DNA from: Aquiflexum balticum DSM 16537
GTDB lineage: Bacteria > Bacteroidota > Bacteroidia > Cytophagales > Cyclobacteriaceae
Direction of reading: 5' to 3'
Length of the DNA stretch: 64,000 nt
Assembly (NCBI RefSeq): GCF_900176595.1
Contig: NZ_LT838813.1
Span: 5,350,001 to 5,414,000 of the forward strand
In this document: positions 1-64,000 of the stretch, piece after piece
Layout: the number at the start of each line of letters is the position of its first letter
How positions within the stretch are numbered: position 1 is the stretch's first letter
Position numbers and translations under genes: made by a program
Notes under the pieces: model-generated
Seen by the model: the letters and a program-made list of their open reading frames with translations, nothing else
What the model was told of the DNA's origin: nothing
Databases searched by the model: none

Positions 1-196
1 ACTGACTTATATGGACAGCAGGTTGCCTGAAGAAACATTTTTCAGGGCAAACCGACAGTTTATCATCAACCTGAATTACATCAAAAATATTGAACCCTAT
101 TTTAACAGTACCTTACTGGTAGAAATGCAAAACGGTCAAAAAATCGACCTCAGTCAGCGACAAAGTGTTAAATTCAGGGAATTGACTGGAGTATAA
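1..196 (+). CDS. LytTR-domain response regulator, C-terminal fragment
   Basis: Only the last 64 or so residues are in the window; the frame is open from base 2 and ends at TAA 194-196. The visible part has the core of a LytTR DNA-binding domain: a Phe-Phe-Arg-Ala-Asn-Arg-Gln-Phe-Ile-Ile-Asn stretch matching the family's 'F-x-R-[VAI]-[HN]-[RK]-[SQ]-[YF]-[IV]-[IV]-N' signature, followed by two short beta strands ending in 'LSQRQSVKFRELTGV'. LytTR proteins in Bacteroidota are usually the output half of a two-component regulator with an N-terminal receiver domain. That half lies upstream of the window, so the receiver is inferred. Confidence 0.85.
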   Translation, partial: LTYMDSRLPEETFFRANRQFIINLNYIKNIEPYFNSTLLVEMQNGQKIDLSQRQSVKFRELTGV

Positions 197-297
197 TTTT
201 ATAGTATTGATATCCTCGCCACTAGTTTTCAGCTACATTCTGAGGGTTTCAGATGAATAATTACAGTTGTATACATTTTGTTTTTGGGCATAAATCC

Positions 298-794
298 AAA
301 CACTCCAAAACCTTCACCTATCGCATCTAAAAGCCGCTGATAAATCCAATAATAAGCGTTATCAAAAAAATGACGATAAAAATGTAGAATACAAATTTTG
401 CTATTGCGGCAAGACCTTTGGCTATACCGGTAAATCCAAGAATGGCAGCAATAAGTGCAATGACGAGGGCAGTAATGACAAATGACAACATGTTTTTGTA
501 GTTTAGGGTTAAACAAAACAATTGTATTTAGACAATATATTCTTTTAAAATTACAAATTATGGGTAAAAGTTTAAAGAAAAAATTATCTTTATTTTTAAA
601 ATAAAAAAAGTTATATTCATTTTTTAGGCAATCAATCTAATGAAATTATGGTTGTATGTAAATAGTCAGTTTTTAAATACAAGTAAAAACCAACCATGAA
701 AGCTTCAGACCTTTTTGTAAAAGCCTTAGAAAATGAGGGAGTAGAGTACATTTTTGGAGTTCCAGGAGAGGAAAACCTTGATTTTCTCCAATCT
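298..794. repeat. Left copy of 497-bp direct repeat flanking the IS (target duplication)
   Basis: Bases 298-794 are repeated at 2442-2938, a constant offset of 2144; I saw no difference by eye. The repeat starts exactly where the right end of the IS stops (2441/2442) and ends exactly where its left end begins (794/795). It carries the whole DUF1328 gene, the intergenic region and the first 33 codons of the acetolactate-synthase gene. Base 795 also matches 2939, but it is counted as the first base of the IS inverted repeat. Confidence 0.95.
327..491 (-). CDS. DUF1328-type small membrane protein, left copy
   Basis: A 54-residue, almost wholly hydrophobic protein of two predicted membrane segments (about residues 4-22 and 29-51) with a Gly-Phe-x-Gly-Ile-Ala turn between them. 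Length and turn motif fit the DUF1328/YtjA family of small membrane proteins of unknown function. An upstream in-frame TTG would add ten residues, but the ATG at 489-491 gives the family's usual start. The gene is identical to the copy at 2471-2635 because both lie in the IS-flanking duplication. Which copy is ancestral cannot be told from sequence. Confidence 0.75.
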
Positions 795-821
795 CCTGAC
801 TTCCGCACTGGGACACCCTGA
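696..821 (+). pseudogene. Truncated acetolactate synthase start, cut by the IS
   Basis: The first 33 codons are identical to the intact synthase at 2840. From base 795 the frame runs into the IS left end and stops at TGA 819-821, leaving 41 residues, the last eight read from IS sequence. The stop abuts the end of the transposase gene on the other strand (822). The native upstream region is duplicated too, so this remnant may still be transcribed, in which case the transcript would run antisense into the transposase gene. It has no catalytic function: the TPP glutamate (residue 47 of the full protein) lies beyond the break. Confidence 0.9.
795..807 (+). repeat. IS left terminal inverted repeat
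   Basis: CCTGACTTCCGCA, a perfect 13-bp match to the reverse complement of 2429-2441. It begins directly after the end of the left target duplication. Confidence 0.9.
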
Positions 822-2327
822 TTAAAATCCGAATATTTCTTGTACTGATTTCTGTTCTTCGGTAAGGATTATTGTTTTCTTGATGACTTCCTTGTTTGGG
901 GTGACCAAACCTATTTCATGGATGTTCTGTATGATCTCGATTGCCTTTTCGGGGCTTAATCCGGCCTTTTTGGATTTGAGTATCCTGTCAAGTTCTTTGT
1001 ACACTTTGTATGCCGTAAAATTCAGGCATATATGTGCCTCTATTCTTTCCCTTTTATGGTGGAAAACAGGCCTTATTTTCAATTCGTTTTTTGCAACCCG
1101 GAATGCTTTCTCTATCTGCCAAAGGTGGCGGTAGTTTTCCAGAACTTCCTCTTTGGTCATAGTTGAGTTGGTCAAGTATCCCTTGAGCCCATCCCATTTT
1201 GCGTCCATATCCACTTTTTCCTGGTCAAGTGCCAACGCCACTTCACCTTCCATTCTAAGAAATTTGTTGTAGCCTTTGTTATTGATACTCGACTTGGTAA
1301 GTTTCCCCGATTTCAACTGCATTTCTAGCCTTTTGACACCTCTTTCCCTATTGTACCGATCCTTTTTTGCCCGGTCTTGCGAATAGGTAACGACCAAGGT
1401 CATACCTTCTTTCTTAATTGCCCTGCTCTGGTCTTTTTCGAAGTCAAGCCCCAGGATTTCTTTTTTGACAGATTCTTTTTCATTTTTAATCCTTGCTCCC
1501 AAAATAAACTCGTAGCCTTTTTCGACAAGTTCCTGCACATTTTTGTTTGAAAGAAGGCCTGCATCGGCAACAACTGTGAGCTTTTCAAAATTGTATTTCA
1601 TGCGGAAGCCCTCCAGAATGGGAAGGAATGTATCCCCCTCGTATTTGTTTCCCTCAAAAATATCATAAGCCAATGGATATGCGTCTTTGCTCACCAGCAA
1701 ACCCAGTACAATCTGGGGATGTTTGTGCTTCCCGTCTTTTGAAAACCCGGGCTTTCTGATATCATCCTCTTTTTCTATTTCAAAGTAGATGGTTGTAACA
1801 TCATAAAAAACCGCGTGGATGCCACCGTCCAAAACTTGCAGGGTATGTTCAAAGCTGATCTTTTGGACCAGATCCTTATACCTGGAATGCAGCCTATCCA
1901 TAAAGCGGTAAATGTCGTCTTCGGAGTAAGACTTCTGTTCGTAACGGTAAAGATATTCTGTTGTTTTAAGCTTGCTTTTAGGGTAAACCAAACGGTATAA
2001 CACAAGATCTTTGAAAAGCTCCTCATTGATCTGAGTAAAACCAATATCATCAAATATCTTCCCCAAAACATACTGTATGCCGACAAGCTTATGTGAACTG
2101 ATTGAAGACAGCACATCAGTAAATATCCTCCTGTGATCGGTAAAGTCGATCTCCTGAAGCCCCATTTGTTTTTGAGCATAACTTTTACCTTCGGCAACCA
2201 GACGCTCAATTTCTAAGGTATCTTTACTTGAGCCAATGGTCTTTAGAACCTTATATTTCCCTTGGCTTTTATCTATTACCTGTACACTGACAAGTCCACT
2301 TTTATTTGGCTTTTTGCGAACAAACAT
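822..2327 (-). CDS. IS1634-family (IS4-like) DDE transposase
   Basis: A 501-residue intact transposase. The likely catalytic triad is D176 (in Phe-Tyr-Asp-Val-Thr-Thr), D255 (in Val-Val-Ala-Asp-Ala-Gly) and E406 (in Trp-Gln-Ile-Glu-Lys-Ala-Phe-Arg), the last in a Y-R...E...K C-terminal region as in IS4-related families. The N terminus, with a short beta-rich domain ending near residue 55, is typical of IS1634-family transposases. The ATG at 2325-2327 is the natural start, about 114 bp inside the right end. The gene ends one base from the truncated synthase ORF on the opposite strand. All key residues are present, so it should be active. Confidence 0.93.
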   Translation of the reverse strand: MFVRKKPNKSGLVSVQVIDKSQGKYKVLKTIGSSKDTLEIERLVAEGKSYAQKQMGLQEIDFTDHRRIFTDVLSSISSHKLVGIQYVLGKIFDDIGFTQINEELFKDLVLYRLVYPKSKLKTTEYLYRYEQKSYSEDDIYRFMDRLHSRYKDLVQKISFEHTLQVLDGGIHAVFYDVTTIYFEIEKEDDIRKPGFSKDGKHKHPQIVLGLLVSKDAYPLAYDIFEGNKYEGDTFLPILEGFRMKYNFEKLTVVADAGLLSNKNVQELVEKGYEFILGARIKNEKESVKKEILGLDFEKDQSRAIKKEGMTLVVTYSQDRAKKDRYNRERGVKRLEMQLKSGKLTKSSINNKGYNKFLRMEGEVALALDQEKVDMDAKWDGLKGYLTNSTMTKEEVLENYRHLWQIEKAFRVAKNELKIRPVFHHKRERIEAHICLNFTAYKVYKELDRILKSKKAGLSPEKAIEIIQNIHEIGLVTPNKEVIKKTIILTEEQKSVQEIFGF

Positions 2328-2428
2328 GGACTAATTTAATAAAATCATGCTCTGGGACACCCAAAACCAAAATATAAAAATTCTTAAACATTGAAAATCA
2401 ATAACTTAAAAAATTACCGTGAATTACC

Positions 2429-2441
2429 TGCGGAAGTCAGG
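2429..2441 (-). repeat. IS right terminal inverted repeat
   Basis: TGCGGAAGTCAGG, the reverse complement of 795-807. The next base (2442) is the first base of the right target duplication. Confidence 0.9.
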
Positions 2442-2938
2442 AAACACTCCAAAACCTTCACCTATCGCATCTAAAAGCCGCTGATAAATCCAATAATAAG
2501 CGTTATCAAAAAAATGACGATAAAAATGTAGAATACAAATTTTGCTATTGCGGCAAGACCTTTGGCTATACCGGTAAATCCAAGAATGGCAGCAATAAGT
2601 GCAATGACGAGGGCAGTAATGACAAATGACAACATGTTTTTGTAGTTTAGGGTTAAACAAAACAATTGTATTTAGACAATATATTCTTTTAAAATTACAA
2701 ATTATGGGTAAAAGTTTAAAGAAAAAATTATCTTTATTTTTAAAATAAAAAAAGTTATATTCATTTTTTAGGCAATCAATCTAATGAAATTATGGTTGTA
2801 TGTAAATAGTCAGTTTTTAAATACAAGTAAAAACCAACCATGAAAGCTTCAGACCTTTTTGTAAAAGCCTTAGAAAATGAGGGAGTAGAGTACATTTTTG
2901 GAGTTCCAGGAGAGGAAAACCTTGATTTTCTCCAATCT
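2442..2938. repeat. Right copy of 497-bp direct repeat flanking the IS
   Basis: Matches 298-794 at a constant offset of 2144. It runs without a break into the rest of the synthase gene at 2939, so this copy restores the complete synthase reading frame and its native 5' region. Confidence 0.95.
2471..2635 (-). CDS. DUF1328-type small membrane protein, right copy
   Basis: Identical in sequence to the 54-residue protein at 327-491, with two predicted membrane helices and a Gly-Phe-Thr-Gly-Ile-Ala turn. This copy sits between the IS right end and the intact synthase, divergent from the latter with about 200 bp between start codons. The transposase gene reads leftward away from this gene, so transcription from here would enter the IS from its right end, in the same sense as the transposase gene, and could affect its expression. 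The function of the family is unknown. Confidence 0.75.
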
Positions 2939-4480
2939 CTAAAAAATTCAAAAATCAAATTAATTGTCAACCGACACGAACAAGGTGCAGGTTTTATGGC
3001 TGCTACCTATGGCAGACTGACAGGTAAGCCGGGGGTTTGTTTGGCCACCTTGGGTCCAGGAGCTACCAATCTTGTCACTCCTGCCGCCTATGCACAGTTG
3101 GGCGGCATGCCCATGCTGATGATTACTGGCCAAAAACCCATCAAAAAAAGCAAACAGGCCCGGTTTCAGATCATTGATGTGGTGGGTATGATGAGACCCA
3201 TTACCAAGTATACCAAACAAATTGTGGATGGTAACAATATATCTTCCAATGTTAGGGAAGCTTTTAGGCTGGCAATGGAGGAAAAACCCGGGGCAGTACA
3301 TTTGGAATTCCCTGAAGATATCGCTCAGGAAGATTGTGATGAAAGTGTATTTGAGGTGGTGGGCCATATCATTCCAAAACCTGATGATAAGGCTATCGCA
3401 AAAGCGGTGGAAATGATTCATGCGGCCAAAATGCCCCTATTGCTTATCGGTGCAGGTGCCAACCGTAAAGTAACCTGTGATGCTCTCCGTGATTTTGTCG
3501 ATCACACCGGTATTTACTTTTTTACCACCCAAATGGGAAAAGGTGTAATTGATGAAAGGCACTCGCAGTATTTAGGGACAGCTGCATTATCGAGTTATGA
3601 TTTTATTCATGCAGCCATAGAGGAGGCTGATTTGATTATCAATGTAGGACATGATGTGATTGAAAAACCACCGTTTTTTATGAAAAACAATGGTAAAAAA
3701 GTCATCCATGTCAATTTTTCTCCCGCCGAAGTTGACCCGGTATACTTTCCACAATTAAATGTGGTAGGTGACATCACCAGTTCTGTCAAAAAATTGACTG
3801 AACATACCTTGGTGCAAGAAAATTGGGATTTTGACTTTTATAAAAAAGTGACAAAAGAGGTGGCAGAACATCTGTCAAAATATTTTCTTGATGAAAGGTT
3901 TCCCATGTTACCCCAGAGACTAGTGAACTTACTGAGGAAAAAACTTGATTCGAAAGATATCATTACACTGGATAATGGCATCTATAAACTTTGGTTTGCA
4001 CGGAATTATACCTGCTATGAACCCAATACACTTCTACTTGACAATGCTTTGGCCTCGATGGGCGCCGGCCTTCCGTCAGCGATGATGGTCAAAATGCTTT
4101 ATCCGGACAGAAATGTGGTAGCAGTTGTCGGAGATGGTGGATTTATGATGAATTCCCAGGAAATAGAGACTGCGGTTAGGTTAGGGCTACATTTGACTGT
4201 CATCATCCTAAATGACAATGCTTATGGCATGATCAAATGGAAGCAACAGGACATGGGTTTTGATGATTTTGGATTGGATTATAAAAATCCTGATTTTGTG
4301 ATGTATGCCGAGAGCTATGGAGCAAAGGGACACCGACCCCAGAATGATGCCGATTTCCAGGAAATCCTCCATCATTGCCTTGAAGATAAATCTGTACATA
4401 TCATTGACCTACCGGTAGATTATTCCCTTAACCACCCTATCTTGAATGTTATGTTAAAAGAAAAAACCAAAAAATTATGA
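2840..4480 (+). CDS. Acetolactate synthase-like TPP enzyme (AlsS type)
   Basis: A 546-residue thiamine-diphosphate enzyme with the usual three domains: Pyr (about 1-170, activating E47 in Arg-His-Glu-Gln-Gly), a central domain (about 185-320) and PP (about 365-535). The TPP-Mg motif Gly-Asp-Gly-Gly-Phe ... Asn-Asp-Asn-Ala-Tyr-Gly lies near residues 430-460. Its C terminus (Ile-Ile-Asp-Leu-Pro-Val-Asp-Tyr-Ser) resembles catabolic AlsS more than anabolic IlvB, and no IlvN-like small subunit is nearby. It probably condenses pyruvate to acetolactate, but a 2-oxoacid decarboxylase role cannot be excluded. The next gene overlaps by 4 bp (ATGA), so the two are translationally coupled. Confidence 0.8.
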   Translation: MKASDLFVKALENEGVEYIFGVPGEENLDFLQSLKNSKIKLIVNRHEQGAGFMAATYGRLTGKPGVCLATLGPGATNLVTPAAYAQLGGMPMLMITGQKPIKKSKQARFQIIDVVGMMRPITKYTKQIVDGNNISSNVREAFRLAMEEKPGAVHLEFPEDIAQEDCDESVFEVVGHIIPKPDDKAIAKAVEMIHAAKMPLLLIGAGANRKVTCDALRDFVDHTGIYFFTTQMGKGVIDERHSQYLGTAALSSYDFIHAAIEEADLIINVGHDVIEKPPFFMKNNGKKVIHVNFSPAEVDPVYFPQLNVVGDITSSVKKLTEHTLVQENWDFDFYKKVTKEVAEHLSKYFLDERFPMLPQRLVNLLRKKLDSKDIITLDNGIYKLWFARNYTCYEPNTLLLDNALASMGAGLPSAMMVKMLYPDRNVVAVVGDGGFMMNSQEIETAVRLGLHLTVIILNDNAYGMIKWKQQDMGFDDFGLDYKNPDFVMYAESYGAKGHRPQNDADFQEILHHCLEDKSVHIIDLPVDYSLNHPILNVMLKEKTKKL

Positions 4481-5877
4481 GCAATAACCAAACATTGAAA
4501 GTCTTCTCCCCCTTTGACAATACCCTGATTCAGGAAATACCCATGGATGGAAAAAAAGATGTGGAAAAAGCATTGCGGAAAGCACATGATTTATTTTTGA
4601 ACCGATCAAAATGGATCCCCTCACATGAAAGAATTGCTGTTCTGGAAAAAGTAGCTGAATTGATGAAAGCAGACCTTGAGGAACTCACCAATACCGCAGC
4701 GAGTGAAGGTGGCAAACCTTATCAGGATTCCAAAGTTGAAGTTATCCGTGCCATTAATGGGGTGAAAATTGCAGCCGGGGAAATCGGAAGACTTACCGGA
4801 AAACAAATCCCCATGGGCCTGACGCAAGCCTCTGAAAATAGAATTGCATTTACAACAAGAGAGCCCATTGGCGTGGTTGCCTCAATTTCCGCTTTCAATC
4901 ATCCTTTAAACCTGATCGTTCACCAGACAGTGACGGCATTTGCCGCAGGCTGTCCTGTTATTGTCAAGCCGGCTTCCACAACACCTCTGTCCTGTTTGGC
5001 TTTTGCAGAAATACTTTACAAAGCGGGAGTTCCAAAAGATTGGGTCCAAATATTGATCCTCGACAATGAATCCGCTGAAGCACTTGTTACAGATAAAAGA
5101 ATTAATTTTTTGTCTTTTATCGGGTCGGCCAGAGTGGGTTGGTCCCTCAAGTCAAAATTGGCACCTGGAACCAGATGTGCTTTGGAACATGGCGGTGCCG
5201 CACCGGTTATTGTAGAGCCTGATGCGGATTTCAAAACCATGGTTCCTGCCCTTGTCAAAGGGGGATTTTATCATGCCGGTCAGGTCTGTGTATCCGTTCA
5301 AAAAATTTTCGCCCATGAATCCATTGCAGAGGAACTGGCCGATGAAATCACAAAAGCTGCTGAGCAATTGATAGTTGGTGATCCTTTGGATAAAAACACA
5401 GAGGTCGGTCCTCTGATAGCCGAAAAAGAAGTAGAGAGAGTTCATGAATGGGTGCTGGAAGCAGCAGAAAGTGGGGGCAAAATACTATGCGGAGGCAAGA
5501 AAATCTCTGACACCTGCTATTCACCAACGGTGATTTTTAATCCTGCAAGCGAAGCCAAAGTATCCACAGAGGAGGTATTCGGTCCGGTTGTTTGTGTATA
5601 TCCTTATGCCGACCGGGAAAAGGCCATAAAGGAAGCCAATAGTTTAGATTACCATTTCCAAGCAGCGGTATTTACCAAAGACCTTGACGTGGCCTTTGAT
5701 ACTGTTCAAAAACTCAACGCCACTGCTGTGATGGTCAATGACCATACTGCTTTCAGAGTGGACTGGATGCCCTTTGGAGGAAGAGATTCTTCAGGAGAAG
5801 GATTAGGTGGTATCCCCTATTCTATGCATGAAATGACAAGGGAGAAACTGATGGTTGTAAAAAGCAGGTATTTGTAG
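4477..5877 (+). CDS. NAD(P)-dependent aldehyde dehydrogenase
   Basis: A 466-residue ALDH-superfamily enzyme. The catalytic cysteine is C271 (Gly-Gln-Val-Cys-Val) and the general-base glutamate E237 (Ala-Leu-Glu-His-Gly-Gly), 34 residues apart as in the family. The oxyanion Asn is in Ala-Phe-Asn-His-Pro-Leu-Asn near residue 146, and the Glu-Val-Phe-Gly-Pro-Val motif is near 370. It oxidises an aldehyde to the acid in the cytoplasm; the substrate is not visible from sequence. The start overlaps the stop of the TPP enzyme, so the pair probably works together on one substrate line, for example a 2-oxoacid-derived aldehyde. That link is inference from the overlap alone. Confidence 0.85.
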   Translation: MSNNQTLKVFSPFDNTLIQEIPMDGKKDVEKALRKAHDLFLNRSKWIPSHERIAVLEKVAELMKADLEELTNTAASEGGKPYQDSKVEVIRAINGVKIAAGEIGRLTGKQIPMGLTQASENRIAFTTREPIGVVASISAFNHPLNLIVHQTVTAFAAGCPVIVKPASTTPLSCLAFAEILYKAGVPKDWVQILILDNESAEALVTDKRINFLSFIGSARVGWSLKSKLAPGTRCALEHGGAAPVIVEPDADFKTMVPALVKGGFYHAGQVCVSVQKIFAHESIAEELADEITKAAEQLIVGDPLDKNTEVGPLIAEKEVERVHEWVLEAAESGGKILCGGKKISDTCYSPTVIFNPASEAKVSTEEVFGPVVCVYPYADREKAIKEANSLDYHFQAAVFTKDLDVAFDTVQKLNATAVMVNDHTAFRVDWMPFGGRDSSGEGLGGIPYSMHEMTREKLMVVKSRYL

Positions 5878-5903
5878 GTTGAAGTTTTCCTTAACAATAT
5901 AAG

Positions 5904-5935
5904 CCACCTCATAATTCGACGGGATTTCGAGGTGG
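5904..5935 (+). terminator. Inverted repeat after the ALDH gene, possible terminator
   Basis: CCACCTC (5904-5910) and GAGGTGG (5929-5935) form a 7-bp perfect stem with an 18-nt loop, 27 nt after the ALDH stop. No T-run follows, so intrinsic termination is doubtful. It lies between two convergent genes. Confidence 0.3.
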
Positions 5936-5991
5936 ACTAACCATTTATGGATCGCGCTTTAAGCTGGATTTCCCATGGACAATCTTCAGTA

Positions 5992-6672
5992 CTAACTGAG
6001 TATAAAATCTGCAGCCATCTTGGCATGCAGTTGGGTGGTGGAGATCAAGGGATAATCGCTTTCATCCTGAGTAACCAACAAAGGCAATTCCGTGCAGCCC
6101 AATATCATACCTTCAGCCCCTCTTTCGGCAAGTAATTTCATCTGTTCTTTATAAAAAGCTTTTGCTTGTTCCGTGAATTTCCCATGGGTCAATTCTTTGG
6201 AAACAAAATAATGCGACTGATCAAGGTATTCCTGATCGGGTATGATAGTGCTGATATTGAAATTTTTCCTGAGGTACCCTGGAATAAAATCACCTGTCAT
6301 AGTAGGTTTGTTTCCCAGCAAACCCAAAGTTTTGATTCCCTTGGATTCCGCTTCCTTTCCTATAACTTCTGCAATGTGTAAGATGGGAATATTGATTTTG
6401 GGCTGTACAAAATCATAGACCATGTGAGGTGTATTCGCACAGATAATGATAGCTTCTGAGCCTGCTGATTCCAACTTCCTCGCAATCTCCAAATAGGCTT
6501 CTTTGATTCTATCTTTGTCCTGATCACGCATCAGTTTTATATTCAGGCTGTAAAGCAAGAGAGGTGGATTTTGATCTTCACCTATCTTTTCCCCTACCAA
6601 TTCATTGATAAGCCTGTAATATTCTATGGTGGAGTGCCAAGAAGTGCCTCCTATCATTCCTAGTAATTTCAT
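5992..6672 (-). CDS. Aspartate/glutamate racemase family protein
   Basis: A 226-residue Asp/Glu racemase-fold protein. The N terminus Met-Lys-Leu-Leu-Gly-Met-Ile-Gly-Gly-Thr-Ser-Trp is the YgeA-type signature. The two catalytic cysteines are C78 (Ile-Cys-Ala-Asn-Thr) and one near residue 190 (Gly-Cys-Thr-Glu-Leu-Pro-Leu). The frame is open another 17 codons upstream, but the ATG at 6670-6672 starts the conserved motif directly. It racemises aspartate, glutamate or a related amino acid in the cytoplasm. It is monocistronic and convergent with the ALDH gene. Confidence 0.88.
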   Translation of the reverse strand: MKLLGMIGGTSWHSTIEYYRLINELVGEKIGEDQNPPLLLYSLNIKLMRDQDKDRIKEAYLEIARKLESAGSEAIIICANTPHMVYDFVQPKINIPILHIAEVIGKEAESKGIKTLGLLGNKPTMTGDFIPGYLRKNFNISTIIPDQEYLDQSHYFVSKELTHGKFTEQAKAFYKEQMKLLAERGAEGMILGCTELPLLVTQDESDYPLISTTQLHAKMAADFILS

Positions 6673-6851
6673 GAAATAAATATAGGGCGAAAATGAATAC
6701 CTATATTGTAATATAGGGCACAAAGATATTTTTGAAGTGGTAACTCATTTACATTTATAAACAAGCCCTACCTTGTCAAGTTATGGAATCCTGATTTGAA
6801 AATTTTCAATAATTATTATGTTCTGACATTGGCTAAGGTGTCTTTAGGTCG

Positions 6852-7007
6852 AAGATCCCGATCTTTTGGGGGGACATAACATGGATAAAACAAAAGATCA
6901 ATCGAACGGCATTTGTGCCTTTAGGTACAACATATATCCCGTACCTAAAGGCACGGATCCCAACTAAAATTAAACTTATGCTACCCATATATAGTCCCTA
7001 AAGGGAC
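6852..7007. repeat. Cluster of REP-like palindromes before pyrG
   Basis: Three palindromic units with CCTTTAGG/CCTAAAGG cores lie within 160 bp. The strongest has a 14-bp perfect stem, GTGCCTTTAGGTAC (6915-6928) and GTACCTAAAGGCAC (6941-6954), with a 12-nt loop. A second is GTCCCT-AA-AGGGAC at 6994-7007. A weaker AAGATC-CC-GATCTT sits at 6852-6865, next to another TTTAGG word. None has a T-run and no ORF is here. The form recalls REP sequences that spread with RAYT transposases, but no RAYT gene is in the window. Confidence 0.6.
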
Positions 7008-7061
7008 ATTTTCTTCATTCATAAGATTATTGAATAGAAATGTGAATTTCTAACTGCTCTT

Positions 7062-7069
7062 TAAATTTG
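7062..7069 (+). promoter_or_regulatory. Candidate -7 element for pyrG
   Basis: TAAATTTG matches the Bacteroidota -7 consensus TAnnTTTG. No good -33 TTTG/TTG lies at 19-21 bp, and the implied leader would be about 120 nt, so this is weak. Confidence 0.3.
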
Positions 7070-7098
7070 ACAAAGTTGGGCTAATATGAACACCCTAA

Positions 7099-8814
<1,716 letters not shown>

Positions 8815-8913
8815 TTCAGTTTTTGTCTGTCAAAAAACTTTCGGTTTTCTTAAACACAAGGGATTAAGGAAAAATCATATGTTTTCAATGTCAGTCAGTA
8901 TCAAAAAGCAAAC

Positions 8914-10713
8914 ATGGATAGAAACCAAGCGACCGGATTGATCCTATTCGCAGCAGTATTACTGGTGTATTCGATTTTCTTTGCCACGACTCCCGAGCCT
9001 TTAGCTGAGGAGGAAATGGTAAACGAACAAGAGCTTACTACCAAGGAAGGTACAACTCCTGAAATAATTCCACTTCAAGCTGAACCTGACAGCATTCAGG
9101 ATCTTATTGCAGAAAGACAATTTGGCGTATTCGCCACTTTTACCAAGGGAAGAAAGGAATTGGTTACCCTTGAAAATGAAAAAATTGCAGTCACTTTCTC
9201 TACCAAAGGAGCAGAAATCAATAGCGTTGAGCTTAAAGAATTCAAAACCTGGGATCAGAGACCTTTGATGCTTTTGGATGAAAGAAGCTCTGACCTGGAT
9301 TATAAAATCCAAACGGACAAAGGACTATTGAGTCTCAATGAATTTTATTTCAACCCTACGCTCTCAAAAGTTGACATTGACGGGGTAAGCGCGTCTGTCC
9401 TGACATTTATAGCCCAAGCAGGAAATTCCCGTATTGTGCGGACCTACACTTTACCTGAAGGGGGATATGTTTTGGACAAATCATTGGAACTTTCCGGATT
9501 GAGTGGGAATCTAACGGATACCAATGTTCAGATTTTATGGGATGACCGATTAATCAAACAGGAAGCTGATATAGAAGAATCAAGAAGAAAGTCGAACATC
9601 AACTTTTACAAATCATCAGGAAGCCATGATTATCTCAGCCTTACTTCGGACTCGGATGATGATGAAATATCCGAACCCCTCAAATGGGTTAGTTTTAGTC
9701 AGCGGTTTTTCACAACCGGAATTATTGCAGCAAATCAGTTCAATTCCGCTAAACTGAATCAGGTAACCCCCACTGATACCTTGTCGATCAAAAATATGAC
9801 AGCTGCTTTGGTGCTCCCATTAGAAAATGGCAGAGCAGAAGTCAGCTACTTCTTTGGACCCAATAATTACAATCTTTTAAGGAAAATCACGCCTGGCTTT
9901 GAAAACAACGTGGACATGGGTTATTTCTTTGTCAGTTGGGTAAACAAATATATCATTGTCAATCTTTTCCAGTTTTTGGAGAAATATTTTTCCAATTACG
10001 GTGTCATCATCATCCTGATAGTACTGATAATCAAACTGGCCTTGTCACCTTTGACTTATAAGTCATATATAGGAATGGCAAAAATGAGGGTAATCAAACC
10101 TGAAATTGATGAATTGAAAGCCAAATATCCGGATGATCCTACCAAAATGCAGCAGGAACAGATGAAGCTCTTTGGTCAATTGGGTGTAAGTCCCATTTCG
10201 GGATGTTTGCCAATGGTATTTCAGATGCCTTTCCTGTTCGCCATGTTTTTCTTTTTCCCCAATTCAATAGAACTCAGACAGCAATCTTTCCTTTGGGCAC
10301 ATGATCTATCGACTTATGATTCCATCCTGAGCCTTCCTTTCACCATTCCTTTTTATGGTTCCCATGTCAGTTTGTTTACGATATTGATGACGGTTTCTCA
10401 GATAGCTTACACGCATTTCAACAACCAATTGACTGCGCAGACCGGACCTATGAAGAACATTGGATATATCATGCCGGTAGTATTTATGTTCGTCCTCAAT
10501 TCATTCCCGGCAGCTTTGAGTTTCTACTACTTTGTTTCCAATATGGTAACGTTCGGACAGCAGGCTATCATCAAGCTGTTTGTAGATGATGCCAAAATCA
10601 GAGAGAAAGTGGAAGCCAATAAATTGAAAAACGTCAATAAGAAAAAATCCAAATTCCAGCAAAAACTGGAAGACGCCATGAAGGCAGCTGATGCCAACAA
10701 AAAGAAACCCTAA
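8914..10713 (+). CDS. yidC: Membrane protein insertase YidC
   Basis: A 599-residue YidC of the Gram-negative type. It has an N-terminal membrane anchor (about residues 5-24), a large periplasmic beta domain (about 70-330), then the Oxa1/60KD core with about five membrane segments from residue 350 on. A cytoplasmic Lys/Glu-rich hairpin follows the second segment (Glu-Ile-Asp-Glu-Leu-Lys-Ala-Lys-Tyr) and the C-terminal tail is Lys-rich. It inserts and folds inner-membrane proteins alone or with SecYEG. A strong terminator follows at once, so the gene ends its transcript. Confidence 0.96.
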   Translation: MDRNQATGLILFAAVLLVYSIFFATTPEPLAEEEMVNEQELTTKEGTTPEIIPLQAEPDSIQDLIAERQFGVFATFTKGRKELVTLENEKIAVTFSTKGAEINSVELKEFKTWDQRPLMLLDERSSDLDYKIQTDKGLLSLNEFYFNPTLSKVDIDGVSASVLTFIAQAGNSRIVRTYTLPEGGYVLDKSLELSGLSGNLTDTNVQILWDDRLIKQEADIEESRRKSNINFYKSSGSHDYLSLTSDSDDDEISEPLKWVSFSQRFFTTGIIAANQFNSAKLNQVTPTDTLSIKNMTAALVLPLENGRAEVSYFFGPNNYNLLRKITPGFENNVDMGYFFVSWVNKYIIVNLFQFLEKYFSNYGVIIILIVLIIKLALSPLTYKSYIGMAKMRVIKPEIDELKAKYPDDPTKMQQEQMKLFGQLGVSPISGCLPMVFQMPFLFAMFFFFPNSIELRQQSFLWAHDLSTYDSILSLPFTIPFYGSHVSLFTILMTVSQIAYTHFNNQLTAQTGPMKNIGYIMPVVFMFVLNSFPAALSFYYFVSNMVTFGQQAIIKLFVDDAKIREKVEANKLKNVNKKKSKFQQKLEDAMKAADANKKKP

Positions 10714-10718
10714 TCTTT

Positions 10719-10746
10719 AAAGAGACCCTCATTTGGGTCTCTTTTT
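10719..10746 (+). terminator. Intrinsic terminator after yidC
   Basis: AAAGAGACCC and GGGTCTCTTT form a 10-bp stem with a 6-nt loop (TCATTT), followed by further T residues, 6 nt after the yidC stop. Confidence 0.92.
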
Positions 10747-10862
10747 GTTGGTAGTTATATTATAAAATTGTGAATTGATTATTACTTATCGCATCAGACG
10801 GCCTGAAAAGCTCACAATCAAGCCATTAACAGAATCTCCTGCCGCCTGTGGATAACATTTCG

Positions 10863-10892
10863 TTTCATCCAAAAATTTAAATGATATATTTG
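10863..10892 (+). promoter_or_regulatory. Candidate promoter of the UPF0173-parAB-lepB run
   Basis: TATATTTG (10885-10892) is a perfect Bacteroidota -7 element (TAnnTTTG). TTTC (10863-10866) stands 18 bp upstream as a near-match to the -33 TTTG. The start codon is at 10925, giving a leader of about 25 nt. Confidence 0.5.
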
Positions 10893-10924
10893 TAACATTA
10901 GCAAAAACAAGAATATCAATAGAC

Positions 10925-11608
10925 ATGATCGAAATTACTTATTACGGCCATTCCACTTATCTCGTAAAAATCAACAACAAATCAATTCTTTTTGACCCTT
11001 TTATAAGTCCCAACCCCAAAGCATCCCTAATCAAAGTAGCGGATATCAAACCTGATTACATTCTGATCAGTCATGGTCATGAAGACCATGTAGCTGATGC
11101 TGAATCAATTGCCAAGGGAAGTGACGCGATGCTGGTATCTAATTATGAAATTGCCGTTTGGTTTGCTGAGAAAGGGGTGGAAAAATACCATCCCATGAAT
11201 CATGGAGGCAGTAAAACTTTTGATTTTGGAAAAGTAAAATATGTCAATGCAGTACACAGCAGTACACTCCCTGACGGTTCCTCGGGAGGTGCAGCCGGCG
11301 GATTTGTGATAGAACATGCAAATGGATGTTTCTATTTTGCAGGTGATACTGCACTTACTTATGACATGAAGCTGATCGGCGAAGAATTCAAAATTGATTT
11401 TGCATTTCTTCCAATCGGGGATAATTTTACTATGGGAATAAAAGATGCCATCAAAGCAGCAAGCTTTGTAGGAACAAAAAAGATTATCGGCATCCATTAT
11501 GACACATTTCCATACATCGAGATAGATCTTGAACTGGCAAAAAAAGAAGCTGCAGAAGCAGGAAAAGAATTGATTTTGCTTAATATTGGTGAAACTTTTA
11601 CGCTCTAA
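10925..11608 (+). CDS. UPF0173 metal-dependent hydrolase
   Basis: A 227-residue single-domain metallo-beta-lactamase-fold protein. It begins with Ile-Thr-Tyr-Tyr-Gly-His-Ser, typical of UPF0173. The metal ligands are in Ser-His-Gly-His-Glu-Asp-His (about residues 42-48), with a further Asp in Ala-Gly-Asp-Thr-Ala and a C-terminal His in Gly-Ile-His-Tyr-Asp. It has no signal peptide, so it is cytoplasmic; the substrate is unknown. parA starts 7 bp after the stop, so it is probably the first gene of the chromosome-partitioning operon here. The neighbourhood does not reveal its job. Confidence 0.9.
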   Translation: MIEITYYGHSTYLVKINNKSILFDPFISPNPKASLIKVADIKPDYILISHGHEDHVADAESIAKGSDAMLVSNYEIAVWFAEKGVEKYHPMNHGGSKTFDFGKVKYVNAVHSSTLPDGSSGGAAGGFVIEHANGCFYFAGDTALTYDMKLIGEEFKIDFAFLPIGDNFTMGIKDAIKAASFVGTKKIIGIHYDTFPYIEIDLELAKKEAAEAGKELILLNIGETFTL

Positions 11609-11615
11609 ACAATTT

Positions 11616-12395
11616 ATGGGAAAAGTTATAGCTATTGCTAACCAAAAAGGAGGCGTAGGAAAAACTACTACAGCGATGAATTTGGCTGCCAGCTTGGCGG
11701 TTCTGGAATTCAAAACTTTGGTGGTGGATGCCGATCCACAGGCAAATACTACATCAGGACTTGGGCATGACCCAAAAGAAATCAACACCAGCATTTACGA
11801 GTGTATGGTTGACGGAATTGACATCCGGTCTATAATTCTACCTACAGAAATAGAAAAACTTGAACTGATCCCTTCCCATATCGACTTGGTCGGTGCGGAA
11901 GTAGAGATGATAAACCTGGAAAACAGGGAGGAAAAAATGAAATCTGTAATCAGCAAGATTAAAGATGATTATGATTTTGTTGTCATTGATTGCTCACCTT
12001 CTCTGGGTTTGATTACTATTAATGCCCTTACGGCTGCCAACTCAGTGATCATCCCCGTCCAATGTGAATATTTTGCATTGGAAGGATTGGGAAAACTGCT
12101 GAATACCATAAAAATCATACAAACAAGGCTGAATCCCGAACTCGAAATAGAAGGGATTCTGCTCACGATGTATGATGTAAGATTGAGACTATCCAATCAG
12201 GTAGTAGAGGAAGTTAGGATGCATTTCAAAAATCTGGTATTTGATACCATCATTCCGAGAAATGTCCGTTTAAGTGAATCGCCAAGCTTTGGATTGCCTG
12301 TGATTGCATTTGATGCTGAAGGTAAAGGCGCTGTTGCCTATCTGAACCTGGCACATGAAATCGCAGTCAAAAACGGAATGGAAAAAGTTAATTGA
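11616..12395 (+). CDS. parA: Chromosome partitioning ATPase ParA (Soj)
   Basis: A 259-residue ParA/Soj ATPase. The deviant Walker A motif Lys-Gly-Gly-Val-Gly-Lys-Thr-Thr covers residues 11-18, including the signature lysine K11. Walker A' (Val-Val-Asp-Ala-Asp-Pro-Gln) is near residue 40 and Walker B (Val-Val-Ile-Asp-Cys) near 120. The ATG at 11616 is chosen because the upstream alternative overlaps the previous gene and adds ten unrelated residues. ParA binds DNA as an ATP dimer and is released by ParB, moving the origin region. parB follows after 13 bp. Confidence 0.96.
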   Translation: MGKVIAIANQKGGVGKTTTAMNLAASLAVLEFKTLVVDADPQANTTSGLGHDPKEINTSIYECMVDGIDIRSIILPTEIEKLELIPSHIDLVGAEVEMINLENREEKMKSVISKIKDDYDFVVIDCSPSLGLITINALTAANSVIIPVQCEYFALEGLGKLLNTIKIIQTRLNPELEIEGILLTMYDVRLRLSNQVVEEVRMHFKNLVFDTIIPRNVRLSESPSFGLPVIAFDAEGKGAVAYLNLAHEIAVKNGMEKVN

Positions 12396-12408
12396 ATGAA
12401 TGTAATTT

Positions 12409-13326
12409 ATGACTGAAAAAAAACCTACACCAAAGAAAAGTGCGCTGGGAAGAGGTCTGGGAGCTTTGCTGCAGGATTCCCCTTCAAAAAACAAACCGGA
12501 CTCATTGATTCCGGGACATCCTTCTGCCGGAATTTTCGAGATCCCTCTGTCAAATATTCAAGTTAATCCTTTTCAACCAAGGACACATTTTGATAAGGAA
12601 GCCTTGCGAGAGCTATCCGAGTCAATCCTTACACAGGGGATCATCCAACCAATTACTGTCAGAAGACTTGAAGAGGGTGAATACCAATTGATTGCCGGGG
12701 AGCGGAGGTTTCAGGCTTCCAAAATGGCCGGGTTGGAAAAAATCCCTGCCTATATCAGAACTGCCAATGACCAACAGATGTTGGAAATGGCCCTCATTGA
12801 AAATATTCAGAGAGAGAATCTCAATGCACTTGAAATCGCTCACTCCTACCAAAGACTGTTGGCGGAGTGTAACCTCAAGCAGGAAGAACTCGGAGACAGA
12901 GTAGGTAAAAACAGAACCACTGTCAATAATTACCTCAGGTTGCTCAAGTTACCACCTGATATTCAGGCCGGCCTGCGGGACAATAAAATTACCATGGGGC
13001 ACGCAAGGGCCCTGATCAATGTAGAAAGCATCGACAAACAATTGGCCATTTTCAAAAAAACTGTCGAAGAAGAGCTCAGTGTCCGTAAAGTAGAAGCATT
13101 GGTTCAGGCAATCAATGGATCCCCTGATGATAAGCCTGAAGAGAAGGGACCAAGCTTAGATCCGGTAAGAAAATATGAAATAGGAAAAATCCAACAAAGA
13201 TTATCCTCTCATTTTGGATCCAAAGTACAGCTTAAATCAGACTCGAAAAATAAAGGCGAAATAAAAATCCCTTTCCGTTCATCTGATGACCTAAATAGAA
13301 TCCTTGAAATTCTGGAGATTATCTGA
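12409..13326 (+). CDS. parB: Chromosome partitioning protein ParB (Spo0J)
   Basis: A 305-residue ParB. The N terminus Lys-Ser-Ala-Leu-Gly-Arg-Gly-Leu-Gly-Ala-Leu is the ParA-contact motif. The CTP-binding domain holds Asn-Pro-Phe-Gln-Pro-Arg (about 53-58) and Gly-Glu-Arg-Arg-Phe-Gln-Ala-Ser (97-104). A helix-turn-helix follows (Val-Gly-Lys-Asn-Arg-Thr-Thr-Val, about 164-171) for parS binding, then a C-terminal dimerisation domain. It loads on parS as a CTP clamp and works with the ParA encoded directly upstream. No parS site was recognised by eye in the window. The next gene starts within a few bases, so this is an operon. Confidence 0.95.
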   Translation: MTEKKPTPKKSALGRGLGALLQDSPSKNKPDSLIPGHPSAGIFEIPLSNIQVNPFQPRTHFDKEALRELSESILTQGIIQPITVRRLEEGEYQLIAGERRFQASKMAGLEKIPAYIRTANDQQMLEMALIENIQRENLNALEIAHSYQRLLAECNLKQEELGDRVGKNRTTVNNYLRLLKLPPDIQAGLRDNKITMGHARALINVESIDKQLAIFKKTVEEELSVRKVEALVQAINGSPDDKPEEKGPSLDPVRKYEIGKIQQRLSSHFGSKVQLKSDSKNKGEIKIPFRSSDDLNRILEILEII

Positions 13327-13329
13327 CCT

Positions 13330-13947
13330 TTGAAAAAGGAATTATTCAATAGCCTTTTGTACAACAATAAAAAAGCAATGATATATACTTCTATCATTGC
13401 TGTTTTTGTTTTATTGCCCGCGTTGACTTCTTTTGCACAAAATGAAGGAACAAGTCAAGATACTGTCAAGGTGGACTTAACAGAAAAAAATAAAAAAAAT
13501 CCCCAAAAAGCAACAATCCTCTCCGCTGTACTTCCAGGAGCGGGACAGTTATACAATGGAAAATCATGGAAAATCCCATTGATCTATGCCGGATTTGCTG
13601 CCAATATCTATTTTATTGAATTCAATAACAGGAGGTACCAATTCTTTAGGGAGGCTCTTTTCGCCTTCGATGAACCTGGAGGCGCAACCGACCCAAACCG
13701 ACCATTTCCCAGCTTGAACCGGGACGGACTGGTGAGAAATGTCAATTACTGGAAACGCAATAGAGATTTGAATTATTTTCTTTTTATCGGTATTTATGCA
13801 CTCAATATCATCGATGCCAATGTTGATGCGCATTTATCGTCTTTTGATGTCAGTGATGACCTGACCTTCAGATTTGAACCCACCTATGAATCCCTGACTG
13901 CCGGTGGGGGAAATATAATGGGTGTATCCTTAAAAATTAATTTCTGA
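13330..13947 (+). CDS. DUF5683 domain protein, exported
   Basis: Up to 205 residues. A hydrophobic signal sequence ends at Thr-Ser-Phe-Ala-Gln (about residue 37), followed by the DUF5683 core beginning Ala-Thr-Ile-Leu-Ser-Ala-Val-Leu-Pro-Gly-Ala-Gly-Gln-Leu-Tyr-Asn-Gly-Lys. Two further hydrophobic stretches follow. The open frame starts at TTG 13330, 3 bp after the parB stop, and gives a Lys-rich signal-peptide head. An ATG at 13378 gives a shorter 189-residue form with the same signal core, and I cannot decide between them. The family is known from parB-dapB-lepB neighbourhoods of Bacteroidota; its function is unknown. Confidence 0.8.
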   Translation: MKKELFNSLLYNNKKAMIYTSIIAVFVLLPALTSFAQNEGTSQDTVKVDLTEKNKKNPQKATILSAVLPGAGQLYNGKSWKIPLIYAGFAANIYFIEFNNRRYQFFREALFAFDEPGGATDPNRPFPSLNRDGLVRNVNYWKRNRDLNYFLFIGIYALNIIDANVDAHLSSFDVSDDLTFRFEPTYESLTAGGGNIMGVSLKINF

Positions 13948-13953
13948 TCAAGT

Positions 13954-14676
13954 ATGAATATTTTATTACTCGGTTATGGTAAAATGGGTAAAATCATAGG
14001 TGAAACCGCAGCATCCCGCGGCCACCATATCGTAGCCAAAATCAATATTGACAACAGACATGAACTGGATGTCCTTGACCCTTCAAAAATAGATGTGGCC
14101 ATAGAATTCAGTCAACCCGATGCCGCTTTTGACAATATCAGTTGGGCCATTTCAAGAGGTATTCCCGTAGTGGCCGGTACTACCGGTTGGATGGATAAAA
14201 AACCTGTTATTGAAACCCTTGCAAAAAACAAAAATACCGCATTCTTCTATGCTTCCAATTTCAGCATCGGTGTCAATATTTTCTTTAAGGTCAACCGATT
14301 TCTTGGCTCGCTGATGAAAGATCAGGACTCTTATCATGTCAGCTTAGAGGAAATCCACCATACCGAAAAAAAAGATGCACCAAGTGGTACTGCGATTACA
14401 TTGGCAGAAGCAATAATCAATGAAATCCCCAGGATAAACAACTGGACACTGTCCGATAATACGTCCGAAAACGAACAAAGTCTACCTATCACCTCCAAAA
14501 GAATCGACCCTGCTCCGGGAACACATATTGTACGATATCGTTCTGAAATAGATGATATTGAGATTTCCCATACCGCCCATAACCGGAAGGGATTTGCAGT
14601 TGGTGCAGTTTTGGTGGCAGAATGGATAATTAATAAAAAAGGTGTTTTATCAATGGATGATTTCCTATCTTTCTAA
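13954..14676 (+). CDS. dapB: 4-hydroxy-tetrahydrodipicolinate reductase
   Basis: A 240-residue DapB, on the short side for the family but complete. The N-terminal nucleotide-binding motif is Gly-Tyr-Gly-Lys-Met-Gly-Lys (about 7-13). The catalytic and substrate-binding signature Glu-Ile-His-His-Thr-Glu-Lys-Lys-Asp-Ala-Pro-Ser-Gly-Thr-Ala is near residues 132-146. It reduces the dihydrodipicolinate precursor in the lysine/diaminopimelate pathway, supplying the peptidoglycan cross-linker. It starts 6 bp after the DUF5683 gene and lepB follows after 14 bp, consistent with one operon. Confidence 0.95.
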   Translation: MNILLLGYGKMGKIIGETAASRGHHIVAKINIDNRHELDVLDPSKIDVAIEFSQPDAAFDNISWAISRGIPVVAGTTGWMDKKPVIETLAKNKNTAFFYASNFSIGVNIFFKVNRFLGSLMKDQDSYHVSLEEIHHTEKKDAPSGTAITLAEAIINEIPRINNWTLSDNTSENEQSLPITSKRIDPAPGTHIVRYRSEIDDIEISHTAHNRKGFAVGAVLVAEWIINKKGVLSMDDFLSF

Positions 14677-14690
14677 AATTTTAAACTAAA

Positions 14691-15767
14691 ATGACTCAAG
14701 TTAAAAAGAAAAAATCAGCGGCCCGTGAGTGGGCAGACGCCTTGGTTTTTGCAGTAATTGCAGCCTCTCTTATCCGGTGGCTTTTGCTCGAACCTTTTAC
14801 CATCCCAACAGCATCCATGGAAAAATCACTTTTGGTCGGTGATTTCCTTTTTGTCAGCAAAATGCACTATGGAACAAGGTTTCCCAGAACCCCATTACAG
14901 GTTCCTTTGACCCACCAAAAAATATGGGGAACAAATGCCAACTCCTACTTGGATTGGATAGAACTCCCCTATTATAGATTACCAGGATTTACTTCAGTCA
15001 AAAGAAATGATGTGGTGGTCTTTAATTATCCCTCGGAGTTTGAATACCCCGTGGATCTGAAGACCAATTATATCAAGAGGGCGGTGGCCATTCCGGGCGA
15101 TGTCCTTGAAATAAAAAAGACTCAGGTATATGTCAACGGTGAAGTTGGGTCCAACCCAGAAGAAATGCAATTTTCGTACGATGTGATGACTGATAGAAAT
15201 CTAAGCCCTGATTTCTTTGATGATTATGGCGTCAATATGGACAGCTATATGCCCTTCTCCAATGGTTCCGGCTATATGGTCATGGCCACAGCTGAATCTG
15301 CCGAACAAATACAAAAATCCCCTGCAGTAGGTTCAGTGACCATGCGTGTGGACAGAAGTGATTTTGGCGATCCCCGGGTATTTCCTGATGGAGCCTATTT
15401 TGGTTGGAACAAAGACAACATGGGTCCTCTTACCATCCCTGCCAAAGGCTGGACCATTACTATGGATACAGATAATGTGGCAAAGTATTCTTATACAATA
15501 GAGCATTTTGAAGGGCATGATAAAGTAGAGGTAAAGGATAATGAACTCTATATTGATGATCAAAAAGTAGAAGAATATACATTCCGTCAGGATTATTATT
15601 TTATGATGGGTGACAACAGGCATGACTCTCTGGATTCCAGGTATTGGGGCTTTGTGCCAGAAGACCATATTGTAGGCAAAGCCTGGTTCCTATGGCTTTC
15701 CCTGGACAAGCACAAATCCATGTTCAGCAAGATCCGCTGGAGCAGGTTTTTCAACGGAATTAACTGA
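14691..15767 (+). CDS. lepB: Signal peptidase I
   Basis: A 358-residue S26A signal peptidase with one membrane anchor (about 16-34). The catalytic serine is S42 (Pro-Thr-Ala-Ser-Met-Glu-Lys) and the general-base lysine is near residue 130 (Tyr-Ile-Lys-Arg-Ala-Val-Ala-Ile-Pro-Gly-Asp). Box E, Gly-Asp-Asn-Arg-His-Asp-Ser-Leu-Asp-Ser-Arg, is near residue 305. The long insert between boxes D and E makes it larger than the E. coli-type core, as is usual in Bacteroidota. It removes signal peptides at the outer face of the inner membrane. A strong terminator follows. Confidence 0.95.
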   Translation: MTQVKKKKSAAREWADALVFAVIAASLIRWLLLEPFTIPTASMEKSLLVGDFLFVSKMHYGTRFPRTPLQVPLTHQKIWGTNANSYLDWIELPYYRLPGFTSVKRNDVVVFNYPSEFEYPVDLKTNYIKRAVAIPGDVLEIKKTQVYVNGEVGSNPEEMQFSYDVMTDRNLSPDFFDDYGVNMDSYMPFSNGSGYMVMATAESAEQIQKSPAVGSVTMRVDRSDFGDPRVFPDGAYFGWNKDNMGPLTIPAKGWTITMDTDNVAKYSYTIEHFEGHDKVEVKDNELYIDDQKVEEYTFRQDYYFMMGDNRHDSLDSRYWGFVPEDHIVGKAWFLWLSLDKHKSMFSKIRWSRFFNGIN

Positions 15768-15768
15768 T

Positions 15769-15800
15769 AAAAAAGCCAGGCCGAGAGACCTGGCTTTTTT
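15769..15800 (+). terminator. Intrinsic terminator after lepB
   Basis: AAAAAGCCAGG and CCTGGCTTTTTT form a stem of about 11 bp with an 8-nt loop, ending in a T-run, directly after the lepB stop. It closes the UPF0173-parAB-dapB-lepB transcript. Confidence 0.93.
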
Positions 15801-16187
15801 GTTTGGATTTTTGGTTAATGTATTTTTTGTGTATTGGCTTTTAACTAACTTCGTAAAGATGCAGAATCTAAAATAATATTGGTTTTGTACCTGATATGGG
15901 AAACAACTTTGATGATGTTATTTAGCACTTAGGATACGCTCTGAAAGGATGGCTGGATATTCAGGCAGCTAAAGAATAAGTGCACGAAGTATGCAGCACA
16001 AGAATAGAAATAGGAACAAAAGTAAAAGACCATTTGTCAAAGTTGAGAAAAGGTGATAAACAAAGCTTTTTGCAAATCAAAGAAAACAAGTCAGTGATGG
16101 AGAAATTCCAACTGGATAATTTCGATTTGATTACTCGGTTTTTGGTTTCGGTTTTATTATGGCGTATTCGCCACAAATAGAAAAGAT
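15801..16187. other. Gene-poor stretch before the KilA-N gene
   Basis: About 390 bp between the lepB terminator and the KilA-N gene. It holds only a weak GTG-started frame of 66 codons at 15980-16180 with no recognisable family, and a small hairpin, TGGCG-TATT-CGCCA, at 16160-16173. The weak frame ends 7 bp before the KilA-N start, so a small upstream gene or a decayed remnant are both possible. I see no promoter that I would defend. Confidence 0.4.
15980..16180 (+). CDS. Possible small ORF upstream of KilA-N, unrecognised
   Basis: A GTG-started frame of 66 codons, Lys/Arg-rich in its first half and ending in a hydrophobic Phe-Leu-Val-Ser-Val-Leu-Leu-Trp stretch. It stops 7 bp before the KilA-N gene. 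I do not recognise it and there is no ribosome-binding site. It could be a small leader gene, a remnant, or chance. Confidence 0.2.
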   Translation: MHEVCSTRIEIGTKVKDHLSKLRKGDKQSFLQIKENKSVMEKFQLDNFDLITRFLVSVLLWRIRHK

Positions 16188-17012
16188 ATGGCAAAGAATA
16201 AAAAAATAGAAGTTCAAGGTACTGAAATAAACATTTTCACAGGTCAGGCTGATGATTACATCTCACTTACAGATATTGCTAGATATAAAGATTCTGCCAA
16301 CATGGATACCATTATTCAAAATTGGCTTCGTAATCGAAACACCATTGAACTACTTGGGTTTTGGGAGCAGATGTATAATCCGGATTTTAAACCCCTCGAA
16401 TTCGAGGGGTTTAGAAAACAAGCTGGTTTAAATAGTTTTGTGCTAACTCCCAAACGCTGGATAGAAACAACCAACGCGATAGGCATAGTTTCTAAATCTG
16501 GTAGATATGGGGGCACTTTTGCCCACAAGGATATTGCTTTCGAGTTTGCTTCATGGATATCTATTGAGTTCAAACTCTATATCATCAAGGAATTTCAACG
16601 CCTAAAAGAAGTTGAAAACAAACAATGTAAACTCGACTGGAACCTGCAACGCACCCTTGCTAAGGTCAATTACACCACCCATACTGATGCCATCAAAGAA
16701 CGACTGATTCCTCAAAAACTAACCGGAAAACAAACTTCTATAGTCTTTGCCACTGAGGCTTATTTACTGAATATGGCACTTTTTGGAAAAACGGCCGCAG
16801 AATGGCGGGATGAAAATCCCGATGCCAAGGGCAATATGCGGGATGATGCCACGCTGGAACAACTCGTAGTGCTCTCCAATTTGGAAAGCATCAATCCCGT
16901 ACTCATACGCCAAAGATTAGAGCAATCAGAACGCCTGAAACAACTCAACCAAATTGCCATTACACAAATGACTTCTTTAGTCAATAATGTAAACTTGAAA
17001 AAACTGAAATAA
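16188..17012 (+). CDS. KilA-N domain-containing protein
   Basis: A 274-residue protein with an N-terminal KilA-N domain (about 20-125): Tyr-Ile-Ser-Leu-Thr-Asp-Ile-Ala near residues 25-32, Asn-Trp-Leu-Arg-Asn-Arg near 45-50, and Gly-Gly-Thr-Phe-Ala-His-Lys-Asp-Ile-Ala-Phe-Glu-Phe-Ala-Ser-Trp near 106-121. The C-terminal part (about 140-274) is helical, with Lys-Gln-Thr-Ser-Ile-Val-Phe-Ala-Thr-Glu-Ala. KilA-N is a DNA-binding fold first known from phages and large DNA viruses and also common as single genes in Bacteroidota. No phage genes flank it. Its role is unknown; it looks like an acquired or domesticated gene. Confidence 0.85.
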   Translation: MAKNKKIEVQGTEINIFTGQADDYISLTDIARYKDSANMDTIIQNWLRNRNTIELLGFWEQMYNPDFKPLEFEGFRKQAGLNSFVLTPKRWIETTNAIGIVSKSGRYGGTFAHKDIAFEFASWISIEFKLYIIKEFQRLKEVENKQCKLDWNLQRTLAKVNYTTHTDAIKERLIPQKLTGKQTSIVFATEAYLLNMALFGKTAAEWRDENPDAKGNMRDDATLEQLVVLSNLESINPVLIRQRLEQSERLKQLNQIAITQMTSLVNNVNLKKLK

Positions 17013-17123
17013 AGATTATTTTTAATTTGATTTTTCTCTATCTGAATTCTCCAGCTAAGCGTAGGATGAAATTCCATCCTCTACTATTAGTATTTTAGTC
17101 TGCAACCTCAAAATATAAAAAAG

Positions 17124-17166
17124 AAAACCCCGAAAAAAGCTCAAAAAAGCCGGTTTCAGGGTTTTA
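17124..17166 (+). terminator. Probable terminator after the KilA-N gene
   Basis: AAAACCCCGAAA (17124-17135) pairs with TTTCAGGGTTTT (17154-17165) with one G-U pair, and a T-run forms the end of the right arm. The A-run at the left arm lets it also serve the opposite strand, where the small ferredoxin gene ends at 17244. Confidence 0.65.
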
Positions 17167-17243
17167 ATGTTATGTTTTTATTAGTTATTTTAATGATTTT
17201 CAGATACTTGTGAAATAGCCAAGAATCCCTATTCTAAAAAAGT

Positions 17244-17480
17244 CTATCCCATTTTTTTCTTCAACCCTCCTACATCTGCTTTTTTCATGACTTCATTGTT
17301 GAGGACAACAACAGGTCCCGATTTACAGAAGTCCATACATTTTGTTTTGATGATTTTGTATTGGCCCTTGTGATCTTCGGAAGTGATCAGGTCTTTGATT
17401 TCCTTTTGCAATTTCTTGCAACCAGCCTTTTTACAATCAGATCCGTTGCAGATAAATATAAATTTGCGATAAGTGGCCAT
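17244..17480 (-). CDS. Small thioredoxin-like [2Fe-2S] ferredoxin
   Basis: A 78-residue protein of the Shethna/NuoE-like thioredoxin-fold ferredoxin group. Cysteines sit at C11, C16 and C21 (Cys-Asn-Gly-Ser-Asp-Cys-Lys-Lys-Ala-Gly-Cys), with a C-terminal Cys-Met-Asp-Phe-Cys pair near residues 48-52. The Cys-x3-Cys pair plus two of the N-terminal cysteines would bind a [2Fe-2S] cluster. Length fits the family. It probably carries electrons in the cytoplasm; no partner reductase is adjacent. It is monocistronic. Confidence 0.85.
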   Translation of the reverse strand: MATYRKFIFICNGSDCKKAGCKKLQKEIKDLITSEDHKGQYKIIKTKCMDFCKSGPVVVLNNEVMKKADVGGLKKKMG

Positions 17481-17603
17481 TTTGGTTTGGAGAGATGTAA
17501 TTGTTTCGCCTCAGCGGTCAGTTTTAATTATTTTAGTGGATATTGAGTTGTCAGGTAAGCCTGCCTTTTCTTGTATTCTTATACAGATAATGCATGCCTC
17601 TCA

Positions 17604-17714
17604 GTTCTTGTTTCTTGTTTCTTGGCTCTTGTTTCTTGGCTCTAACTTCTCGCCTCTCGTCTCTCGCTTCTACTTTTTGCTTCTCTTGTTTTAAACCTCA
17701 CATCTCATATCTCC
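17604..17714 (-). repeat. Degenerate 7-bp tandem array at the 3' end of the DUF819 gene
   Basis: Sixteen or so heptamers in one phase, such as TTCTTGT, TTCTTGG, CTCTTGT, CTCTAAC, TTCTCGC, CTCTCGT. On the minus strand they read as NNNAGAN (ACAAGAA, CCAAGAG, GCGAGAA). The array ends 5 bp from the stop of the minus-strand DUF819 gene, so the GA strand is the mRNA-sense strand and points away from the gene. Confidence 0.8.
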
Positions 17715-17719
17715 AAACT

Positions 17720-18970
17720 CTACCCATGCACCATCTGCATCAGTAAACCACAAATATAAGCTCCATAGGTTCCAACAGCATAACCCAAAACGGCCATCAA
17801 TACGCCAACAGGGGCCAATGAGGGATTGAATGCTGAAGCAACAATCGGTGCAGAGGCTGCACCACCGACATTCGCCTGAGAACCTACCGCAACAAAGAAG
17901 AACGGAGCCTTGATCAGAAATGCTACCACCAACATAATCAAAATATGAAATATCATCCATAGAATCCCTATCAAGAAAAGTATTGGACTGTCAAATATAG
18001 CCATCAGATCCATCTGCATACCAATAGTCGCTACAAGAACATACAAAAGTACTGAACCCAGCCGAGATGCTCCTGCACCCTCCAATTCCCGGGCTTTGGT
18101 AAAAGACAATATCAATCCGCCTGTAGTTGCGATTACCACTATCCAGAAAAAGGGAGAATCCAAGGAATATTGACTCAACTGAGGATAATTGGCTGCTATA
18201 TGGGGTGCCACTATATCTGCAATGAAATGTGAAAATCCTGTTATGGCAAAACCTATCCCCAGAATTTTCATGGTATCGGCCAAGGTTGGGATTTTGAGTA
18301 TGCCTGCACGGTAATTTTCCACTTTGACCTGGAGCGCATAGATAGCTGAACTGTCTGCTTTGAATATCTGATCTATCTTCCCGGGTTTTGCAGCCCAATA
18401 AAGCAATACTGCCATCCACAGATTGGCAACCAAAACATCTACAGCAATCATCTGAGAAAACAGTGATGGACTTGCACCGAATACTTCCAACATGGCCGTC
18501 TGATTCGCCCCCCCTCCTATCCAACTACCAGCTATAGTAGCTAGGCCACGCCAAACTTCATCCGGACCTGCTCCGCCCAATATTTCAGGATGAAAAGTAG
18601 AAATCACCAATAGTGCCAAAGGACCTCCAATTATAATTCCCAATGTCCCTGCAAGGAACATGATCAGCGCTTTTGGTCCAAGCTTGAGGATTCCTTTGAA
18701 ATCAATACTCAACGTCAGCAATACCAAGGAAGTTGGCAATAAATACCGGGAAGCTACTTTGTACAGACCAGAAAGCTCACCCGAAATCACGCCAAAGGAA
18801 TTGAGCAAAGCCGGTATGAAATAACAAAGTAAAATAGAAGGAACAACCCTGTAAAATTTGACCCAAAAAGAAGATTTACTTGAAGAAGTTGAAAACACCA
18901 AAGCCAATACAGTCATCAACAAACCAAAAACAACAGCATCATTGGTGATCAAAGGGGCATTTTCTTCCAT
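17720..18970 (-). CDS. DUF819 family membrane protein
   Basis: A 416-residue polytopic protein with about ten to twelve hydrophobic segments and little soluble sequence. Features of the DUF819 (YjcL-like) family are a Gly-Ser-Trp-Ile-Gly-Gly-Gly-Ala-Asn half-way re-entrant-like motif (about residues 161-169) and a near C-terminal Gly-Ser-Gln-Ala-Asn-Val-Gly-Gly-Ala-Ala-Ser-Ala-Pro. The two Gly/Asn-rich motifs suggest an inverted-repeat transporter fold, as in sodium-coupled carriers. The substrate is unknown. A second, diverged DUF819 protein is at 30710-31972. Its 3' end abuts a heptamer array. Confidence 0.85.
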   Translation of the reverse strand: MEENAPLITNDAVVFGLLMTVLALVFSTSSSKSSFWVKFYRVVPSILLCYFIPALLNSFGVISGELSGLYKVASRYLLPTSLVLLTLSIDFKGILKLGPKALIMFLAGTLGIIIGGPLALLVISTFHPEILGGAGPDEVWRGLATIAGSWIGGGANQTAMLEVFGASPSLFSQMIAVDVLVANLWMAVLLYWAAKPGKIDQIFKADSSAIYALQVKVENYRAGILKIPTLADTMKILGIGFAITGFSHFIADIVAPHIAANYPQLSQYSLDSPFFWIVVIATTGGLILSFTKARELEGAGASRLGSVLLYVLVATIGMQMDLMAIFDSPILFLIGILWMIFHILIMLVVAFLIKAPFFFVAVGSQANVGGAASAPIVASAFNPSLAPVGVLMAVLGYAVGTYGAYICGLLMQMVHG

Positions 18971-19017
18971 AGTATTTTTTTGTTTGTCTTACAACAATAC
19001 CACAAAAGCAAGAAACT

Positions 19018-19656
19018 TCAAAACTTGGTAGAATCCCATAAATAAGTGAATTCACCGAGCATCATCGCAGTTGCTCCCCAAATCACCTCCTGCTCAATAT
19101 CAAAATATGGCGCTTCCAAACTCAAACCGGAACTCGCACTTACTTTGGTGACTTTACGAATATTCTTATCCAATAACAACGGGAAAGGGCAATTGATAAT
19201 CCTTTCAACTTCCTTTGGGTCGGGATGAAAAATGGGAGTTTCTTCCAAAAAACCTATGTACGGGGAAACCATGAAATTGCTCGGGGGAATATAAACATCC
19301 GACAATTTGCCCAATAATTTTACCTTGCTGGCATCAATACCGATTTCCTCCTCAGCTTCTCTGATGGCCGTAATGCTCAAATCCGAATCTTCAGGCTCCC
19401 ATTTTCCTCCGGGAAGGGCTATCTGACCTCCATGAACTCCCGGATAACTCGGCCTTTTTATGAAGGGAATAAAACTATTGTCTGCATCAGGATAAAATAG
19501 CATCAAAACAGCCCCTTTGCGATGGTCATCACGAATCATGGACGCAAAACGCTTTTCATCTATAGGCTGCGGAGACATGGTAATTTGACCCAATCTCCCC
19601 GGCAATGGATGCTCTAGCATCAACTCAAGTCTTTTTACAACTTTCTTTAAATCCAT
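19018..19656 (-). CDS. CoA pyrophosphatase-type Nudix hydrolase
   Basis: A 212-residue Nudix protein. The Nudix box runs Gly-Gly-x-x-Glu...Arg-Glu-Ala-Glu-Glu-Glu-Ile-Gly near residues 83-106. It is preceded by Gly-Gly-Gln-Ile-Ala-Leu-Pro-Gly-Gly, the extra motif of the CoA-pyrophosphatase (NudL/UPF0035) group. It probably cleaves CoA or related dinucleotides to a 4'-phosphopantetheine product and 3',5'-ADP. The start is 47 bp upstream of the DUF819 gene on the same strand, so the two may share a transcript. Confidence 0.88.
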   Translation of the reverse strand: MDLKKVVKRLELMLEHPLPGRLGQITMSPQPIDEKRFASMIRDDHRKGAVLMLFYPDADNSFIPFIKRPSYPGVHGGQIALPGGKWEPEDSDLSITAIREAEEEIGIDASKVKLLGKLSDVYIPPSNFMVSPYIGFLEETPIFHPDPKEVERIINCPFPLLLDKNIRKVTKVSASSGLSLEAPYFDIEQEVIWGATAMMLGEFTYLWDSTKF

Positions 19657-19785
19657 GGTATTTCTCCTGATTTTAAATAAACTCTTTCAAATTAAAAAAC
19701 TCCAAATTATTCGCTGAGGTTCATGCCAATCAACTACTTTGATTAATGTTGAAAATATTCCCAACAAATTGGATTCTCCAAGTCG

Positions 19786-20454
19786 TTAAAAATCAATATT
19801 ATCCAGTTTATCTTTGAGGTATTTTGTCTTAGGATATTCGGAAGTGTGAAAAGGATGGTTAAAGACATAATACACTTGTCGTTCAGGATTGATGAGCCAT
19901 ACCTTTGGTGTAACTCCTTCTTCGTCTTCAAAAAAACCGGAAACCATCAAATATTCAGGACTTACCCAAACCGCTTCCTCAAAACCACCTGATGGCCCCA
20001 TAAACAGGAGTCTTTCCCGCATGCCATTGGACTTAAAATAAATCACTTCCGAATCAGGATTGAAAGACACTCCGCCCTCCTCCGGAATCACTACTTTGTA
20101 ACTATAAATATCCACTACCCCTCCTCCCTCGGGATGGGGAATCAAAAATTTATGGAAAGGATTTCCCGGTTGAATAAAATTTTCTTCAGGCCACTCTAAG
20201 GATTCGTAAGTGACTTCTCTGCTCATGGAAAATTTTGTGATATCAAATCTGGGATCCACTTCTTTCCAGAAGCTCCCCCATTGGGAAACCTGTTGCAACC
20301 CGCTACTGAGAAGTTGGTTAAATTCTTCCTCTTGAGAAATACTTTTATCTGAAATGACCTCTTCCGATTTTTCTTTTTGAAAAGTACAGCCTCCTATCAA
20401 TACCAAAGAAAGTATCATCAATCGTTTGATGGAAAGGTTCGAAAGAAGAGGCAT
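19786..20454 (-). CDS. Hypothetical lipoprotein
   Basis: 222 residues from the ATG at 20452-20454. The open frame extends 30 codons upstream, but this start gives a proper lipoprotein signal: Lys-Arg near residue 10, a hydrophobic core, and the lipobox Leu-Ile-Gly-Gly-Cys with Cys at about 23. The mature part has no family I recognise; it is rich in Glu, Pro and aromatic residues and looks beta-structured. It should be anchored in the inner or outer membrane. A terminator-like hairpin lies about 50 bp upstream of the start codon. Confidence 0.7.
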   Translation of the reverse strand: MPLLSNLSIKRLMILSLVLIGGCTFQKEKSEEVISDKSISQEEEFNQLLSSGLQQVSQWGSFWKEVDPRFDITKFSMSREVTYESLEWPEENFIQPGNPFHKFLIPHPEGGGVVDIYSYKVVIPEEGGVSFNPDSEVIYFKSNGMRERLLFMGPSGGFEEAVWVSPEYLMVSGFFEDEEGVTPKVWLINPERQVYYVFNHPFHTSEYPKTKYLKDKLDNIDF

Positions 20455-20502
20455 AGAAATGAAATATGGAATTGCGAATGAAGCATAAAATCCCCAAAAA
20501 TC

Positions 20503-20535
20503 AAAAAAGGTCAGAACATTGCGCTGACCTTTTTT
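20503..20535. terminator. Bidirectional terminator-like hairpin in a divergent promoter region
   Basis: AAAAAAGGTCAG (20503-20514) and CTGACCTTTTTT (20524-20535) make a 12-bp perfect stem with a 9-nt loop and T-runs on both strands. It lies between two divergent genes (lipoprotein on minus, aceK on plus), so no gene ends here. It may be an attenuator in the lipoprotein leader or the end of a small RNA. Confidence 0.7.
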
Positions 20536-20936
20536 ATCTCTCAAACCTATTAAACCTATTGTAGATATTCATCGAATGAATAACACTCGGGAAAGGTAAA
20601 TAATGTTTTTAAAATGTCCAAACAATCGATTGCGAAAATTTTATTTTGTCATAATTTCATCAATTAAAAGTGTAAATTATAGCGGTTTTTTGATATTTAA
20701 AATGGGTAAAAATTTATTTACCAACATACTATCCAATTAATCTTGTGAAAAAATAATTGTCCTTATTAAAAGAAATTTGTTGTGGATCGAATGAACATTT
20801 CTGCATTTTGAAACAAATTTTTATTCCGGATTTTCATTTGACTCCCTTATAGTTTGACATTCTTTATATCTTTCAGAACTACTTTGTGTCTCATTGCTTT
20901 GAAAAAAAGAAATCAAAATCCGGGAGAAAAAATTTT
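20536..20936. other. 400-bp AT-rich divergent intergenic region
   Basis: No credible ORF. It must hold the aceK promoter; the best candidate is TTTG at 20853-20856 with TACTTTG at 20879-20885, but the spacing is long and the -7 box lacks a base. Nothing else was recognised. Confidence 0.35.
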
Positions 20937-22664
20937 ATGGACAATGAAAAAATAAAATATACCGTAACGGAAATGATAGAAGGATTTGGGAATTATATCA
21001 ATTCCTTCAATGAATTGACCCGACTTGCTCCCGGTTTTTTTAAACATCGGGATTGGACTACCATGCAACAAAACCACCGTCGCAGGTTGAGGCTTTACAA
21101 AGATCAGGTCAAGACCACCGGGTCCCACCTGAAAGATTTCTTGGGTGACATTTTAGATGATTACCATTTTTGGATAGAGGCAAAAGCAGCCTATTCAGTA
21201 GCTATCCAAGAAAGCAAATACAAGGAATTGGCAGAGACTTTTTTCAATTCCATCATTAGAAAAGCATACCATGGTTTGGCCATCAATGATCGATTGATGT
21301 ATGTCCATGAAGGTTATAACTCCTGTGATATCTATCCAGATGAAAACCTATATTACAGCTACCCTGTGGAATGGGGCTTTAAAAAAATTCTGGACAAAAT
21401 GTTGGATGATTTTGATTTTGGAGTTCATTTTTTGAACCGGGATGAAGATATCAGGTTTTTGGAATTGGCTATCCAGGAAGTGATTTTAACCCGATATAAG
21501 ACCAGTCCGGAAACCACAACCCAGGTATTGAAAAGCGTCTTTTACAGAAATAAAGCAGCCTATCTTATTGGCCGGATCAGGGTCAGAAAAAAATGGATGC
21601 CATTTGTTATTCCTTTTGTTAACACTTCAGATGGGGTGGCGGTAGATACCATGATATTTGACCCCAACCTGATGAGTGGTCTGTTCAGTTTTACCAGGTC
21701 CTACTTCATGGTGAAGGCTGATATTCCTTCCCAAATGATCTCATTTCTCAATTCTGCCATTCCGAATAAAAAAATCCATGAACTGTATAATGCCATCGGT
21801 TTCAACAAACATGGCAAAACAGAGTTTTACAGGGATTTTCTGGGTCATTTGCAACAAAGTAATGACCAATTTGTCATTGCGGAAGGAGTCATGGGAATGG
21901 TCATGACCGTGTTCACCCTTCCTTCTTACAATATTGTCTTCAAAATGATCAAGGATTATTTCGATCCCCCAAAAACGATGACGAGGCAAGAAGTCAGGGA
22001 AAAGTATAAAATGGTGGGTCTGCATGACCGGGTTGGAAGAATGGCTGATACCCATGAATTTGAAGAGTTCCATTTACCTTTGGACAGGATTCATCCTGAC
22101 CTCATGAAGGAACTTAGAAACACGGTCAATTCTCTAATCGAAATAAATGGTACAGAATTGATCATCAAACATGTTTACATTGAAAGAAGAATGATTCCTT
22201 TGAATTTATACTTGGAAAATTGCAGTTATGAGGATGCAAAAGAAGCTGTTGAAGAGTATGGAAATGCCATTATTCAACTGGCCAAAGCAAATATCTTTCC
22301 CGGAGATATGATGACCAAAAACTTTGGCGTGACCAGACAAAAAAGGGTGATATTTTATGATTATGATGAAATTGAATTTTTGACCGATATGAATTTCAGG
22401 AGGAAACCCAAGCCTGAAAATTACGAACAGATCTATGCTGCCACACCATGGTATGATATTGCAGCAAACGATGTCTTTCCTGAGGATTTCAAAAAATTTA
22501 TGATAGGAAGAAATGATGTGAAGGATTATTTTTTTGAATTCCACAAAGATCTTTTTGAACCTGAATTTTGGCAAAAAATTCAAAAAAGAATCCTTGAGGG
22601 AGAATTAATCCATGCATTCCCCTATCCGGAACATATCAGATTTAGACCTTCATTGGAAATTTAG
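20937..22664 (+). CDS. aceK: Isocitrate dehydrogenase kinase/phosphatase
   Basis: 575 residues from the ATG at 20937, close to the 578 of E. coli AceK; an upstream GTG would add 17 residues. The C-terminal kinase/phosphatase domain has the ATP-loop region Ala-Glu-Gly-Val-Met-Gly-Met-Val-Met-Thr-Val-Phe-Thr-Leu-Pro-Ser (about 316-331). Further on are Phe-Pro-Gly-Asp-Met-Met-Thr-Lys-Asn-Phe-Gly-Val-Thr and Phe-Tyr-Asp-Tyr-Asp-Glu-Ile, carrying the Asp/Asn/Asp catalytic set. AceK switches isocitrate dehydrogenase off and on by phosphorylation, sending carbon to the glyoxylate shunt. No aceA, aceB or icd is nearby, unlike in enterobacteria. Confidence 0.93.
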   Translation: MDNEKIKYTVTEMIEGFGNYINSFNELTRLAPGFFKHRDWTTMQQNHRRRLRLYKDQVKTTGSHLKDFLGDILDDYHFWIEAKAAYSVAIQESKYKELAETFFNSIIRKAYHGLAINDRLMYVHEGYNSCDIYPDENLYYSYPVEWGFKKILDKMLDDFDFGVHFLNRDEDIRFLELAIQEVILTRYKTSPETTTQVLKSVFYRNKAAYLIGRIRVRKKWMPFVIPFVNTSDGVAVDTMIFDPNLMSGLFSFTRSYFMVKADIPSQMISFLNSAIPNKKIHELYNAIGFNKHGKTEFYRDFLGHLQQSNDQFVIAEGVMGMVMTVFTLPSYNIVFKMIKDYFDPPKTMTRQEVREKYKMVGLHDRVGRMADTHEFEEFHLPLDRIHPDLMKELRNTVNSLIEINGTELIIKHVYIERRMIPLNLYLENCSYEDAKEAVEEYGNAIIQLAKANIFPGDMMTKNFGVTRQKRVIFYDYDEIEFLTDMNFRRKPKPENYEQIYAATPWYDIAANDVFPEDFKKFMIGRNDVKDYFFEFHKDLFEPEFWQKIQKRILEGELIHAFPYPEHIRFRPSLEI

Positions 22665-22668
22665 AGGA

Positions 22669-23784
22669 TTATTTTAACCTTTTCCAATCGGACTTCAATT
22701 CCCAACTTCCACCCACTTGTTTCAATTCAGCTGTCCATCTATACGTCTTAGGCCAATTCTTGAATATCTTGACTACAGCGTATAGAAACCTGACAGTTGC
22801 CTTGGATTCATTGGGAATCCATCCTTCAGTTGGTTCGAGCACTAAAAATACTTTGGTCTTGTTTCTTTGGACCTGATAAGTTCCTTCTATCCTTCCAGTA
22901 CTGTCATGACCTTTTACAAAGAATTTACCTGACAGCTCAACAGATTCTTTTAAGAGATTCAACTGAGGAAAAGGTGGCTCAAAAACAAGCTGAATTTCAT
23001 GCTTTGGAGATCTTTTTACGAATTTTTTTATTTCCAATGCAGGGCCATTGGTCGTAAGTTCTAATTCAGTATCCCCTTTTTTGAGTAAGTTCTTATCAGC
23101 AAATTCTTCAGAATCAACCTTTCCAATCATGGCAGGATTGAATGTGACTACAAAGGGATCGCCAGAATATCTGGTAAAAAACATCCACATACCATCCAAA
23201 GGGATCGGAAATTTATCCGGCTTATGATGTTTCCCATCAATAGTTATTGAGAATTCAGTATGTTTCCTTCTTACAAAATAAAAATCATGGACATAAACCA
23301 AGGGCATGGCCGAAGGGCTTTCAGCCGCATCTCCCATAGGCGCCAAAAGACCAAATGGCTCCCTTTTTTCAGGATGTTGCTCTAGAATCCTGATTTCAAC
23401 CTTTCTTCCCGTTTTATCTTTAAAAATAATATCGGCATGAATTCCCGCATCCATAATTTCGAAAACAGAACTTACAAAGTCACTTTCAATCATCTGATTA
23501 AGGCCTTTTCCTGCAATATCATAGGTTTTTTCTTGGAGTTTCAAGCCCTTTTCATGATAGACATCCACTTTCATGTCATTCCTCCACCCTATGACCAATA
23601 GACCTTTACCATGGATATCATCATCAAAATATTGGGGTTCAAACCCTTTGTAAATAGTGTCTGGATCGTTTTCAAAATTGACTAAAAGCAGTCGTTCCAT
23701 TGGATCAACATGAAATGAAAAAGGATTTAAAATCCGGTTGTTTTTTTCATTTAAATAAATGGACTCGGAATGCTGCATTTTCAT
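22669..23784 (-). CDS. Conserved hypothetical protein, unrecognised
   Basis: 371 residues from the ATG at 23782-23784; the frame opens 11 codons earlier at a TTG. I do not recognise it. It has no signal peptide or membrane segment. It appears beta-rich, with repeated short strands and conserved-looking stretches such as Val-Tyr-Val-His-Asp-Phe-Tyr-Phe-Val and a C-terminal Trp-Thr-Ala-Glu-Leu-Lys-Gln-Val. The stop is 4 bp from the aceK stop on the other strand, so the two transcripts must overlap at the 3' ends. A cytoplasmic location is inferred. Confidence 0.65.
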   Translation of the reverse strand: MKMQHSESIYLNEKNNRILNPFSFHVDPMERLLLVNFENDPDTIYKGFEPQYFDDDIHGKGLLVIGWRNDMKVDVYHEKGLKLQEKTYDIAGKGLNQMIESDFVSSVFEIMDAGIHADIIFKDKTGRKVEIRILEQHPEKREPFGLLAPMGDAAESPSAMPLVYVHDFYFVRRKHTEFSITIDGKHHKPDKFPIPLDGMWMFFTRYSGDPFVVTFNPAMIGKVDSEEFADKNLLKKGDTELELTTNGPALEIKKFVKRSPKHEIQLVFEPPFPQLNLLKESVELSGKFFVKGHDSTGRIEGTYQVQRNKTKVFLVLEPTEGWIPNESKATVRFLYAVVKIFKNWPKTYRWTAELKQVGGSWELKSDWKRLK

Positions 23785-23907
23785 CAAATTAGGGATTTTA
23801 CAATTGGTTGAATACAAAGAGAAATTATCCCAAGAACCCCTATTCTCTCTTTTGCTTACTTTTGGAACACAAATTTATCTTTTGACTTTTAGTTGGGTTA
23901 AAACCAA

Positions 23908-23941
23908 AATCAACTGATTATATGATTCTTATCAGTTGATT
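23908..23941. promoter_or_regulatory. 11-bp inverted repeat overlapping a -33 box, candidate operator
   Basis: AATCAACTGAT (23908-23918) and ATCAGTTGATT (23931-23941) are perfect complements with a 12-bp spacer, so the arm centres are about two helical turns apart. The right arm covers the candidate -33 TTG at 23936-23938. This geometry fits a dimeric repressor site for the gene at 23986. Confidence 0.5.
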
Positions 23942-23965
23942 AAAGAGGTAATCAAAGTACCTTTG
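23936..23965 (+). promoter_or_regulatory. Candidate promoter of the DUF6544-type gene
   Basis: TTG (23936-23938), a 19-bp spacer and TACCTTTG (23958-23965) match the Bacteroidota TTTG/TTG-N19-TAnnTTTG promoter. The start codon is at 23986, implying a very short leader. Confidence 0.6.
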
Positions 23966-23985
23966 TCCTATAAATTTCGAAAACG

Positions 23986-25074
23986 ATGAGGATAGTTTTT
24001 CTCATATTAATTTTAATTCATGCCCTGATACATATCATGGCATTTCTCAAGGCTTTTGAGCTTGCGGAGTTAAAAGATTTCACAAGTCCGGTTTCAAAAC
24101 CTATAGGATTGATCTGGTTCACCTCATTCATAATCTTATCAGCTGCTGCTGTTTTTTATTTTTTCAATACGCCATATTGGTGGGTTTTGGGATTAATTGG
24201 TGCAGTACTGTCTCAGATACTGATATTTCAATTTTGGTCTGAAGCCAAATATGGTACCATTCCCAATGTCCTGATTCTTTTGGTTGCTATAATTGCCTGT
24301 TTCCAGTTCTATCTGGATAAAAGCATTCAAAAAGAGATCACCTATATTTTTGATGAATCGGTCACCCAAAACAGAAAAATCATCAGAAAAGATATGATTG
24401 TCGATCTTCCTTCCCCTGTTCAAAATTGGTTGGAAAACTGCGGCATCGTGGGAAAACCAGCAATAGGAAATGTCCAAATGGAACAGTTGTTTGAGATCAA
24501 ACTCAAACCCGATCAAAAAAATTGGTACAGTACAAAAGCGAAACAATACATTACTGCAAATCCGCCTTCATTTATCTGGACTGCGCGTATGCAAGTAATG
24601 CCTTTAGTATACGCTTCGGGCCGGGACAAATTCATTGACGGAAAAGGTGAAATGCTCTTTAAATTACTTTCAATATTTCCTGTTGCCAATGACGGTAACA
24701 ATCCAGAGATCAATGAGGCTGCTCTTCAAAGATTTTTGGGGGAGATTGTCTGGATTCCATCTGCTGCATTGGAAAAATATATCAAATGGGAAGCCATCGA
24801 CAACAATTCAGCAAAAGCTACCTTATCCTACCAAGGCACCTCAGGTTCGGGTATTTTTACCTTCAATGAAAAAGGAGAAGTGGAGAAATATACCGCAATG
24901 CGATATATGGGAAGTGGACCTGATGCAAAAAGATTTGAATGGTATATCGATATAGCAGAGAATAAAGAAATGAATGGCATCATTGTACCCAATAAGTGCA
25001 GTGCAACTTGGGTTTTACCTTCCGGTGAATGGACCTGGACTGAAATTGAAGTCTTAAAAATTAATTTCAACTGA
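23986..25074 (+). CDS. DUF6544-like protein with N-terminal membrane segments
   Basis: 362 residues. The first 110 residues hold about four hydrophobic segments. The rest is a soluble domain containing Pro-Val-Gln-Asn-Trp-Leu, Trp-Thr-Ala-Arg-Met, Asp-Gly-Lys-Gly-Glu-Met, Leu-Gly-Glu-Ile-Val-Trp-Ile-Pro-Ser-Ala and a C-terminal Pro-x-Lys-Cys-Ser-Ala-Thr-Trp, which resemble the DUF6544/DUF6920 group. Function is unknown. It has a strong-looking promoter overlapped by an inverted repeat, so it may be a regulated stress or envelope gene. The family name is from memory of motif content, with moderate certainty. Confidence 0.65.
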   Translation: MRIVFLILILIHALIHIMAFLKAFELAELKDFTSPVSKPIGLIWFTSFIILSAAAVFYFFNTPYWWVLGLIGAVLSQILIFQFWSEAKYGTIPNVLILLVAIIACFQFYLDKSIQKEITYIFDESVTQNRKIIRKDMIVDLPSPVQNWLENCGIVGKPAIGNVQMEQLFEIKLKPDQKNWYSTKAKQYITANPPSFIWTARMQVMPLVYASGRDKFIDGKGEMLFKLLSIFPVANDGNNPEINEAALQRFLGEIVWIPSAALEKYIKWEAIDNNSAKATLSYQGTSGSGIFTFNEKGEVEKYTAMRYMGSGPDAKRFEWYIDIAENKEMNGIIVPNKCSATWVLPSGEWTWTEIEVLKINFN

Positions 25075-25094
25075 ATATAATTAATTTATTGTAC

Positions 25095-25102
25095 TAGTTT
25101 TG
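25095..25102 (+). promoter_or_regulatory. Candidate -7 element for the DUF5723 gene
   Basis: TAGTTTTG fits TAnnTTTG and lies 56 bp before the chosen ATG (25158). No -33 element was found at the right distance. Confidence 0.3.
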
Positions 25103-25157
25103 GTCTGTGTTCTGTGACAAATTGAAAGAATTATCAATAAATAAATCACCTGTAATT

Positions 25158-26519
25158 ATGCCTGTTTCACGAGGTTTAAAATTATTTTCAATAGTAGTCT
25201 TTATTCTACTACCGATCTATAGTCACGCACAATATCCTTATCTAGGGATGCAGACAAGCTGGAGAAAAAGTATGGTCAGCGCTACCATGAACCCTGCTGA
25301 AATTAATAATCTGCACCGAAAAGTGGAAGTTGGTTTTTTTGCAACTAATGCTGTAATCAGTACCAACACACTTTCTTTTGGACAGATGGTGAACAATACC
25401 AATGACTTATGGGACAATTTGATCAGCGAAGCGAGTGGCAATATTCAGGGTACAACGGAAGGGACTGTAATGATACCTTCTGTAGGCATTAAACTAAATA
25501 AGTGGTCAGTGGGACTTCTTTCACAGGCCTATATATCTGGAAATATCATTGACATAAATGCTGATTTGGGAAGACATATTACAGATAATCGTAATTCTTT
25601 AAATTCAACTTCTTTTGGAATTGACAATCCGCAAAATCAAAGAATTGCAGGTTCAACCTGGGTAGAAACAGGATTGATCATTGGAAGAGAAATCTGGAAC
25701 AATAAAAACAGTAAGCTGTCGCTTGCAGGAAATTTTAAAATGGTCTATCCTATAAATTACAACAATATAGGAGTTGATGCATTTCAGGGAGTTTTGATAA
25801 GAGATGGATCAGAAATTACGATTTCAGATGCCAGTGCTTCCATTAATTTGATTTACAATAGAGATCTTGTTGATTTTAGAAGTCTTGATTTTGATTACAG
25901 TAATTTAACATTTGAAAATCCTTCAGGTTTTGGACTTGATTTTGGGGTAAACTGGCAATTGAAGAATGAAAGAGGGGTTTGGTTGAACAGCGGTTTGGCT
26001 GTAAGGAATATAGGAAAAGTGAAGTTTGGGGATAACTTTACTGCCCATAATTTTACAATGAATATTCCTGAGGGCAATGATTTCAATATTGATGTATTGA
26101 ATACCGATCTTGAGAATGTGAGAACGGTTTTTATGGAAAGTGATTTTTTCAGTTTTACATCAAGCCAGGAAGGTTTCGAAGTTTACCTGCCAACAGTTTT
26201 AGCAATTAATGGAGATATGAAGATTTCAGAGATTTTCTATCTGAGTTTTTATGGTCAGACATTTATCCAAAACAAAAATTTCGAATTCCAGATACCAAAC
26301 GCCAATATTGTATCCCTTATACCAAGTGCGATTTTTGGAAAATTTGAAGTTTATTCCCCTTGGACATATTTCGATATTTCAAACCTCACCGTTGGTTTAG
26401 GGTTTAGATATGGTGGTTTTTTTATTGGGTCCCATTCTATCCTCAGTGGGGTCATAGCAGATACCAACAAGCTTGATGTGCATGCAGGTCTGAACTGGAG
26501 TTTTGGTAGGGTTCAATAA
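25158..26519 (+). CDS. DUF5723 outer-membrane beta-barrel-like protein
   Basis: 453 residues from the ATG at 25158. The signal peptide has Arg-Gly-Leu-Lys, a long hydrophobic core and an Ala-Gln cleavage site near residue 25. The mature protein starts with Met-Asn-Pro-Ala-Glu-Ile-Asn-Asn-Leu and continues in alternating beta strands, as in DUF5723 proteins. It ends in Gly-Leu-Asn-Trp-Ser-Phe-Gly-Arg-Val-Gln, a barrel-closing strand. It is probably an outer-membrane protein of unknown role. An upstream GTG in frame would add 17 unlike residues and was rejected. It is convergent with mgtE, with 6 bp between the stops. Confidence 0.8.
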   Translation: MPVSRGLKLFSIVVFILLPIYSHAQYPYLGMQTSWRKSMVSATMNPAEINNLHRKVEVGFFATNAVISTNTLSFGQMVNNTNDLWDNLISEASGNIQGTTEGTVMIPSVGIKLNKWSVGLLSQAYISGNIIDINADLGRHITDNRNSLNSTSFGIDNPQNQRIAGSTWVETGLIIGREIWNNKNSKLSLAGNFKMVYPINYNNIGVDAFQGVLIRDGSEITISDASASINLIYNRDLVDFRSLDFDYSNLTFENPSGFGLDFGVNWQLKNERGVWLNSGLAVRNIGKVKFGDNFTAHNFTMNIPEGNDFNIDVLNTDLENVRTVFMESDFFSFTSSQEGFEVYLPTVLAINGDMKISEIFYLSFYGQTFIQNKNFEFQIPNANIVSLIPSAIFGKFEVYSPWTYFDISNLTVGLGFRYGGFFIGSHSILSGVIADTNKLDVHAGLNWSFGRVQ

Positions 26520-26525
26520 ATATTC

Positions 26526-27893
26526 TTACAACTTTAGGAGATACATGGCAACTCCAAAATAAACGGCCAAACCCAACAAATCATTGGCTGTGGTGATAAA
26601 AGGTCCTGAGGCAATCGCAGGATTAATACCAAACTTATCTAAAACCAGAGGAGTAACTGTTCCCATAAAAGAGGACAGCAAAACGACACAAAATAGGGCC
26701 AAGCCTATGGTTAGCCCGAAAATATATTCGAAACCATAAACAAACACAACTATCAGAAAAACAAAGGATGCCAAAACAACTCCATTGACCAAAGCAATCA
26801 AAAGGGCTTTAATAAATCTCTGCCATGGAGTATCATCAAAAACAGATTTAGAAGCCAATGTCTGTACCACCAAAGATGAGGATTGAATTCCTACATTCCC
26901 TCCTGTAGCCGCCACTAATGGAATAAAGGAAGCAAGGGCGATGTATTTTTGTAAACCTACTTCAAAAAACTCAATAATCTGGGATCCCATCAGACCTCCC
27001 ATCACCCCTATCAGCAACCATGGCAGCCTGGCTTTGGAAATCCTGAATACACTGTCAGATTCTTCCACGTCTGCGGATATACCTGTCATAGCCTGAATAT
27101 CTTCTTCTGACTGTTCCCTGATGAGATCCAAAATATCATCAACAGTGATTCTTCCGACCAGCCTGTTTTTGGCATTAACCACGGGGACAGATTCCAAATC
27201 GTATTTTCTCATGATCTCTGCTACATCCTCTCCATCCATGTGAGTAGGTATGGATATTATTTCCGGTTCATAGATATCAGCGATTTTGGTATCTGCTGAA
27301 GCAAGAATAATTTTCTTTAAAGAAACCCTTCCCAAGAGATGTTGTCTATTATCCACCACGTAAATCGAATAGATTTTTTCTACCTTCTCGGCCTGCCTGC
27401 GGATTTCTTCTATAGTCTGAACCACATTCCAGTTTTGGTTGGCCCTGATAAATTCTTTGGCCATCAAGCCGCCAGCTGAGTCCTCATCATACCTTAAGAG
27501 GTCGAGGATATTTGCTGACTTTTCCCTTTCCTGTAGATGAGAAATAACTTCCTCACGCTCCCGCGACGGCATCAGAATCAAAATATCCGCCGCATCATCC
27601 GAGTCCATTTTGTCTATAAGAGCCGCCAACTCAATAGGTTCCATTTCTCTGATGACTTTCACCAACGAGTCCTCTTCCAATTCGATCAGGATATCTGCCG
27701 AAGTATCGGAATCCAATAAACGAAGTACATAGATGGCCTCATCCATATTGAGCTCATCCAAAATGGCTGCTATATCGGCTACATTGGCCCCGTCCAGTGA
27801 TTGGATAATGAAGTCATTATCCAGAAATTCAATCCCATCCCGGAGACTCTCCAAATATTCTTTGGATAACTCAAATGCTCTTATTGGTTCCAA
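26526..27893 (-). CDS. mgtE: Magnesium transporter MgtE
   Basis: A 455-residue MgtE. The N-terminal superhelical domain (about 1-135) has repeated acidic Asp/Glu motifs. A CBS pair follows (about 140-265), then a five-helix membrane domain from about 290. The pore region has Ala-Ala-Thr-Gly-Gly-Asn-Val-Gly-Ile-Gln-Ser-Ser-Ser. It is a Mg2+-gated channel of the inner membrane, closed when the acidic cytoplasmic domains bind Mg2+. Its start overlaps the end of rsmA by 13 bp, so the two are probably co-transcribed. Confidence 0.95.
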   Translation of the reverse strand: MEPIRAFELSKEYLESLRDGIEFLDNDFIIQSLDGANVADIAAILDELNMDEAIYVLRLLDSDTSADILIELEEDSLVKVIREMEPIELAALIDKMDSDDAADILILMPSREREEVISHLQEREKSANILDLLRYDEDSAGGLMAKEFIRANQNWNVVQTIEEIRRQAEKVEKIYSIYVVDNRQHLLGRVSLKKIILASADTKIADIYEPEIISIPTHMDGEDVAEIMRKYDLESVPVVNAKNRLVGRITVDDILDLIREQSEEDIQAMTGISADVEESDSVFRISKARLPWLLIGVMGGLMGSQIIEFFEVGLQKYIALASFIPLVAATGGNVGIQSSSLVVQTLASKSVFDDTPWQRFIKALLIALVNGVVLASFVFLIVVFVYGFEYIFGLTIGLALFCVVLLSSFMGTVTPLVLDKFGINPAIASGPFITTANDLLGLAVYFGVAMYLLKL

Positions 27894-28663
27894 GATTCCT
27901 GTAACTTTTTGGTTAATCCGACAAATTCCTGAACATCCAACTGCTCAGCTCTTTTATCCATAATCGGGTCCTGATTCAAAGACTCAGTCAGACCCATGGA
28001 TTTCAAACAATTTCTCAAAGTCTTTCTTCTTGTAGAAAAACCCTGTTTGACAACTCTGAAAAAGAGTTTTTCGTCACAATCTAATTTATTTATTTCATTT
28101 CTTTTTAACCGGATGACTCCCGAATTCACTTTTGGAGGAGGATTGAATACCTCTGGAGAAACTGAAAACAAATACTCGATATCATAAAAGGCCTGAAGCA
28201 AGACAGATAAAATTCCGTAATCTTTATTCCCTTTTGGGGATGCTATCCGCTGCGCCACTTCTTTCTGCAACATGCATACCACTTCTGTCACCTGATGCCT
28301 TTGCTCCAATACTTTGAAGAAAATCTGGGAGGAAATATTATAAGGAAAATTTCCCACAATAGCATAGGGCTCCTGCATTACAGTCGCAAAATCTCCTGTA
28401 AGAAAATCAGCTTCAATGATTTTATCACCCAAATCAGGGTATTTTTTGTGCAGATACCGAATGGACTCCGAATCGATGTCCACCAAATAAAGGTCCCAAT
28501 CCTGCATCAACAGGAAATCCGTCAAAACCCCCATTCCCGGACCGATTTCAAGGACTTTTCTGATGCCTTGATGGCCCGTCAATGACTTGGCGATTTTTTC
28601 CGCGATTCCGAGATCGGTCAGAAAATGCTGTCCAAGATGTTTTTTGGGTTTGACTTTCTCCAT
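27881..28663 (-). CDS. rsmA: 16S rRNA adenine dimethyltransferase RsmA/KsgA
   Basis: A 260-residue RsmA. The start Lys-Lys-His-Leu-Gly-Gln-His-Phe-Leu is the family's N-terminal signature. The SAM-binding motif Val-Leu-Glu-Ile-Gly-Pro-Gly-Met-Gly is near residues 38-46, and the catalytic Asn-Phe-Pro-Tyr-Asn-Ile-Ser near 109-115. It dimethylates two adjacent adenines in the 3' end of 16S rRNA during small-subunit assembly. It overlaps mgtE and is divergent from pdxA across 200 bp that hold a hairpin. Confidence 0.96.
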   Translation of the reverse strand: MEKVKPKKHLGQHFLTDLGIAEKIAKSLTGHQGIRKVLEIGPGMGVLTDFLLMQDWDLYLVDIDSESIRYLHKKYPDLGDKIIEADFLTGDFATVMQEPYAIVGNFPYNISSQIFFKVLEQRHQVTEVVCMLQKEVAQRIASPKGNKDYGILSVLLQAFYDIEYLFSVSPEVFNPPPKVNSGVIRLKRNEINKLDCDEKLFFRVVKQGFSTRRKTLRNCLKSMGLTESLNQDPIMDKRAEQLDVQEFVGLTKKLQESWNQ

Positions 28664-28784
28664 TGCCTATACTAAGTTTATTTTATATAAATTGCAGTTC
28701 AAAAATAAGGGAATTATCCTTAAGCCCTACTATTATTTCAGAAGGTAACAGGAAGCTTTATCAAGTAATTCCATTCAAAAAATA

Positions 28785-28806
28785 TCCGGCCTCAATTTTG
28801 GCCGGA
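28785..28806 (-). terminator. Terminator-like hairpin between divergent rsmA and pdxA
   Basis: TCCGGCC (28785-28791) and GGCCGGA (28800-28806) form a 7-bp GC-rich stem with an 8-nt loop. On the minus strand it is followed by TATTTTTTG. It lies 120 bp before the rsmA start, where no upstream minus-strand gene ends, so it may be an attenuator in the rsmA leader. Confidence 0.55.
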
Positions 28807-28865
28807 GAAAATTCAAAATGATTTTAAACGCATAATTATTAGCTAAAGCTAAAGCATCAATTTTA

Positions 28866-29891
28866 ATGAATCCAAAGAAAAACAAACCAGTTATAGGAAT
28901 CAGTATCGGAGATATCAATGGTATAGGCGTAGAAGTGACCATCAAGGCATTATTGGATAACAGAATTCAAAAAATGATCACCCCTGTTATTTATGCACAT
29001 GGAAAAGTTCTTTCCTTTTACCGAAAACAATTGGGTCTTGAAGATTTCAATTTTATGCAGATCCGACACATTGATGAGGTACATCATAAAAAGATAAATG
29101 TCATCAATGTCATGGAGGAAAGCCCTGAAGTAATATCAGGCGTAGAAACCCAAGAGGCTGGAAAAATGGCTTTGGCATCCCTTGACGCCGCGATCAAAGA
29201 CCTCAAGGAAAACAAATTGGATGGATTGGTCACAGCGCCTTTGAATAAAAATAATATCAACTCACCCGAAAAAAGATTTATCGGCCACACAGAGTACCTT
29301 ACGGAAGCATTCGGGGTAAAAAACAGTCTGATGTTTTTAGTCTCTGAAGATGTCAGAGTGGGTTTGGTTACAGGTCATATACCCATTAAGGATGTTTCCT
29401 CAAATATTTCAGAATCCGGAATCAAAACCAAATTGGATATTATGATCAAATCCTTAAAAGATGATTTTGGGATAGGAAAACCACGAATTGCAGTTTTGGG
29501 ACTCAATCCACATGCTGGAGAAGATGGGCTTTTGGGCGATGAAGAAGAGAAAATCATAATTCCGGTTATCAGAGAGTATAAGGACAAAGGGCAACTTGTT
29601 TTTGGTCCCTATTCAGCAGATGGGTTCTTCGGAATGATGTACCAAAAGAAATTTGATGGGGTTTTGGCCATGTATCATGATCAGGGATTGATACCTTTCA
29701 AATCATTGGCCTTTGAAACAGGAGTGAACTTCACAGCGGGTTTACCTATAGTCCGTACATCTCCTGACCATGGCACAGCTTATAACATAGCAGGAAAAAA
29801 TATTGCAGATGAAGGCTCTATGCGGGCAGCTATTATGCAAGCTTATGATATCATCAGAAACAGAAATGATTGGGAAGAAGAAAGTGATTAA
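28866..29891 (+). CDS. pdxA: 4-hydroxythreonine-4-phosphate dehydrogenase
   Basis: A 341-residue PdxA. It opens with Ile-Gly-Ile-Ser-Ile-Gly-Asp-Ile-Asn-Gly-Ile-Gly. Metal and substrate residues are in Gly-His-Thr-Glu-Tyr-Leu (about 139-144), Gly-His-Ile-Pro-Ile (about 174-178), and the C-terminal Tyr-His-Asp-Gln-Gly-Leu-Ile-Pro and Arg-Thr-Ser-Pro-Asp-His-Gly-Thr-Ala. It catalyses an NAD-dependent oxidation in the deoxyxylulose-5-phosphate route to pyridoxal phosphate. No other pdx genes are adjacent. Confidence 0.95.
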   Translation: MNPKKNKPVIGISIGDINGIGVEVTIKALLDNRIQKMITPVIYAHGKVLSFYRKQLGLEDFNFMQIRHIDEVHHKKINVINVMEESPEVISGVETQEAGKMALASLDAAIKDLKENKLDGLVTAPLNKNNINSPEKRFIGHTEYLTEAFGVKNSLMFLVSEDVRVGLVTGHIPIKDVSSNISESGIKTKLDIMIKSLKDDFGIGKPRIAVLGLNPHAGEDGLLGDEEEKIIIPVIREYKDKGQLVFGPYSADGFFGMMYQKKFDGVLAMYHDQGLIPFKSLAFETGVNFTAGLPIVRTSPDHGTAYNIAGKNIADEGSMRAAIMQAYDIIRNRNDWEEESD

Positions 29892-29945
29892 ATCCCACTG
29901 ATTAAATTTCTTTGACCTGATTCTCACTTTATTAATTCTACCCAT

Positions 29946-30365
29946 ATGAACAAAAAAGAATACAGTAACGGAGAGGTTACCATCACTTGGGAACCGGAAA
30001 AGTGTATCCATTCGGGAATCTGCGTCAAAGGTTTACCAAATGTTTTTCAACCAATGGACAAGCCTTGGATCAAAATCGAGGCAGCGTCTACAGATGCACT
30101 GGTTAAGCAGGTCCAAAAATGTCCTTCTGGTGCATTGGGGTATTTTTTTGAAGAAGGCAAAAATCAAACTGAATCCACCAAAACCGAACAAATTGTAGAA
30201 TTGATGCCGAATGGTCCATTGATGGTTTATGGAAATATTGAAGTCAAATACCCTGACGGAAAATCTGAAAAAAAATATAAAGTAACCGCTTTTTGCCGTT
30301 GTGGTGGTTCTTCCAACAAACCTTTCTGCGACGGAACCCACAAGAAAACAGGATTTCAGGGCTGA
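29946..30365 (+). CDS. Fusion of divergent 4Fe-4S ferredoxin and CDGSH domains
   Basis: A 139-residue cytoplasmic protein with two iron-sulfur modules. Residues about 10-73 are a Fer4_19-like mono-cluster domain (Cys-Ile-His-Ser-Gly-Ile-Cys and a later Lys-Cys-Pro-Ser-Gly-Ala). Residues about 115-135 are a CDGSH motif (Cys-Arg-Cys-Gly ... Phe-Cys-Asp-Gly-Thr-His) that would hold a [2Fe-2S] cluster with a His ligand. This fusion is a recurrent architecture in bacteria; a redox or Fe-S transfer role is likely but unproven. The ATG at 29946 is preceded by no clear Shine-Dalgarno site. Confidence 0.85.
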   Translation: MNKKEYSNGEVTITWEPEKCIHSGICVKGLPNVFQPMDKPWIKIEAASTDALVKQVQKCPSGALGYFFEEGKNQTESTKTEQIVELMPNGPLMVYGNIEVKYPDGKSEKKYKVTAFCRCGGSSNKPFCDGTHKKTGFQG

Positions 30366-30386
30366 TCTTTTATGAGAGGGAAAAAA

Positions 30387-30550
30387 CACATTTGGTTACT
30401 TTTCTTGTTTGGGATTTTTTTCATGCAGGAATTTATCCGATGGGGATGAAAATAGCTTCTGACTATTTCCAAAAAGGGCTGGGAAAATCCTTGGGTCTGT
30501 AAGTTGGGGACTTGGTCTAGGGTACAGCTTTCCCTTATTTGATCAGGTCC
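30387..30550 (+). pseudogene. Remnant of an MFS transporter gene
   Basis: In one frame from about 30393 the translation reads Ala-Gly-Ile-Tyr-Pro-Met-Gly-Met-Lys-Ile-Ala-Ser-Asp-Tyr, then Lys-Gly-Leu-Gly-Lys-Ser-Leu-Gly-Leu. After a TAA at 30500-30502 it continues in the same frame as Val-Gly-Asp-Leu-Val-Leu-Gly-Tyr-Ser-Phe-Pro. This is the helix 4-5 region of a major-facilitator transporter with an internal stop and no start or end. The remnant breaks off where a dispersed repeat begins (30554), so insertion or recombination there may have destroyed the gene. Confidence 0.6.
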
Positions 30551-30553
30551 GAA

Positions 30554-30642
30554 GTCGGAAGCCCGATGTACTGGACATTTCAGTTTCTTGGCGAGAATTA
30601 TATTGAATTACCAATTTACTGGCATCATTTCGTACATCCATG
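30554..30642 (+). repeat. Dispersed ~88-bp repeat, copy 1
   Basis: Matches 51938-52025 at about 85% identity by eye with one 1-bp gap. The common core includes CCGATGTACTGGACATT and GCGAGAATTA. Both copies are intergenic and on the plus strand. It abuts the MFS remnant. It encodes nothing recognisable. Confidence 0.75.
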
Positions 30643-30709
30643 ATTTTATTTTAAATTCAAGAAATTTTCCCATTCTGACAGTGTAATTATAGCACTAACC
30701 CAAACCTAT

Positions 30710-31972
30710 ATGACGCTAACAATTCTGGTTTTGATACTTTTTTACATTTTTATGCCGGTGGTCATCCTATTTCTTTGCTATAAATATCCTTTCATCAATA
30801 AACTTGGCCCGGTTATTTTGGCTTATATATTTGGTTTAATACTTGGCAATTCCGGCATACTTCCTTCAATGGGCTCCTACTTAAATGATTATTTGATCAC
30901 CAATCCAAAAGCAGGAATCAGCGATATTGAATTAATGTTAGGTCAAAAATTGCTTACCGATAATGATTTGTTGGCATTTCGGATTTACAAACTCAAGGAT
31001 ACCTTGACAAGTATCACTATCCTTTTGGCCATTCCAATGATGCTTTTCTCCGCAAATATCCGGGATTGGGGGCGATTGGCTGGAAAAACTTTTGTCTCTA
31101 TGATTATTGGCCTTTTTTCAGTGGTAACAATGATTGTATTGGGATTCTTCATTTTCAGAGAGAGTGGTATAAACGATCTATGGAAGCTTTCAGGCCTTTT
31201 GGTAGGTGTCTATACAGGCGGAACACCAAATCTTGCTTCATTGAAACTGATGTTGGATGTGGATGCTGAAACTTATATTTTGACCCATACCTATGATTTG
31301 ATAGTGGGGGTTTTTTATCTCAGTTTTTTGCTGACCATAGGTAAGAAAATTTTCATACGGTATCTTCCAGCATTTCCTGCCTCTTTAATTGAAAATAAAA
31401 TTATAGAAACAGATCAAAAAGAATCATTTTGGATTCCGTTACATGCCAAATACTTCAAGCCTTTGTTAAAAGCATTCGGAGTAACCTTTGTGATTTTATT
31501 GTCGGCAGGAGGTTTGGCAATATTGGTTCCCGAAAGTTTATTGATGGTAGTGGTTATTTTAACTATTACCACTTTGGCCATTTTGGCTTCATTGATTCCG
31601 GCCATTAATCAGATCCGATTCTCTTTTGAATCAGGCATGTATCTGATTTTGATTTTCAGCTTAGTGGTCGCATCGATGGCTGATGTAAGAAACTTTGCCG
31701 GATTGACCCCGGGATTATTAGGATATATCAGTTTGGCTGTATTCGGGTCACTTGGACTCCATTTTTTACTCAGTAAACTTTTCAAAGTAGATGCCCATAC
31801 TACTATGATTACTTCTGTGGCATTTATTTGTTCTCCGCCATTTGTTCCTGTGATAGCAGGTGCATTGGGAAACAAGCAGATTGTAGTTTCAGGAATTTCT
31901 GTAGGTATCATAGGCTATGCCCTGGGAAACTATCTTGGTTTCTTAGTCGCCAATCTATTAAAGATGATTTGA
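30710..31972 (+). CDS. DUF819 family membrane protein, second paralogue
   Basis: A 420-residue polytopic protein with about ten to twelve hydrophobic segments. The family's first Gly/Asn motif appears as Val-Gly-Val-Tyr-Thr-Gly-Gly-Thr-Pro-Asn-Leu-Ala-Ser (about residues 165-177), and the C-terminal Gly-Tyr-Ala-Leu-Gly-Asn-Tyr parallels Gly-Tyr-Ala-Val-Gly-Thr-Tyr of the protein at 17720. The two are clearly diverged, so this is not a recent duplication. It is probably an ion- or solute-coupled inner-membrane carrier of unknown substrate. It stands alone, with the MFS remnant upstream. Confidence 0.8.
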   Translation: MTLTILVLILFYIFMPVVILFLCYKYPFINKLGPVILAYIFGLILGNSGILPSMGSYLNDYLITNPKAGISDIELMLGQKLLTDNDLLAFRIYKLKDTLTSITILLAIPMMLFSANIRDWGRLAGKTFVSMIIGLFSVVTMIVLGFFIFRESGINDLWKLSGLLVGVYTGGTPNLASLKLMLDVDAETYILTHTYDLIVGVFYLSFLLTIGKKIFIRYLPAFPASLIENKIIETDQKESFWIPLHAKYFKPLLKAFGVTFVILLSAGGLAILVPESLLMVVVILTITTLAILASLIPAINQIRFSFESGMYLILIFSLVVASMADVRNFAGLTPGLLGYISLAVFGSLGLHFLLSKLFKVDAHTTMITSVAFICSPPFVPVIAGALGNKQIVVSGISVGIIGYALGNYLGFLVANLLKMI

Positions 31973-32097
31973 AATATGGATTTTTCCTTAATTGTTACCA
32001 TTCAACATCATTCGAAAACCAAAAAAATTTTCTTTACAGTTTTCAAACAATTATTTCTTACTTTAGAAATACCATTTTCTTCAAATCCTAAATAACC

Positions 32098-33564
32098 ATG
32101 AAACAACCTAAGAAAGAATCTTCTGGCAAGTCCCGCCGGGAATTTATCAAAAATGCAGCCATCGCCTCATCAATTTTTATCGTTCCAAGACATGTGCTCG
32201 GAGGAGTTGGTTTCACCGCCCCCTCTGACCAATTGAATCTGGCTGCAATTGGAGCAGGAGGAAAAGGTTCAAGTGACATCATGAATGCTTCCGTCAATGG
32301 TCGTGAAAGAGTCATTGCACTTTGCGATGTCGATTTTTCCGGCTCTGCAAAAAGATCCGTTGAGAACTTTCCCAAAGCCAAATTGTATGCTGATTACAGG
32401 GAAATGTTGGATAAAGAAAAGGATATTGATGCCGTGACCATTTCCACACCTGACCATGTCCATGGACCGGCAGCTTCCATGGCCATGCAAAAAGGCATAC
32501 ATGTCTATGTACAAAAGCCCATGACCCATAACATCAAGGAAGCAAGAATGCTGACCGAAATGGCAAGAAAGCAGAAGGTAGTCACTCAAATGGGTAATCA
32601 GGGCGGATCCAATGAACTGCTGAATATGGTCCAAAAATGGGTGGATTCCGGTAAATTGGGAAAAATATCCAAAGTTCAGGTCTGGACCAACCGACCTGTT
32701 TGGCCTCAGGGTTTTGCCTTTCCTCAACCTGAACCCAGCAAAAAGCCAAATGACCTAAATTGGGATCTTTGGCTTGGTCCGGCTCCGGAAATTCCTTTTA
32801 CTCCGAATTTACACCCTTTCAATTGGAGAGGTTGGTGGAATTATGGTACAGGGGCCCTTGGAGATGTGGGCTGCCATTTGATTGACATTCCATTTAGGAC
32901 CTTAGGATTGCACTATCCCAAAAGTGCTGAATGCAGCGTAGGCACTGTATTCACCCGTATGTGGACACCCGATTATCATCCTGAAGGCTGCCCTGCTTCT
33001 TCTTTCATCACCCTTCACTTCGCTGCCACGGATAAAAGCAAATCTCCCATAGAAATGACCTGGAGTGATGGCGGCATCAGACCTTCTCATCCGGATATCA
33101 TTCCGGCAGACCATGATATTGGCGGTAAAGACAGTGCCAATGGTGTTCTCATTATCGGGGAAAAAGGAATTATTTCAACAAACATCAATGATAGTTCCCC
33201 ACTGATGCCTAAATTATACATGAATGATGGCACTACAGAATTCGGGCCTGAAACGGAGGAGAACATTGAACCGGAATATGGACACCAAAGAAAATGGGTG
33301 GATGCCTGTAAAGCAGGTTTTGGCAGTGCAGAACACAAAGGATTGACTTCCTCCTTTGACTATGCCGGTCCTATGACGGAAACAGTTTTGATGGGAAATC
33401 TTGCAATCCGAAGCTACATGCTGAGAAGAGAAAACAGCAAAGGACAAATGGAGTTTTATGGCCGAAAAAAATTACTTTGGGATGGGGACAACATGTTGAT
33501 CACCAACCTGGAGGAAGCCAATCAGTTTGTGGGGAGAGAACATAGAAAAGGGTTTGAGATGTAG
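32098..33564 (+). CDS. Tat-exported Gfo/Idh/MocA family oxidoreductase
   Basis: 488 residues. The N terminus carries a twin-arginine signal (Ser-Arg-Arg-Glu-Phe-Ile-Lys-Asn-Ala, about 12-20) with a hydrophobic run to about residue 35. The NAD(P)-binding Rossmann domain follows (about 42-170; Ala-Ala-Ile-Gly-Ala-Gly-Gly-Lys-Gly) with the Gln-Lys-Pro-Met-Thr motif (about 139-143), then the C-terminal substrate domain. Tat export implies folding with NAD(P) before transport to the periplasm. Such proteins act on sugars or polyols in Bacteroidota; the substrate here is unknown. A GATGACC heptamer array starts at its stop codon. Confidence 0.88.
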   Translation: MKQPKKESSGKSRREFIKNAAIASSIFIVPRHVLGGVGFTAPSDQLNLAAIGAGGKGSSDIMNASVNGRERVIALCDVDFSGSAKRSVENFPKAKLYADYREMLDKEKDIDAVTISTPDHVHGPAASMAMQKGIHVYVQKPMTHNIKEARMLTEMARKQKVVTQMGNQGGSNELLNMVQKWVDSGKLGKISKVQVWTNRPVWPQGFAFPQPEPSKKPNDLNWDLWLGPAPEIPFTPNLHPFNWRGWWNYGTGALGDVGCHLIDIPFRTLGLHYPKSAECSVGTVFTRMWTPDYHPEGCPASSFITLHFAATDKSKSPIEMTWSDGGIRPSHPDIIPADHDIGGKDSANGVLIIGEKGIISTNINDSSPLMPKLYMNDGTTEFGPETEENIEPEYGHQRKWVDACKAGFGSAEHKGLTSSFDYAGPMTETVLMGNLAIRSYMLRRENSKGQMEFYGRKKLLWDGDNMLITNLEEANQFVGREHRKGFEM

Positions 33565-33651
33565 GGTTGGATGACCGATGTTGGATGACCGATGACCGAT
33601 GTTGAAGACAGAAGAAGGGAGACCGGAGACGGATGACCGAAGTTGGTGTCA
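33565..33651 (+). repeat. Degenerate 7-bp tandem array after the oxidoreductase
   Basis: Heptamers in one phase: GATGACC, GATGTTG, GATGACC, GATGACC, GATGTTG, AAGACAG, AAGAAGG, GAGACCG, GAGACGG, ATGACCG, AAGTTGG. The phase continues back through the stop codon (GAGATGT, AGGGTTG). The GA strand is the mRNA-sense strand of the oxidoreductase. Confidence 0.8.
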
Positions 33652-33683
33652 TAAACACAAAGTGGTTGAACCTAGATCAATAG

Positions 33684-33703
33684 GACTGGGCTTTGGCCCA
33701 GTC
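33684..33703 (+). promoter_or_regulatory. Hairpin just upstream of the hutG start codon
   Basis: GACTGGGC (33684-33691) and GCCCAGTC (33696-33703) form an 8-bp perfect GC-rich stem with a 4-nt loop, ending 9 nt before the hutG ATG. There is no T-run. Placed here it could block initiation or be the foot of an upstream transcript. Confidence 0.5.
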
Positions 33704-33712
33704 ACATTATAA

Positions 33713-34765
33713 ATGCCAAATAACCTCATTAGTCAAAGCAATATCGTAAATCCTGGACAATTTTATATTCTCAAAGAAAGCTCCATTCAATATTTGATTC
33801 ATAACCCAAAACCCTTGCACCAACCCACACCCAAATCTATCTGGATAGGCCGAAACTCTGAAGATCTTCAATATTGGCATCAGGCGGTTAATTGCTTGGA
33901 GGAATTAAAATTGCCAATAGAATCCAAGGGGAGAAAGGTTGCGATTCTTGGTTATGCCGGAGATGAGGGTGTTTCCAGAAATCAAGGAAGACGCGGTGCT
34001 GCAATCGGTCCAATTGCCATTCGAAAAATGATGGCTCCTATGGCCTTTCACCTCCCCAATGAACCCCAAATTTTTGATCTGGGTGATATTGTCACTTTGG
34101 ATAATAATATGGAGGAAAGCCATCACCTCATCACCGAAACGGTTTCAGAACTTTTGGCCAATAAAGTTTTCCCGGTTTTACTAGGTGGTGGACATGACCT
34201 GGCATATGCCCATGGACGCGGTATATTCAACCATCTGAAAACCAAAGGTGAAAAACTCGGAATTATCAACTTGGATGCCCATTTTGACTTAAGGCCCTTG
34301 GTAGATGGCAAAGGACATTCAGGTTCTCCGTTCTTTCAATTGGCCAATGACTATACCTCAGATTTTCATTACTTATGCCTTGGACTTCAAAGGGCAGCAA
34401 ATCCTCCCGCTTTGTTCGAGACTGCCAAAAAACTAAAGGTGAAATGGATGGAGATGGAAGATTTTACACTTCCTAACTGGGAAAATATCGTGCTGGTCTT
34501 AAATGATTTTTGCAATAGTGTCAATAAAATCTACATGAGCATTGACTTGGATGGATTTTCATCCGCCTATGCACCCGGGGTAAGTGCACCATCCCCGATG
34601 GGTTTTTCTCCTGAACTTGCCTTTAAAGTCTTCGAATGGATTGCACGTTCCGGGAAATTGATCAGCATGGATGTGGTAGAACTTAATCCTGAATTTGACA
34701 GGGACAATGGCACTGCCAGACTTGCTGCAAGAACTGTAGAGTATGTCCTAAGAAATCTTTTTTAA
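33713..34765 (+). CDS. hutG: Formimidoylglutamase
   Basis: A 350-residue ureohydrolase (arginase superfamily). The Mn-binding motifs are Gly-Gly-Gly-His-Asp-Leu-Ala-Tyr (about 159-166), Asn-Leu-Asp-Ala-His-Phe-Asp (about 184-190) and Ser-Ile-Asp-Leu-Asp-Gly-Phe (about 277-283). The N-terminal extension of some 60 residues is usual for Bacteroidota formimidoylglutamases. It hydrolyses N-formimidoyl-glutamate to glutamate and formamide, the last step of histidine degradation. No hutH, hutU or hutI is in the window. An 8-bp hairpin precedes its start codon. Confidence 0.88.
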   Translation: MPNNLISQSNIVNPGQFYILKESSIQYLIHNPKPLHQPTPKSIWIGRNSEDLQYWHQAVNCLEELKLPIESKGRKVAILGYAGDEGVSRNQGRRGAAIGPIAIRKMMAPMAFHLPNEPQIFDLGDIVTLDNNMEESHHLITETVSELLANKVFPVLLGGGHDLAYAHGRGIFNHLKTKGEKLGIINLDAHFDLRPLVDGKGHSGSPFFQLANDYTSDFHYLCLGLQRAANPPALFETAKKLKVKWMEMEDFTLPNWENIVLVLNDFCNSVNKIYMSIDLDGFSSAYAPGVSAPSPMGFSPELAFKVFEWIARSGKLISMDVVELNPEFDRDNGTARLAARTVEYVLRNLF

Positions 34766-35112
34766 TATTTTAAGACTCTATTTTTTTTGGTTGATTTTAA
34801 CTTTTGAGTTTTCTTTTTGAAATATATATATATCAGCATTCATGCCGGTAAATCAATTTAAGGGCTTAAAATTTCGGTCGATTGCCTTTTCCGGTAGCTT
34901 CTGTCATCGGTCATCGGTCTTCCGTCCCAAAAAACAAAGGAAATTTGGATAGCGGCCCAGTTGCGGATAATCATATTGAAATATAAATTAAACCCATTTA
35001 AACTTGAGCACAATCAATTGGCTTTGTGACAATTATCATATTATTTTAATACCATTTTTGATATTTTTATCCTATTAAAATTAAATCCTATAACCTAAAA
35101 ATTTAAAAAACC
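34766..35112. other. 350-bp intergenic region, hutG to hsp20
   Basis: No credible ORF. It holds T-rich and AT-dinucleotide tracts (34770-34850), a short inverted-orientation heptamer array (34901-34928), and the presumed hsp20 promoter region (35000-35100), where I found no exact TAnnTTTG box. No CIRCE-like inverted repeat was seen. Confidence 0.4.
34901..34928 (-). repeat. Short 7-bp tandem array (GGTCATC type)
   Basis: TGTCATC, GGTCATC, GGTCTTC and CGTCCC read as GATGACC, GAAGACC and the like on the minus strand, the reverse complement of the array at 33565-33651. The two arrays lie in inverted orientation on either side of hutG. Confidence 0.65.
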
Positions 35113-35559
35113 ATGGGCGCACTAACAAAAAGAAATGGAGGTTTTTGGCCAAAAATGGTTCAAGACTTCTTCGGAACAGAAAACCCATTTGATTGGGATG
35201 AGAAATTCTGGTATCCTGAAAAATCAATTGAAATCCCTTCATGCAACGTGATTGAGAATGACAAAGAATTCAAACTTGAATTGTCTGCACCGGGATTTGA
35301 CAAGAAGGACTTCAAAATTGATATCAGCGATGGTATCCTAAGCATCAGCGCAGAGAAAGAACACAAAGCTGAAGAAGAAAAAGACAATTATAGAAAAAAA
35401 GAATTCTCTTACTCCAGTATCAGACGTTCTTTCAGTCTGCCTGAAAACGTAAAGGATGAAAATATTGATGCCAAATATGACAAAGGCATTTTGAAAATTG
35501 TTCTTCCAAAAAAAATGTTGGAAACAAGTAAACCCAAAAAAGCAATCGAGGTTGCTTAA
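35113..35559 (+). CDS. Hsp20/alpha-crystallin small heat-shock protein
   Basis: 148 residues. The alpha-crystallin domain spans about 38-135, starting with Ile-Pro-Ser-Cys-Asn-Val-Ile-Glu and holding Ala-Pro-Gly-Phe-Asp-Lys-Lys-Asp-Phe and the Gly-Ile-Leu-Lys-Ile-Val-Leu-Pro-Lys C-terminal strand. The short N-terminal arm is aromatic-rich (Trp-Asp-Glu-Lys-Phe-Trp-Tyr). It is an ATP-independent holdase that forms oligomers in the cytoplasm. The gene is monocistronic with a strong terminator; heat or stress control is expected, but no known element was seen. Confidence 0.93.
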   Translation: MGALTKRNGGFWPKMVQDFFGTENPFDWDEKFWYPEKSIEIPSCNVIENDKEFKLELSAPGFDKKDFKIDISDGILSISAEKEHKAEEEKDNYRKKEFSYSSIRRSFSLPENVKDENIDAKYDKGILKIVLPKKMLETSKPKKAIEVA

Positions 35560-35570
35560 CCTTAAATAAG

Positions 35571-35598
35571 AAAAAGCCTTCAATCGAGAAGGCTTTTT
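35571..35598. terminator. Bidirectional terminator between hsp20 and the DeoR gene
   Basis: AAAAAGCCTTC (35571-35581) and GAAGGCTTTTT (35588-35598) form an 11-bp stem with a 6-nt loop and T-runs on both strands, serving the two convergent genes. Confidence 0.9.
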
Positions 35599-35642
35599 CT
35601 TTGTTTCACATTAAAATAAAAGCCTATGGGCATTGTTCCGAT

Positions 35643-36419
35643 TCAAAGCAACTCTATCGGGAATTCCCTGAAATCATTCAAAAGGGAATTACTAGGGCTT
35701 AACTCGGTAATCAGTATATCTATAGCATTTAAATCACAGGTCTGATAGCGTTGTACGGAGTGCAGTTTGTCAGAAACGGAGAGTATTACCGTTTTTTTGG
35801 CAGATTCAATCATTGCTTTTTTAACCTGCACCACCTCCCAATCAAACTCCGTCAGTCCATGCTTGGGATCAAGATATCCTGTTCCCAAAAACAACATATC
35901 GACCCGGATCTGGGAAAGTGAATTTACAACTGTCCCCCCGATTGCGAACTTGGCTTCATGAAGAAGTTTTCCCCCTAAGAAAATTACTTCCACATTTGGA
36001 AACTCCATCAATTCCAATGCAATATGTAGACTGGGGGTAAAGACCGTCAGTTCGATTCTTCTGGGAAAAACTTTGACCAATTCAAGGTTTGTAGTACCCC
36101 CACTCATCAGAATGATCTGTCCTGACTTCAGAAGTGAAACAGCTTTCTCAGCTATAATGATTTTTTTCGATTGTAAATAAACATTCCCGTCATTTTTGGA
36201 GAATGTCATAAAACCAAATGAAGTGGCTCCTCCATGCACCTTCTTGAGCTTTTTTTCTTTGTGCAATTCTTTCACATCTCTTCTGACGGTATCTATAGAT
36301 ACATTCAAAGCTTCAGAAAGGTCATTGAGCAGAACTCGGTGGTGTAAGTGAACCTGATCCAAGATATATTTTTGACGTTCTTCTTTAAGCACAGGGTCTT
36401 GGGTTTCTGTTTTTTGCAA
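35643..36419 (-). CDS. DeoR/GlpR-family transcriptional regulator
   Basis: 258 residues. The N-terminal winged helix-turn-helix (about 12-68) contains Glu-Arg-Gln-Lys-Tyr-Ile-Leu and Val-Ser-Ile-Asp-Thr-Val-Arg-Arg-Asp-Val-Lys. The C-terminal DeoR sensor domain (about 85-245) would bind a sugar phosphate. The only possible start is TTG at 36417-36419, since a stop lies two codons upstream and the HTH follows closely. It is divergent from the amidase gene at 36560. By position it is the likely regulator of the peptidoglycan-recycling genes, with an amino-sugar phosphate as a plausible effector. That role is inferred from position alone. Confidence 0.88.
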   Translation of the reverse strand: MQKTETQDPVLKEERQKYILDQVHLHHRVLLNDLSEALNVSIDTVRRDVKELHKEKKLKKVHGGATSFGFMTFSKNDGNVYLQSKKIIIAEKAVSLLKSGQIILMSGGTTNLELVKVFPRRIELTVFTPSLHIALELMEFPNVEVIFLGGKLLHEAKFAIGGTVVNSLSQIRVDMLFLGTGYLDPKHGLTEFDWEVVQVKKAMIESAKKTVILSVSDKLHSVQRYQTCDLNAIDILITELSPSNSLLNDFREFPIELL

Positions 36420-36457
36420 GTATTAAATCATTAATCTGAACAAAAAAATTTAAAACA

Positions 36458-36485
36458 GCAAATAATTGCAAATCAAAATTGCAGG
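36458..36485. promoter_or_regulatory. Repeated TTGCA/TGCAA words, possible DeoR operator
   Basis: Within 28 bp, between the divergent DeoR and amidase genes, the word AATTGCA occurs twice (36464-36470, 36477-36483) and GCAAAT twice, with TGCAA and TTGCA arranged as imperfect inverted repeats. It is a candidate operator, not a demonstrated one. Confidence 0.25.
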
Positions 36486-36559
36486 ATGCTCTAATAAATT
36501 CATGTATTTTAGCGATATATTCTGATTAGATTATCCAAACTTCCCAAATCCCGTCACGA

Positions 36560-37219
36560 ATGAGAACATTAAAAAATACCTGTTTGCTCTTTGTTTTTGT
36601 TCCTTTGATTTTGTCCTGCAATGCTCCAACTTTTAGGATCTTTGAAAAACCCATAGTCTTCGATGAGGAAAGAGAAAAGCTTTCCCTGGAATACCTTAAA
36701 GTAAGACACGGATTGGATCAAGAAACGGCGACCATAGAACCGACTATGGTGGTGGTACATTGGACTGCTGTACCTACATTAGAAGCCACATTCAATGTAT
36801 TCAACCCAGTTCAATTGGGCGGAAGGCCCGAATTGACCACTGCCAGCAACCTGAATGTTTCTGCCCATTTTTTAGTGGATAGAGATGGGACGATTTTCAG
36901 GCTTTTGCCGGACACCACATTTGGAAGGCATACAATTGGATTGAATTATACTGCAATCGGTATTGAAAATATAGGCGGACCCGATGATCCGCTGACCAAA
37001 GCTCAGTTGAAAGCGAATGCAGACCTCATCAGATACCTGCACAAAAAGCACAAACTGACCTATATGATTGGCCATCATGAATATTATGATTTTCAGGGAT
37101 CTGAAATTTGGAAAGAAACTGATCCCAATTACCTGACCCAAAAACAAGATCCAGGGCCAAAATTCATGAAACAACTGAGGAAAAAACTCAGCGACCTGAA
37201 CCTTAAAAGTAAACCCTAA
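36560..37219 (+). CDS. N-acetylmuramoyl-L-alanine amidase, lipoprotein
   Basis: 219 residues. A lipoprotein signal ends at Leu-Ile-Leu-Ser-Cys (Cys20). The amidase_2 domain (about 65-205) shows the zinc His in Val-Val-His-Trp-Thr-Ala (about 70), a second in Gly-Arg-His-Thr-Ile-Gly (about 123), and the C-terminal Asp-Pro-Gly-Pro-Lys-Phe. The family cuts the bond between MurNAc and L-Ala of the stem peptide. As a lipoprotein it acts in the periplasm. It heads a run of five plus-strand genes for cell-wall breakdown and uptake, and the glycosidase follows after 9 bp. Confidence 0.9.
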   Translation: MRTLKNTCLLFVFVPLILSCNAPTFRIFEKPIVFDEEREKLSLEYLKVRHGLDQETATIEPTMVVVHWTAVPTLEATFNVFNPVQLGGRPELTTASNLNVSAHFLVDRDGTIFRLLPDTTFGRHTIGLNYTAIGIENIGGPDDPLTKAQLKANADLIRYLHKKHKLTYMIGHHEYYDFQGSEIWKETDPNYLTQKQDPGPKFMKQLRKKLSDLNLKSKP

Positions 37220-37228
37220 GCCAACTCC

Positions 37229-38908
37229 ATGAAATCTAATTACCTGATTCAATTTTCAAGAATCTTCATTTATCTATGTAGCTTTATTTTGATTTTACAA
37301 TCCTGTAAAACTGCTACCACAACTACCGGACAGCGGGAAAGAAGTACTATTCCAGCTCCCGGACCAAAAAGTCCTGATAGCACTTATCCTTCAAAAACTG
37401 CCAAAATGCCTGCTCAACCTGAGTTTTACAAAGCTTTGGACCTGGAATTAGCCCCCAGTCCTAGGGAATTCAGAGGAGTATGGATTGCAACAGTGGCCAA
37501 TATCGACTGGCCAAACAGTCCAACCGACCCATTCAGCAAGCAAAAGGAAGATTTCATCAAATTGCTGGATTATTATAAATCACTCAATTTCAATGCAGTA
37601 ATTGTGCAGATCAGAACTTCGGGAGATGCTTTTTACCCCTCGAATTTTGCCCCTTGGTCCAGATACCTTACAGGAAAGGAAGGCCAAAAGCCCAGTACTA
37701 CCGAGGACCCACTTTCTTGGATGATATTAGAAGCACATCGGAGAGGATTGGAATTCCACGCATGGCTGAACCCGTACAGGGCTACCATGAATCTTGATAC
37801 CAAACTCCTCAGCGCTGAGCATGATTTTTTCAAACATAAAAACTGGATGGTAAAATATGATACCAAATATTACTATAATCCCGGACTTCCCGAGGTAAGA
37901 GCACATTTGGTCAATATCATCAGGGAAGTAGTGCAGAATTATAATGTGGATGCCATTCACTTCGATGATTATTTCTATCCCTACAAAGTGGATAAAGTTG
38001 TTTTTGATGATGCGCAGACCTTTAAAAAATATGGTAGGCAAGGTCAAAAACTCGATGATTGGAGAAGGGAAAATGTCAGTCTATTGGTCAAACAAGTCCA
38101 TCAGACCATTAAATCAGAAAAACCTTGGGTACAATTTGGGATCAGCCCTTTCGGGGTTTGGAGAAATAAGGATAAAGACCCCAATGGATCAAATACACAG
38201 GCAGGACAGACCAATTTCGATGACCTCTACGCAGATGTACTGACCTGGATGAAAAACGGTTGGATTGATTACCTGATTCCCCAATTGTATTGGAGTATGG
38301 ATTATAACCTGGCTTCGCACCGGGAACTGATCAATTGGTGGTCCAAAAACAGCAATAATACCAAGATTTACATAGGAAACGGTCCCTACAAGATCCGAAA
38401 CAATGCAGATAAGGCTTGGGACAATCCTATGGAAATCCCCAATCAGATCGGCTTGTCGAAAATCACCCCAAATATCTCGGGAAATGCTTATTTCAGCGCC
38501 AAATCCTTGTACCTTCAAAATAGGGATGTGGCAGATCTTCTATACAAAAACCATTATCAACAAGCTGTCTTGACTCCCGATTTATTTGAAACCAATTCAA
38601 ATTCAAAAGAACCAGAAGACCCGGTCCTGGTTCCCCATGGAAATGGATTTGCTTTCCAATTTCAACAGGTTTTGGATCCTGATTATAGGTTTGCTGTAAT
38701 CCACACTTCTCCAACCATTCAGGATCTTCAAAAAAGAAATGAGAAAACCGTTTCCCAAAAAATATACCTTGATGACAGCAACAGAATGCTGCTGCCTGTG
38801 CTGACCCCAAACAACCCAAAATTTGTGGCCTTGAGCTTTTTGGACAGATTTGGTAATGAAAGCAAACCGATGGTATTTGAAATCCAAAGAACCCTTCAAT
38901 CCCAATAA
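37229..38908 (+). CDS. Family 10-like glycoside hydrolase (GHL10/DUF187) lipoprotein
   Basis: 559 residues with a lipoprotein signal (Leu-Ile-Leu-Gln-Ser-Cys, Cys about 26). The GHL10 barrel (about 75-430) opens with Phe-Arg-Gly-Val-Trp-Ile-Ala-Thr-Val-Ala-Asn-Ile-Asp-Trp-Pro and has acidic residues in His-Phe-Asp-Asp-Tyr-Phe-Tyr-Pro near the strand ends. The C terminus carries a fibronectin-like beta domain. YngK-type relatives in Bacillus lie with nagZ and amidase genes, which supports a cell-wall glycan substrate. The exact bond is unknown. The next gene starts 1 bp after the stop. Confidence 0.88.
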   Translation: MKSNYLIQFSRIFIYLCSFILILQSCKTATTTTGQRERSTIPAPGPKSPDSTYPSKTAKMPAQPEFYKALDLELAPSPREFRGVWIATVANIDWPNSPTDPFSKQKEDFIKLLDYYKSLNFNAVIVQIRTSGDAFYPSNFAPWSRYLTGKEGQKPSTTEDPLSWMILEAHRRGLEFHAWLNPYRATMNLDTKLLSAEHDFFKHKNWMVKYDTKYYYNPGLPEVRAHLVNIIREVVQNYNVDAIHFDDYFYPYKVDKVVFDDAQTFKKYGRQGQKLDDWRRENVSLLVKQVHQTIKSEKPWVQFGISPFGVWRNKDKDPNGSNTQAGQTNFDDLYADVLTWMKNGWIDYLIPQLYWSMDYNLASHRELINWWSKNSNNTKIYIGNGPYKIRNNADKAWDNPMEIPNQIGLSKITPNISGNAYFSAKSLYLQNRDVADLLYKNHYQQAVLTPDLFETNSNSKEPEDPVLVPHGNGFAFQFQQVLDPDYRFAVIHTSPTIQDLQKRNEKTVSQKIYLDDSNRMLLPVLTPNNPKFVALSFLDRFGNESKPMVFEIQRTLQSQ

Positions 38909-38909
38909 A

Positions 38910-39389
38910 ATGAAAGATATGCTTGTCCGGTTATTGGAACTTCCGGATATCTCAGAAAAAGAAAATCAGTTGGGTACTGAAAACATTGTTTTCAGAAGGC
39001 CTATTCCGCCTGAAAAATCCTTTGTCTGCGATTGGGTAATGGAGCATTTTGGACAATATTGGAAAAACGAAACAGAATCCGCATTTTCCCACCTTCCCGT
39101 AAACTGCTTCATCGCCCAAAAGGATAATGAAATTTTAGGCTTCGCCTGTTTTGAATCCACCGCCAAAAACTTCTTTGGACCGACCGGAACAGTGGAAAGC
39201 ATGCGGGGAAAAGGTATTGGGAAAGTTCTATTGGTAAAAAGTCTACTGGCCTTGAAAGAAATGGGGTATGCCTACGCCATCATTGGTGGAATCGGTCCTG
39301 CGGATTTCTATAAAAATACAGTAAATGCAACCCTCATCGAAGGCTCGGAAATCAGTATTTACCAAAACCTGATCAGAAAAAAACCATGA
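38910..39389 (+). CDS. GNAT-family N-acetyltransferase
   Basis: 159 residues from the ATG at 38910, 1 bp after the previous stop; a longer frame would overlap that gene. The GNAT core (about 50-145) includes the acetyl-CoA loop Met-Arg-Gly-Lys-Gly-Ile-Gly-Lys-Val-Leu (about 98-107), a variant of Q/RxxGxG/A. The substrate is unknown; an amino sugar or muropeptide amine would fit the locus. Its stop overlaps the permease start (ATGA), so they are coupled. Confidence 0.85.
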   Translation: MKDMLVRLLELPDISEKENQLGTENIVFRRPIPPEKSFVCDWVMEHFGQYWKNETESAFSHLPVNCFIAQKDNEILGFACFESTAKNFFGPTGTVESMRGKGIGKVLLVKSLLALKEMGYAYAIIGGIGPADFYKNTVNATLIEGSEISIYQNLIRKKP

Positions 39390-40660
39390 GAAAGTCTATC
39401 CCCAACAATCCCTGGTATTGGGTACCGCCTTTGTATCTGACAGAAGGAATCCCCTATGTATTGATTATTACGGTATCTGTCATTATGTACAAAAATCTGG
39501 GGGTTGACAATTCAGCTATTGGGCTTTATACGAGCTTCCTTTATTTACCATGGGTCATCAAACCTTTTTGGAGCCCCTTGGTGGACCTTTATGGTACCAA
39601 GAGAAAGTGGTTCCTTGCTATGCAATTGGTACTTTCCCTTGCTTTTTTGGGCGTGGGACTTTCTCTTCCCACCAATCAGTTTTTTATCATCAGTCTTGCT
39701 TTCTTTTGGTTGGCTTCCTTTGCCTCAGCTACCAATGACATTGCCTCAGATGGATTTTATCTTCTTGCCTTAAAAGAAGAGCAACAATCCTTCTTTATAG
39801 GTTTGCGCAGCACATTCTATAGAGTTGCTATGGTTACGGGACAAGGATTATTTGTGATTTTTGCTGGCTATCTGGAAGTGAAATACGGTGATAATACCAA
39901 AGCTTGGTCTCTCACTATGGTGATGATTGCTGCATTGATGTTTATACTCACATTGGTAAACTTCCTGGTCACACCCAATGTCGAAAAAGCAAAAGATTAT
40001 ATCAAAGAAGAAAGCCTGACATTTTGGAAAGTGTTTGAAAGCTTTTTCAGGAAAAAGGAAATCTGGGTCGCTTTGGCATTTATCTTGTTTTACCGTCTTG
40101 GAGAGTCTCAATTGGTCAAAATGGCCTCACCATTCTTATTGGACAGCAGAGAAGTCGGAGGGTTGGCATTAAGCACCTCTGATGTTGGATTGATCTATGG
40201 GACTTTCGGGATAATTGCCCTCTCCTTAGGAGGAATTATTGGAGGCATAGTGATTTCCAGGGACGGATTGGGAAAATGGATGCTGCCCATGATTTTGGCA
40301 CTCAATGTTCCTAATTTCTTTTATTATGTTTTGGCTTACTTCCAACCTGAATCTGCTTTCTATGCAGGCGCAGTGGTGGTCATAGAGCAATTGGGCTATG
40401 GATTCGGATTTGCGGCTTTTATGATGTATCTGATTTATGTATCAGAAGGGCCTTCCAAAACCTCCCATTATGCCATTGCCACCGGATTTATGGCTTTGGG
40501 AATGATGCTTCCGGGAATGGCCTCAGGATTTATTCAGGAAGCATTGGGCTACCCTGGGTTTTTTATCTGGATTGTTATTGCTGCTTTCCCCGGAATCCTC
40601 ATGGTCAGATATGTGAAGTTTCCATATGAATATGGGAAGAAGAGGGGAAGTGGGGAGTAG
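39386..40660 (+). CDS. AmpG-like MFS permease
   Basis: A 424-residue major-facilitator protein with about twelve membrane helices. The first helix motif Pro-Leu-Tyr-Leu-Thr-Glu-Gly-Ile-Pro-Tyr and the loop Lys-Pro-Phe-Trp-Ser-Pro-Leu-Val-Asp are typical of the AmpG (SLC33-like) branch, which imports anhydromuropeptides. Between amidase and NagZ genes this is the likely uptake step of cell-wall recycling. The C terminus is short and Lys/Gly-rich (Lys-Lys-Arg-Gly-Ser-Gly-Glu). Those last codons are purine-rich heptamers in phase with the array that follows, so the array may have rewritten the tail. Confidence 0.85.
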   Translation: MRKSIPNNPWYWVPPLYLTEGIPYVLIITVSVIMYKNLGVDNSAIGLYTSFLYLPWVIKPFWSPLVDLYGTKRKWFLAMQLVLSLAFLGVGLSLPTNQFFIISLAFFWLASFASATNDIASDGFYLLALKEEQQSFFIGLRSTFYRVAMVTGQGLFVIFAGYLEVKYGDNTKAWSLTMVMIAALMFILTLVNFLVTPNVEKAKDYIKEESLTFWKVFESFFRKKEIWVALAFILFYRLGESQLVKMASPFLLDSREVGGLALSTSDVGLIYGTFGIIALSLGGIIGGIVISRDGLGKWMLPMILALNVPNFFYYVLAYFQPESAFYAGAVVVIEQLGYGFGFAAFMMYLIYVSEGPSKTSHYAIATGFMALGMMLPGMASGFIQEALGYPGFFIWIVIAAFPGILMVRYVKFPYEYGKKRGSGE

Positions 40661-40882
40661 GAAGGACAGGATTTTGACCGATGTTGGATGACCGATGTTT
40701 GGTGGGAAGTGGGAAGTGGGAAGTACATGACCGATGTTGGATGATCGATGACCGATGTTTGGTGGGAAGAGGGAAGTACATGACCGATGCTGGATGACCG
40801 ATGACCGATGTTTGGTGGGAAGTGGGAAGTACATGACCGATGTTGGATGACGGATGACCGATGTTTGGTTGGAAGTACCATG
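40638..40882 (+). repeat. 53-bp tandem repeat built of 7-bp units, before nagZ
   Basis: Three full 53-bp units (40676-40728, 40729-40781, 40782-40834) and a partial fourth (40835-40882) differ by a few bases. Each unit is itself a heptamer array: GATGTTG, GATGACC, GATGTTT, GGTGGGA, AGTGGGA, AGTACAT plus GACC. Purine-rich heptamers continue back into the last codons of the AmpG-like gene. The unit length is not a multiple of three, so the frames through it are not real. Confidence 0.92.
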
Positions 40883-40911
40883 TCTTGATTCTTGGTTCTT
40901 GTCTCTTGATC
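40883..40911 (-). repeat. 7-bp tandem array (TCTTGAT type) before nagZ
   Basis: TCTTGAT, TCTTGGT, TCTTGTC, TCTTGAT in one phase, ending 8 bp before the nagZ ATG. The GA-rich strand is the minus strand, opposite to the 53-bp array that it abuts, so the two face each other. Confidence 0.75.
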
Positions 40912-40918
40912 ATAAAAT

Positions 40919-42496
40919 ATGAAATCTCAAATCACAAATCACACTGTAGTGGAAAAACTCAAAAAAATAGGCCAATTATTTTCTCCAGCGGCATTTATAC
41001 ATGATACGGAGGAAAATATACTTAAAATGGAGTCATTGATTCGAAACCAATTTATTGGGGGGATCACTTTTTTTCATAGTCGATATAGTGCCGCAGCCAA
41101 TTTTGAAAAAAGACAGGAGAAACTTTCTGTTGAGAATACTTTGGAAAAATTACACCTGCTTATCCAACGCTATCAAAAAATTTCCAATACCCCGCTCCTC
41201 TTCAGCATCGATGCAGAATTCGGCTTGGCTATGCGTATTGAAAACTCTCCGCAATATCCTTATGCAATTTCCTTGGGCGCCATGTCCGAAAATAATGTTG
41301 AATTGGTTTTTGAAACAGGTTTTAGGATCGGAAAAGACCTTAAGCAATCAGGCATTCATTTGAATTTTGCTCCGGTGGCGGATATCAATACCAATCCCAA
41401 GAATCCGGTGATCGGATACAGATCCTTTGGAAAAGACAGAAATAAAGTCAGCAACTTCGCTATTGCCATGTACCAAGGAATGACTTCAGCGGGTATAGGG
41501 GCCTGCTATAAGCATTTTCCCGGGCATGGAGATACTGATGTGGATTCTCATCTCGGTCTTCCTGTAATCAATAAGAATAAGTCTCAACTGATCAATGAAG
41601 AACTCTATCCATTTTTGGAAGGCATCAACAAAGGAATTGATATGATCATGGTGGGACATCTCGCTGCCCCTGCCCTGAGTAATGGACAGCATATTCCCGC
41701 ATCCATTTCAAAGGAAATCATCACCGGATTTCTCAAAAAAGAACTTGGATTCAAAGGCATCGTTGTTTCTGATGCCCTAAATATGAAAAGTGTCAGCAAC
41801 ATGTTTGCCGAACCGGGAATGTTGGAATGGGAAGCTTTCAATGCAGGAAATGATATTCTATGTTTCTCTGAAAATGTAAAAGAGGGTATACATATGATTG
41901 ATCAAAAAGCAGATAAAAAACAGATCGATGAAAGTTTTCAAAAAATCATGCAGCTGAAAGAAAAACTGGGACTGCATAATCAGGAAAGTTTTCATTTTCA
42001 GGGTTTTGATTGGGACAAACACCATGCATTCAATCAACAATTGACAAAAGAATATATTTCGGTAATATCAGATAAGTCATCCCCTTCCGGAATTCATTTA
42101 GACCTTGAAAATAGAAAAACTGCTCTGGTATCTATTTATAAAGAAAAAGATAATCCTTTTTTTAAGGGTATTGACCCGAAAAGCCTTATCCCTAAATTCG
42201 GGATTAACCAAAACCAAGAATTTGAATTTGAAAAACTTGATGATTTTGAAAGTGTTTTAATAGCACTTTTTGTGCCATCTGCCAAGCCTGTCAATCATTT
42301 TGGATTGGAACTTGGATTGATGAAAAAAGTCGGAGAAATATCTGAAAATAAAAAAGTGGAACTATACCTTTTCGGTACTCCACTTTGTCTGAATGATATC
42401 CCAAACTTATCCAATTTCCATAAAATAGTCTGTGCTTATCAGGATTTCGAAGTAGTTCAAATTGAAGCCGCACAGTTTTTCCTCGAAGGGAAATAA
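40919..42496 (+). CDS. GH3 beta-N-acetylhexosaminidase, NagZ-like
   Basis: 525 residues without a signal peptide. The GH3 barrel (about 10-350) has the NagZ signature Lys-His-Phe-Pro-Gly-His-Gly-Asp-Thr-Asp-Val-Asp-Ser-His near residues 199-212, whose second His is the acid/base in NagZ enzymes. The nucleophile is D285 in Val-Val-Ser-Asp-Ala-Leu-Asn-Met-Lys. A C-terminal domain (about 380-525) is extra to the single-domain enterobacterial NagZ. It would cut GlcNAc from imported muropeptides in the cytoplasm, the step after AmpG. It is separated from the AmpG-like gene by 258 bp of repeats. Confidence 0.88.
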   Translation: MKSQITNHTVVEKLKKIGQLFSPAAFIHDTEENILKMESLIRNQFIGGITFFHSRYSAAANFEKRQEKLSVENTLEKLHLLIQRYQKISNTPLLFSIDAEFGLAMRIENSPQYPYAISLGAMSENNVELVFETGFRIGKDLKQSGIHLNFAPVADINTNPKNPVIGYRSFGKDRNKVSNFAIAMYQGMTSAGIGACYKHFPGHGDTDVDSHLGLPVINKNKSQLINEELYPFLEGINKGIDMIMVGHLAAPALSNGQHIPASISKEIITGFLKKELGFKGIVVSDALNMKSVSNMFAEPGMLEWEAFNAGNDILCFSENVKEGIHMIDQKADKKQIDESFQKIMQLKEKLGLHNQESFHFQGFDWDKHHAFNQQLTKEYISVISDKSSPSGIHLDLENRKTALVSIYKEKDNPFFKGIDPKSLIPKFGINQNQEFEFEKLDDFESVLIALFVPSAKPVNHFGLELGLMKKVGEISENKKVELYLFGTPLCLNDIPNLSNFHKIVCAYQDFEVVQIEAAQFFLEGK

Positions 42497-42521
42497 TGGA
42501 ATGCTCTAAATCGAAGAAAGT

Positions 42522-43100
42522 TTAATTCCTGGTCAACACCCTAAACTGATCCATCACCCTGTAAGTTGCTTTGGTCAATTCTGTACTGACATCAGGCGAC
42601 ACCAAATCAAAATAAGCTGCTGTATAACCCTGCCAAATGGTATTGCCCTTTTTATTATCAATTACAAAAATGACCAATAACCCATTGTTCTCCGTATATT
42701 TTACTTTGTTGTAGGTTTCATCTTTTTCCCTGTTTTCCTTTTCTTCTTCTTCAGTCAAATCCACAATTTCAGCTCTTCTCTGAAGCCAAAAATCAAAATT
42801 GGGCTGATCATAACCTCTGTACTTTACCTCGTCTGTAAAGATTTTATAATTGATCAAAAGATCAGGTTGCTCATCTTTCTGTCTGTAACCCTGAGACCCT
42901 AACCTAGAACTGATTGTTCTCTCAATTGCCTGGTAATAATCAGTAGAATCCTGAAATGGATTTCTCACAAAACCATATGTTTTGTAACGTTTAAATTTAC
43001 CCGAATAATTGAAGTCTGAATCTGCCACATAATCTTTTTGAGATATACAGCCTGAAATTATCAAAAACAAGCCGGCGATTAAAATAAAGGTGTGTTTCAT
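42522..43100 (-). CDS. DUF4136 lipoprotein
   Basis: 192 residues from the ATG at 43098-43100. The lipoprotein signal has Lys-His at the head and the lipobox Ile-Ile-Ser-Gly-Cys (Cys about 18). The DUF4136 domain starts with Asp-Ser-Asp-Phe-Asn-Tyr-Ser-Gly-Lys-Phe-Lys-Arg-Tyr-Lys-Thr-Tyr-Gly and includes Gln-Pro-Asp-Leu-Leu-Ile-Asn-Tyr. It is anchored in the envelope; the role of the family is unknown. It is convergent with nagZ and divergent from the phosphatase gene at 43334. Confidence 0.88.
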   Translation of the reverse strand: MKHTFILIAGLFLIISGCISQKDYVADSDFNYSGKFKRYKTYGFVRNPFQDSTDYYQAIERTISSRLGSQGYRQKDEQPDLLINYKIFTDEVKYRGYDQPNFDFWLQRRAEIVDLTEEEEKENREKDETYNKVKYTENNGLLVIFVIDNKKGNTIWQGYTAAYFDLVSPDVSTELTKATYRVMDQFRVLTRN

Positions 43101-43333
43101 ATTTAGCAAATTGAGGAAGTAAGTGGTTCTAATTTACCTATTTGTAATTTAATAAAATAGAAATTTGTAATATTTGAATATAACATCAAAATGACATTAT
43201 TGTTTTGTACCTATCTGAATACCAACTAATAATAAGAATTTATCTCAAAAAGATAAAAATATTTCATGTATAGGGGAGTGGAAATTATAAGAATGTCAAA
43301 TAGAAGACAATTTTCTTTATTAAATTGTATTGT

Positions 43334-43996
43334 ATGTCAGTATTTATCATAGGAGATGTTCATGGTTGCCTCAATACCTACCTGTCACTTTTAGATCATT
43401 GGGATCCTAAAACTGAAACTCTTGTTCAGGTAGGCGATTTGGTGGACAGAGGAAATTTTTCCCCCTCGGTGTTACAACTTGCCGTCGAACTGAAAAAGAA
43501 CTTTAAAAAGGAAGTACATTATATCAAAGGCAATCATGAACAGATGATGATCAAATATCTTATCGGGAAGGACAAACAAAAAAATTGGCTGTTCAATGGG
43601 GGACAGCTGACCCTCCATCAGTTTGATATGCTGAATATTGATCCTGGCAATTATTTGAACTGGTTAATGGATTTACCGATGGTTTGGGAAAATGATGCCA
43701 TCAAAGTCTCTCATGCAGGCTTGAGTGGGATTGGAAATCCTGAAGACCCAAACAATCCTGACGGTTATCTTTGGAACAGAAAGCCACTGATAAAAATCAG
43801 TAAACTTCAGGTAATCGGACATACTCCAAGGTGGAATGGCAAACCTGAGTTTAATCCTGATTCAAATTCATGGAACATTGATACAGGAGCATATGGAGGG
43901 ATTTGTCTAACCGGGATAAAATTGAAAAATGACGGTACTTTTCTTGAAACCATTTCCGTACCTACTGATGAAAGGGATATTGGTAAAATAAAATAA
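43334..43996 (+). CDS. Calcineurin-like metallophosphoesterase (PrpE/ApaH type)
   Basis: 220 residues from the ATG at 43334. The metal-binding motifs are Gly-Asp-Val-His-Gly-Cys (about 7-12), Gly-Asp-Leu-Val-Asp-Arg-Gly (about 34-40), Gly-Asn-His-Glu (about 66-69) and a C-terminal Gly-His-Thr-Pro-Arg. This is the pattern of PPP-type serine/threonine phosphatases and symmetrical dinucleoside-tetraphosphatases. Substrate choice between phosphoprotein and Ap4A cannot be made from sequence. It is cytoplasmic and stands alone. Confidence 0.88.
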   Translation: MSVFIIGDVHGCLNTYLSLLDHWDPKTETLVQVGDLVDRGNFSPSVLQLAVELKKNFKKEVHYIKGNHEQMMIKYLIGKDKQKNWLFNGGQLTLHQFDMLNIDPGNYLNWLMDLPMVWENDAIKVSHAGLSGIGNPEDPNNPDGYLWNRKPLIKISKLQVIGHTPRWNGKPEFNPDSNSWNIDTGAYGGICLTGIKLKNDGTFLETISVPTDERDIGKIK

Positions 43997-44125
43997 AACA
44001 AGGTTTGAAGCCAAGGTATAGGTATTTTTCATCGTCTATCATCATCTCTAAAATGGCCAAGTGTCAAAGATTATCTGAATCGAAAACCATAAGTAATGCA
44101 AAACAGGAAATAGCGGATACTCTGA

Positions 44126-45625
44126 TCATTGTATATCCTTCACTTCACCTTGACTCAATTGAAGTACCTTGTCCACACATGCAGGTATATCTTCTTCATA
44201 ATGGCTGACATAGATAATTGAAATTGGCATGAGGTGGCAAACCTGATCAATTGTTTTTCGGAATAATTTTCTTTGCAATTCATCCATGCCTTGTGATGCC
44301 TCATCCAATACAAGTAGTGCCGGTTTTTTTATCAAAGCTCTAGCCAATAAAACAAAACGCTGATTTTCCAGTGAGACCTGTCTCAACAATAAGTTCGCAG
44401 TGCTTTCAAGTCTGAACAATTTCAACCAGGCCAATGCTGTTTTTTCCTGTTCCGGGCTGACTTTCTTAAACAATCCCATAGTATCAAATAAACCTGAAAG
44501 CACCACTTTCAGACAAGTTTGATTAGCCGGAAAAAACCTGCTTAACTCAGGAGCGACAAAACCAATGTTTTTTTTGATGTCCCAAATGCTTTCACCTGAG
44601 CCTCTTTTCCTGTCAAACAGCCAGAAATTATTGGAATAGGCCTGCGGATTTTCTCCCAAAATCAAACTCAATAGCGTAGACTTCCCTGCCCCATTCTCGC
44701 CTTTCAGCAACCACTTTGAATTTGGCAATACGGTCCAGTTGATATTATTCAATATCTTTTTATCTCCATAGCGGACACACACATTTTCCATTTCCAGGAT
44801 TTTTTTAAAATCCGTTTTTTTGGCATCTCTTAACAATTCCCCCATTAATAAATGGTCAAATCCATTGCCGGAATCAGTGTCCAACTCGAGACCATTCAAT
44901 TCTTCGACTTGGATAACTTTAGACACTTTTTGGTCGGCCAATACTGCAACATGTGTTATTGATTCTGGGATTTCATCACTGTGGGCCGTTAGCATCAAAT
45001 GGATCCCGCTGTAGGCAATTTCTTGTAAAACCCGCCCAAAATCCATTCTTGACTGAACATCCAAACCAGTCATCGGCTGATCCATCAATAACAGTTTGGG
45101 ATTTTTCATCAATGCAGCTGCGATTGCGAGTCTTCTTGTTTCTCCATTGGAAAGTTTGATCAGTGATTTTTCTTTGAGATCATTTAGGCGCATCAAATCC
45201 AAAACTTTTTTCAGATTCCAATAACCGGGAATTTTTACTTCAATTTCACTCAGGTAATTCCATACAGTAGCTGTATCCTCAGATTCCATGGAATTGAATC
45301 GCTGCTGATAATAAAAGTTCTGGAGATTGGATTTATTCCGAAAAGTATATTGCTGGGAAACGGTGGAAATCAAATCACGAAAGGAATTGATTTCGCCTGA
45401 TAAGGTCTTTGTTTTTTGATAATCTTCTGAAAAAGGCCGGATGACATTTCCAGATGTCACCATCGTCCGCCCCAACAAAGTATCCAAAAATGCAGTCATC
45501 ATTACCCCTGATTCACCTATTACCGCCCAATGCTGACCTTCCTTCCAGTCAAATTCCATTTGATCAAATACTGTTTTGCCTTTTTGTTTAATGGTGGCGT
45601 TTTGTATCTTTATTAAGCAGGGCAT
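44126..45625 (-). CDS. Tandem ABC ATPase, ModF-like, with one degenerate site
   Basis: 499 residues with two ABC domains (about 1-230 and 265-499) and no membrane segment. In domain 1 the Walker A is Gly-Glu-Ser-Gly-Val-Met-Met-Thr, with the Lys replaced by Met, and Walker B ends Met-Asp-Gln-Pro, Gln for the catalytic Glu. Its signature Leu-Ser-Asn-Gly-Glu-Thr is good. Domain 2 has a perfect Walker A (Gly-Glu-Asn-Gly-Ala-Gly-Lys-Ser-Thr) and Leu-Asp-Glu-Ala, but a poor signature (Val-Ser-Leu-Glu-Asn-Gln). So one composite site should be active and the other dead. ModF-type proteins lack a permease partner here; the role is unknown. Confidence 0.88.
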   Translation of the reverse strand: MPCLIKIQNATIKQKGKTVFDQMEFDWKEGQHWAVIGESGVMMTAFLDTLLGRTMVTSGNVIRPFSEDYQKTKTLSGEINSFRDLISTVSQQYTFRNKSNLQNFYYQQRFNSMESEDTATVWNYLSEIEVKIPGYWNLKKVLDLMRLNDLKEKSLIKLSNGETRRLAIAAALMKNPKLLLMDQPMTGLDVQSRMDFGRVLQEIAYSGIHLMLTAHSDEIPESITHVAVLADQKVSKVIQVEELNGLELDTDSGNGFDHLLMGELLRDAKKTDFKKILEMENVCVRYGDKKILNNINWTVLPNSKWLLKGENGAGKSTLLSLILGENPQAYSNNFWLFDRKRGSGESIWDIKKNIGFVAPELSRFFPANQTCLKVVLSGLFDTMGLFKKVSPEQEKTALAWLKLFRLESTANLLLRQVSLENQRFVLLARALIKKPALLVLDEASQGMDELQRKLFRKTIDQVCHLMPISIIYVSHYEEDIPACVDKVLQLSQGEVKDIQ

Positions 45626-45629
45626 GAAA

Positions 45630-45685
45630 GGTATGAGACTGGAGATATTTGATTTTAGAATTTAGATTTTAGATTTATGATTGCT
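45630..45685 (+). repeat. Degenerate 7-bp tandem array (GATTTTA type) between dtd and the ABC gene
   Basis: Heptamers in phase: GGTATGA, GACTGGA, GATATTT, GATTTTA, GAATTTA, GATTTTA, GATTTAT, GATTGCT. The array starts 4 bp upstream of the ABC start codon (45623-45625, minus strand), and the GA strand points away from that gene. Confidence 0.75.
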
Positions 45686-45720
45686 CGGGAAACGGAGGCT
45701 TTTACCTACTGAGCAAAATC

Positions 45721-46173
45721 CTATATCTTGTTTTTGCTATCAATGATGATCGTAACGGGGCCGTCGTTGATGAGGGAGACCTTCATGTCTGCCCCGAATT
45801 CACCTGTTTGTATGGATTTTCCCAGATCTGATTCAAGGGTTATAATAAAATCCTCATAAAGAGGTATGGCAATTTCTGGTTTTGCGGCTTTAATGTAAGA
45901 TGGTCGGTTCCCTTTTTTGGTACTTGCATGCAGGGTAAACTGAGAAATGAGCAAGACATCTCCACCGGAATCCAGAATACTTTTATTCATGACCCCTTTA
46001 TCATCGGGAAAAATTCTCAGGTTGGCAATTTTCTTGCTTAGCCAATCAATATCCTCTTTTGAATCAGTTTCTTCAATTCCCAAAAGGACCATCAAACCAT
46101 TTCCTATCTGCCCTTTGGATTCTCCTCCTATCTTTACGGAAGATTCTGAAACTCTTTGGATGACTGCTATCAT
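45721..46173 (-). CDS. dtd: D-aminoacyl-tRNA deacylase
   Basis: A 150-residue DTD. It starts Met-Ile-Ala-Val-Ile-Gln-Arg-Val and has the catalytic Ser-Gln-Phe-Thr-Leu (about 78-82) and the cross-subunit motif Asn-Asp-Gly-Pro-Val-Thr (about 137-142, a variant of the Gly-cisPro motif). It clears D-amino acids from mischarged tRNA. Its start overlaps the stop of the upstream oxidoreductase gene by 4 bp, so the two are coupled. Confidence 0.95.
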   Translation of the reverse strand: MIAVIQRVSESSVKIGGESKGQIGNGLMVLLGIEETDSKEDIDWLSKKIANLRIFPDDKGVMNKSILDSGGDVLLISQFTLHASTKKGNRPSYIKAAKPEIAIPLYEDFIITLESDLGKSIQTGEFGADMKVSLINDGPVTIIIDSKNKI

Positions 46174-46892
46174 GCTTCAAAATTCTGCATTTGTTTGGAA
46201 GAAATCACTTCAACTTTAATTGATTTGACCTGATTGGCATGATAAATCATTGCTTTGGCTACCTGACGGTCAAATATGGGACGGTACTTCTTGGCAATTT
46301 TCAACCAGACCAAAGGCTTGGTTATTATTTTCGCAACCTCTTCCCCAAACCTGAAATCCTTTCTGTTTCCCAACAAGAGTGATGGTTCAAACAATCCAAG
46401 ATATTCGAAAGGGATAACTTTCAGGTCTTCTTCAACTTCTCCTTTCACCTTATTGTAAAAAACAGATGATTGCGGATCAGCACCCATAGCACTGACATAC
46501 AAAAACCTGCTTACTCCCATTTCTTTTGTCCACCAGGCAAAATTGAGTACATAATCGTGATCGATCTCATAAAATTTATCTTTGGATCCTGCTTGACCTA
46601 TGGTAGTACCGAGCGAACAAAAAGCATGCATTTCCACAGATTTGGATTTGATGGCCTCTATCAGGGGAAAGAAAATCCCTCCTAAATCATCCTCTCTGAG
46701 TTTGGATTCTATATCCCAATTTTTGATTTCTTTGAAATTACCTTCCAACTGAACAAGTTTGTTATGTTTCAAAGCCAATTTTCTCCGACCTACTGAAATA
46801 ACAGTATCGTATGAAGGATCTTGAATCAACTGATGCAACAATTGCATTCCGATCAATCCGGAAGTGCCTGCAAGAAATGCTATTTTTTTCAT
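46170..46892 (-). CDS. Atypical SDR NAD(P)-binding oxidoreductase (TIP30-like)
   Basis: 240 residues. The Rossmann motif at the N terminus is Leu-Ala-Gly-Thr-Ser-Gly-Leu-Ile-Gly (about 7-15), the TGATGxxG variant of atypical short-chain dehydrogenases. Further conserved pieces are Cys-Ser-Leu-Gly-Thr-Thr and Tyr-Val-Ser-Ala-Met-Gly-Ala-Asp. These proteins bind NADP and may be reductases or regulators; the substrate is unknown. dtd overlaps its 3' end, and the gene is about 40 bp downstream of the DUF1232 gene on the same strand. Confidence 0.82.
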   Translation of the reverse strand: MKKIAFLAGTSGLIGMQLLHQLIQDPSYDTVISVGRRKLALKHNKLVQLEGNFKEIKNWDIESKLREDDLGGIFFPLIEAIKSKSVEMHAFCSLGTTIGQAGSKDKFYEIDHDYVLNFAWWTKEMGVSRFLYVSAMGADPQSSVFYNKVKGEVEEDLKVIPFEYLGLFEPSLLLGNRKDFRFGEEVAKIITKPLVWLKIAKKYRPIFDRQVAKAMIYHANQVKSIKVEVISSKQMQNFEA

Positions 46893-46930
46893 AAAAGTTA
46901 AGTTAAGCCAAATTACTCAATTCCAAAAAT

Positions 46931-47353
46931 TTAAATCTTGTCCTGATGGATTTTTTCCCAATCCAAAAAAGCTTCAACCTCGTGTTTGACTGAATTAAAA
47001 ATAGCTATGAGAACTGATAAGTCATCCGCAAAACCCAAAACAGGAAGGAAATCAGGAATGATATCCAGGGGTGCCACGAAATAAACCAAACCCAGGACAA
47101 TCAGTCCCAGGGTTTTGGTAGAAACTTTAAACAGACCGCTCCGGTGTGCTTGAATCATTCTTTTGAAAACTAAAATAGGCTCTAAAGCAGCCTGTACCTT
47201 AGGATTGTGTGAAACTGCATTTAAACGCTCTCCTACATTCTTTAAAAGCTTTTTGAGTTTCCCGTCCTCTCCTGCTATCTGTTCCGCTTTGGACAGGTAC
47301 AGGATTTTTGCTTTTTCAAAGAAATCAACCGTTTTCTCTCGTAATGTGGCCAT
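46931..47353 (-). CDS. YkvA/DUF1232 family protein
   Basis: 140 residues. The DUF1232 core (about 80-120) reads Leu-Val-Tyr-Phe-Val-Ala-Pro-Leu-Asp-Ile-Ile-Pro-Asp-Phe-Leu-Pro and Gly-Phe-Ala-Asp-Asp-Leu, with a hydrophobic segment before it. The N-terminal 60 residues are helical and Lys-rich. It is a small membrane-associated protein of unknown function. It starts 6 bp downstream of the next minus-strand gene, so these genes may form a transcript down to dtd. Confidence 0.88.
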   Translation of the reverse strand: MATLREKTVDFFEKAKILYLSKAEQIAGEDGKLKKLLKNVGERLNAVSHNPKVQAALEPILVFKRMIQAHRSGLFKVSTKTLGLIVLGLVYFVAPLDIIPDFLPVLGFADDLSVLIAIFNSVKHEVEAFLDWEKIHQDKI

Positions 47354-47359
47354 ATTTGA

Positions 47360-47881
47360 TCAGAAATAAATTCGGATTTCAGATTTTACTTCCTTCAATG
47401 CCAATTGAATGGCGTCATTTTTTTGTTCCAAAGTTATTTGAAAAATTCTTTTGGCGAGGTCCAATCCCCTGGCATTTTCGTTCATGTCCTGCATGGCAGT
47501 ATTCACAATAGTGACCACACTTTCCATTGCCCTTCTGACACCTTCCCAGGTTTCATCAGAAAAATAGACCTGCTGTGAAAGATTATGATTAAACTCTTCT
47601 CTTACTTCGGATAGCAGTAGACTATACAATTCCCTCGCAGAATATTCAGGATTGTTGACTCTTCTGATGAGGTTGTTTGGTGTAATTCTTTCCAAAAGCA
47701 GACAAAGCCTTTCACCTGCCTGAAGTCTTATCGGCAGGACAGTCTGTGTGTTTTGGGTCTTGAGGTCGATGAGCATTTTTTCCCTTTCTTTTTTAAGAAA
47801 TGACATGATAGTCAGATACATCCCGTAGATGACCAATCCCGCAGGTAAAACAATCTTTAATAAATCGGCTATATACTCCAT
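47360..47881 (-). CDS. Hypothetical membrane-anchored protein
   Basis: 173 residues with one N-terminal membrane helix (about 5-28), then a helical, charged cytoplasmic domain containing Arg-Leu-Gln-Ala-Gly-Glu-Arg-Leu, Glu-Glu-Phe-Asn-His-Asn-Leu-Ser-Gln-Gln-Val-Tyr-Phe-Ser and Trp-Glu-Gly-Val. I recognise it only as a conserved Bacteroidota protein (DUF7935-like, from memory). It sits divergent from the IscA-like gene across 118 bp and upstream of DUF1232. Function unknown. Confidence 0.7.
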   Translation of the reverse strand: MEYIADLLKIVLPAGLVIYGMYLTIMSFLKKEREKMLIDLKTQNTQTVLPIRLQAGERLCLLLERITPNNLIRRVNNPEYSARELYSLLLSEVREEFNHNLSQQVYFSDETWEGVRRAMESVVTIVNTAMQDMNENARGLDLAKRIFQITLEQKNDAIQLALKEVKSEIRIYF

Positions 47882-47999
47882 GTTCAGTGATTAATTTGTT
47901 CCGAATATCCGAAATTAATAAATGCTATAAAACTTTTGCCATTTGATATTTATTCAGGCTAAATTTGAACTTCATAACGAAGAATTGCATTAGAATGGC

Positions 48000-48329
48000 A
48001 TGCTGACACCGATTAAAATTACCCATAAGGCCCAAGAAGAAATCAAAAATATCATTGCCCACAAAAACATTCCCAAAGAATATTCTTTGAGGGTCGGAGT
48101 AAAAGGCGGTGGCTGTGGCGGTATGTCCTACCTTTTAGGGTTTGATAAGCCCAAAGAAGGGGATCAGCAGTTTGTCATTGATAACATTCCTGTTTTGATT
48201 GAAAAAAAACATTATATGTTTCTTATGGGAATGATGGTGGATTTCTACGACGGAGCAGATACAAGAGGATTTACTTTTATCAACTCTGATTTACCCAAGA
48301 GGCATGATGTGCAGGATGAGGATAGATAA
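48000..48329 (+). CDS. HesB/IscA-family protein lacking the C-terminal CxC motif
   Basis: A 109-residue A-type Fe-S carrier fold. The first cluster cysteine is in Lys-Gly-Gly-Gly-Cys-Gly-Gly-Met-Ser-Tyr (about C39). The C-terminal region, where IscA/SufA have Cys-Gly-Cys, reads Gly-Phe-Thr-Phe-Ile-Asn-Ser-Asp-Leu-Pro-Lys-Arg-His-Asp, so two of three ligands are missing. It may bind iron or a cluster at a dimer interface, or have another role. The last codons (Asp-Glu-Asp-Arg-stop) already fall in phase with a GAT-type heptamer array that follows. Confidence 0.88.
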   Translation: MLTPIKITHKAQEEIKNIIAHKNIPKEYSLRVGVKGGGCGGMSYLLGFDKPKEGDQQFVIDNIPVLIEKKHYMFLMGMMVDFYDGADTRGFTFINSDLPKRHDVQDEDR

Positions 48330-48366
48330 TTGATTTTTGATTGTAGATTTTAGATTGTAGATTTTT
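48318..48366 (+). repeat. Degenerate 7-bp tandem array (GATTGTA type) at the IscA-like stop codon
   Basis: Units GAGGATA, GATAATT, GATTTTT, GATTGTA, GATTTTA, GATTGTA, GATTTTT in one phase; the stop codon TAA (48327-48329) lies inside the second unit. The GA strand is the mRNA-sense strand. Confidence 0.8.
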
Positions 48367-48479
48367 GTAGCGATGGGAAATAATAATTTATTTCGATTCC
48401 TTCAACCGTTCTTGACTCCCCGAGCTTACCGAGAGGGCATTTTAAAATTACATCATTGGTATACTCCTGGCAGGCTCTG

Positions 48480-48604
48480 ATTCTCGTCTCTTGGCTCCCC
48501 GAAATTCTTCGGGACAAGCTTTGTCTCTTGGCACTTGGCTCTTGGCTCTTTTCTCTCGCTTCTCGCTTCTCGCTTCTTCTACCTCAAATCTCAATTCATC
48601 CTCT
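48480..48604 (-). repeat. Degenerate 7-bp tandem array (CCAAGAG/GCGAGAA type)
   Basis: On the plus strand TTCTCGT, CTCTTGG, then after an interruption (CCCGAAATTCTTCGGG hairpin) CTCTTGG, CACTTGG, CTCTTGG, CTCTTTT, CTCTCGC, TTCTCGC, TTCTCGC, TTCTTCT, ACCTCAA, ATCTCAA. On the minus strand the phase runs through the stop codon of the membrane-protein gene (stop at 48596). It faces the GAT-type array at 48318-48366. Confidence 0.8.
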
Positions 48605-49102
48605 TCTCTTCATTCCAAGCACTTTATCCTTTTCTTCGCCTTTCAATTTCAATGATTTCACAATCCTATCCGGGCTGGGTTTTCCAAGTGAAAAAAATAA
48701 GAGCGTTACAGCAAAAGCCATGGTGAAACCTGGATTATCAAAAAACAACAATCCCAATGCAGAAATAAACGTGGAAACAAAAAGTATCCAGAATCTTTGC
48801 ATAGTCGCCTGAGAGTACAGCGCCAACTTGGTTTCCAAATCCAAATTACCCCTCAGTATTCTTTTTATCGAAGTCTGAAAATTAAAATACTGTAAAAACA
48901 AAATTGAAACTACCAATCCCAAGCCAAAGGAATCCCAAAAAGTGGAAAGCTCGGGTAGGTCAAAGGAAAAGGTACTGTTCTGCGAATTCAGATAGACTAC
49001 CGCAAAAAAAGGAATCGGAATGGCAATCAAAATCAGCACATTCCGCTCCAGTGTTTCAAATCTTTTTTTAATCCTTTTTTCTTCCAAAATACTGTTATTC
49101 AA
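48596..49102 (-). CDS. Hypothetical membrane protein
   Basis: 168 residues with about four hydrophobic segments (about 23-40, 57-76, 103-120, 124-140), a basic helical N terminus and a Lys/Glu-rich C-terminal tail. I do not recognise a family. The last few codons (Met-Lys-Arg-Arg-Gly-stop) fall in phase with the flanking heptamer array, so the tail may have been altered by array growth. Its start overlaps the end of the reductase gene by 8 bp, so the two are probably one transcript. Confidence 0.65.
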   Translation of the reverse strand: MNNSILEEKRIKKRFETLERNVLILIAIPIPFFAVVYLNSQNSTFSFDLPELSTFWDSFGLGLVVSILFLQYFNFQTSIKRILRGNLDLETKLALYSQATMQRFWILFVSTFISALGLLFFDNPGFTMAFAVTLLFFSLGKPSPDRIVKSLKLKGEEKDKVLGMKRRG

Positions 49103-50201
49103 TAATTATTTTTATGTCAGAACTTGCAGGCTTGGAGGAACAGCACAAGATATAACCTTCTGCTATCTCACTTTGACTCAATCCTGCATCCTCTATCATA
49201 TCCACTTTGCCTGAAACAAGCTTACCTCTACAGGCAGTACACAAACCACTTTGACAGCTGTAAGGCATATCAATATCTCTATCCAGGCCTGCTTCTAAAA
49301 TGGTCATCCCCGCAGGCACTTCAAAATGAAACGATTCTCCGTTGACATTCACTTCTATTTCCCGAGTCAGTTCGGGAGACAATTTCCCCTCAGCTTTCAG
49401 GGTTTCTTCCTTGGCTTCAATATCTGTATAGAAACTTTCCTTGAAAATATCTTCATCCGAAATTCCTTTAGCCTTCAAAGCTTCCAAAGCAATATCCATT
49501 AAACCATTAGGACCACAGACAAAATATTTAGTCTTGGCAGTTCCGGGATAAAGGTTGTTCTGAAGTATTTCGTCGATTTTTACCTGATCCAAGCGTCCCT
49601 TCATCCCTTCCCAATTTAGTGAAGGCTTACTCAGATTGTGGAAGACTTTGAATCTTTCTTTGTATTCATCCTGCAGCTTTTCCAACTGATTTCTAAAAAT
49701 AATCTGGTCCTCAGAGCGACTGCAGTAAATAAGAGTCACTTTAGAATCCGGCTCATTGATCAGGATAGATTTGGAAATCCCCATGATGGGTGTAATACCA
49801 CTACCCCCTGCAATCATCACAAAATGATTTTTGTTTTTAGAGTGAAAATCAGTTGTAAAATGACCCAATGGTTTCATTATTTCAATGGTCTTTCCGGGTC
49901 TGATCTGATCATTCAAATAATTGGATACCAATCCTCCCTCCACTCTTTTTATGGTGATTCCGGGATGGGGGTCCACATATGGCGAAGTGCAAAGACTATA
50001 TGACCGTCTTACTTCTTTTCCACCCAATTCCAAAATTACAGTAAGGTATTGACCTGGTCGGTATTCCAAAAATGGTTCAGGCTGCTCAAAATATATGGTG
50101 ACTGTGTCAGGAGTTTCTTTGACGACTTCTCTTACTTTCAAAGACAAGTATTGGTCCCCCCTCTTATTTTCCTCTTTTTTCTTCTTAAATAAATTAAACA
50201 T
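49095..50201 (-). CDS. PaaE-like ferredoxin-NAD(P)H reductase
   Basis: 368 residues in three modules: FAD-binding FNR barrel (about 18-115; Arg-Pro-Gly-Gln-Tyr-Leu and Arg-Arg-Ser-Tyr-Ser-Leu-Cys), NAD-binding domain (about 120-250; Ala-Gly-Gly-Ser-Gly-Ile-Thr-Pro) and a C-terminal plant-type [2Fe-2S] domain. The ligands there are in Cys-Gln-Ser-Gly-Leu-Cys-Thr-Ala-Cys (about 316-324) and a later Cys-Cys pair. This layout matches PaaE, the reductase of phenylacetyl-CoA epoxidase, but no paaABCD lies near. It may serve another oxygenase or a general electron route. Confidence 0.88.
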   Translation of the reverse strand: MFNLFKKKKEENKRGDQYLSLKVREVVKETPDTVTIYFEQPEPFLEYRPGQYLTVILELGGKEVRRSYSLCTSPYVDPHPGITIKRVEGGLVSNYLNDQIRPGKTIEIMKPLGHFTTDFHSKNKNHFVMIAGGSGITPIMGISKSILINEPDSKVTLIYCSRSEDQIIFRNQLEKLQDEYKERFKVFHNLSKPSLNWEGMKGRLDQVKIDEILQNNLYPGTAKTKYFVCGPNGLMDIALEALKAKGISDEDIFKESFYTDIEAKEETLKAEGKLSPELTREIEVNVNGESFHFEVPAGMTILEAGLDRDIDMPYSCQSGLCTACRGKLVSGKVDMIEDAGLSQSEIAEGYILCCSSKPASSDIKIIIE

Positions 50202-50542
50202 TTCTATTGCTCTTTATTACATTGATCCCATATGGAAGCCCCAAAATTAATGTACGGTTTTTAATTTATAAGACTCTGGAATATTATTATCTCTGTTAAC
50301 AACAAATAAATCAGAAACTGGTTTGATTCTGAGCAGAAATCTTAAGGTGAAATTGAAATTATTTATTTGAGTTGAATATCATTTCCAAAAAGACCTTGTT
50401 TTTAATTTCATTTTTTGCCTTTTGCTACCGGAATTTCTGAAATTGTGTATTGGCCTCCAAAAAACTCAGATTAAATACAACAGGAGGACAGTATTTTCAG
50501 GTTGAAGACCTAAATTGCGCCTTCAAATCAAAAACCTAGATC
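50202..50542. other. 340-bp divergent intergenic region
   Basis: Between the reductase (minus) and purB (plus). It is AT-rich, with no ORF and no stable hairpin. A weak TAAATTGC at 50511-50518 resembles a -7 box for purB but lacks the full TAnnTTTG. Nothing more was recognised. Confidence 0.35.
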
Positions 50543-51889
50543 ATGAATCTCAATAACCTCACCGCCGTAAGTTCTGTAGATGGTAGATATGGCAATAAAA
50601 CCGAGCCATTAAGAGCATATTTTTCTGAATTCGCTCTAATCAAATACAGAGTCTTTGTCGAAGTGGAATACTTTATTGCGCTTTGTGAACTTCCTGTTCC
50701 TCAACTGACAGGTTTTGACCATGATCTCTTCCCCACGCTACGGAATTTGGTGAGTGATTTCAGTTTAGCTGACGCTACAAAAATCAAGGATACTGAGAAA
50801 ATCACCAACCATGATGTGAAGGCCGTCGAATACTTCCTGAAAGAAAAGTTTGATGATTTGGGACTTCAGGAATTTAAGGAATTCATTCATTTTGGTTTGA
50901 CTTCTCAGGACATCAACAATACCGCCACTCCTCTGATGCTGAAAATGGGTCTTGAAAAATGTATCCTTCCCAGTCTAAATGCTATAGTTGATAAGTTAAA
51001 GGAAAAAGCGCAAACATGGAAAGACATCCCCATGCTAGCAAAGACCCATGGACAACCCGCCTCCCCTACCCGTTTGGGGAAAGAGCTGCGCGTTTTTGTC
51101 ATCCGATTGGAAAAACAATTGGAATTGCTTTCTCAGGTTCCTTACTCAGCTAAATTTGGGGGCGCTACAGGGAATATGAATGCCCATCATGTGGCTTATC
51201 CTGAAATTGATTGGAACAGTTTTGCAGAAAAGTTTGTGTCAGCATATCTGGGTTTGGAAAGAAGCTATCCCACTACCCAAATAGAACATTACGATAATCT
51301 TGCGGCCTGTTTTGATGGATTGAAAAGAATAAACACCATCCTTTTGGATTTGTCAAAAGATATCTGGCAGTATGTGGCCATGAATTATTTCAAACAGAAA
51401 ATACAAGCCGGGGAGATTGGTTCCTCAGCCATGCCTCACAAAGTAAATCCTATAGATTTTGAGAATGCCGAAGGAAATCTTGGAATAGCCAATGCCTTAT
51501 TGGAACACTTGGCAGCAAAACTACCCATCAGCCGACTGCAAAGGGATTTGACAGACTCCACTGTTTTGAGAATTATTGGAGTTCCACTTGCGCATATGCT
51601 GATTTCTTTTGAATCCTTGTTGAAAGGACTCGGTAAATTGGAGTTGAATAAAGATGCGATTGATGCTGATTTGGATGAGAATTGGGCTGTTGTGGCGGAA
51701 GCAATCCAAACGGTATTGAGAAGAGAGGGATATCCAAAACCTTATGAGGCGCTTAAAGAACTGACCCGAACCAATGAAAAGATCACCCAAAAAACAATTT
51801 CTGCTTTTATCAATGGGTTGCAGGTTTCTGATCAATTGAAAAATGAATTGGGCAACATCAGTCCTTTTAATTATACAGGATTAAATTAA
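50543..51889 (+). CDS. purB: Adenylosuccinate lyase
   Basis: 448 residues of the fumarase/aspartase superfamily. The signature loop is Gly-Ser-Ser-Ala-Met-Pro-His-Lys-Val-Asn-Pro (about 292-302). The catalytic His region is Lys-Thr-His-Gly-Gln-Pro-Ala-Ser (about 167-174), and the N terminus Ala-Val-Ser-Ser-Val-Asp-Gly-Arg-Tyr is typical of PurB. It acts twice in purine synthesis, releasing fumarate from SAICAR and from adenylosuccinate. It is monocistronic, and the likely terminator is about 190 bp downstream. Confidence 0.96.
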   Translation: MNLNNLTAVSSVDGRYGNKTEPLRAYFSEFALIKYRVFVEVEYFIALCELPVPQLTGFDHDLFPTLRNLVSDFSLADATKIKDTEKITNHDVKAVEYFLKEKFDDLGLQEFKEFIHFGLTSQDINNTATPLMLKMGLEKCILPSLNAIVDKLKEKAQTWKDIPMLAKTHGQPASPTRLGKELRVFVIRLEKQLELLSQVPYSAKFGGATGNMNAHHVAYPEIDWNSFAEKFVSAYLGLERSYPTTQIEHYDNLAACFDGLKRINTILLDLSKDIWQYVAMNYFKQKIQAGEIGSSAMPHKVNPIDFENAEGNLGIANALLEHLAAKLPISRLQRDLTDSTVLRIIGVPLAHMLISFESLLKGLGKLELNKDAIDADLDENWAVVAEAIQTVLRREGYPKPYEALKELTRTNEKITQKTISAFINGLQVSDQLKNELGNISPFNYTGLN

Positions 51890-51937
51890 ATGGTTATCCG
51901 CTTCATTGCCAGTAACCCAATATTCTACTACAAACCT

Positions 51938-52025
51938 GTCGGATGTCCGATGTACTGGACATTCCAGTTTACTAGCGAGAATTAAATTGAATTATCATTT
52001 AATGGCATCATTGCGTGCATCCATG
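51938..52025 (+). repeat. Dispersed ~88-bp repeat, copy 2
   Basis: About 85% identical by eye to 30554-30642, same strand, with one 1-bp gap. It lies between the purB stop and its putative terminator, so it would be part of the purB 3' UTR. Confidence 0.75.
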
Positions 52026-52076
52026 TTAGGCTAAAATATTTTTGCTTCTGCGAAAGAAATTCTTAACTTTTTTTTC

Positions 52077-52138
52077 AAAGGGGAAAGTTTATTTATCTGA
52101 TAATTTCAGAAATAAACTTTCCCCTTTTAGTTTTTTTT
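52077..52138 (+). terminator. Terminator with an 18-bp perfect stem, downstream of purB
   Basis: AAAGGGGAAAGTTTATTT (52077-52094) and its exact complement (52110-52127) enclose a 15-nt loop and are followed by a T-rich run to 52138. No other gene ends here on the plus strand. Confidence 0.85.
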
Positions 52139-52170
52139 GACAAACGGAATGGAGGAACTCTATAAAAAGA

Positions 52171-52178
52171 TAATTTTG
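52171..52178 (+). promoter_or_regulatory. Candidate -7 element for the SulP gene
   Basis: TAATTTTG fits TAnnTTTG, 90 bp before the ATG at 52268. No -33 box was found at the expected spacing. Confidence 0.3.
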
Positions 52179-52267
52179 TATATAAAATATCTTTATTAAA
52201 CTTATAAATTAAATGTATTACCTTATCATTGGCTAGGAAATTTTCAAAAACCCGGAAACAAACATTA

Positions 52268-53830
52268 ATGGATAGTAATAAAAGAATTTTTTCCCACTTT
52301 GGCAGCGATTTACCTTCTGGATTGGTAGTGTTTTTGGTAGCGCTTCCTCTATGTTTGGGAATTGCTTTATCCTCAGGCGCACCGTTATTTTCGGGGATAA
52401 TCGCTGGTGTGGTGGGTGGAATCGTGATTGGTTCTCTTTCAGGCTCTCATACTGCAGTATCCGGACCTGCTGCCGGTTTGACCGTTATTGTACTGAATGC
52501 CATTTCGGACCTTGGGGCTTTTGATATTTTTCTGACAGCCGTTGTATTGGCAGGGATTATTCAGATAATTCTGGGATGGTTAAAGGCGGGTGTCATTGGT
52601 TATTATTTTCCTACGGCTGTGATCAAAGGAATGCTTGCCGGAATAGGTGTAATTCTAATCATCAAACAGATACCCTATGCCTTTGGTGTAAATGAAGATG
52701 CCAACCTTGAAAAATACATTCCCTTTGTAAATGACTGGAGTGCGGTAATGGATTTGGGAAACCTTTCCAAGGAATTCGAATTCGGTGCCATCATCATTAC
52801 TTTGGTCTCTTTGGGCATCTTGATGTTGTGGGATCGCCCAATGATTAAAAAACAAAAATTCATAAAATTCATCCCGGGACCATTGGTAGTGGTAATCGTT
52901 GGAGTTTTGATCAACAAATTTTTTAAATTCTTTGTACCAAACCTTTACATTGATGCATCCGGAAAAGTAGTATTGCCGGAAATAGAGTCTTTCGGAAATC
53001 TTATCGGTCAGTTGACTTTCCCAAAATTTTCTGCTTTAGACAACCCCGATGTTTGGCTAGTGGCCATTACCATTGCCATCATAGCAAGTTTGGAAACACT
53101 GCTAAGCCTTGAAGCAGGAGATAAATTGGATCCTCATAAGCGGGTATCCCCTCCGAACAGGGAACTCTTTGCTCAGGGAATAGGAAACGTCATCAATGGT
53201 TTGATTGGTGGCTTACCGGTAACCGCCGTTATTGTCCGGACTTCTGCAAATATCACTTCAGGTGCCAGAACCAAAAGTTCAGCAGTTTTCCATGGCATTT
53301 TATTATTTGCCAGTGTTCTGCTGATTCCGGGCTTGCTTAATCTTATTCCATTAGCGTCCCTCGCAGCAATACTACTTTTGATAGGATATAAATTGGCCAA
53401 ATTCTCCTTGTTCAAATCCCAAGCAAAATTGGGCATGGATCAGTTTTTACCATTTGTTACCACAATATTGGGAATTGTGATATTTGACCTTTTAATAGGA
53501 ATTGGAATTGGAATGGGAGTTGCCATCGTTTATATTTTGATGAGAAATTTTCAGAACTCGCACTTCCTTGAAAATAAACCTGAAAAAGACCCCAACACCA
53601 TACATATTGTCCTTTCAGAAGAAGTGAGTTTCTTAAACAAAGGGGCTTTAATTCAGGCTTTGGATGATATTCCCCCAGGCAAGCATGTGATCATTGATGG
53701 ATCTAATTCAAAAGTGATTGACTACGATGTGCTCGAAGTGATCGCCAATTTCAAAATTGCTGCCAAAGAAAAAGACATAGAAGTGGATACCATAAAAATC
53801 AAATCTGTCACATCGGGCAACCTACACTGA
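52268..53830 (+). CDS. SulP-family anion transporter
   Basis: 520 residues from the ATG at 52268; an in-frame TTG upstream adds 13 basic residues. The membrane part (about 10-420) has the SulP start Asp-Leu-Pro-Ser-Gly-Leu-Val-Val-Phe-Leu-Val-Ala-Leu-Pro-Leu-Cys-Leu-Gly. It also has Gly-Pro-Ala-Ala-Gly-Leu-Thr and the late Asn-Gly-Leu-Ile-Gly-Gly-Leu-Pro-Val-Thr. A shortened STAS-like domain follows (about 440-510). It carries sulfate, bicarbonate or another anion; relatives without a fused carbonic anhydrase are common in Bacteroidota. Its 3' end overlaps ctlX by 9 bp, tail to tail. Confidence 0.9.
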   Translation: MDSNKRIFSHFGSDLPSGLVVFLVALPLCLGIALSSGAPLFSGIIAGVVGGIVIGSLSGSHTAVSGPAAGLTVIVLNAISDLGAFDIFLTAVVLAGIIQIILGWLKAGVIGYYFPTAVIKGMLAGIGVILIIKQIPYAFGVNEDANLEKYIPFVNDWSAVMDLGNLSKEFEFGAIIITLVSLGILMLWDRPMIKKQKFIKFIPGPLVVVIVGVLINKFFKFFVPNLYIDASGKVVLPEIESFGNLIGQLTFPKFSALDNPDVWLVAITIAIIASLETLLSLEAGDKLDPHKRVSPPNRELFAQGIGNVINGLIGGLPVTAVIVRTSANITSGARTKSSAVFHGILLFASVLLIPGLLNLIPLASLAAILLLIGYKLAKFSLFKSQAKLGMDQFLPFVTTILGIVIFDLLIGIGIGMGVAIVYILMRNFQNSHFLENKPEKDPNTIHIVLSEEVSFLNKGALIQALDDIPPGKHVIIDGSNSKVIDYDVLEVIANFKIAAKEKDIEVDTIKIKSVTSGNLH

Positions 53831-54757
53831 TGGCAGGAATATTTCAGCCATCATACATCTTGCACTTCCCCCGCCCAACTTTTCGATTGTAGCTATATTT
53901 GGAACTACGATATCAGTATATCGCTGAATAGTTTGTACCTGAACTTGACCGAGTGATTGGTAGGCAGTTTCTGACATGACAGTCAGCTTGCCTCCATCTT
54001 TGTTTTTTATTTCCAGCATATTCCCTGCAAATTGGAATTTCTGCTTGGCTGTGATGGGGATCATCTTTTTTCCGGTTTTTTCCAGGTATTCCTGAACCTT
54101 CAGTTTTTCAGAAGCAAGTGGAATACTATCCAGGCATACTACTGCTATTTCAGTCCCGATATGCATCATTACATTGGTATGATAGATGGGTGAAACTTTA
54201 CCATTGATCAGCTGTGTTGCATCAAAATCTACAATTTCATATTCCATTATTCTTCCAAAATAGGCCAATGGAATAGGATGGGTTCTCTGTGAGCGGCATG
54301 CATAGGCAACTTTATTGGTCCTGTCCAAAATCAAGCTTCCCGTACCTTCCAAATACTGTTCATCATTTTCAAAAAAAGTCAGATCAATAATATCACTGAT
54401 TTTATAACCCTTTTTCATCAAAATCTCGATGATGTCTTTCCTCCTTTCTTGCCTGCGATTTGGCGAAAACATGGGATAAAGAATCACTTTCCCATCTTCA
54501 TGAGTGCTGAACCAGTTGTTAGGAAAAATAGCATCTGTTTTTTTTGGTTCCTCCGTATCTTCCACCACAACAACATTGACTCCTTTTTCCTCCAATAGAC
54601 CAACAAAGCCATCAAATTCCTGCTGGGCAATTTTATTGATTTCCTGTGGATCCCGGTTGTCTCTTTGTTGATAAAAATTATTGGCAGCAGTTTCAGGGTT
54701 AAATCCGAAATTAGCCGGGCGTACCATTAAAATATTTGAAGTAGTCTGAGTTGGCAT
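53822..54757 (-). CDS. ctlX: CtlX-type citrulline/arginine deiminase-related hydrolase
   Basis: 311 residues from the ATG at 54755-54757. It belongs to the guanidino-group-modifying (pentein) fold: Met-Val-Arg-Pro-Ala-Asn-Phe-Gly-Phe-Asn at the N terminus, Phe-Pro-Asn-Asn-Trp-Phe-Ser-Thr-His (about 78-86), Gly-Thr-Gly-Ser-Leu-Ile-Leu-Asp and, near the C terminus, Gly-Gly-Gly-Ser-Ala-Arg-Cys-Met with the expected catalytic Cys. Relatives are named CtlX after citrulline use in Francisella. It probably hydrolyses citrulline or a related ureido compound. It is downstream of a propeller-like gene on the same strand. Confidence 0.85.
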   Translation of the reverse strand: MPTQTTSNILMVRPANFGFNPETAANNFYQQRDNRDPQEINKIAQQEFDGFVGLLEEKGVNVVVVEDTEEPKKTDAIFPNNWFSTHEDGKVILYPMFSPNRRQERRKDIIEILMKKGYKISDIIDLTFFENDEQYLEGTGSLILDRTNKVAYACRSQRTHPIPLAYFGRIMEYEIVDFDATQLINGKVSPIYHTNVMMHIGTEIAVVCLDSIPLASEKLKVQEYLEKTGKKMIPITAKQKFQFAGNMLEIKNKDGGKLTVMSETAYQSLGQVQVQTIQRYTDIVVPNIATIEKLGGGSARCMMAEIFLPSV

Positions 54758-54784
54758 AGTAAGTAGCAATAAATCCAAAATTAA

Positions 54785-55699
54785 CTATTTTTTATTATAG
54801 CGGTACAGAACAGGTTTAATTTTAAACCTCGTTTCACTCAAAGTAAAATAACTTTCACCATTTGAATGAAAGGCAATGGCCTCTCCCTGAGGTTCAGGCT
54901 TATAAGGTAAAATGATGGGATTTCTTTTTAATGCCTCAGGTATGGATTCCCCTTCCTTTCTTTCCCAATAAAAAACTGTAAAATAGTTTTTAATCAGAAT
55001 CTGTTTTCCATCTACAGATATATCCCCTGCAACTGACATGGTAAATGGAAGCTCCATTACTTTTTCAAGTTCAAAATCTTTTTTTGAAAAAGCTGATTGC
55101 GGTGCCCTGTACAAAATATTGACCGAGTCTCTTTTAGAAACTATAAAAATATCCTTCGATATGGGATCTACCATCAAAGTCTCGGCATCCCTTGGCCCAT
55201 CCGGATAGCTGAGTTTGAGTACCTCAGGTTCCGCTTCCATTTCCTCTTTTAACGATTTGGGTTCGGGAAACCTAAAAATTCTTACACTCTTGTATTCCGC
55301 ATTGTTATCCCCAATTTCACCAACATAGATATAATTTAACTTTGGATCTGGGCCAGGACCTACTGCTATATCTTCCCAATCCCTGTTCCTAACTCCATTT
55401 AGTCTAATGCTACCTATATCTTTTCCCAAAGTATCAATCAAATAAACCAATGGCTCTCCCCCACTGTCATTGTGGGTATATATAATTCCAAGATGAGTTC
55501 TGGAAAATGCAATACCACTGGCTTCATCTATTTCTTTGTTTTTGAGATCCCCTGCTTTTTTGGGCGCGGTAAAAATCGAATCAGTGTAGGCTGGTATAAA
55601 GGAAAGTTCTGTTGCCTCAGGCATCTTCTGGGAAACCCAAAATGGAATGGAAACAAATATAAGGTAAGCCTTAAACAGGTAATTGAACAATGTATTCAT
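54785..55699 (-). CDS. Exported propeller-like protein, paralogue A
   Basis: 304 residues. The N terminus is hydrophobic (about 8-24) and probably a signal anchor or signal peptide; no lipobox is seen. Motifs shared with the next gene are Glu-Ala-Ser-Gly-Ile-Ala, Asn-Arg-Asp-Trp-Glu-Asp-Ile, Tyr-Val-Gly-Glu-Ile-Gly-Asp-Asn, Phe-Arg-Phe-Pro-Glu-Pro, Asp-Ala-Glu-Thr-Leu-Met-Val-Asp-Pro and a final Phe-Thr-Leu-Ser-Glu. Spacing of these suggests a beta-propeller. Function unknown; the Asp/Glu-rich motifs could bind metal. Confidence 0.75.
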   Translation of the reverse strand: MNTLFNYLFKAYLIFVSIPFWVSQKMPEATELSFIPAYTDSIFTAPKKAGDLKNKEIDEASGIAFSRTHLGIIYTHNDSGGEPLVYLIDTLGKDIGSIRLNGVRNRDWEDIAVGPGPDPKLNYIYVGEIGDNNAEYKSVRIFRFPEPKSLKEEMEAEPEVLKLSYPDGPRDAETLMVDPISKDIFIVSKRDSVNILYRAPQSAFSKKDFELEKVMELPFTMSVAGDISVDGKQILIKNYFTVFYWERKEGESIPEALKRNPIILPYKPEPQGEAIAFHSNGESYFTLSETRFKIKPVLYRYNKK

Positions 55700-55869
55700 A
55701 GGTTTTTCAAGATCAAAATCCAGTCCCCAATTAACAGGGAGTTGTTAAGGTTTGTTAAACAGATTTTAAATTTTCTGATGATTCTCTTTCAAAAGAAGGA
55801 CTTGTAGAAGCAATAATTTTTGATCAATCATTAAACTTTATATTCAAACAAGTGGTTTTGGCGGTCAAC

Positions 55870-56814
55870 TTAGTTTTTGGAGTAATGATAAAGTTGGGGA
55901 CGTATACCATTGGCCAATTCGCTGAGGGTAAAATATCCACCGGCCGGATCAAAACAAATGGCCTCCCCTTGTTCTTCCTTGGGATCATAGGGAAGCAAAA
56001 AGGGTTTTTCAGCTAACATTTCAACAAACGTTTGACCTGACTTTCTTTCCCAGTAGAATATCTGATTATAATTTTTCATAATTGCTTTATCACCCTCTCT
56101 GGACACAGTGCCAGCCGTCACAATTCTAAATGAAAATGTCCCCGCTTTTATTGCGGTCAATTCTTTTTCCAAATTTTGAGGAAAAGGCAATACAAAAAGT
56201 TGTGATCTCAATTCCCTTTTTGTAGCCAAATAGATATCTTTCGTTATAGGATCGACCATCAATGCCTCCACATCATAACTTTTGTTTGGGTATCTGAAGG
56301 TTATTTTGTCAAAAGGCAATTCAAGTTCAATGATTTTTCCCTGATGGTTTTCTTCAAATTTAGGCTCTTCAAATCTGTAAATTACATAACTGTCATAAAT
56401 CTGATCATTATCACCTATATCCCCCAAATACAGATAATCAAGTCCAGATATTGGTCCAAGTGCAATTTCAATATCCTCCCAATCTCTATTCTCTGTTCCT
56501 AAAATCTTATAGGTAGCTGCAATTTCTCCATTAGAGGCATTTATAAGAAACAGGCTATTGTCAAAATTTTTATCCTGATGTGTCCAAAGAAACCCGGGGT
56601 TTTTTCTGCTGTAAGCCAAACCCGATGCTTGATTGATTTCCGGAAATCCCTTGGCCTCTCCCTTTAATGAAAAAGATGTTGAACTTTCCATTTCCGAGAT
56701 GGAAAAGTTACTGTCAAAAGGAATATGATTTGCCCAATTCTTTGCTTCATCTTGTTTTTCTACGCAGCCTAGAAAAACCATCAAACCAAAAATCCATTTA
56801 AAATTAAACTTCAT
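55870..56814 (-). CDS. Lipoprotein propeller-like protein, paralogue B
   Basis: 314 residues with a lipoprotein signal (Met-Val-Phe-Leu-Gly-Cys, Cys about 17). It shares motif order with the gene at 54785: Gln-Ala-Ser-Gly-Leu-Ala, Asn-Arg-Asp-Trp-Glu-Asp-Ile, Tyr-Leu-Gly-Asp-Ile-Gly-Asp-Asn, Tyr-Arg-Phe-Glu-Glu-Pro, Asp-Val-Glu-Ala-Leu-Met-Val-Asp-Pro and Tyr-Phe-Thr-Leu-Ser-Glu. The two are an old tandem duplication that differ in export route (lipid anchor here). Function unknown. Confidence 0.78.
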   Translation of the reverse strand: MKFNFKWIFGLMVFLGCVEKQDEAKNWANHIPFDSNFSISEMESSTSFSLKGEAKGFPEINQASGLAYSRKNPGFLWTHQDKNFDNSLFLINASNGEIAATYKILGTENRDWEDIEIALGPISGLDYLYLGDIGDNDQIYDSYVIYRFEEPKFEENHQGKIIELELPFDKITFRYPNKSYDVEALMVDPITKDIYLATKRELRSQLFVLPFPQNLEKELTAIKAGTFSFRIVTAGTVSREGDKAIMKNYNQIFYWERKSGQTFVEMLAEKPFLLPYDPKEEQGEAICFDPAGGYFTLSELANGIRPQLYHYSKN

Positions 56815-56860
56815 GAAAAATCACGATTCTTGATAAAACCTCTCGAAATTAAAACATTTA

Positions 56861-56888
56861 AAAAAAACGGCCAATTTTCATTGGCCGT
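56861..56888 (-). terminator. Terminator downstream of clpC
   Basis: ACGGCCAAT (56867-56875) and ATTGGCCGT (56880-56888) form a 9-bp stem with a 4-nt loop. On the minus strand it is followed by TTTTTTT. It lies 25 bp after the clpC stop. Confidence 0.9.
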
Positions 56889-56912
56889 CTTATAAATTTA
56901 AGTTTCAAATTA

Positions 56913-59441
56913 TTACTCTGCTTTTTCTTTCTTATTTACGGTGATGGTAAGTTCTTCACCTTCTCCCAAATAATCAGCGATAATTACATCTCCTTCTGAA
57001 AGTTCACCTTTAAGGATTTCCTCTGCCAAAGCATCCTCAAGATACTTCTGTATGGCCCTGTTCAATGGCCTTGCGCCATATTGTTGGTCATATCCTTTTT
57101 CAGAAAGGAAATCTTTAGCTTTATCAGTAAGTTCAATTTGATAACCCAAGTCGGTTATTCTACTGAACAACTTGCCCAGACTAATTTCAATGATTTTGTG
57201 AATATGGGATTTATCCAGAGAATTGAAGACAACCACATCATCCAGCCTGTTTAGGAACTCTGGACTAAAGGCTTTTTTCAACGCACTTTGAATGGTGGAT
57301 TTCATCACTTCATCCATGCTTTGCTGCTTGGCTTTGGGGGAGAAACCTATTCCTGCTCCGAAATCCTTCAGATCTCTGACCCCAATATTGGAAGTCATGA
57401 TAATAATGGTGTTCCTGAAATCCACTCTCCTTCCCAATCCATCAGTCAATATTCCATCATCCAATACCTGAAGCAGGATATTGAATACATCTGGATGCGC
57501 CTTTTCAATTTCATCCAATAATACCACTGAATAAGGTTTTCTTCTGACTTTCTCAGTCAACTGACCACCCTCTTCATAACCGACATATCCCGGAGGTGCT
57601 CCAACGAGACGGGAGACGCTGAATTTCTCCATATACTCGGACATATCAATTCTTATAAGAGCATCATCCTTATCGAACAGATAAGTTGCCAGCATTTTTG
57701 CCAACTCAGTCTTACCAACCCCCGTTGGTCCCAAGAAAATAAATGAACCGATGGGTTTTTTGGGATCTTTAAGACCAACACGGGTTCTTTGGATCGCTTT
57801 GGTCAGTTTTTTAATTGCCTGTTCCTGACCGATGACTTTAGCCTGAAGTTCCTCGCCCATATTCAAAAGTTTGACACCTTCATTTTGAGCAATTCTTTTT
57901 GTAGGAATTCCGGTCATCATGGCAATCACTTCAGCCACATTATCTTCTTCTACAGTATACCTTTTGGTTTTACTGTCTTCTTCCCACTTGATCTTGGCAT
58001 TTTCAAGTTGTTCGAGCAGTTTTTTCTCCTTGTCTCTCAACTGAGCAGCCTCTTCGTATTTCTGACTCTTTACTACCCTGTTTTTCTCAATCTTGATATG
58101 CTCAACCTCTTCCTCTAATTTTAGGATTTCCTCGGGAACATGAATATTATTGATATGCACCCTCGCTCCCGCTTCATCCAAAATATCTATGGCTTTATCA
58201 GGAAGAAACCTATCTGAAATATACCTGTCTGATAATTTCACACAAGCTTCAATAGCTTCTTTGGTGTAAACCACATTATGGTGATCTTCATACTTGTCTT
58301 TGATGTTTTCCAGGATCTGAATCGTTTCTTCGGGAGAGGTGGCATCGACCATGACCATCTGGAATCTTCGCGCCAAAGCACCGTCTTTTTCGATATACTG
58401 TCTGTACTCATCCAGTGTAGTAGCTCCAATACATTGGATTTCCCCCCTGGCCAAGGCCGGTTTGAACATATTGGAAGCATCTAGAGATCCGCTGGCACCA
58501 CCGGCACCGACAATAGTATGCAACTCATCTATAAAGAGTATGACGTTTGGAGATTTCTCCAATTCGTTCATGACTGCCTTCATCCTTTCTTCAAACTGTC
58601 CTCTATATTTGGTACCGGCGACCAAGGAAGCCAAGTCCAAAGTGACCACACGCTTGTTAAAAAGTACCCTAGAGACTTTTTTCTGAACAATTCTCAATGC
58701 CAAACCCTCTGCAATAGCTGTTTTCCCTACACCTGGTTCACCTATAAGAATTGGATTGTTTTTCTTTCTACGGGAAAGAATCTGGGCAACTCTTTCAATT
58801 TCCTTTTCCCTTCCAATTATGGGGTCCAATTTATCATCTTCAGCCATTTTGGTCAGGTCACGGCCAAAATTATCCAAAACAGGGGTTCTTGATTTTTCAC
58901 CTGTACTTTTTGAAGTACTGGATGAACTACCTGAAGAGGAACCAAAAAGCTTGGAGCCATCATCATCCGGATCATCAGCCTCAGCTTTTGACCTTGGTCC
59001 TGAATCGGTCTGAAACTCCAACATTTCTTTAACAGAATCATAGTTGGTATCAAATTTATTCAAAATCTGAGTCGCAATATTGTCCTCATCCCTTAAAATG
59101 GATAGAAGCAAGTGTTCAGTTCCGATTAATTGACTTTTAAAAATTTTAGCTTCCAAATAGGTGATTTTCAAAACCTTTTCAGATTGCCTGGTCAAGGGGA
59201 TGTTAGCAAGATTTTTTACATTGTGGGTTGCTGTCCCTTTGACGGCACGCTCTATTGAATTGCGGAGCTCATCCAAGGGGACTCCTAATTTTTTCAATAT
59301 GGAAACAGCCACTCCTTCTCCTTCTCTTATCATGCCCAACAAGAGGTGTTCCGTACCAATGTAATCGTGTCCCAAACGCAGCGCTTCTTCTCTGCTCAGG
59401 GAGATCACCTCTTTGACTCTGTTTGAAAATTTTGCTTCCAT
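56913..59441 (-). CDS. clpC: Clp protease ATPase ClpC
   Basis: 842 residues, typical of ClpC. Two N-terminal Clp_N repeats (about 1-145), a Ser/Asp-rich linker, AAA-1 (about 185-420; Gly-Glu-Pro-Gly-Val-Gly-Lys-Thr), a UVR motif in the coiled middle region (about 445-480; Glu-Glu-Ala-Ala-Gln-Leu-Arg-Asp-Lys-Glu), AAA-2 (about 510-730; Gly-Pro-Thr-Gly-Val-Gly-Lys-Thr) and the D2-small C-terminal domain. The Ser-rich linker around residue 165-180 is unusually Ser/Thr-dense. It unfolds substrates for ClpP, which is not in the window. Confidence 0.97.
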   Translation of the reverse strand: MEAKFSNRVKEVISLSREEALRLGHDYIGTEHLLLGMIREGEGVAVSILKKLGVPLDELRNSIERAVKGTATHNVKNLANIPLTRQSEKVLKITYLEAKIFKSQLIGTEHLLLSILRDEDNIATQILNKFDTNYDSVKEMLEFQTDSGPRSKAEADDPDDDGSKLFGSSSGSSSSTSKSTGEKSRTPVLDNFGRDLTKMAEDDKLDPIIGREKEIERVAQILSRRKKNNPILIGEPGVGKTAIAEGLALRIVQKKVSRVLFNKRVVTLDLASLVAGTKYRGQFEERMKAVMNELEKSPNVILFIDELHTIVGAGGASGSLDASNMFKPALARGEIQCIGATTLDEYRQYIEKDGALARRFQMVMVDATSPEETIQILENIKDKYEDHHNVVYTKEAIEACVKLSDRYISDRFLPDKAIDILDEAGARVHINNIHVPEEILKLEEEVEHIKIEKNRVVKSQKYEEAAQLRDKEKKLLEQLENAKIKWEEDSKTKRYTVEEDNVAEVIAMMTGIPTKRIAQNEGVKLLNMGEELQAKVIGQEQAIKKLTKAIQRTRVGLKDPKKPIGSFIFLGPTGVGKTELAKMLATYLFDKDDALIRIDMSEYMEKFSVSRLVGAPPGYVGYEEGGQLTEKVRRKPYSVVLLDEIEKAHPDVFNILLQVLDDGILTDGLGRRVDFRNTIIIMTSNIGVRDLKDFGAGIGFSPKAKQQSMDEVMKSTIQSALKKAFSPEFLNRLDDVVVFNSLDKSHIHKIIEISLGKLFSRITDLGYQIELTDKAKDFLSEKGYDQQYGARPLNRAIQKYLEDALAEEILKGELSEGDVIIADYLGEGEELTITVNKKEKAE

Positions 59442-59522
59442 GTATTTCCTTTCTAAATTTATTCTAATTCCGTAATAATGTTACCGAATTTGTTTTAAAA
59501 ACACAATCTATTTGCGGATTGT

Positions 59523-60143
59523 TCAATCATTTTTTTTTGATCGGACCAGAATCTCTTTGGACTCAGTTCCTTGACAAAACAACAAATCCAGAACGCTAAG
59601 GTTGGGTACAAAGTTTACGCCAAACATTTGACTGTATTCATATCCTGTCATGATGCTTCTCGCAGTAAATTCCTCTTTTGTATTGATTGTACCTCTTTTA
59701 TCTACATAATCTGAAATATTACCTTGACCAAATCCAATAGACACTTTGGTATCCAACTGTAAGAGTTTCAGACAAACTGTCAGTAACTCAAAGTTATGGT
59801 CAAACAAAAAAGTCAGGTTTTTATTATAGATTTCTTCCAAGTATGGAAAAAAAAACTCAAAAAAGGGTGCTTTTCCATAAGCACTCTGAATACCCCTTAA
59901 ATGAACATTCTTCCATTTTTGACCATAATCTATTTTTATTTCTTTGTAGGCCCTCTCTTTGCTCCCCCCAAAAACCGGAATGGAAAGTATCTCTACTTTA
60001 TTAGTCAATAAAATCCGTGCCCTATTCCTGTATGTTTGCTTTTGATAATTCTCCGTTCCATCAACAATAATTTCCTTGTGCCCAAGAATAGACACAAAAT
60101 ATTCAATTGGAGGGAGATAAAACAGATCTGTAATTATGGGCAT
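59523..60143 (-). CDS. WbqC family protein
   Basis: 206 residues. The WbqC signature covers the N terminus (Tyr-Leu-Pro-Pro-Ile-Glu-Tyr-Phe), Glu-Asn-Tyr-Gln-Lys-Gln-Thr-Tyr-Arg-Asn-Arg-Ala, and Gly-Ile-Gln-Ser-Ala-Tyr-Gly-Lys-Ala-Pro-Phe-Phe-Glu-Phe. The family is associated with O-antigen amino-sugar synthesis but is also widespread as a single gene in Bacteroidota; the reaction is not settled. Its start codon (60141-60143) is preceded by a 7-bp tandem repeat beginning 8 nt upstream, which may affect expression. Confidence 0.88.
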   Translation of the reverse strand: MPIITDLFYLPPIEYFVSILGHKEIIVDGTENYQKQTYRNRARILLTNKVEILSIPVFGGSKERAYKEIKIDYGQKWKNVHLRGIQSAYGKAPFFEFFFPYLEEIYNKNLTFLFDHNFELLTVCLKLLQLDTKVSIGFGQGNISDYVDKRGTINTKEEFTARSIMTGYEYSQMFGVNFVPNLSVLDLLFCQGTESKEILVRSKKND

Positions 60144-60179
60144 TTTTGGAAGGATAAAGGATAAGGGATAAAGGATAAA
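60144..60179 (+). repeat. GGATAAA x4 heptamer repeat upstream of wbqC
   Basis: GGATAAA, GGATAAG, GGATAAA, GGATAAA at 60152-60179, near-perfect and in a single 7-bp phase. It occupies -9 to -36 relative to the wbqC start codon. The GA-rich strand is plus, pointing away from the minus-strand gene. Of the arrays here it is the least degenerate and so the most likely to vary in copy number. Confidence 0.9.
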
Positions 60180-60274
60180 TGGGGGTGATTGTAAATTTTT
60201 AGGTTTTAGAACTTCCTGGCCGGCAGCTTGAAGATTTGGAATAAGAGAAGGTAGTAAGGGGTTCTTCAGTACAA

Positions 60275-60348
60275 GTTCTTATCTCGCTTCTCGGTTCTCG
60301 CATCTAGCGTCTTATGTCTTGCGTCTTGCGTCTAATGTCTCAATCTAA
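60275..60348 (-). repeat. Degenerate 7-bp tandem array at the Sua5-type stop codon
   Basis: Plus-strand heptamers TCTCGCT, TCTCGGT, TCTCGCA, TCTAGCG, TCTTATG, TCTTGCG, TCTTGCG, TCTAATG, TCTCAAT. On the minus strand they read NNNNAGA, and the TAG stop of the Sua5-type gene (60345-60347) fits the same phase (TTTTAGA). It faces the GGATAAA array across the intergenic region. Confidence 0.8.
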
Positions 60349-60974
60349 AAGATATCATCTACAGGACCCAAGCCTTCTCTAACGATTTCTATTTCATCGC
60401 CGGTACAATCAAGGATCGTAGAAGCCACGTTATTGCCGTAGCCACCATCAATCACTATATCCACCAAATCCCGGTATTTTTCAAAAATCAGTTCAGGGTC
60501 TGTACTGTATTCAATTACATCATCTTCATCCTTGATGGAGGTAGTCAATATCGGAGAACCTAATTCCCTTACCAATAATCGGGGAATGGAATGGTCAGGA
60601 ACACGGATACCAACCGTCTTTTTATTGCTATTGAGTATTTTGGGTACGTTGTTGTTTGCTTCCAGGATAAAGGTGTAAGGACCGGGAAGGGTTTTTTTCA
60701 TTATTTTAAAAACCGGAGTACTTAAGGCACGGGTATACTCCGAGATATTACTCAAATCGTAGCAAATGAAGGAGAAATTATGCTTTTTGACCTTGATCCC
60801 CTTGATAAGTGCTATACGTTCTATGGCCCTGAGGTTATGTATATCGCAACCCATACCATAGACTGTATCTGTCGGATATATAATTATCCCTCCGGCCCTG
60901 AGCACATCCACTATTTTTTGGATTTTTCTGGGGTCAGGATTTTCAGGATATAGTTTAATGAGTTCCGCTGACAT
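60345..60974 (-). CDS. L-threonylcarbamoyladenylate synthase (Sua5/YciO/YrdC)
   Basis: 209 residues, one YrdC domain. The nucleotide/phosphate pocket has [12 protein letters not shown] (about 33-44), Leu-Pro-Gly-Pro-Tyr-Thr-Phe-Ile-Leu (about 91-99) and a basic Arg-Val-Pro-Asp-His (about 122-126). It lacks the extra C-terminal Sua5 domain, so it is the TsaC/YciO form. It makes threonylcarbamoyl-AMP for the t6A37 tRNA modification, unless it is the YciO subgroup with an uncertain role. Heptamer arrays flank both ends. Confidence 0.88.
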
Positions 60975-60985
60975 GGGAGAGTGTT

Positions 60986-61042
60986 ATTTAGATTTAAGAT
61001 TTTAGAATTAAGAATTAAGATTAAAGATTAAAGATTTAAGAC
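60986..61042 (+). repeat. 7-bp tandem array (GATTTAA/GATTAAA), seven units
   Basis: GATTTAA, GATTTTA, GAATTAA, GAATTAA, GATTAAA, GATTAAA, GATTTAA at 60991-61039 with no break in phase. It begins about 15 bp upstream of the Sua5-type start codon and points away from that gene on its GA strand. Confidence 0.88.
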
Positions 61043-61083
61043 CTGTTTTCTGGCGGGCAGGTTTGAGATTTTAGTAATGTGGT

Positions 61084-61509
61084 TTATATGGAGTGGGTTT
61101 GGGTTCTGTTTAGAGAATACCATTGAACAAAATCCCTGATTATAGGTATATCAGCTTCTGCCCAGTCCATTTCGGCTAGCTTAACAATTTCTTTCCAACA
61201 GAAGTCTTTATGTTCCTTTAAGGTTATTCCACTGTTAATAAAGCTACAAAGAAAGGGAATAAGTTCAATTTTCTTTAAAGGACTGTATTGATGTATATTG
61301 CTTTCAAATGATCTGATGATCTGAATTTCTATATTCAGCTCTTCAAATATTTCTCTTTTCAGGCACTCAGCTGCAGACTCGTTTTCTTCGATTTTGCCAC
61401 CGGGCAACTCCCATTTCAAAGGCAAATCCATATTTTCACTCCTTTGAGCACATAGGACTTTGCCTGAATCCAAAATAATTGCGCAGGATACTCTGATTAG
61501 TTTTGTCAT
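61084..61509 (-). CDS. MutT-type Nudix hydrolase
   Basis: A 141-residue Nudix protein. The box is Gly-Gly-Lys-Ile-Glu-Glu-Asn-Glu-Ser-Ala-Ala-Glu-Cys-Leu-Lys-Arg-Glu-Ile-Phe-Glu-Glu (about 37-57), preceded by Trp-Glu-Leu-Pro-Gly-Gly as in MutT and related (deoxy)nucleoside triphosphate pyrophosphohydrolases. It probably cleans oxidised or unusual NTPs. The start is divergent from mltG across about 75 bp. Confidence 0.88.
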   Translation of the reverse strand: MTKLIRVSCAIILDSGKVLCAQRSENMDLPLKWELPGGKIEENESAAECLKREIFEELNIEIQIIRSFESNIHQYSPLKKIELIPFLCSFINSGITLKEHKDFCWKEIVKLAEMDWAEADIPIIRDFVQWYSLNRTQTHSI

Positions 61510-61584
61510 TGATGCTGGCTGATGTTAGCCTCTTGAACAAAAATCTCTATTTTTGGCGTTATTCTTTTATTCCTTTTCAAAAAT

Positions 61585-62628
61585 ATGCTCGAAGACAAGA
61601 AAACAAAAATATATCTTATTTTCATTATCACCTTTTCAGTGCTATTAAGTACCCTTTCTTTTTATTTTTATCAGGCATTTTACAGTCCAAATGCACTGAT
61701 AGATAAAGAAGAACCCTATATATTGAAAATCCCGAGTAATGCCACTTTTCAAATGGTGGTGGATAGCCTTTATGGAAAGGGCGTGATCAACGACCTGATA
61801 TCCTTCAGCTTTGTTTCCAAAGCATTGAATTACCAAGAATCGGTAAAATCCGGTTTATATACCATCCCTCCAAAAACAAACAACCTTAATTTGGTAAGAC
61901 TTCTCCGTTCAGGCAATCAGACACCTGTTCGGATTACGTTCAATAATGTCAGGACCAAGGAGGATTTGGCGGAAAAAATAACCCGAAACCTTGAAATATC
62001 TCCCGATCCGTTTTTGGATTTGCTTATGGATTCCATCAATATTAGGAAATTTGGATTTGAGGAGGAGACAATCATGGCGATGTTTATCCCCAACACTTAT
62101 GAGGTGTGGTGGAATATCAGTGCGGAAAATCTTTTTGACAGAATGTACAAGGAATACGGAAATTTCTGGACAGAAGCCAGGAAGGAAAAAGCCAGGCTAA
62201 TAGGTTTGAGCCCACACGAAGTCTCTACTTTGGCCTCCATTGTACAGGCCGAAACAGTAAAGGCTGACGAGCAACCCAAAGTTGCCGGAGTCTACATGAA
62301 CCGACTACGTATCAAAATGCCCTTGCAGGCAGATCCCACGCTGGTTTTTGCAGCAGGTGATTTCAGTATTAAAAGGGTGCTGAATATCCATAAAGAAATT
62401 GAAAGTCCTTACAATACATATAAGTATGCAGGACTTCCTCCCGGCCCCATCAATCTTCCGGAGATATCCGCGTTGGAAGCCGTTCTGAATTTTGAAGATC
62501 ACCGCTATCTTTACTTTTGTGCCAAGGATGATTTTTCGGGTTATCATGCTTTTGCCACCAATCTCAACCAACATATGATCAATGCCAGAAAATACCAAGC
62601 TGCATTGAACAAAGCCAAAATATATTGA
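61585..62628 (+). CDS. mltG: Endolytic peptidoglycan transglycosylase MltG
   Basis: 347 residues with one N-terminal membrane anchor (about 10-30). A LysM-like subdomain and the catalytic MltG domain follow, with Phe-Ile-Pro-Asn-Thr-Tyr-Glu (about 170-176) and the active Glu in Ala-Ser-Ile-Val-Gln-Ala-Glu-Thr-Val (about 214-222). It cuts nascent glycan strands at the outer face of the inner membrane and helps set glycan length. The thioesterase gene follows 1 bp after the stop. Confidence 0.95.
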   Translation: MLEDKKTKIYLIFIITFSVLLSTLSFYFYQAFYSPNALIDKEEPYILKIPSNATFQMVVDSLYGKGVINDLISFSFVSKALNYQESVKSGLYTIPPKTNNLNLVRLLRSGNQTPVRITFNNVRTKEDLAEKITRNLEISPDPFLDLLMDSINIRKFGFEEETIMAMFIPNTYEVWWNISAENLFDRMYKEYGNFWTEARKEKARLIGLSPHEVSTLASIVQAETVKADEQPKVAGVYMNRLRIKMPLQADPTLVFAAGDFSIKRVLNIHKEIESPYNTYKYAGLPPGPINLPEISALEAVLNFEDHRYLYFCAKDDFSGYHAFATNLNQHMINARKYQAALNKAKIY

Positions 62629-62629
62629 C

Positions 62630-63037
62630 ATGTTCCAAGCTGAAACACAAATACGCGTAAGATATGCCGAGACAGACCAAATGGCCTATGTGTATTATGG
62701 CAATTATGCCATGTATTTTGAAGTAGCTCGGGTGGAAGCCTTAAGGTCAGCTGGCTTTTCGTATAAACAAATGGAGGATGACGGGGTAATCATGCCCGTA
62801 CTTGAACTACATACTCAATTTATCAAACCGGGAAAATACGATGAATTGTTGACTATCAAGACTCTGATTCCTGAATTACCTGGAATACGGATAAAATTTG
62901 AATATGAGGTTGTTAATGAAAAAGGTGATTTGCTCACCAAAGGATGGACTACTTTAACCTTTTTGAAAAAAGACAACCACAGGCCCTGCAGACCTCCTCA
63001 ATATTTATTAGATTTATTGCGACCATATTTTCAATAA
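62630..63037 (+). CDS. Acyl-CoA thioesterase, hot-dog fold (YbgC/FadM type)
   Basis: 135 residues. The 4HBT signature Tyr-Ala-Glu-Thr-Asp-Gln-Met-Ala-Tyr-Val-Tyr-Tyr-Gly-Asn-Tyr (about 12-26) carries the catalytic Asp. Hot-dog strands follow to the end. It hydrolyses acyl-CoA thioesters in the cytoplasm; chain-length choice is unknown. It starts 1 bp after mltG and lies 11 bp before the YihY gene, so all three are likely one operon. Confidence 0.92.
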   Translation: MFQAETQIRVRYAETDQMAYVYYGNYAMYFEVARVEALRSAGFSYKQMEDDGVIMPVLELHTQFIKPGKYDELLTIKTLIPELPGIRIKFEYEVVNEKGDLLTKGWTTLTFLKKDNHRPCRPPQYLLDLLRPYFQ

Positions 63038-63048
63038 TCCACTTTTAA

Positions 63049-63999
63049 GTGAAAAAAAGGCTTCGTTTATTTTCCATTAAGTTTACCCGTAAAGCAAAAG
63101 TTTTGAGGAAATTCCACTTTGGAAATCCAGATCAGAATCTCTATGATGTAGGTAAGATTTTTATGGAACAAATGAGAAAGGATGAAATTACTGAAAGGGC
63201 AGGTGCTATGGCTTTCAGTTTTACCGTGGCCATGTTTCCATTATTGCTCTTTCTATTGAACATGATTCCTTACATAGGTATTTTTTTTAAAAATGTCACC
63301 ACACAGAATATTTTACTTTTTGTGGCCGAAATCATACCCGAAACCATTTATCAGGAAGCTGAGACAACAATCATGGATATCGTAAGTAAACCAAGGCAGA
63401 GTTTATTGTCCATCGGTTTTTTCCTTGCTCTTTTTCTGGCAACAAACGGAGTGGTATCCATGATGAATGCCTTTAATGCAGTATATAGAACCAAGGAGAA
63501 CCGGAATTTTTGGAAAACCCGCGTAATTGCAATCAGTATTGTTTTCGTTTTGGTACTGGCAATTTGTGGTGCGGTGGTGATTATGATTTTTGGAGGTAGT
63601 GTATTGTACAAAATTTCAGAATGGGAAATAGTGTCGAGTAATTTGTACTACTATATGCTGACTTTTTTCAGATTCCTGGTCTTACTTTCTGTTTTCCTCT
63701 TTGCTACGGCTTATATCTTCAGGTTTGCTCCTGCAGTGCATGATAAATGGAAGTTTTTTTCCGCAGGATCACTGACTGCAGGGGTTCTGATCACTTTGGG
63801 ATTTTATCTCTTCACCTTTTACCTGAACAACTTTGCCACTTATAATAAATTATATGGTTCAATTGGAGCCATGATCGCAGTGATGTTGTGGTTATTTATC
63901 ACCTCACTGATTATATTGGTATGTTTTGAGATCAATGTCAGCTTGGATAAAGCAGCCGAAAGAAAATCAGTATCACAAGATCTATCATTGGATGAGTAA
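63049..63999 (+). CDS. YihY/BrkB-family membrane protein
   Basis: 316 residues from a GTG at 63049; no ATG fits the family start. About six membrane segments follow a basic N-terminal region, with the family motif Glu-Arg-Ala-Gly-Ala-Met-Ala-Phe-Ser-Phe (about 48-57), Ala-Thr-Asn-Gly-Val (about 133-137) and Tyr-Gly-Ser-Ile-Gly-Ala-Met-Ile (about 268-275). The family was once called ribonuclease BN, but that activity is now assigned to RNase Z-type enzymes. It is probably an inner-membrane protein of unknown function. It ends one base before the window end. Confidence 0.88.
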   Translation: MKKRLRLFSIKFTRKAKVLRKFHFGNPDQNLYDVGKIFMEQMRKDEITERAGAMAFSFTVAMFPLLLFLLNMIPYIGIFFKNVTTQNILLFVAEIIPETIYQEAETTIMDIVSKPRQSLLSIGFFLALFLATNGVVSMMNAFNAVYRTKENRNFWKTRVIAISIVFVLVLAICGAVVIMIFGGSVLYKISEWEIVSSNLYYYMLTFFRFLVLLSVFLFATAYIFRFAPAVHDKWKFFSAGSLTAGVLITLGFYLFTFYLNNFATYNKLYGSIGAMIAVMLWLFITSLIILVCFEINVSLDKAAERKSVSQDLSLDE

Positions 64000-64000
64000 T

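Follow-up and report, generated by a model that had tools for sequence, protein, structure and literature searches.

Heptamer arrays at gene edges in Aquiflexum balticum

The window analysed here is a 64,000-nucleotide stretch of the A. balticum DSM 16537 genome (contig NZ_LT838813.1, positions 5,350,001 to 5,414,000), in which eleven tracts built from 7-bp units lie at gene boundaries (Table 1). Lag-7 identity is 0.53 to 0.82 in all eleven, against 0.16 to 0.45 at lags 6 and 8. Among 2,000 dinucleotide shuffles of each tract, none matched the lag-7 value for nine tracts, and one did so for each of 40883-40911 and 45630-45685. The heptamer tracts listed by the first-pass annotation are therefore real. 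Their description as intergenic is mostly right, but 40638-40882 starts 23 bp and 48318-48366 starts 12 bp inside gene ends, and two further tracts run 9 and 4 bp into the gene called to their right. No Rfam family reached the gathering threshold in the window.

Table 1. The eleven arrays of the window, with the strand carrying GA, the adjoining genes and agreement with the inward polarity described in the text; G001 is a congener of A. balticum.
Array	Position	GA strand	Adjoining gene	Lag-7 identity	Shuffles matching (of 2,000)	Inward polarity	Remarks
Heptamer array	17604..17714	-	runs away from stop edge of DUF819 gene 17720-18970(-)	0.62	0	yes	
Heptamer array	33565..33651	+	begins at stop codon of 32098-33564(+)	0.55	0	yes	partly common to G001
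Short 4-unit array	34901..34928	-		0.76	0	no (sole exception)	array and adjoining ORF 35113-35559 have no counterpart in G001 gap
Long mixed-word array	40638..40882	+	after 39386-40660(+)	0.53	0	yes	53-bp super-repeat, 3.8 copies, at 40675-40876; gene order relative to G001 breaks at this gap
Converging array	40883..40911	-	before 40919-42496(+), start edge	0.73	1	yes	
GATTTTA-type array	45630..45685	+	start edge of 44126-45625(-)	0.65	1	yes	
GATTTTA/GATTGTA array	48318..48366	+	stop edge of 48000-48329(+)	0.74	0	yes	
GCCAAGA/AGCGAGA array	48480..48604	-	stop edge of 48596-49102(-)	0.53	0	yes	embedded hairpin CCCCGA..TCGGGA; gene order relative to G001 breaks at this gap
GGATAAA array	60144..60179	+	start edge of 59523-60143(-)	0.72	0	yes	
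AGCGAGA/CGCAAGA array	60275..60348	-	stop edge of 60345-60974(-)	0.63	0	yes	converges with 60144-60179
TTTAAGA array	60986..61042	+	start edge of 60345-60974(-)	0.82	0	yes	

A period of seven anchored on GA

The first-pass annotation proposed comparing lag 7 with lags 6 and 8 across intergenic DNA, and in the 464 kb of the genome that we sampled the lag-7 excess stands: intergenic lags 7, 14, 21 and 28 lay above mononucleotide shuffles at z = 10.9, 9.7, 6.7 and 3.3, while lags 6 and 8 gave z = 4.7 and 2.3. With the window left out, intergenic lag 7 was 0.306 and lag 8 was 0.289. We found 62 period-7 arrays between genes in 864 kb of the A. balticum genome (476 gaps of at least 20 bp), against 0.6 in shuffles, and 44 arrays of period 14; each other period from 4 to 13 gave 0 to 3. 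Seven, with its multiple 14, is the sole enriched array period between genes in these 864 kb, and 100 kb of E. coli K-12 held no arrays. The tracts had been called non-coding on the ground that seven is not a multiple of three, which alone is insufficient to exclude coding; placement is the stronger argument, as 5 of 72 arrays lie mostly within called ORFs. Gene starts in all counts came from our own ORF caller.

In 74% of 111 arrays from two species, at least 80% of the units carry GA, on either strand, at a fixed phase, with AG (62%) and AA (38%) as the runners-up. The earlier statement that nearly every unit has GA at a fixed position fits most arrays but not four tracts of the window, 40638-40882 (26% of units), 48480-48604 (56%), 33565-33651 (58%) and 17604-17714 (62%), where the fixed phase is weak, probably because the phase shifts within the tract. 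Lag z-scores, array counts and GA phase together support the general picture of degenerate, GA-anchored heptamer arrays at gene edges genome-wide.

Replication slippage might produce such a pattern if it favoured 7-base units, as a polymerase-contact idea mentioned in Rehm et al. 2015 (PMC4692102) would have it; arrays would then form in neutral sequence, drift, and come to share words through gene conversion, with no function and no link to breaks. The arrays occupy non-coding sequence and their unit number varies between species, a heptamer excess is reported to be widespread in bacteria (cited in PMC4692102), and period 7 is the commonest in loci from across the phylum (29, two of them N runs, against 16 for period 8). 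We nevertheless consider this origin rather unlikely. Variation between units is uneven, being concentrated in certain columns (p<0.05 in 32 of 61 arrays), and slippage predicts neither an orientation set by gene edges nor the 25:1 excess of convergence described below.

Inward polarity and convergence

Within the family, the GA strand nearly always reads 5' to 3' into the gap from the edge of the gene, whether that edge is a start or a stop. This inward edge polarity is our main new result and was absent from the earlier description of the tracts. Counted per gap (obeying/violating), it is 42/2 in A. balticum, or 42 of 44 decidable gaps, and 20/1 in the congener G001, some of whose gaps had been inspected before the count. 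Three other genera of the family gave 10/1 (G275), 17/0 (G287) and 2/1 (G173), in total 29 of 31, and five further genomes of the family gave 14/2. The stretches from those three genera, like the stretches from nine further genomes, were picked for a CAAGA-word pattern and not for orientation. Counted per array, a first sample gave 39 obeying, 3 violating and 1 tied, and a second, obtained after the rule had been noted, gave 18, 1 and 3. Polarity counts exclude five arrays mostly in ORFs, two without genes on both sides, ties and N-run arrays, although one N run is still counted among the ties in one listing.

The rule holds at stop edges (24/2 and 11/1 in the two samples) and at start edges (15/1 and 7/0). 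It also holds in divergent (7/0), convergent (12/0) and codirectional (39/4) gaps, and therefore follows the edges of the gap and not transcription. Adjacent array pairs converge in 25 cases and diverge in one. The median distance at which rule-obeying arrays begin is 8 bp for stops and 54 bp for starts. Purine content is not the true polar feature, as polarity is kept where the GA strand is less than 60% purine (19/2). The rule was not seen in phylum loci outside the family (11/7 with 7 ties by GA, 14/10 by purine) or in four genomes representing three other families, where the gaps split 5/5, and 20 stretches of relatives from the family and the order gave 2/2 with one tie. GA may be the wrong strand marker for the words of genomes outside the family.

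An RNA polymerase exiting either gene edge reads the GA strand as non-template, so arrays could have been selected to hinder polymerase leaving a gene in either direction, through a purine-rich non-template strand or RNA structure. Arrays are also rarest in divergent gaps (4 array gaps against 81 divergent gaps of at least 80 bp; 10 against 53 for convergent and 33 against 230 for codirectional gaps), but promoter avoidance alone could produce that deficit. Polarity survives at low purine content, as noted above, and the folding z of two-sided gaps averages -1.15 (n = 15), with values of -2.4 or below in 4 of 15, which we assume to be due to other palindromes there. The three two-sided gaps of the window fold at z +0.6, -0.7 and +1.2. 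We regard a selected transcription effect as very unlikely. An RNA hairpin between converging arrays is likewise not generally supported by the mean over those 15 gaps, and a replacement of terminators by arrays finds no support either, terminator-like hairpins being equally common after array edges (6 of 41) and elsewhere (77 of 427).

Chi is read in one orientation by AddAB or RecBCD arriving from a break. By analogy, Chi-like words recognised by a helicase-nuclease that enters from a break in the gap would protect the flanking gene and survive pointing inward at both edges, which would give exactly the geometry seen. Known Chi is one word, however, and the words found here are many. We consider this explanation very unlikely.

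Turnover between species

The arrays turn over between species while their geometry can persist: in the orthologous gap 60144-60344 the two-sided arrangement is kept in G001 with other words, the gap measuring 201 bp in A. balticum and 549 bp in G001. Relative to G001, gene-order breaks or larger indels touched 11 of the 19 gaps with arrays and 12 of the 53 without (p 0.006; p 0.02 with a looser array threshold), in a comparison of four regions, three of them chosen for being array-rich; among gaps of at least 120 bp the counts were 11 of 17 and 10 of 32 (p 0.026). Gene-order breaks alone, assigned by hand from match tables and each with at least one side inside a G001 contig, did not differ significantly (5 of 19 against 5 of 53, p 0.08). 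The association could also be read as repeats causing breaks. The repeats of Rehm et al. 2015 are described as showing the opposite tendency, an association with more stable regions (PMC4692102).

A stretch within 48480-48604 (e.g. 48480-48590) has 11 matches elsewhere in G001, the embedded hairpin recurs (nine found, seven in inward orientation), and by eye word order is common to several loci. All three would suit a non-autonomous, BIME-like mobile element that carries GA-type ends in inverted orientation and has inserted into gaps, with single arrays as its decayed copies. Against such an element, which we think unlikely, no common middle was noticed by eye in two-sided gaps, the words of the two sides differ, and random insertion would not begin a few bp from stop codons. 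Y1 transposases do not discriminate as a tract-linked enzyme, being found in 22 of 25 genomes regardless of arrays and missing from the array-rich G043.

A proposed role for repair at 3' ends

The edge geometry looks more like the trace of DNA-end rebuilding than like a gene switch. We tentatively suggest that the tracts may be repair-linked repeat DNA, grown on exposed 3' ends in gaps and spread by copying, and not a code read by genes. We infer breaks as the trigger, 3' extension as the step, end joining, and an enzyme. DNA broken or gapped inside a spacer would expose 3' ends, and these would lengthen in 7-base steps as an end realigned on its own repeat or copied other genomic arrays; the extended ends would then be rejoined, two of them meeting head-to-head. 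New units would be added at 3' ends, so the GA-type strand would point away from the surviving gene edge, into the gap. Selection would set only where a tract is permitted to start, right at stop codons and farther from starts, where promoters lie.

Ku is missing from all 11 array-rich genomes tested and present in 5 of 14 array-poor ones, classes that rest on a single word pattern (CAAGA words; G001 was classed by a separate analysis), so that array-poor means poor in CAAGA words. Ordinary Ku-dependent joining is therefore ruled out as the joining step. Of the 11 array-rich genomes 9 have an RVT_1 match, as do 4 of the 14 array-poor ones, and reverse transcriptase was rejected as the tract maker as the array-rich G043 and G128 have no such match. 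If end extension is true, Ku-less bacteria would have a repeat-adding route to rebuild broken spacers. It is conceivable, if doubtful, that converging arrays correspond in bacteria to the scar of a telomere fusion. On that reading, an activity that adds repeats would heal 3' ends at breaks in spacers with a small inherited 7-base vocabulary, and the healed ends would be joined head-to-head; the vocabulary would persist across genera while individual tracts came and went, and the Xanthomonas repeats with their single word would reflect the same process.

Comparison with known systems

Heptamer repeats have long been known from bacteria, with no generally accepted mechanism. The STRR of filamentous cyanobacteria are, like our arrays, tandem repeats of heptamers. 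Flexibacter litoralis is a member of the Cytophagales. The earlier view that no such repeats had been described for this order was too strong, since MacGregor 2015 (PMC4679880) reports TAACTGA heptamer repeats in five Bacteroidetes including F. litoralis, and a wide bacterial heptamer excess is also on record (PMC4692102). Like our arrays, the TAACTGA repeats are 7-base intergenic direct repeats with other heptamers alongside, in Gramella and Aequorivita; unlike ours, they are described as one word, mostly forward and lying immediately before starts in the main species (PMC4679880). No TAACTGA tandem occurs in 1.28 Mb sampled from A. balticum (G000, 864 kb) and G001 (416 kb).

REP/BIME elements are likewise described as intergenic, dispersed and often in inverted pairs (PMC2817692), but our arrays are built of 7-base direct repeats and not of palindromes, with a hairpin embedded in only some arrays. 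DRT10 (preprint PMC12632851) is reported to carry out telomerase-like synthesis of tandem short-repeat DNA, with 9-nt units in one system, as protein-primed cDNA in phage defence. It serves as a lead only, in that a bacterial enzyme can make such DNA; we found no link, and G043 and G128 are array-rich without an RVT_1 match.

The closest parallel is with the GGGAATC and GGGGA(C/T)T heptamers of Xanthomonas and Nostoc, studied by Rehm et al. 2015 (PMC4692102) as possible G-quadruplexes. These are also tandem 7-base units, mainly intergenic and dispersed, but each genome is described as using a single G-rich word, which forms quadruplexes in vitro, whereas the words here are many and degenerate. 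Exact GGGAATC, GGGGATT or GGGGACT tandems were absent from the same 1.28 Mb, and a quadruplex motif occurs in 0 of 149 arrays. The edge geometry itself is already in print for the one-word Xanthomonas repeats: their G-type strand points away from the neighbouring ORF, as the GA strand does here, they lie closer to the 5' ORF (28 against 160 nt on average), and they form 70-75 convergent pairs per genome (PMC4692102). As the same geometry arises with words lacking a quadruplex motif, quadruplexes are not its general cause. The finding of this edge-set polarity in an unrelated family moves the question of what heptamer repeats are from gene regulation towards DNA-end processing.

Polarity of heptamer arrays at gene edges

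The degenerate tandem heptamer arrays in the gaps between genes of Aquiflexum balticum have a direction that is set by the nearest gene edge, with the GA strand running 5' to 3' from that edge into the gap. Ten of the eleven tracts of the window keep this rule. The direction was noted in arrays from 20 spread 20-kb stretches of the genome before a second sample of 20 more was fetched, and gene edges were taken from a coding-score gene caller. Scored per array, the first sample and window gave 39 in agreement, 3 opposed and 1 tie, and the second sample 18, 1 and 3 (one-sided p 3.8e-5). The rule held at stop edges (agreeing/opposed 24/2 in the first sample and window, 11/1 in the second) and start edges (15/1 and 7/0), and in divergent (7/0), convergent (12/0) and codirectional (39/4) gaps. 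Counted once per gap, the ratios were 42/2 in A. balticum, 20/1 in its congener (G001) and 10/1, 17/0 and 2/1 in three other genera of the family (G275, G287 and G173), these four relatives together giving 49/3 (p 5e-12). Five further genomes of the family gave 14/2; over four genomes drawn from three other families the count was 5/5. GTAC-type arrays, often undecided by the GA measure, split 19 to 2 in favour of the rule by an AAG/CAA measure. Where arrays are adjacent, 25 pairs converged and 1 diverged (five genomes).

A polarity that is set by the edge, and that is the same at either kind of edge and in every gene arrangement, argues for a cause that acts at the level of the DNA. None of RNA pairing, terminators, quadruplexes or purine content explains it when tested as the cause. 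Slippage by itself does not predict the polarity. Extension of 3' ends inside the spacers, together with copying between arrays, would account jointly for the polarity, the convergence, the position of arrays close against gene edges and their common words. Chi-like sites, or an element with inverted ends, would be expected to give the same inward geometry as 3'-end extension.

Period-seven repeats across genomes

The first-pass annotation had proposed a genome-wide system of arrays with a strict 7-bp phase, and the intergenic DNA of the first sample and window bears out the 7-bp phase: the excess over mononucleotide shuffles was z 10.9 at lag 7 versus 4.7 at lag 6 and 2.3 at lag 8, and lags 14, 21 and 28 were also raised (z 9.7, 6.7 and 3.3). 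Scanning the 476 gaps within 864 kb of the A. balticum genome found 62 period-7 and 44 period-14 arrays; the remaining periods from 4 to 13 gave 0-3, and dinucleotide shuffles 0-1.6. The congener had 35 period-7 arrays in 242 gaps versus 0.2 in shuffles, with 0-2 at other periods up to 13, and a scan of 100 kb of E. coli K-12 returned none. Across the phylum, in 80 loci around the same gene (1.38 Mb), period 7 was commonest (29 arrays, two of them N runs), followed by period 8 (16) and fewer at the rest.

All eleven window tracts had lag-7 identity of 0.53-0.82, matched at most once per 2,000 dinucleotide shuffles each. Of 111 arrays, 74% had GA phase-fixed in 80% or more of their units, and variation was concentrated in particular columns (p<0.05) in 32 of the 61 arrays having at least five units. 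The genes adjoining the window tracts are ordinary (MFS transporter, arginase family, WbqC, Sua5, NUDIX, DUF819 and others). The window (5,350,001-5,414,000) is part of a single 5,987,095-bp contig; its adenylosuccinate lyase has its best named relatives in records of Algoriphagus, Mongoliitalea and Litoribacter and in a Cyclobacteriaceae MAG (79-81% identity), and the genome is accordingly treated as a member of the Cyclobacteriaceae.

Features of the arrays and their surroundings
Location	Feature	Observation
Window 17090-17189	100-bp dispersed repeat	6 matches in congener, 82-87% identity
Window 30549-30650	Dispersed repeat, not a plain heptamer array	Many matches in congener
Window 33565	Array	Common to A. 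balticum and congener, with changes
Window 34901-34928	Tract	Exception to polarity rule
Window 40638-40882	Tract	One inner segment opposed (coding-score gene-caller count)
Window 48497-48519	Example of hairpin type CTGCCCCGA..TCGGGGA embedded in GCCAAGA arrays	9 in samples of two species, 7 inward-oriented
Window 51881-52031	Dispersed repeat, same as at 30549-30650	About 25 matches elsewhere in congener
Window 60144-60344	Gap	Two-sided geometry kept in congener; 201 vs 549 bp
A. balticum locus L048 5636-5947	Array	Coincides with congener contig ends C36:182 and C88:216735
A. balticum 1.20-1.21 and 3.21-3.26 Mb	Eight mutually similar, full-length matches to reverse transcriptase, in two clusters	Perhaps group II introns
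Locus L256 (relative G222) 6130-6424, 13776-14084, 18811-19034	CGCTTAA-type and TTAACGC-type arrays	Words unseen in window

Turnover, rearrangement and candidate machinery

Between orthologous gaps of the two congeners both words and lengths differ, the two-sided geometry can persist, and some gaps with an array in A. balticum have none in G001. Six words occur as exact tandems in both (GCCAAGA, AGCGAGA, TTTTAGA, GGATGAA, ACCGATG and AAGTACC), several of them also in other genera. By eye, the order from the gene edge at several loci is roughly GATTTGA, GTAGA, AGCGAGA, GCCAAGA, and it is reversed in at least one (L012). The pattern CAAGA(NNCAAGA)3 is patchy: of 291 genomes in the order 22 carry it, as do 13 of the 42 in the family, with 101 copies in A. 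balticum, 57 each in G275 and G228 and 0 in most genomes. Its reversed control (AGAAC with two free bases) was found in five genomes, with 58 copies in G217 and 13 in G179, and these two therefore carry other heptamer words.

Alignment to G001 of the window from 5001 on and of three array-rich loci revealed 9 breaks in gene order along with 8 larger indels. Their edges touched 11 of 19 array gaps versus 12 of 53 others (p 0.006), 11 of 17 versus 10 of 32 when only gaps of at least 120 bp were counted (p 0.026), and 12 of 24 versus 11 of 48 with a looser array threshold (p 0.02); for gene-order breaks alone the counts were 5 of 19 and 5 of 53 (p 0.08). These alignments are at most suggestive of an association between array gaps and rearrangement. 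Contig ends of G001 fall at an array site, and draft assemblies therefore probably break at these arrays.

Genomes were classed as array-rich or array-poor by one CAAGA word pattern, so that 'poor' means poor in CAAGA words. On this basis Ku was present in 0 of 11 rich and 5 of 14 poor genomes, and RVT_1 in 9 of the rich and 4 of the poor, array-rich G043 and G128 both lacking it. Y1 transposases were present in 22 of all 25.

Comparison with known heptamer repeats

Our search of the open-access literature found no paper on heptamer-array polarity in Bacteroidota. TAACTGA repeats are the subject of MacGregor 2015 (PMC4679880), and heptamer-derived satellites are mentioned in the survey PMC6749651. 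Rehm et al. 2015 (PMC4692102) describe few paired heptamer repeats in Nostoc and report that no regulatory role was found. They place those repeats in more stable regions, whereas the array gaps studied here tend to be touched more often by rearrangement. The geometry that the same paper gives for the Xanthomonas repeats follows the polarity rule seen in our arrays.
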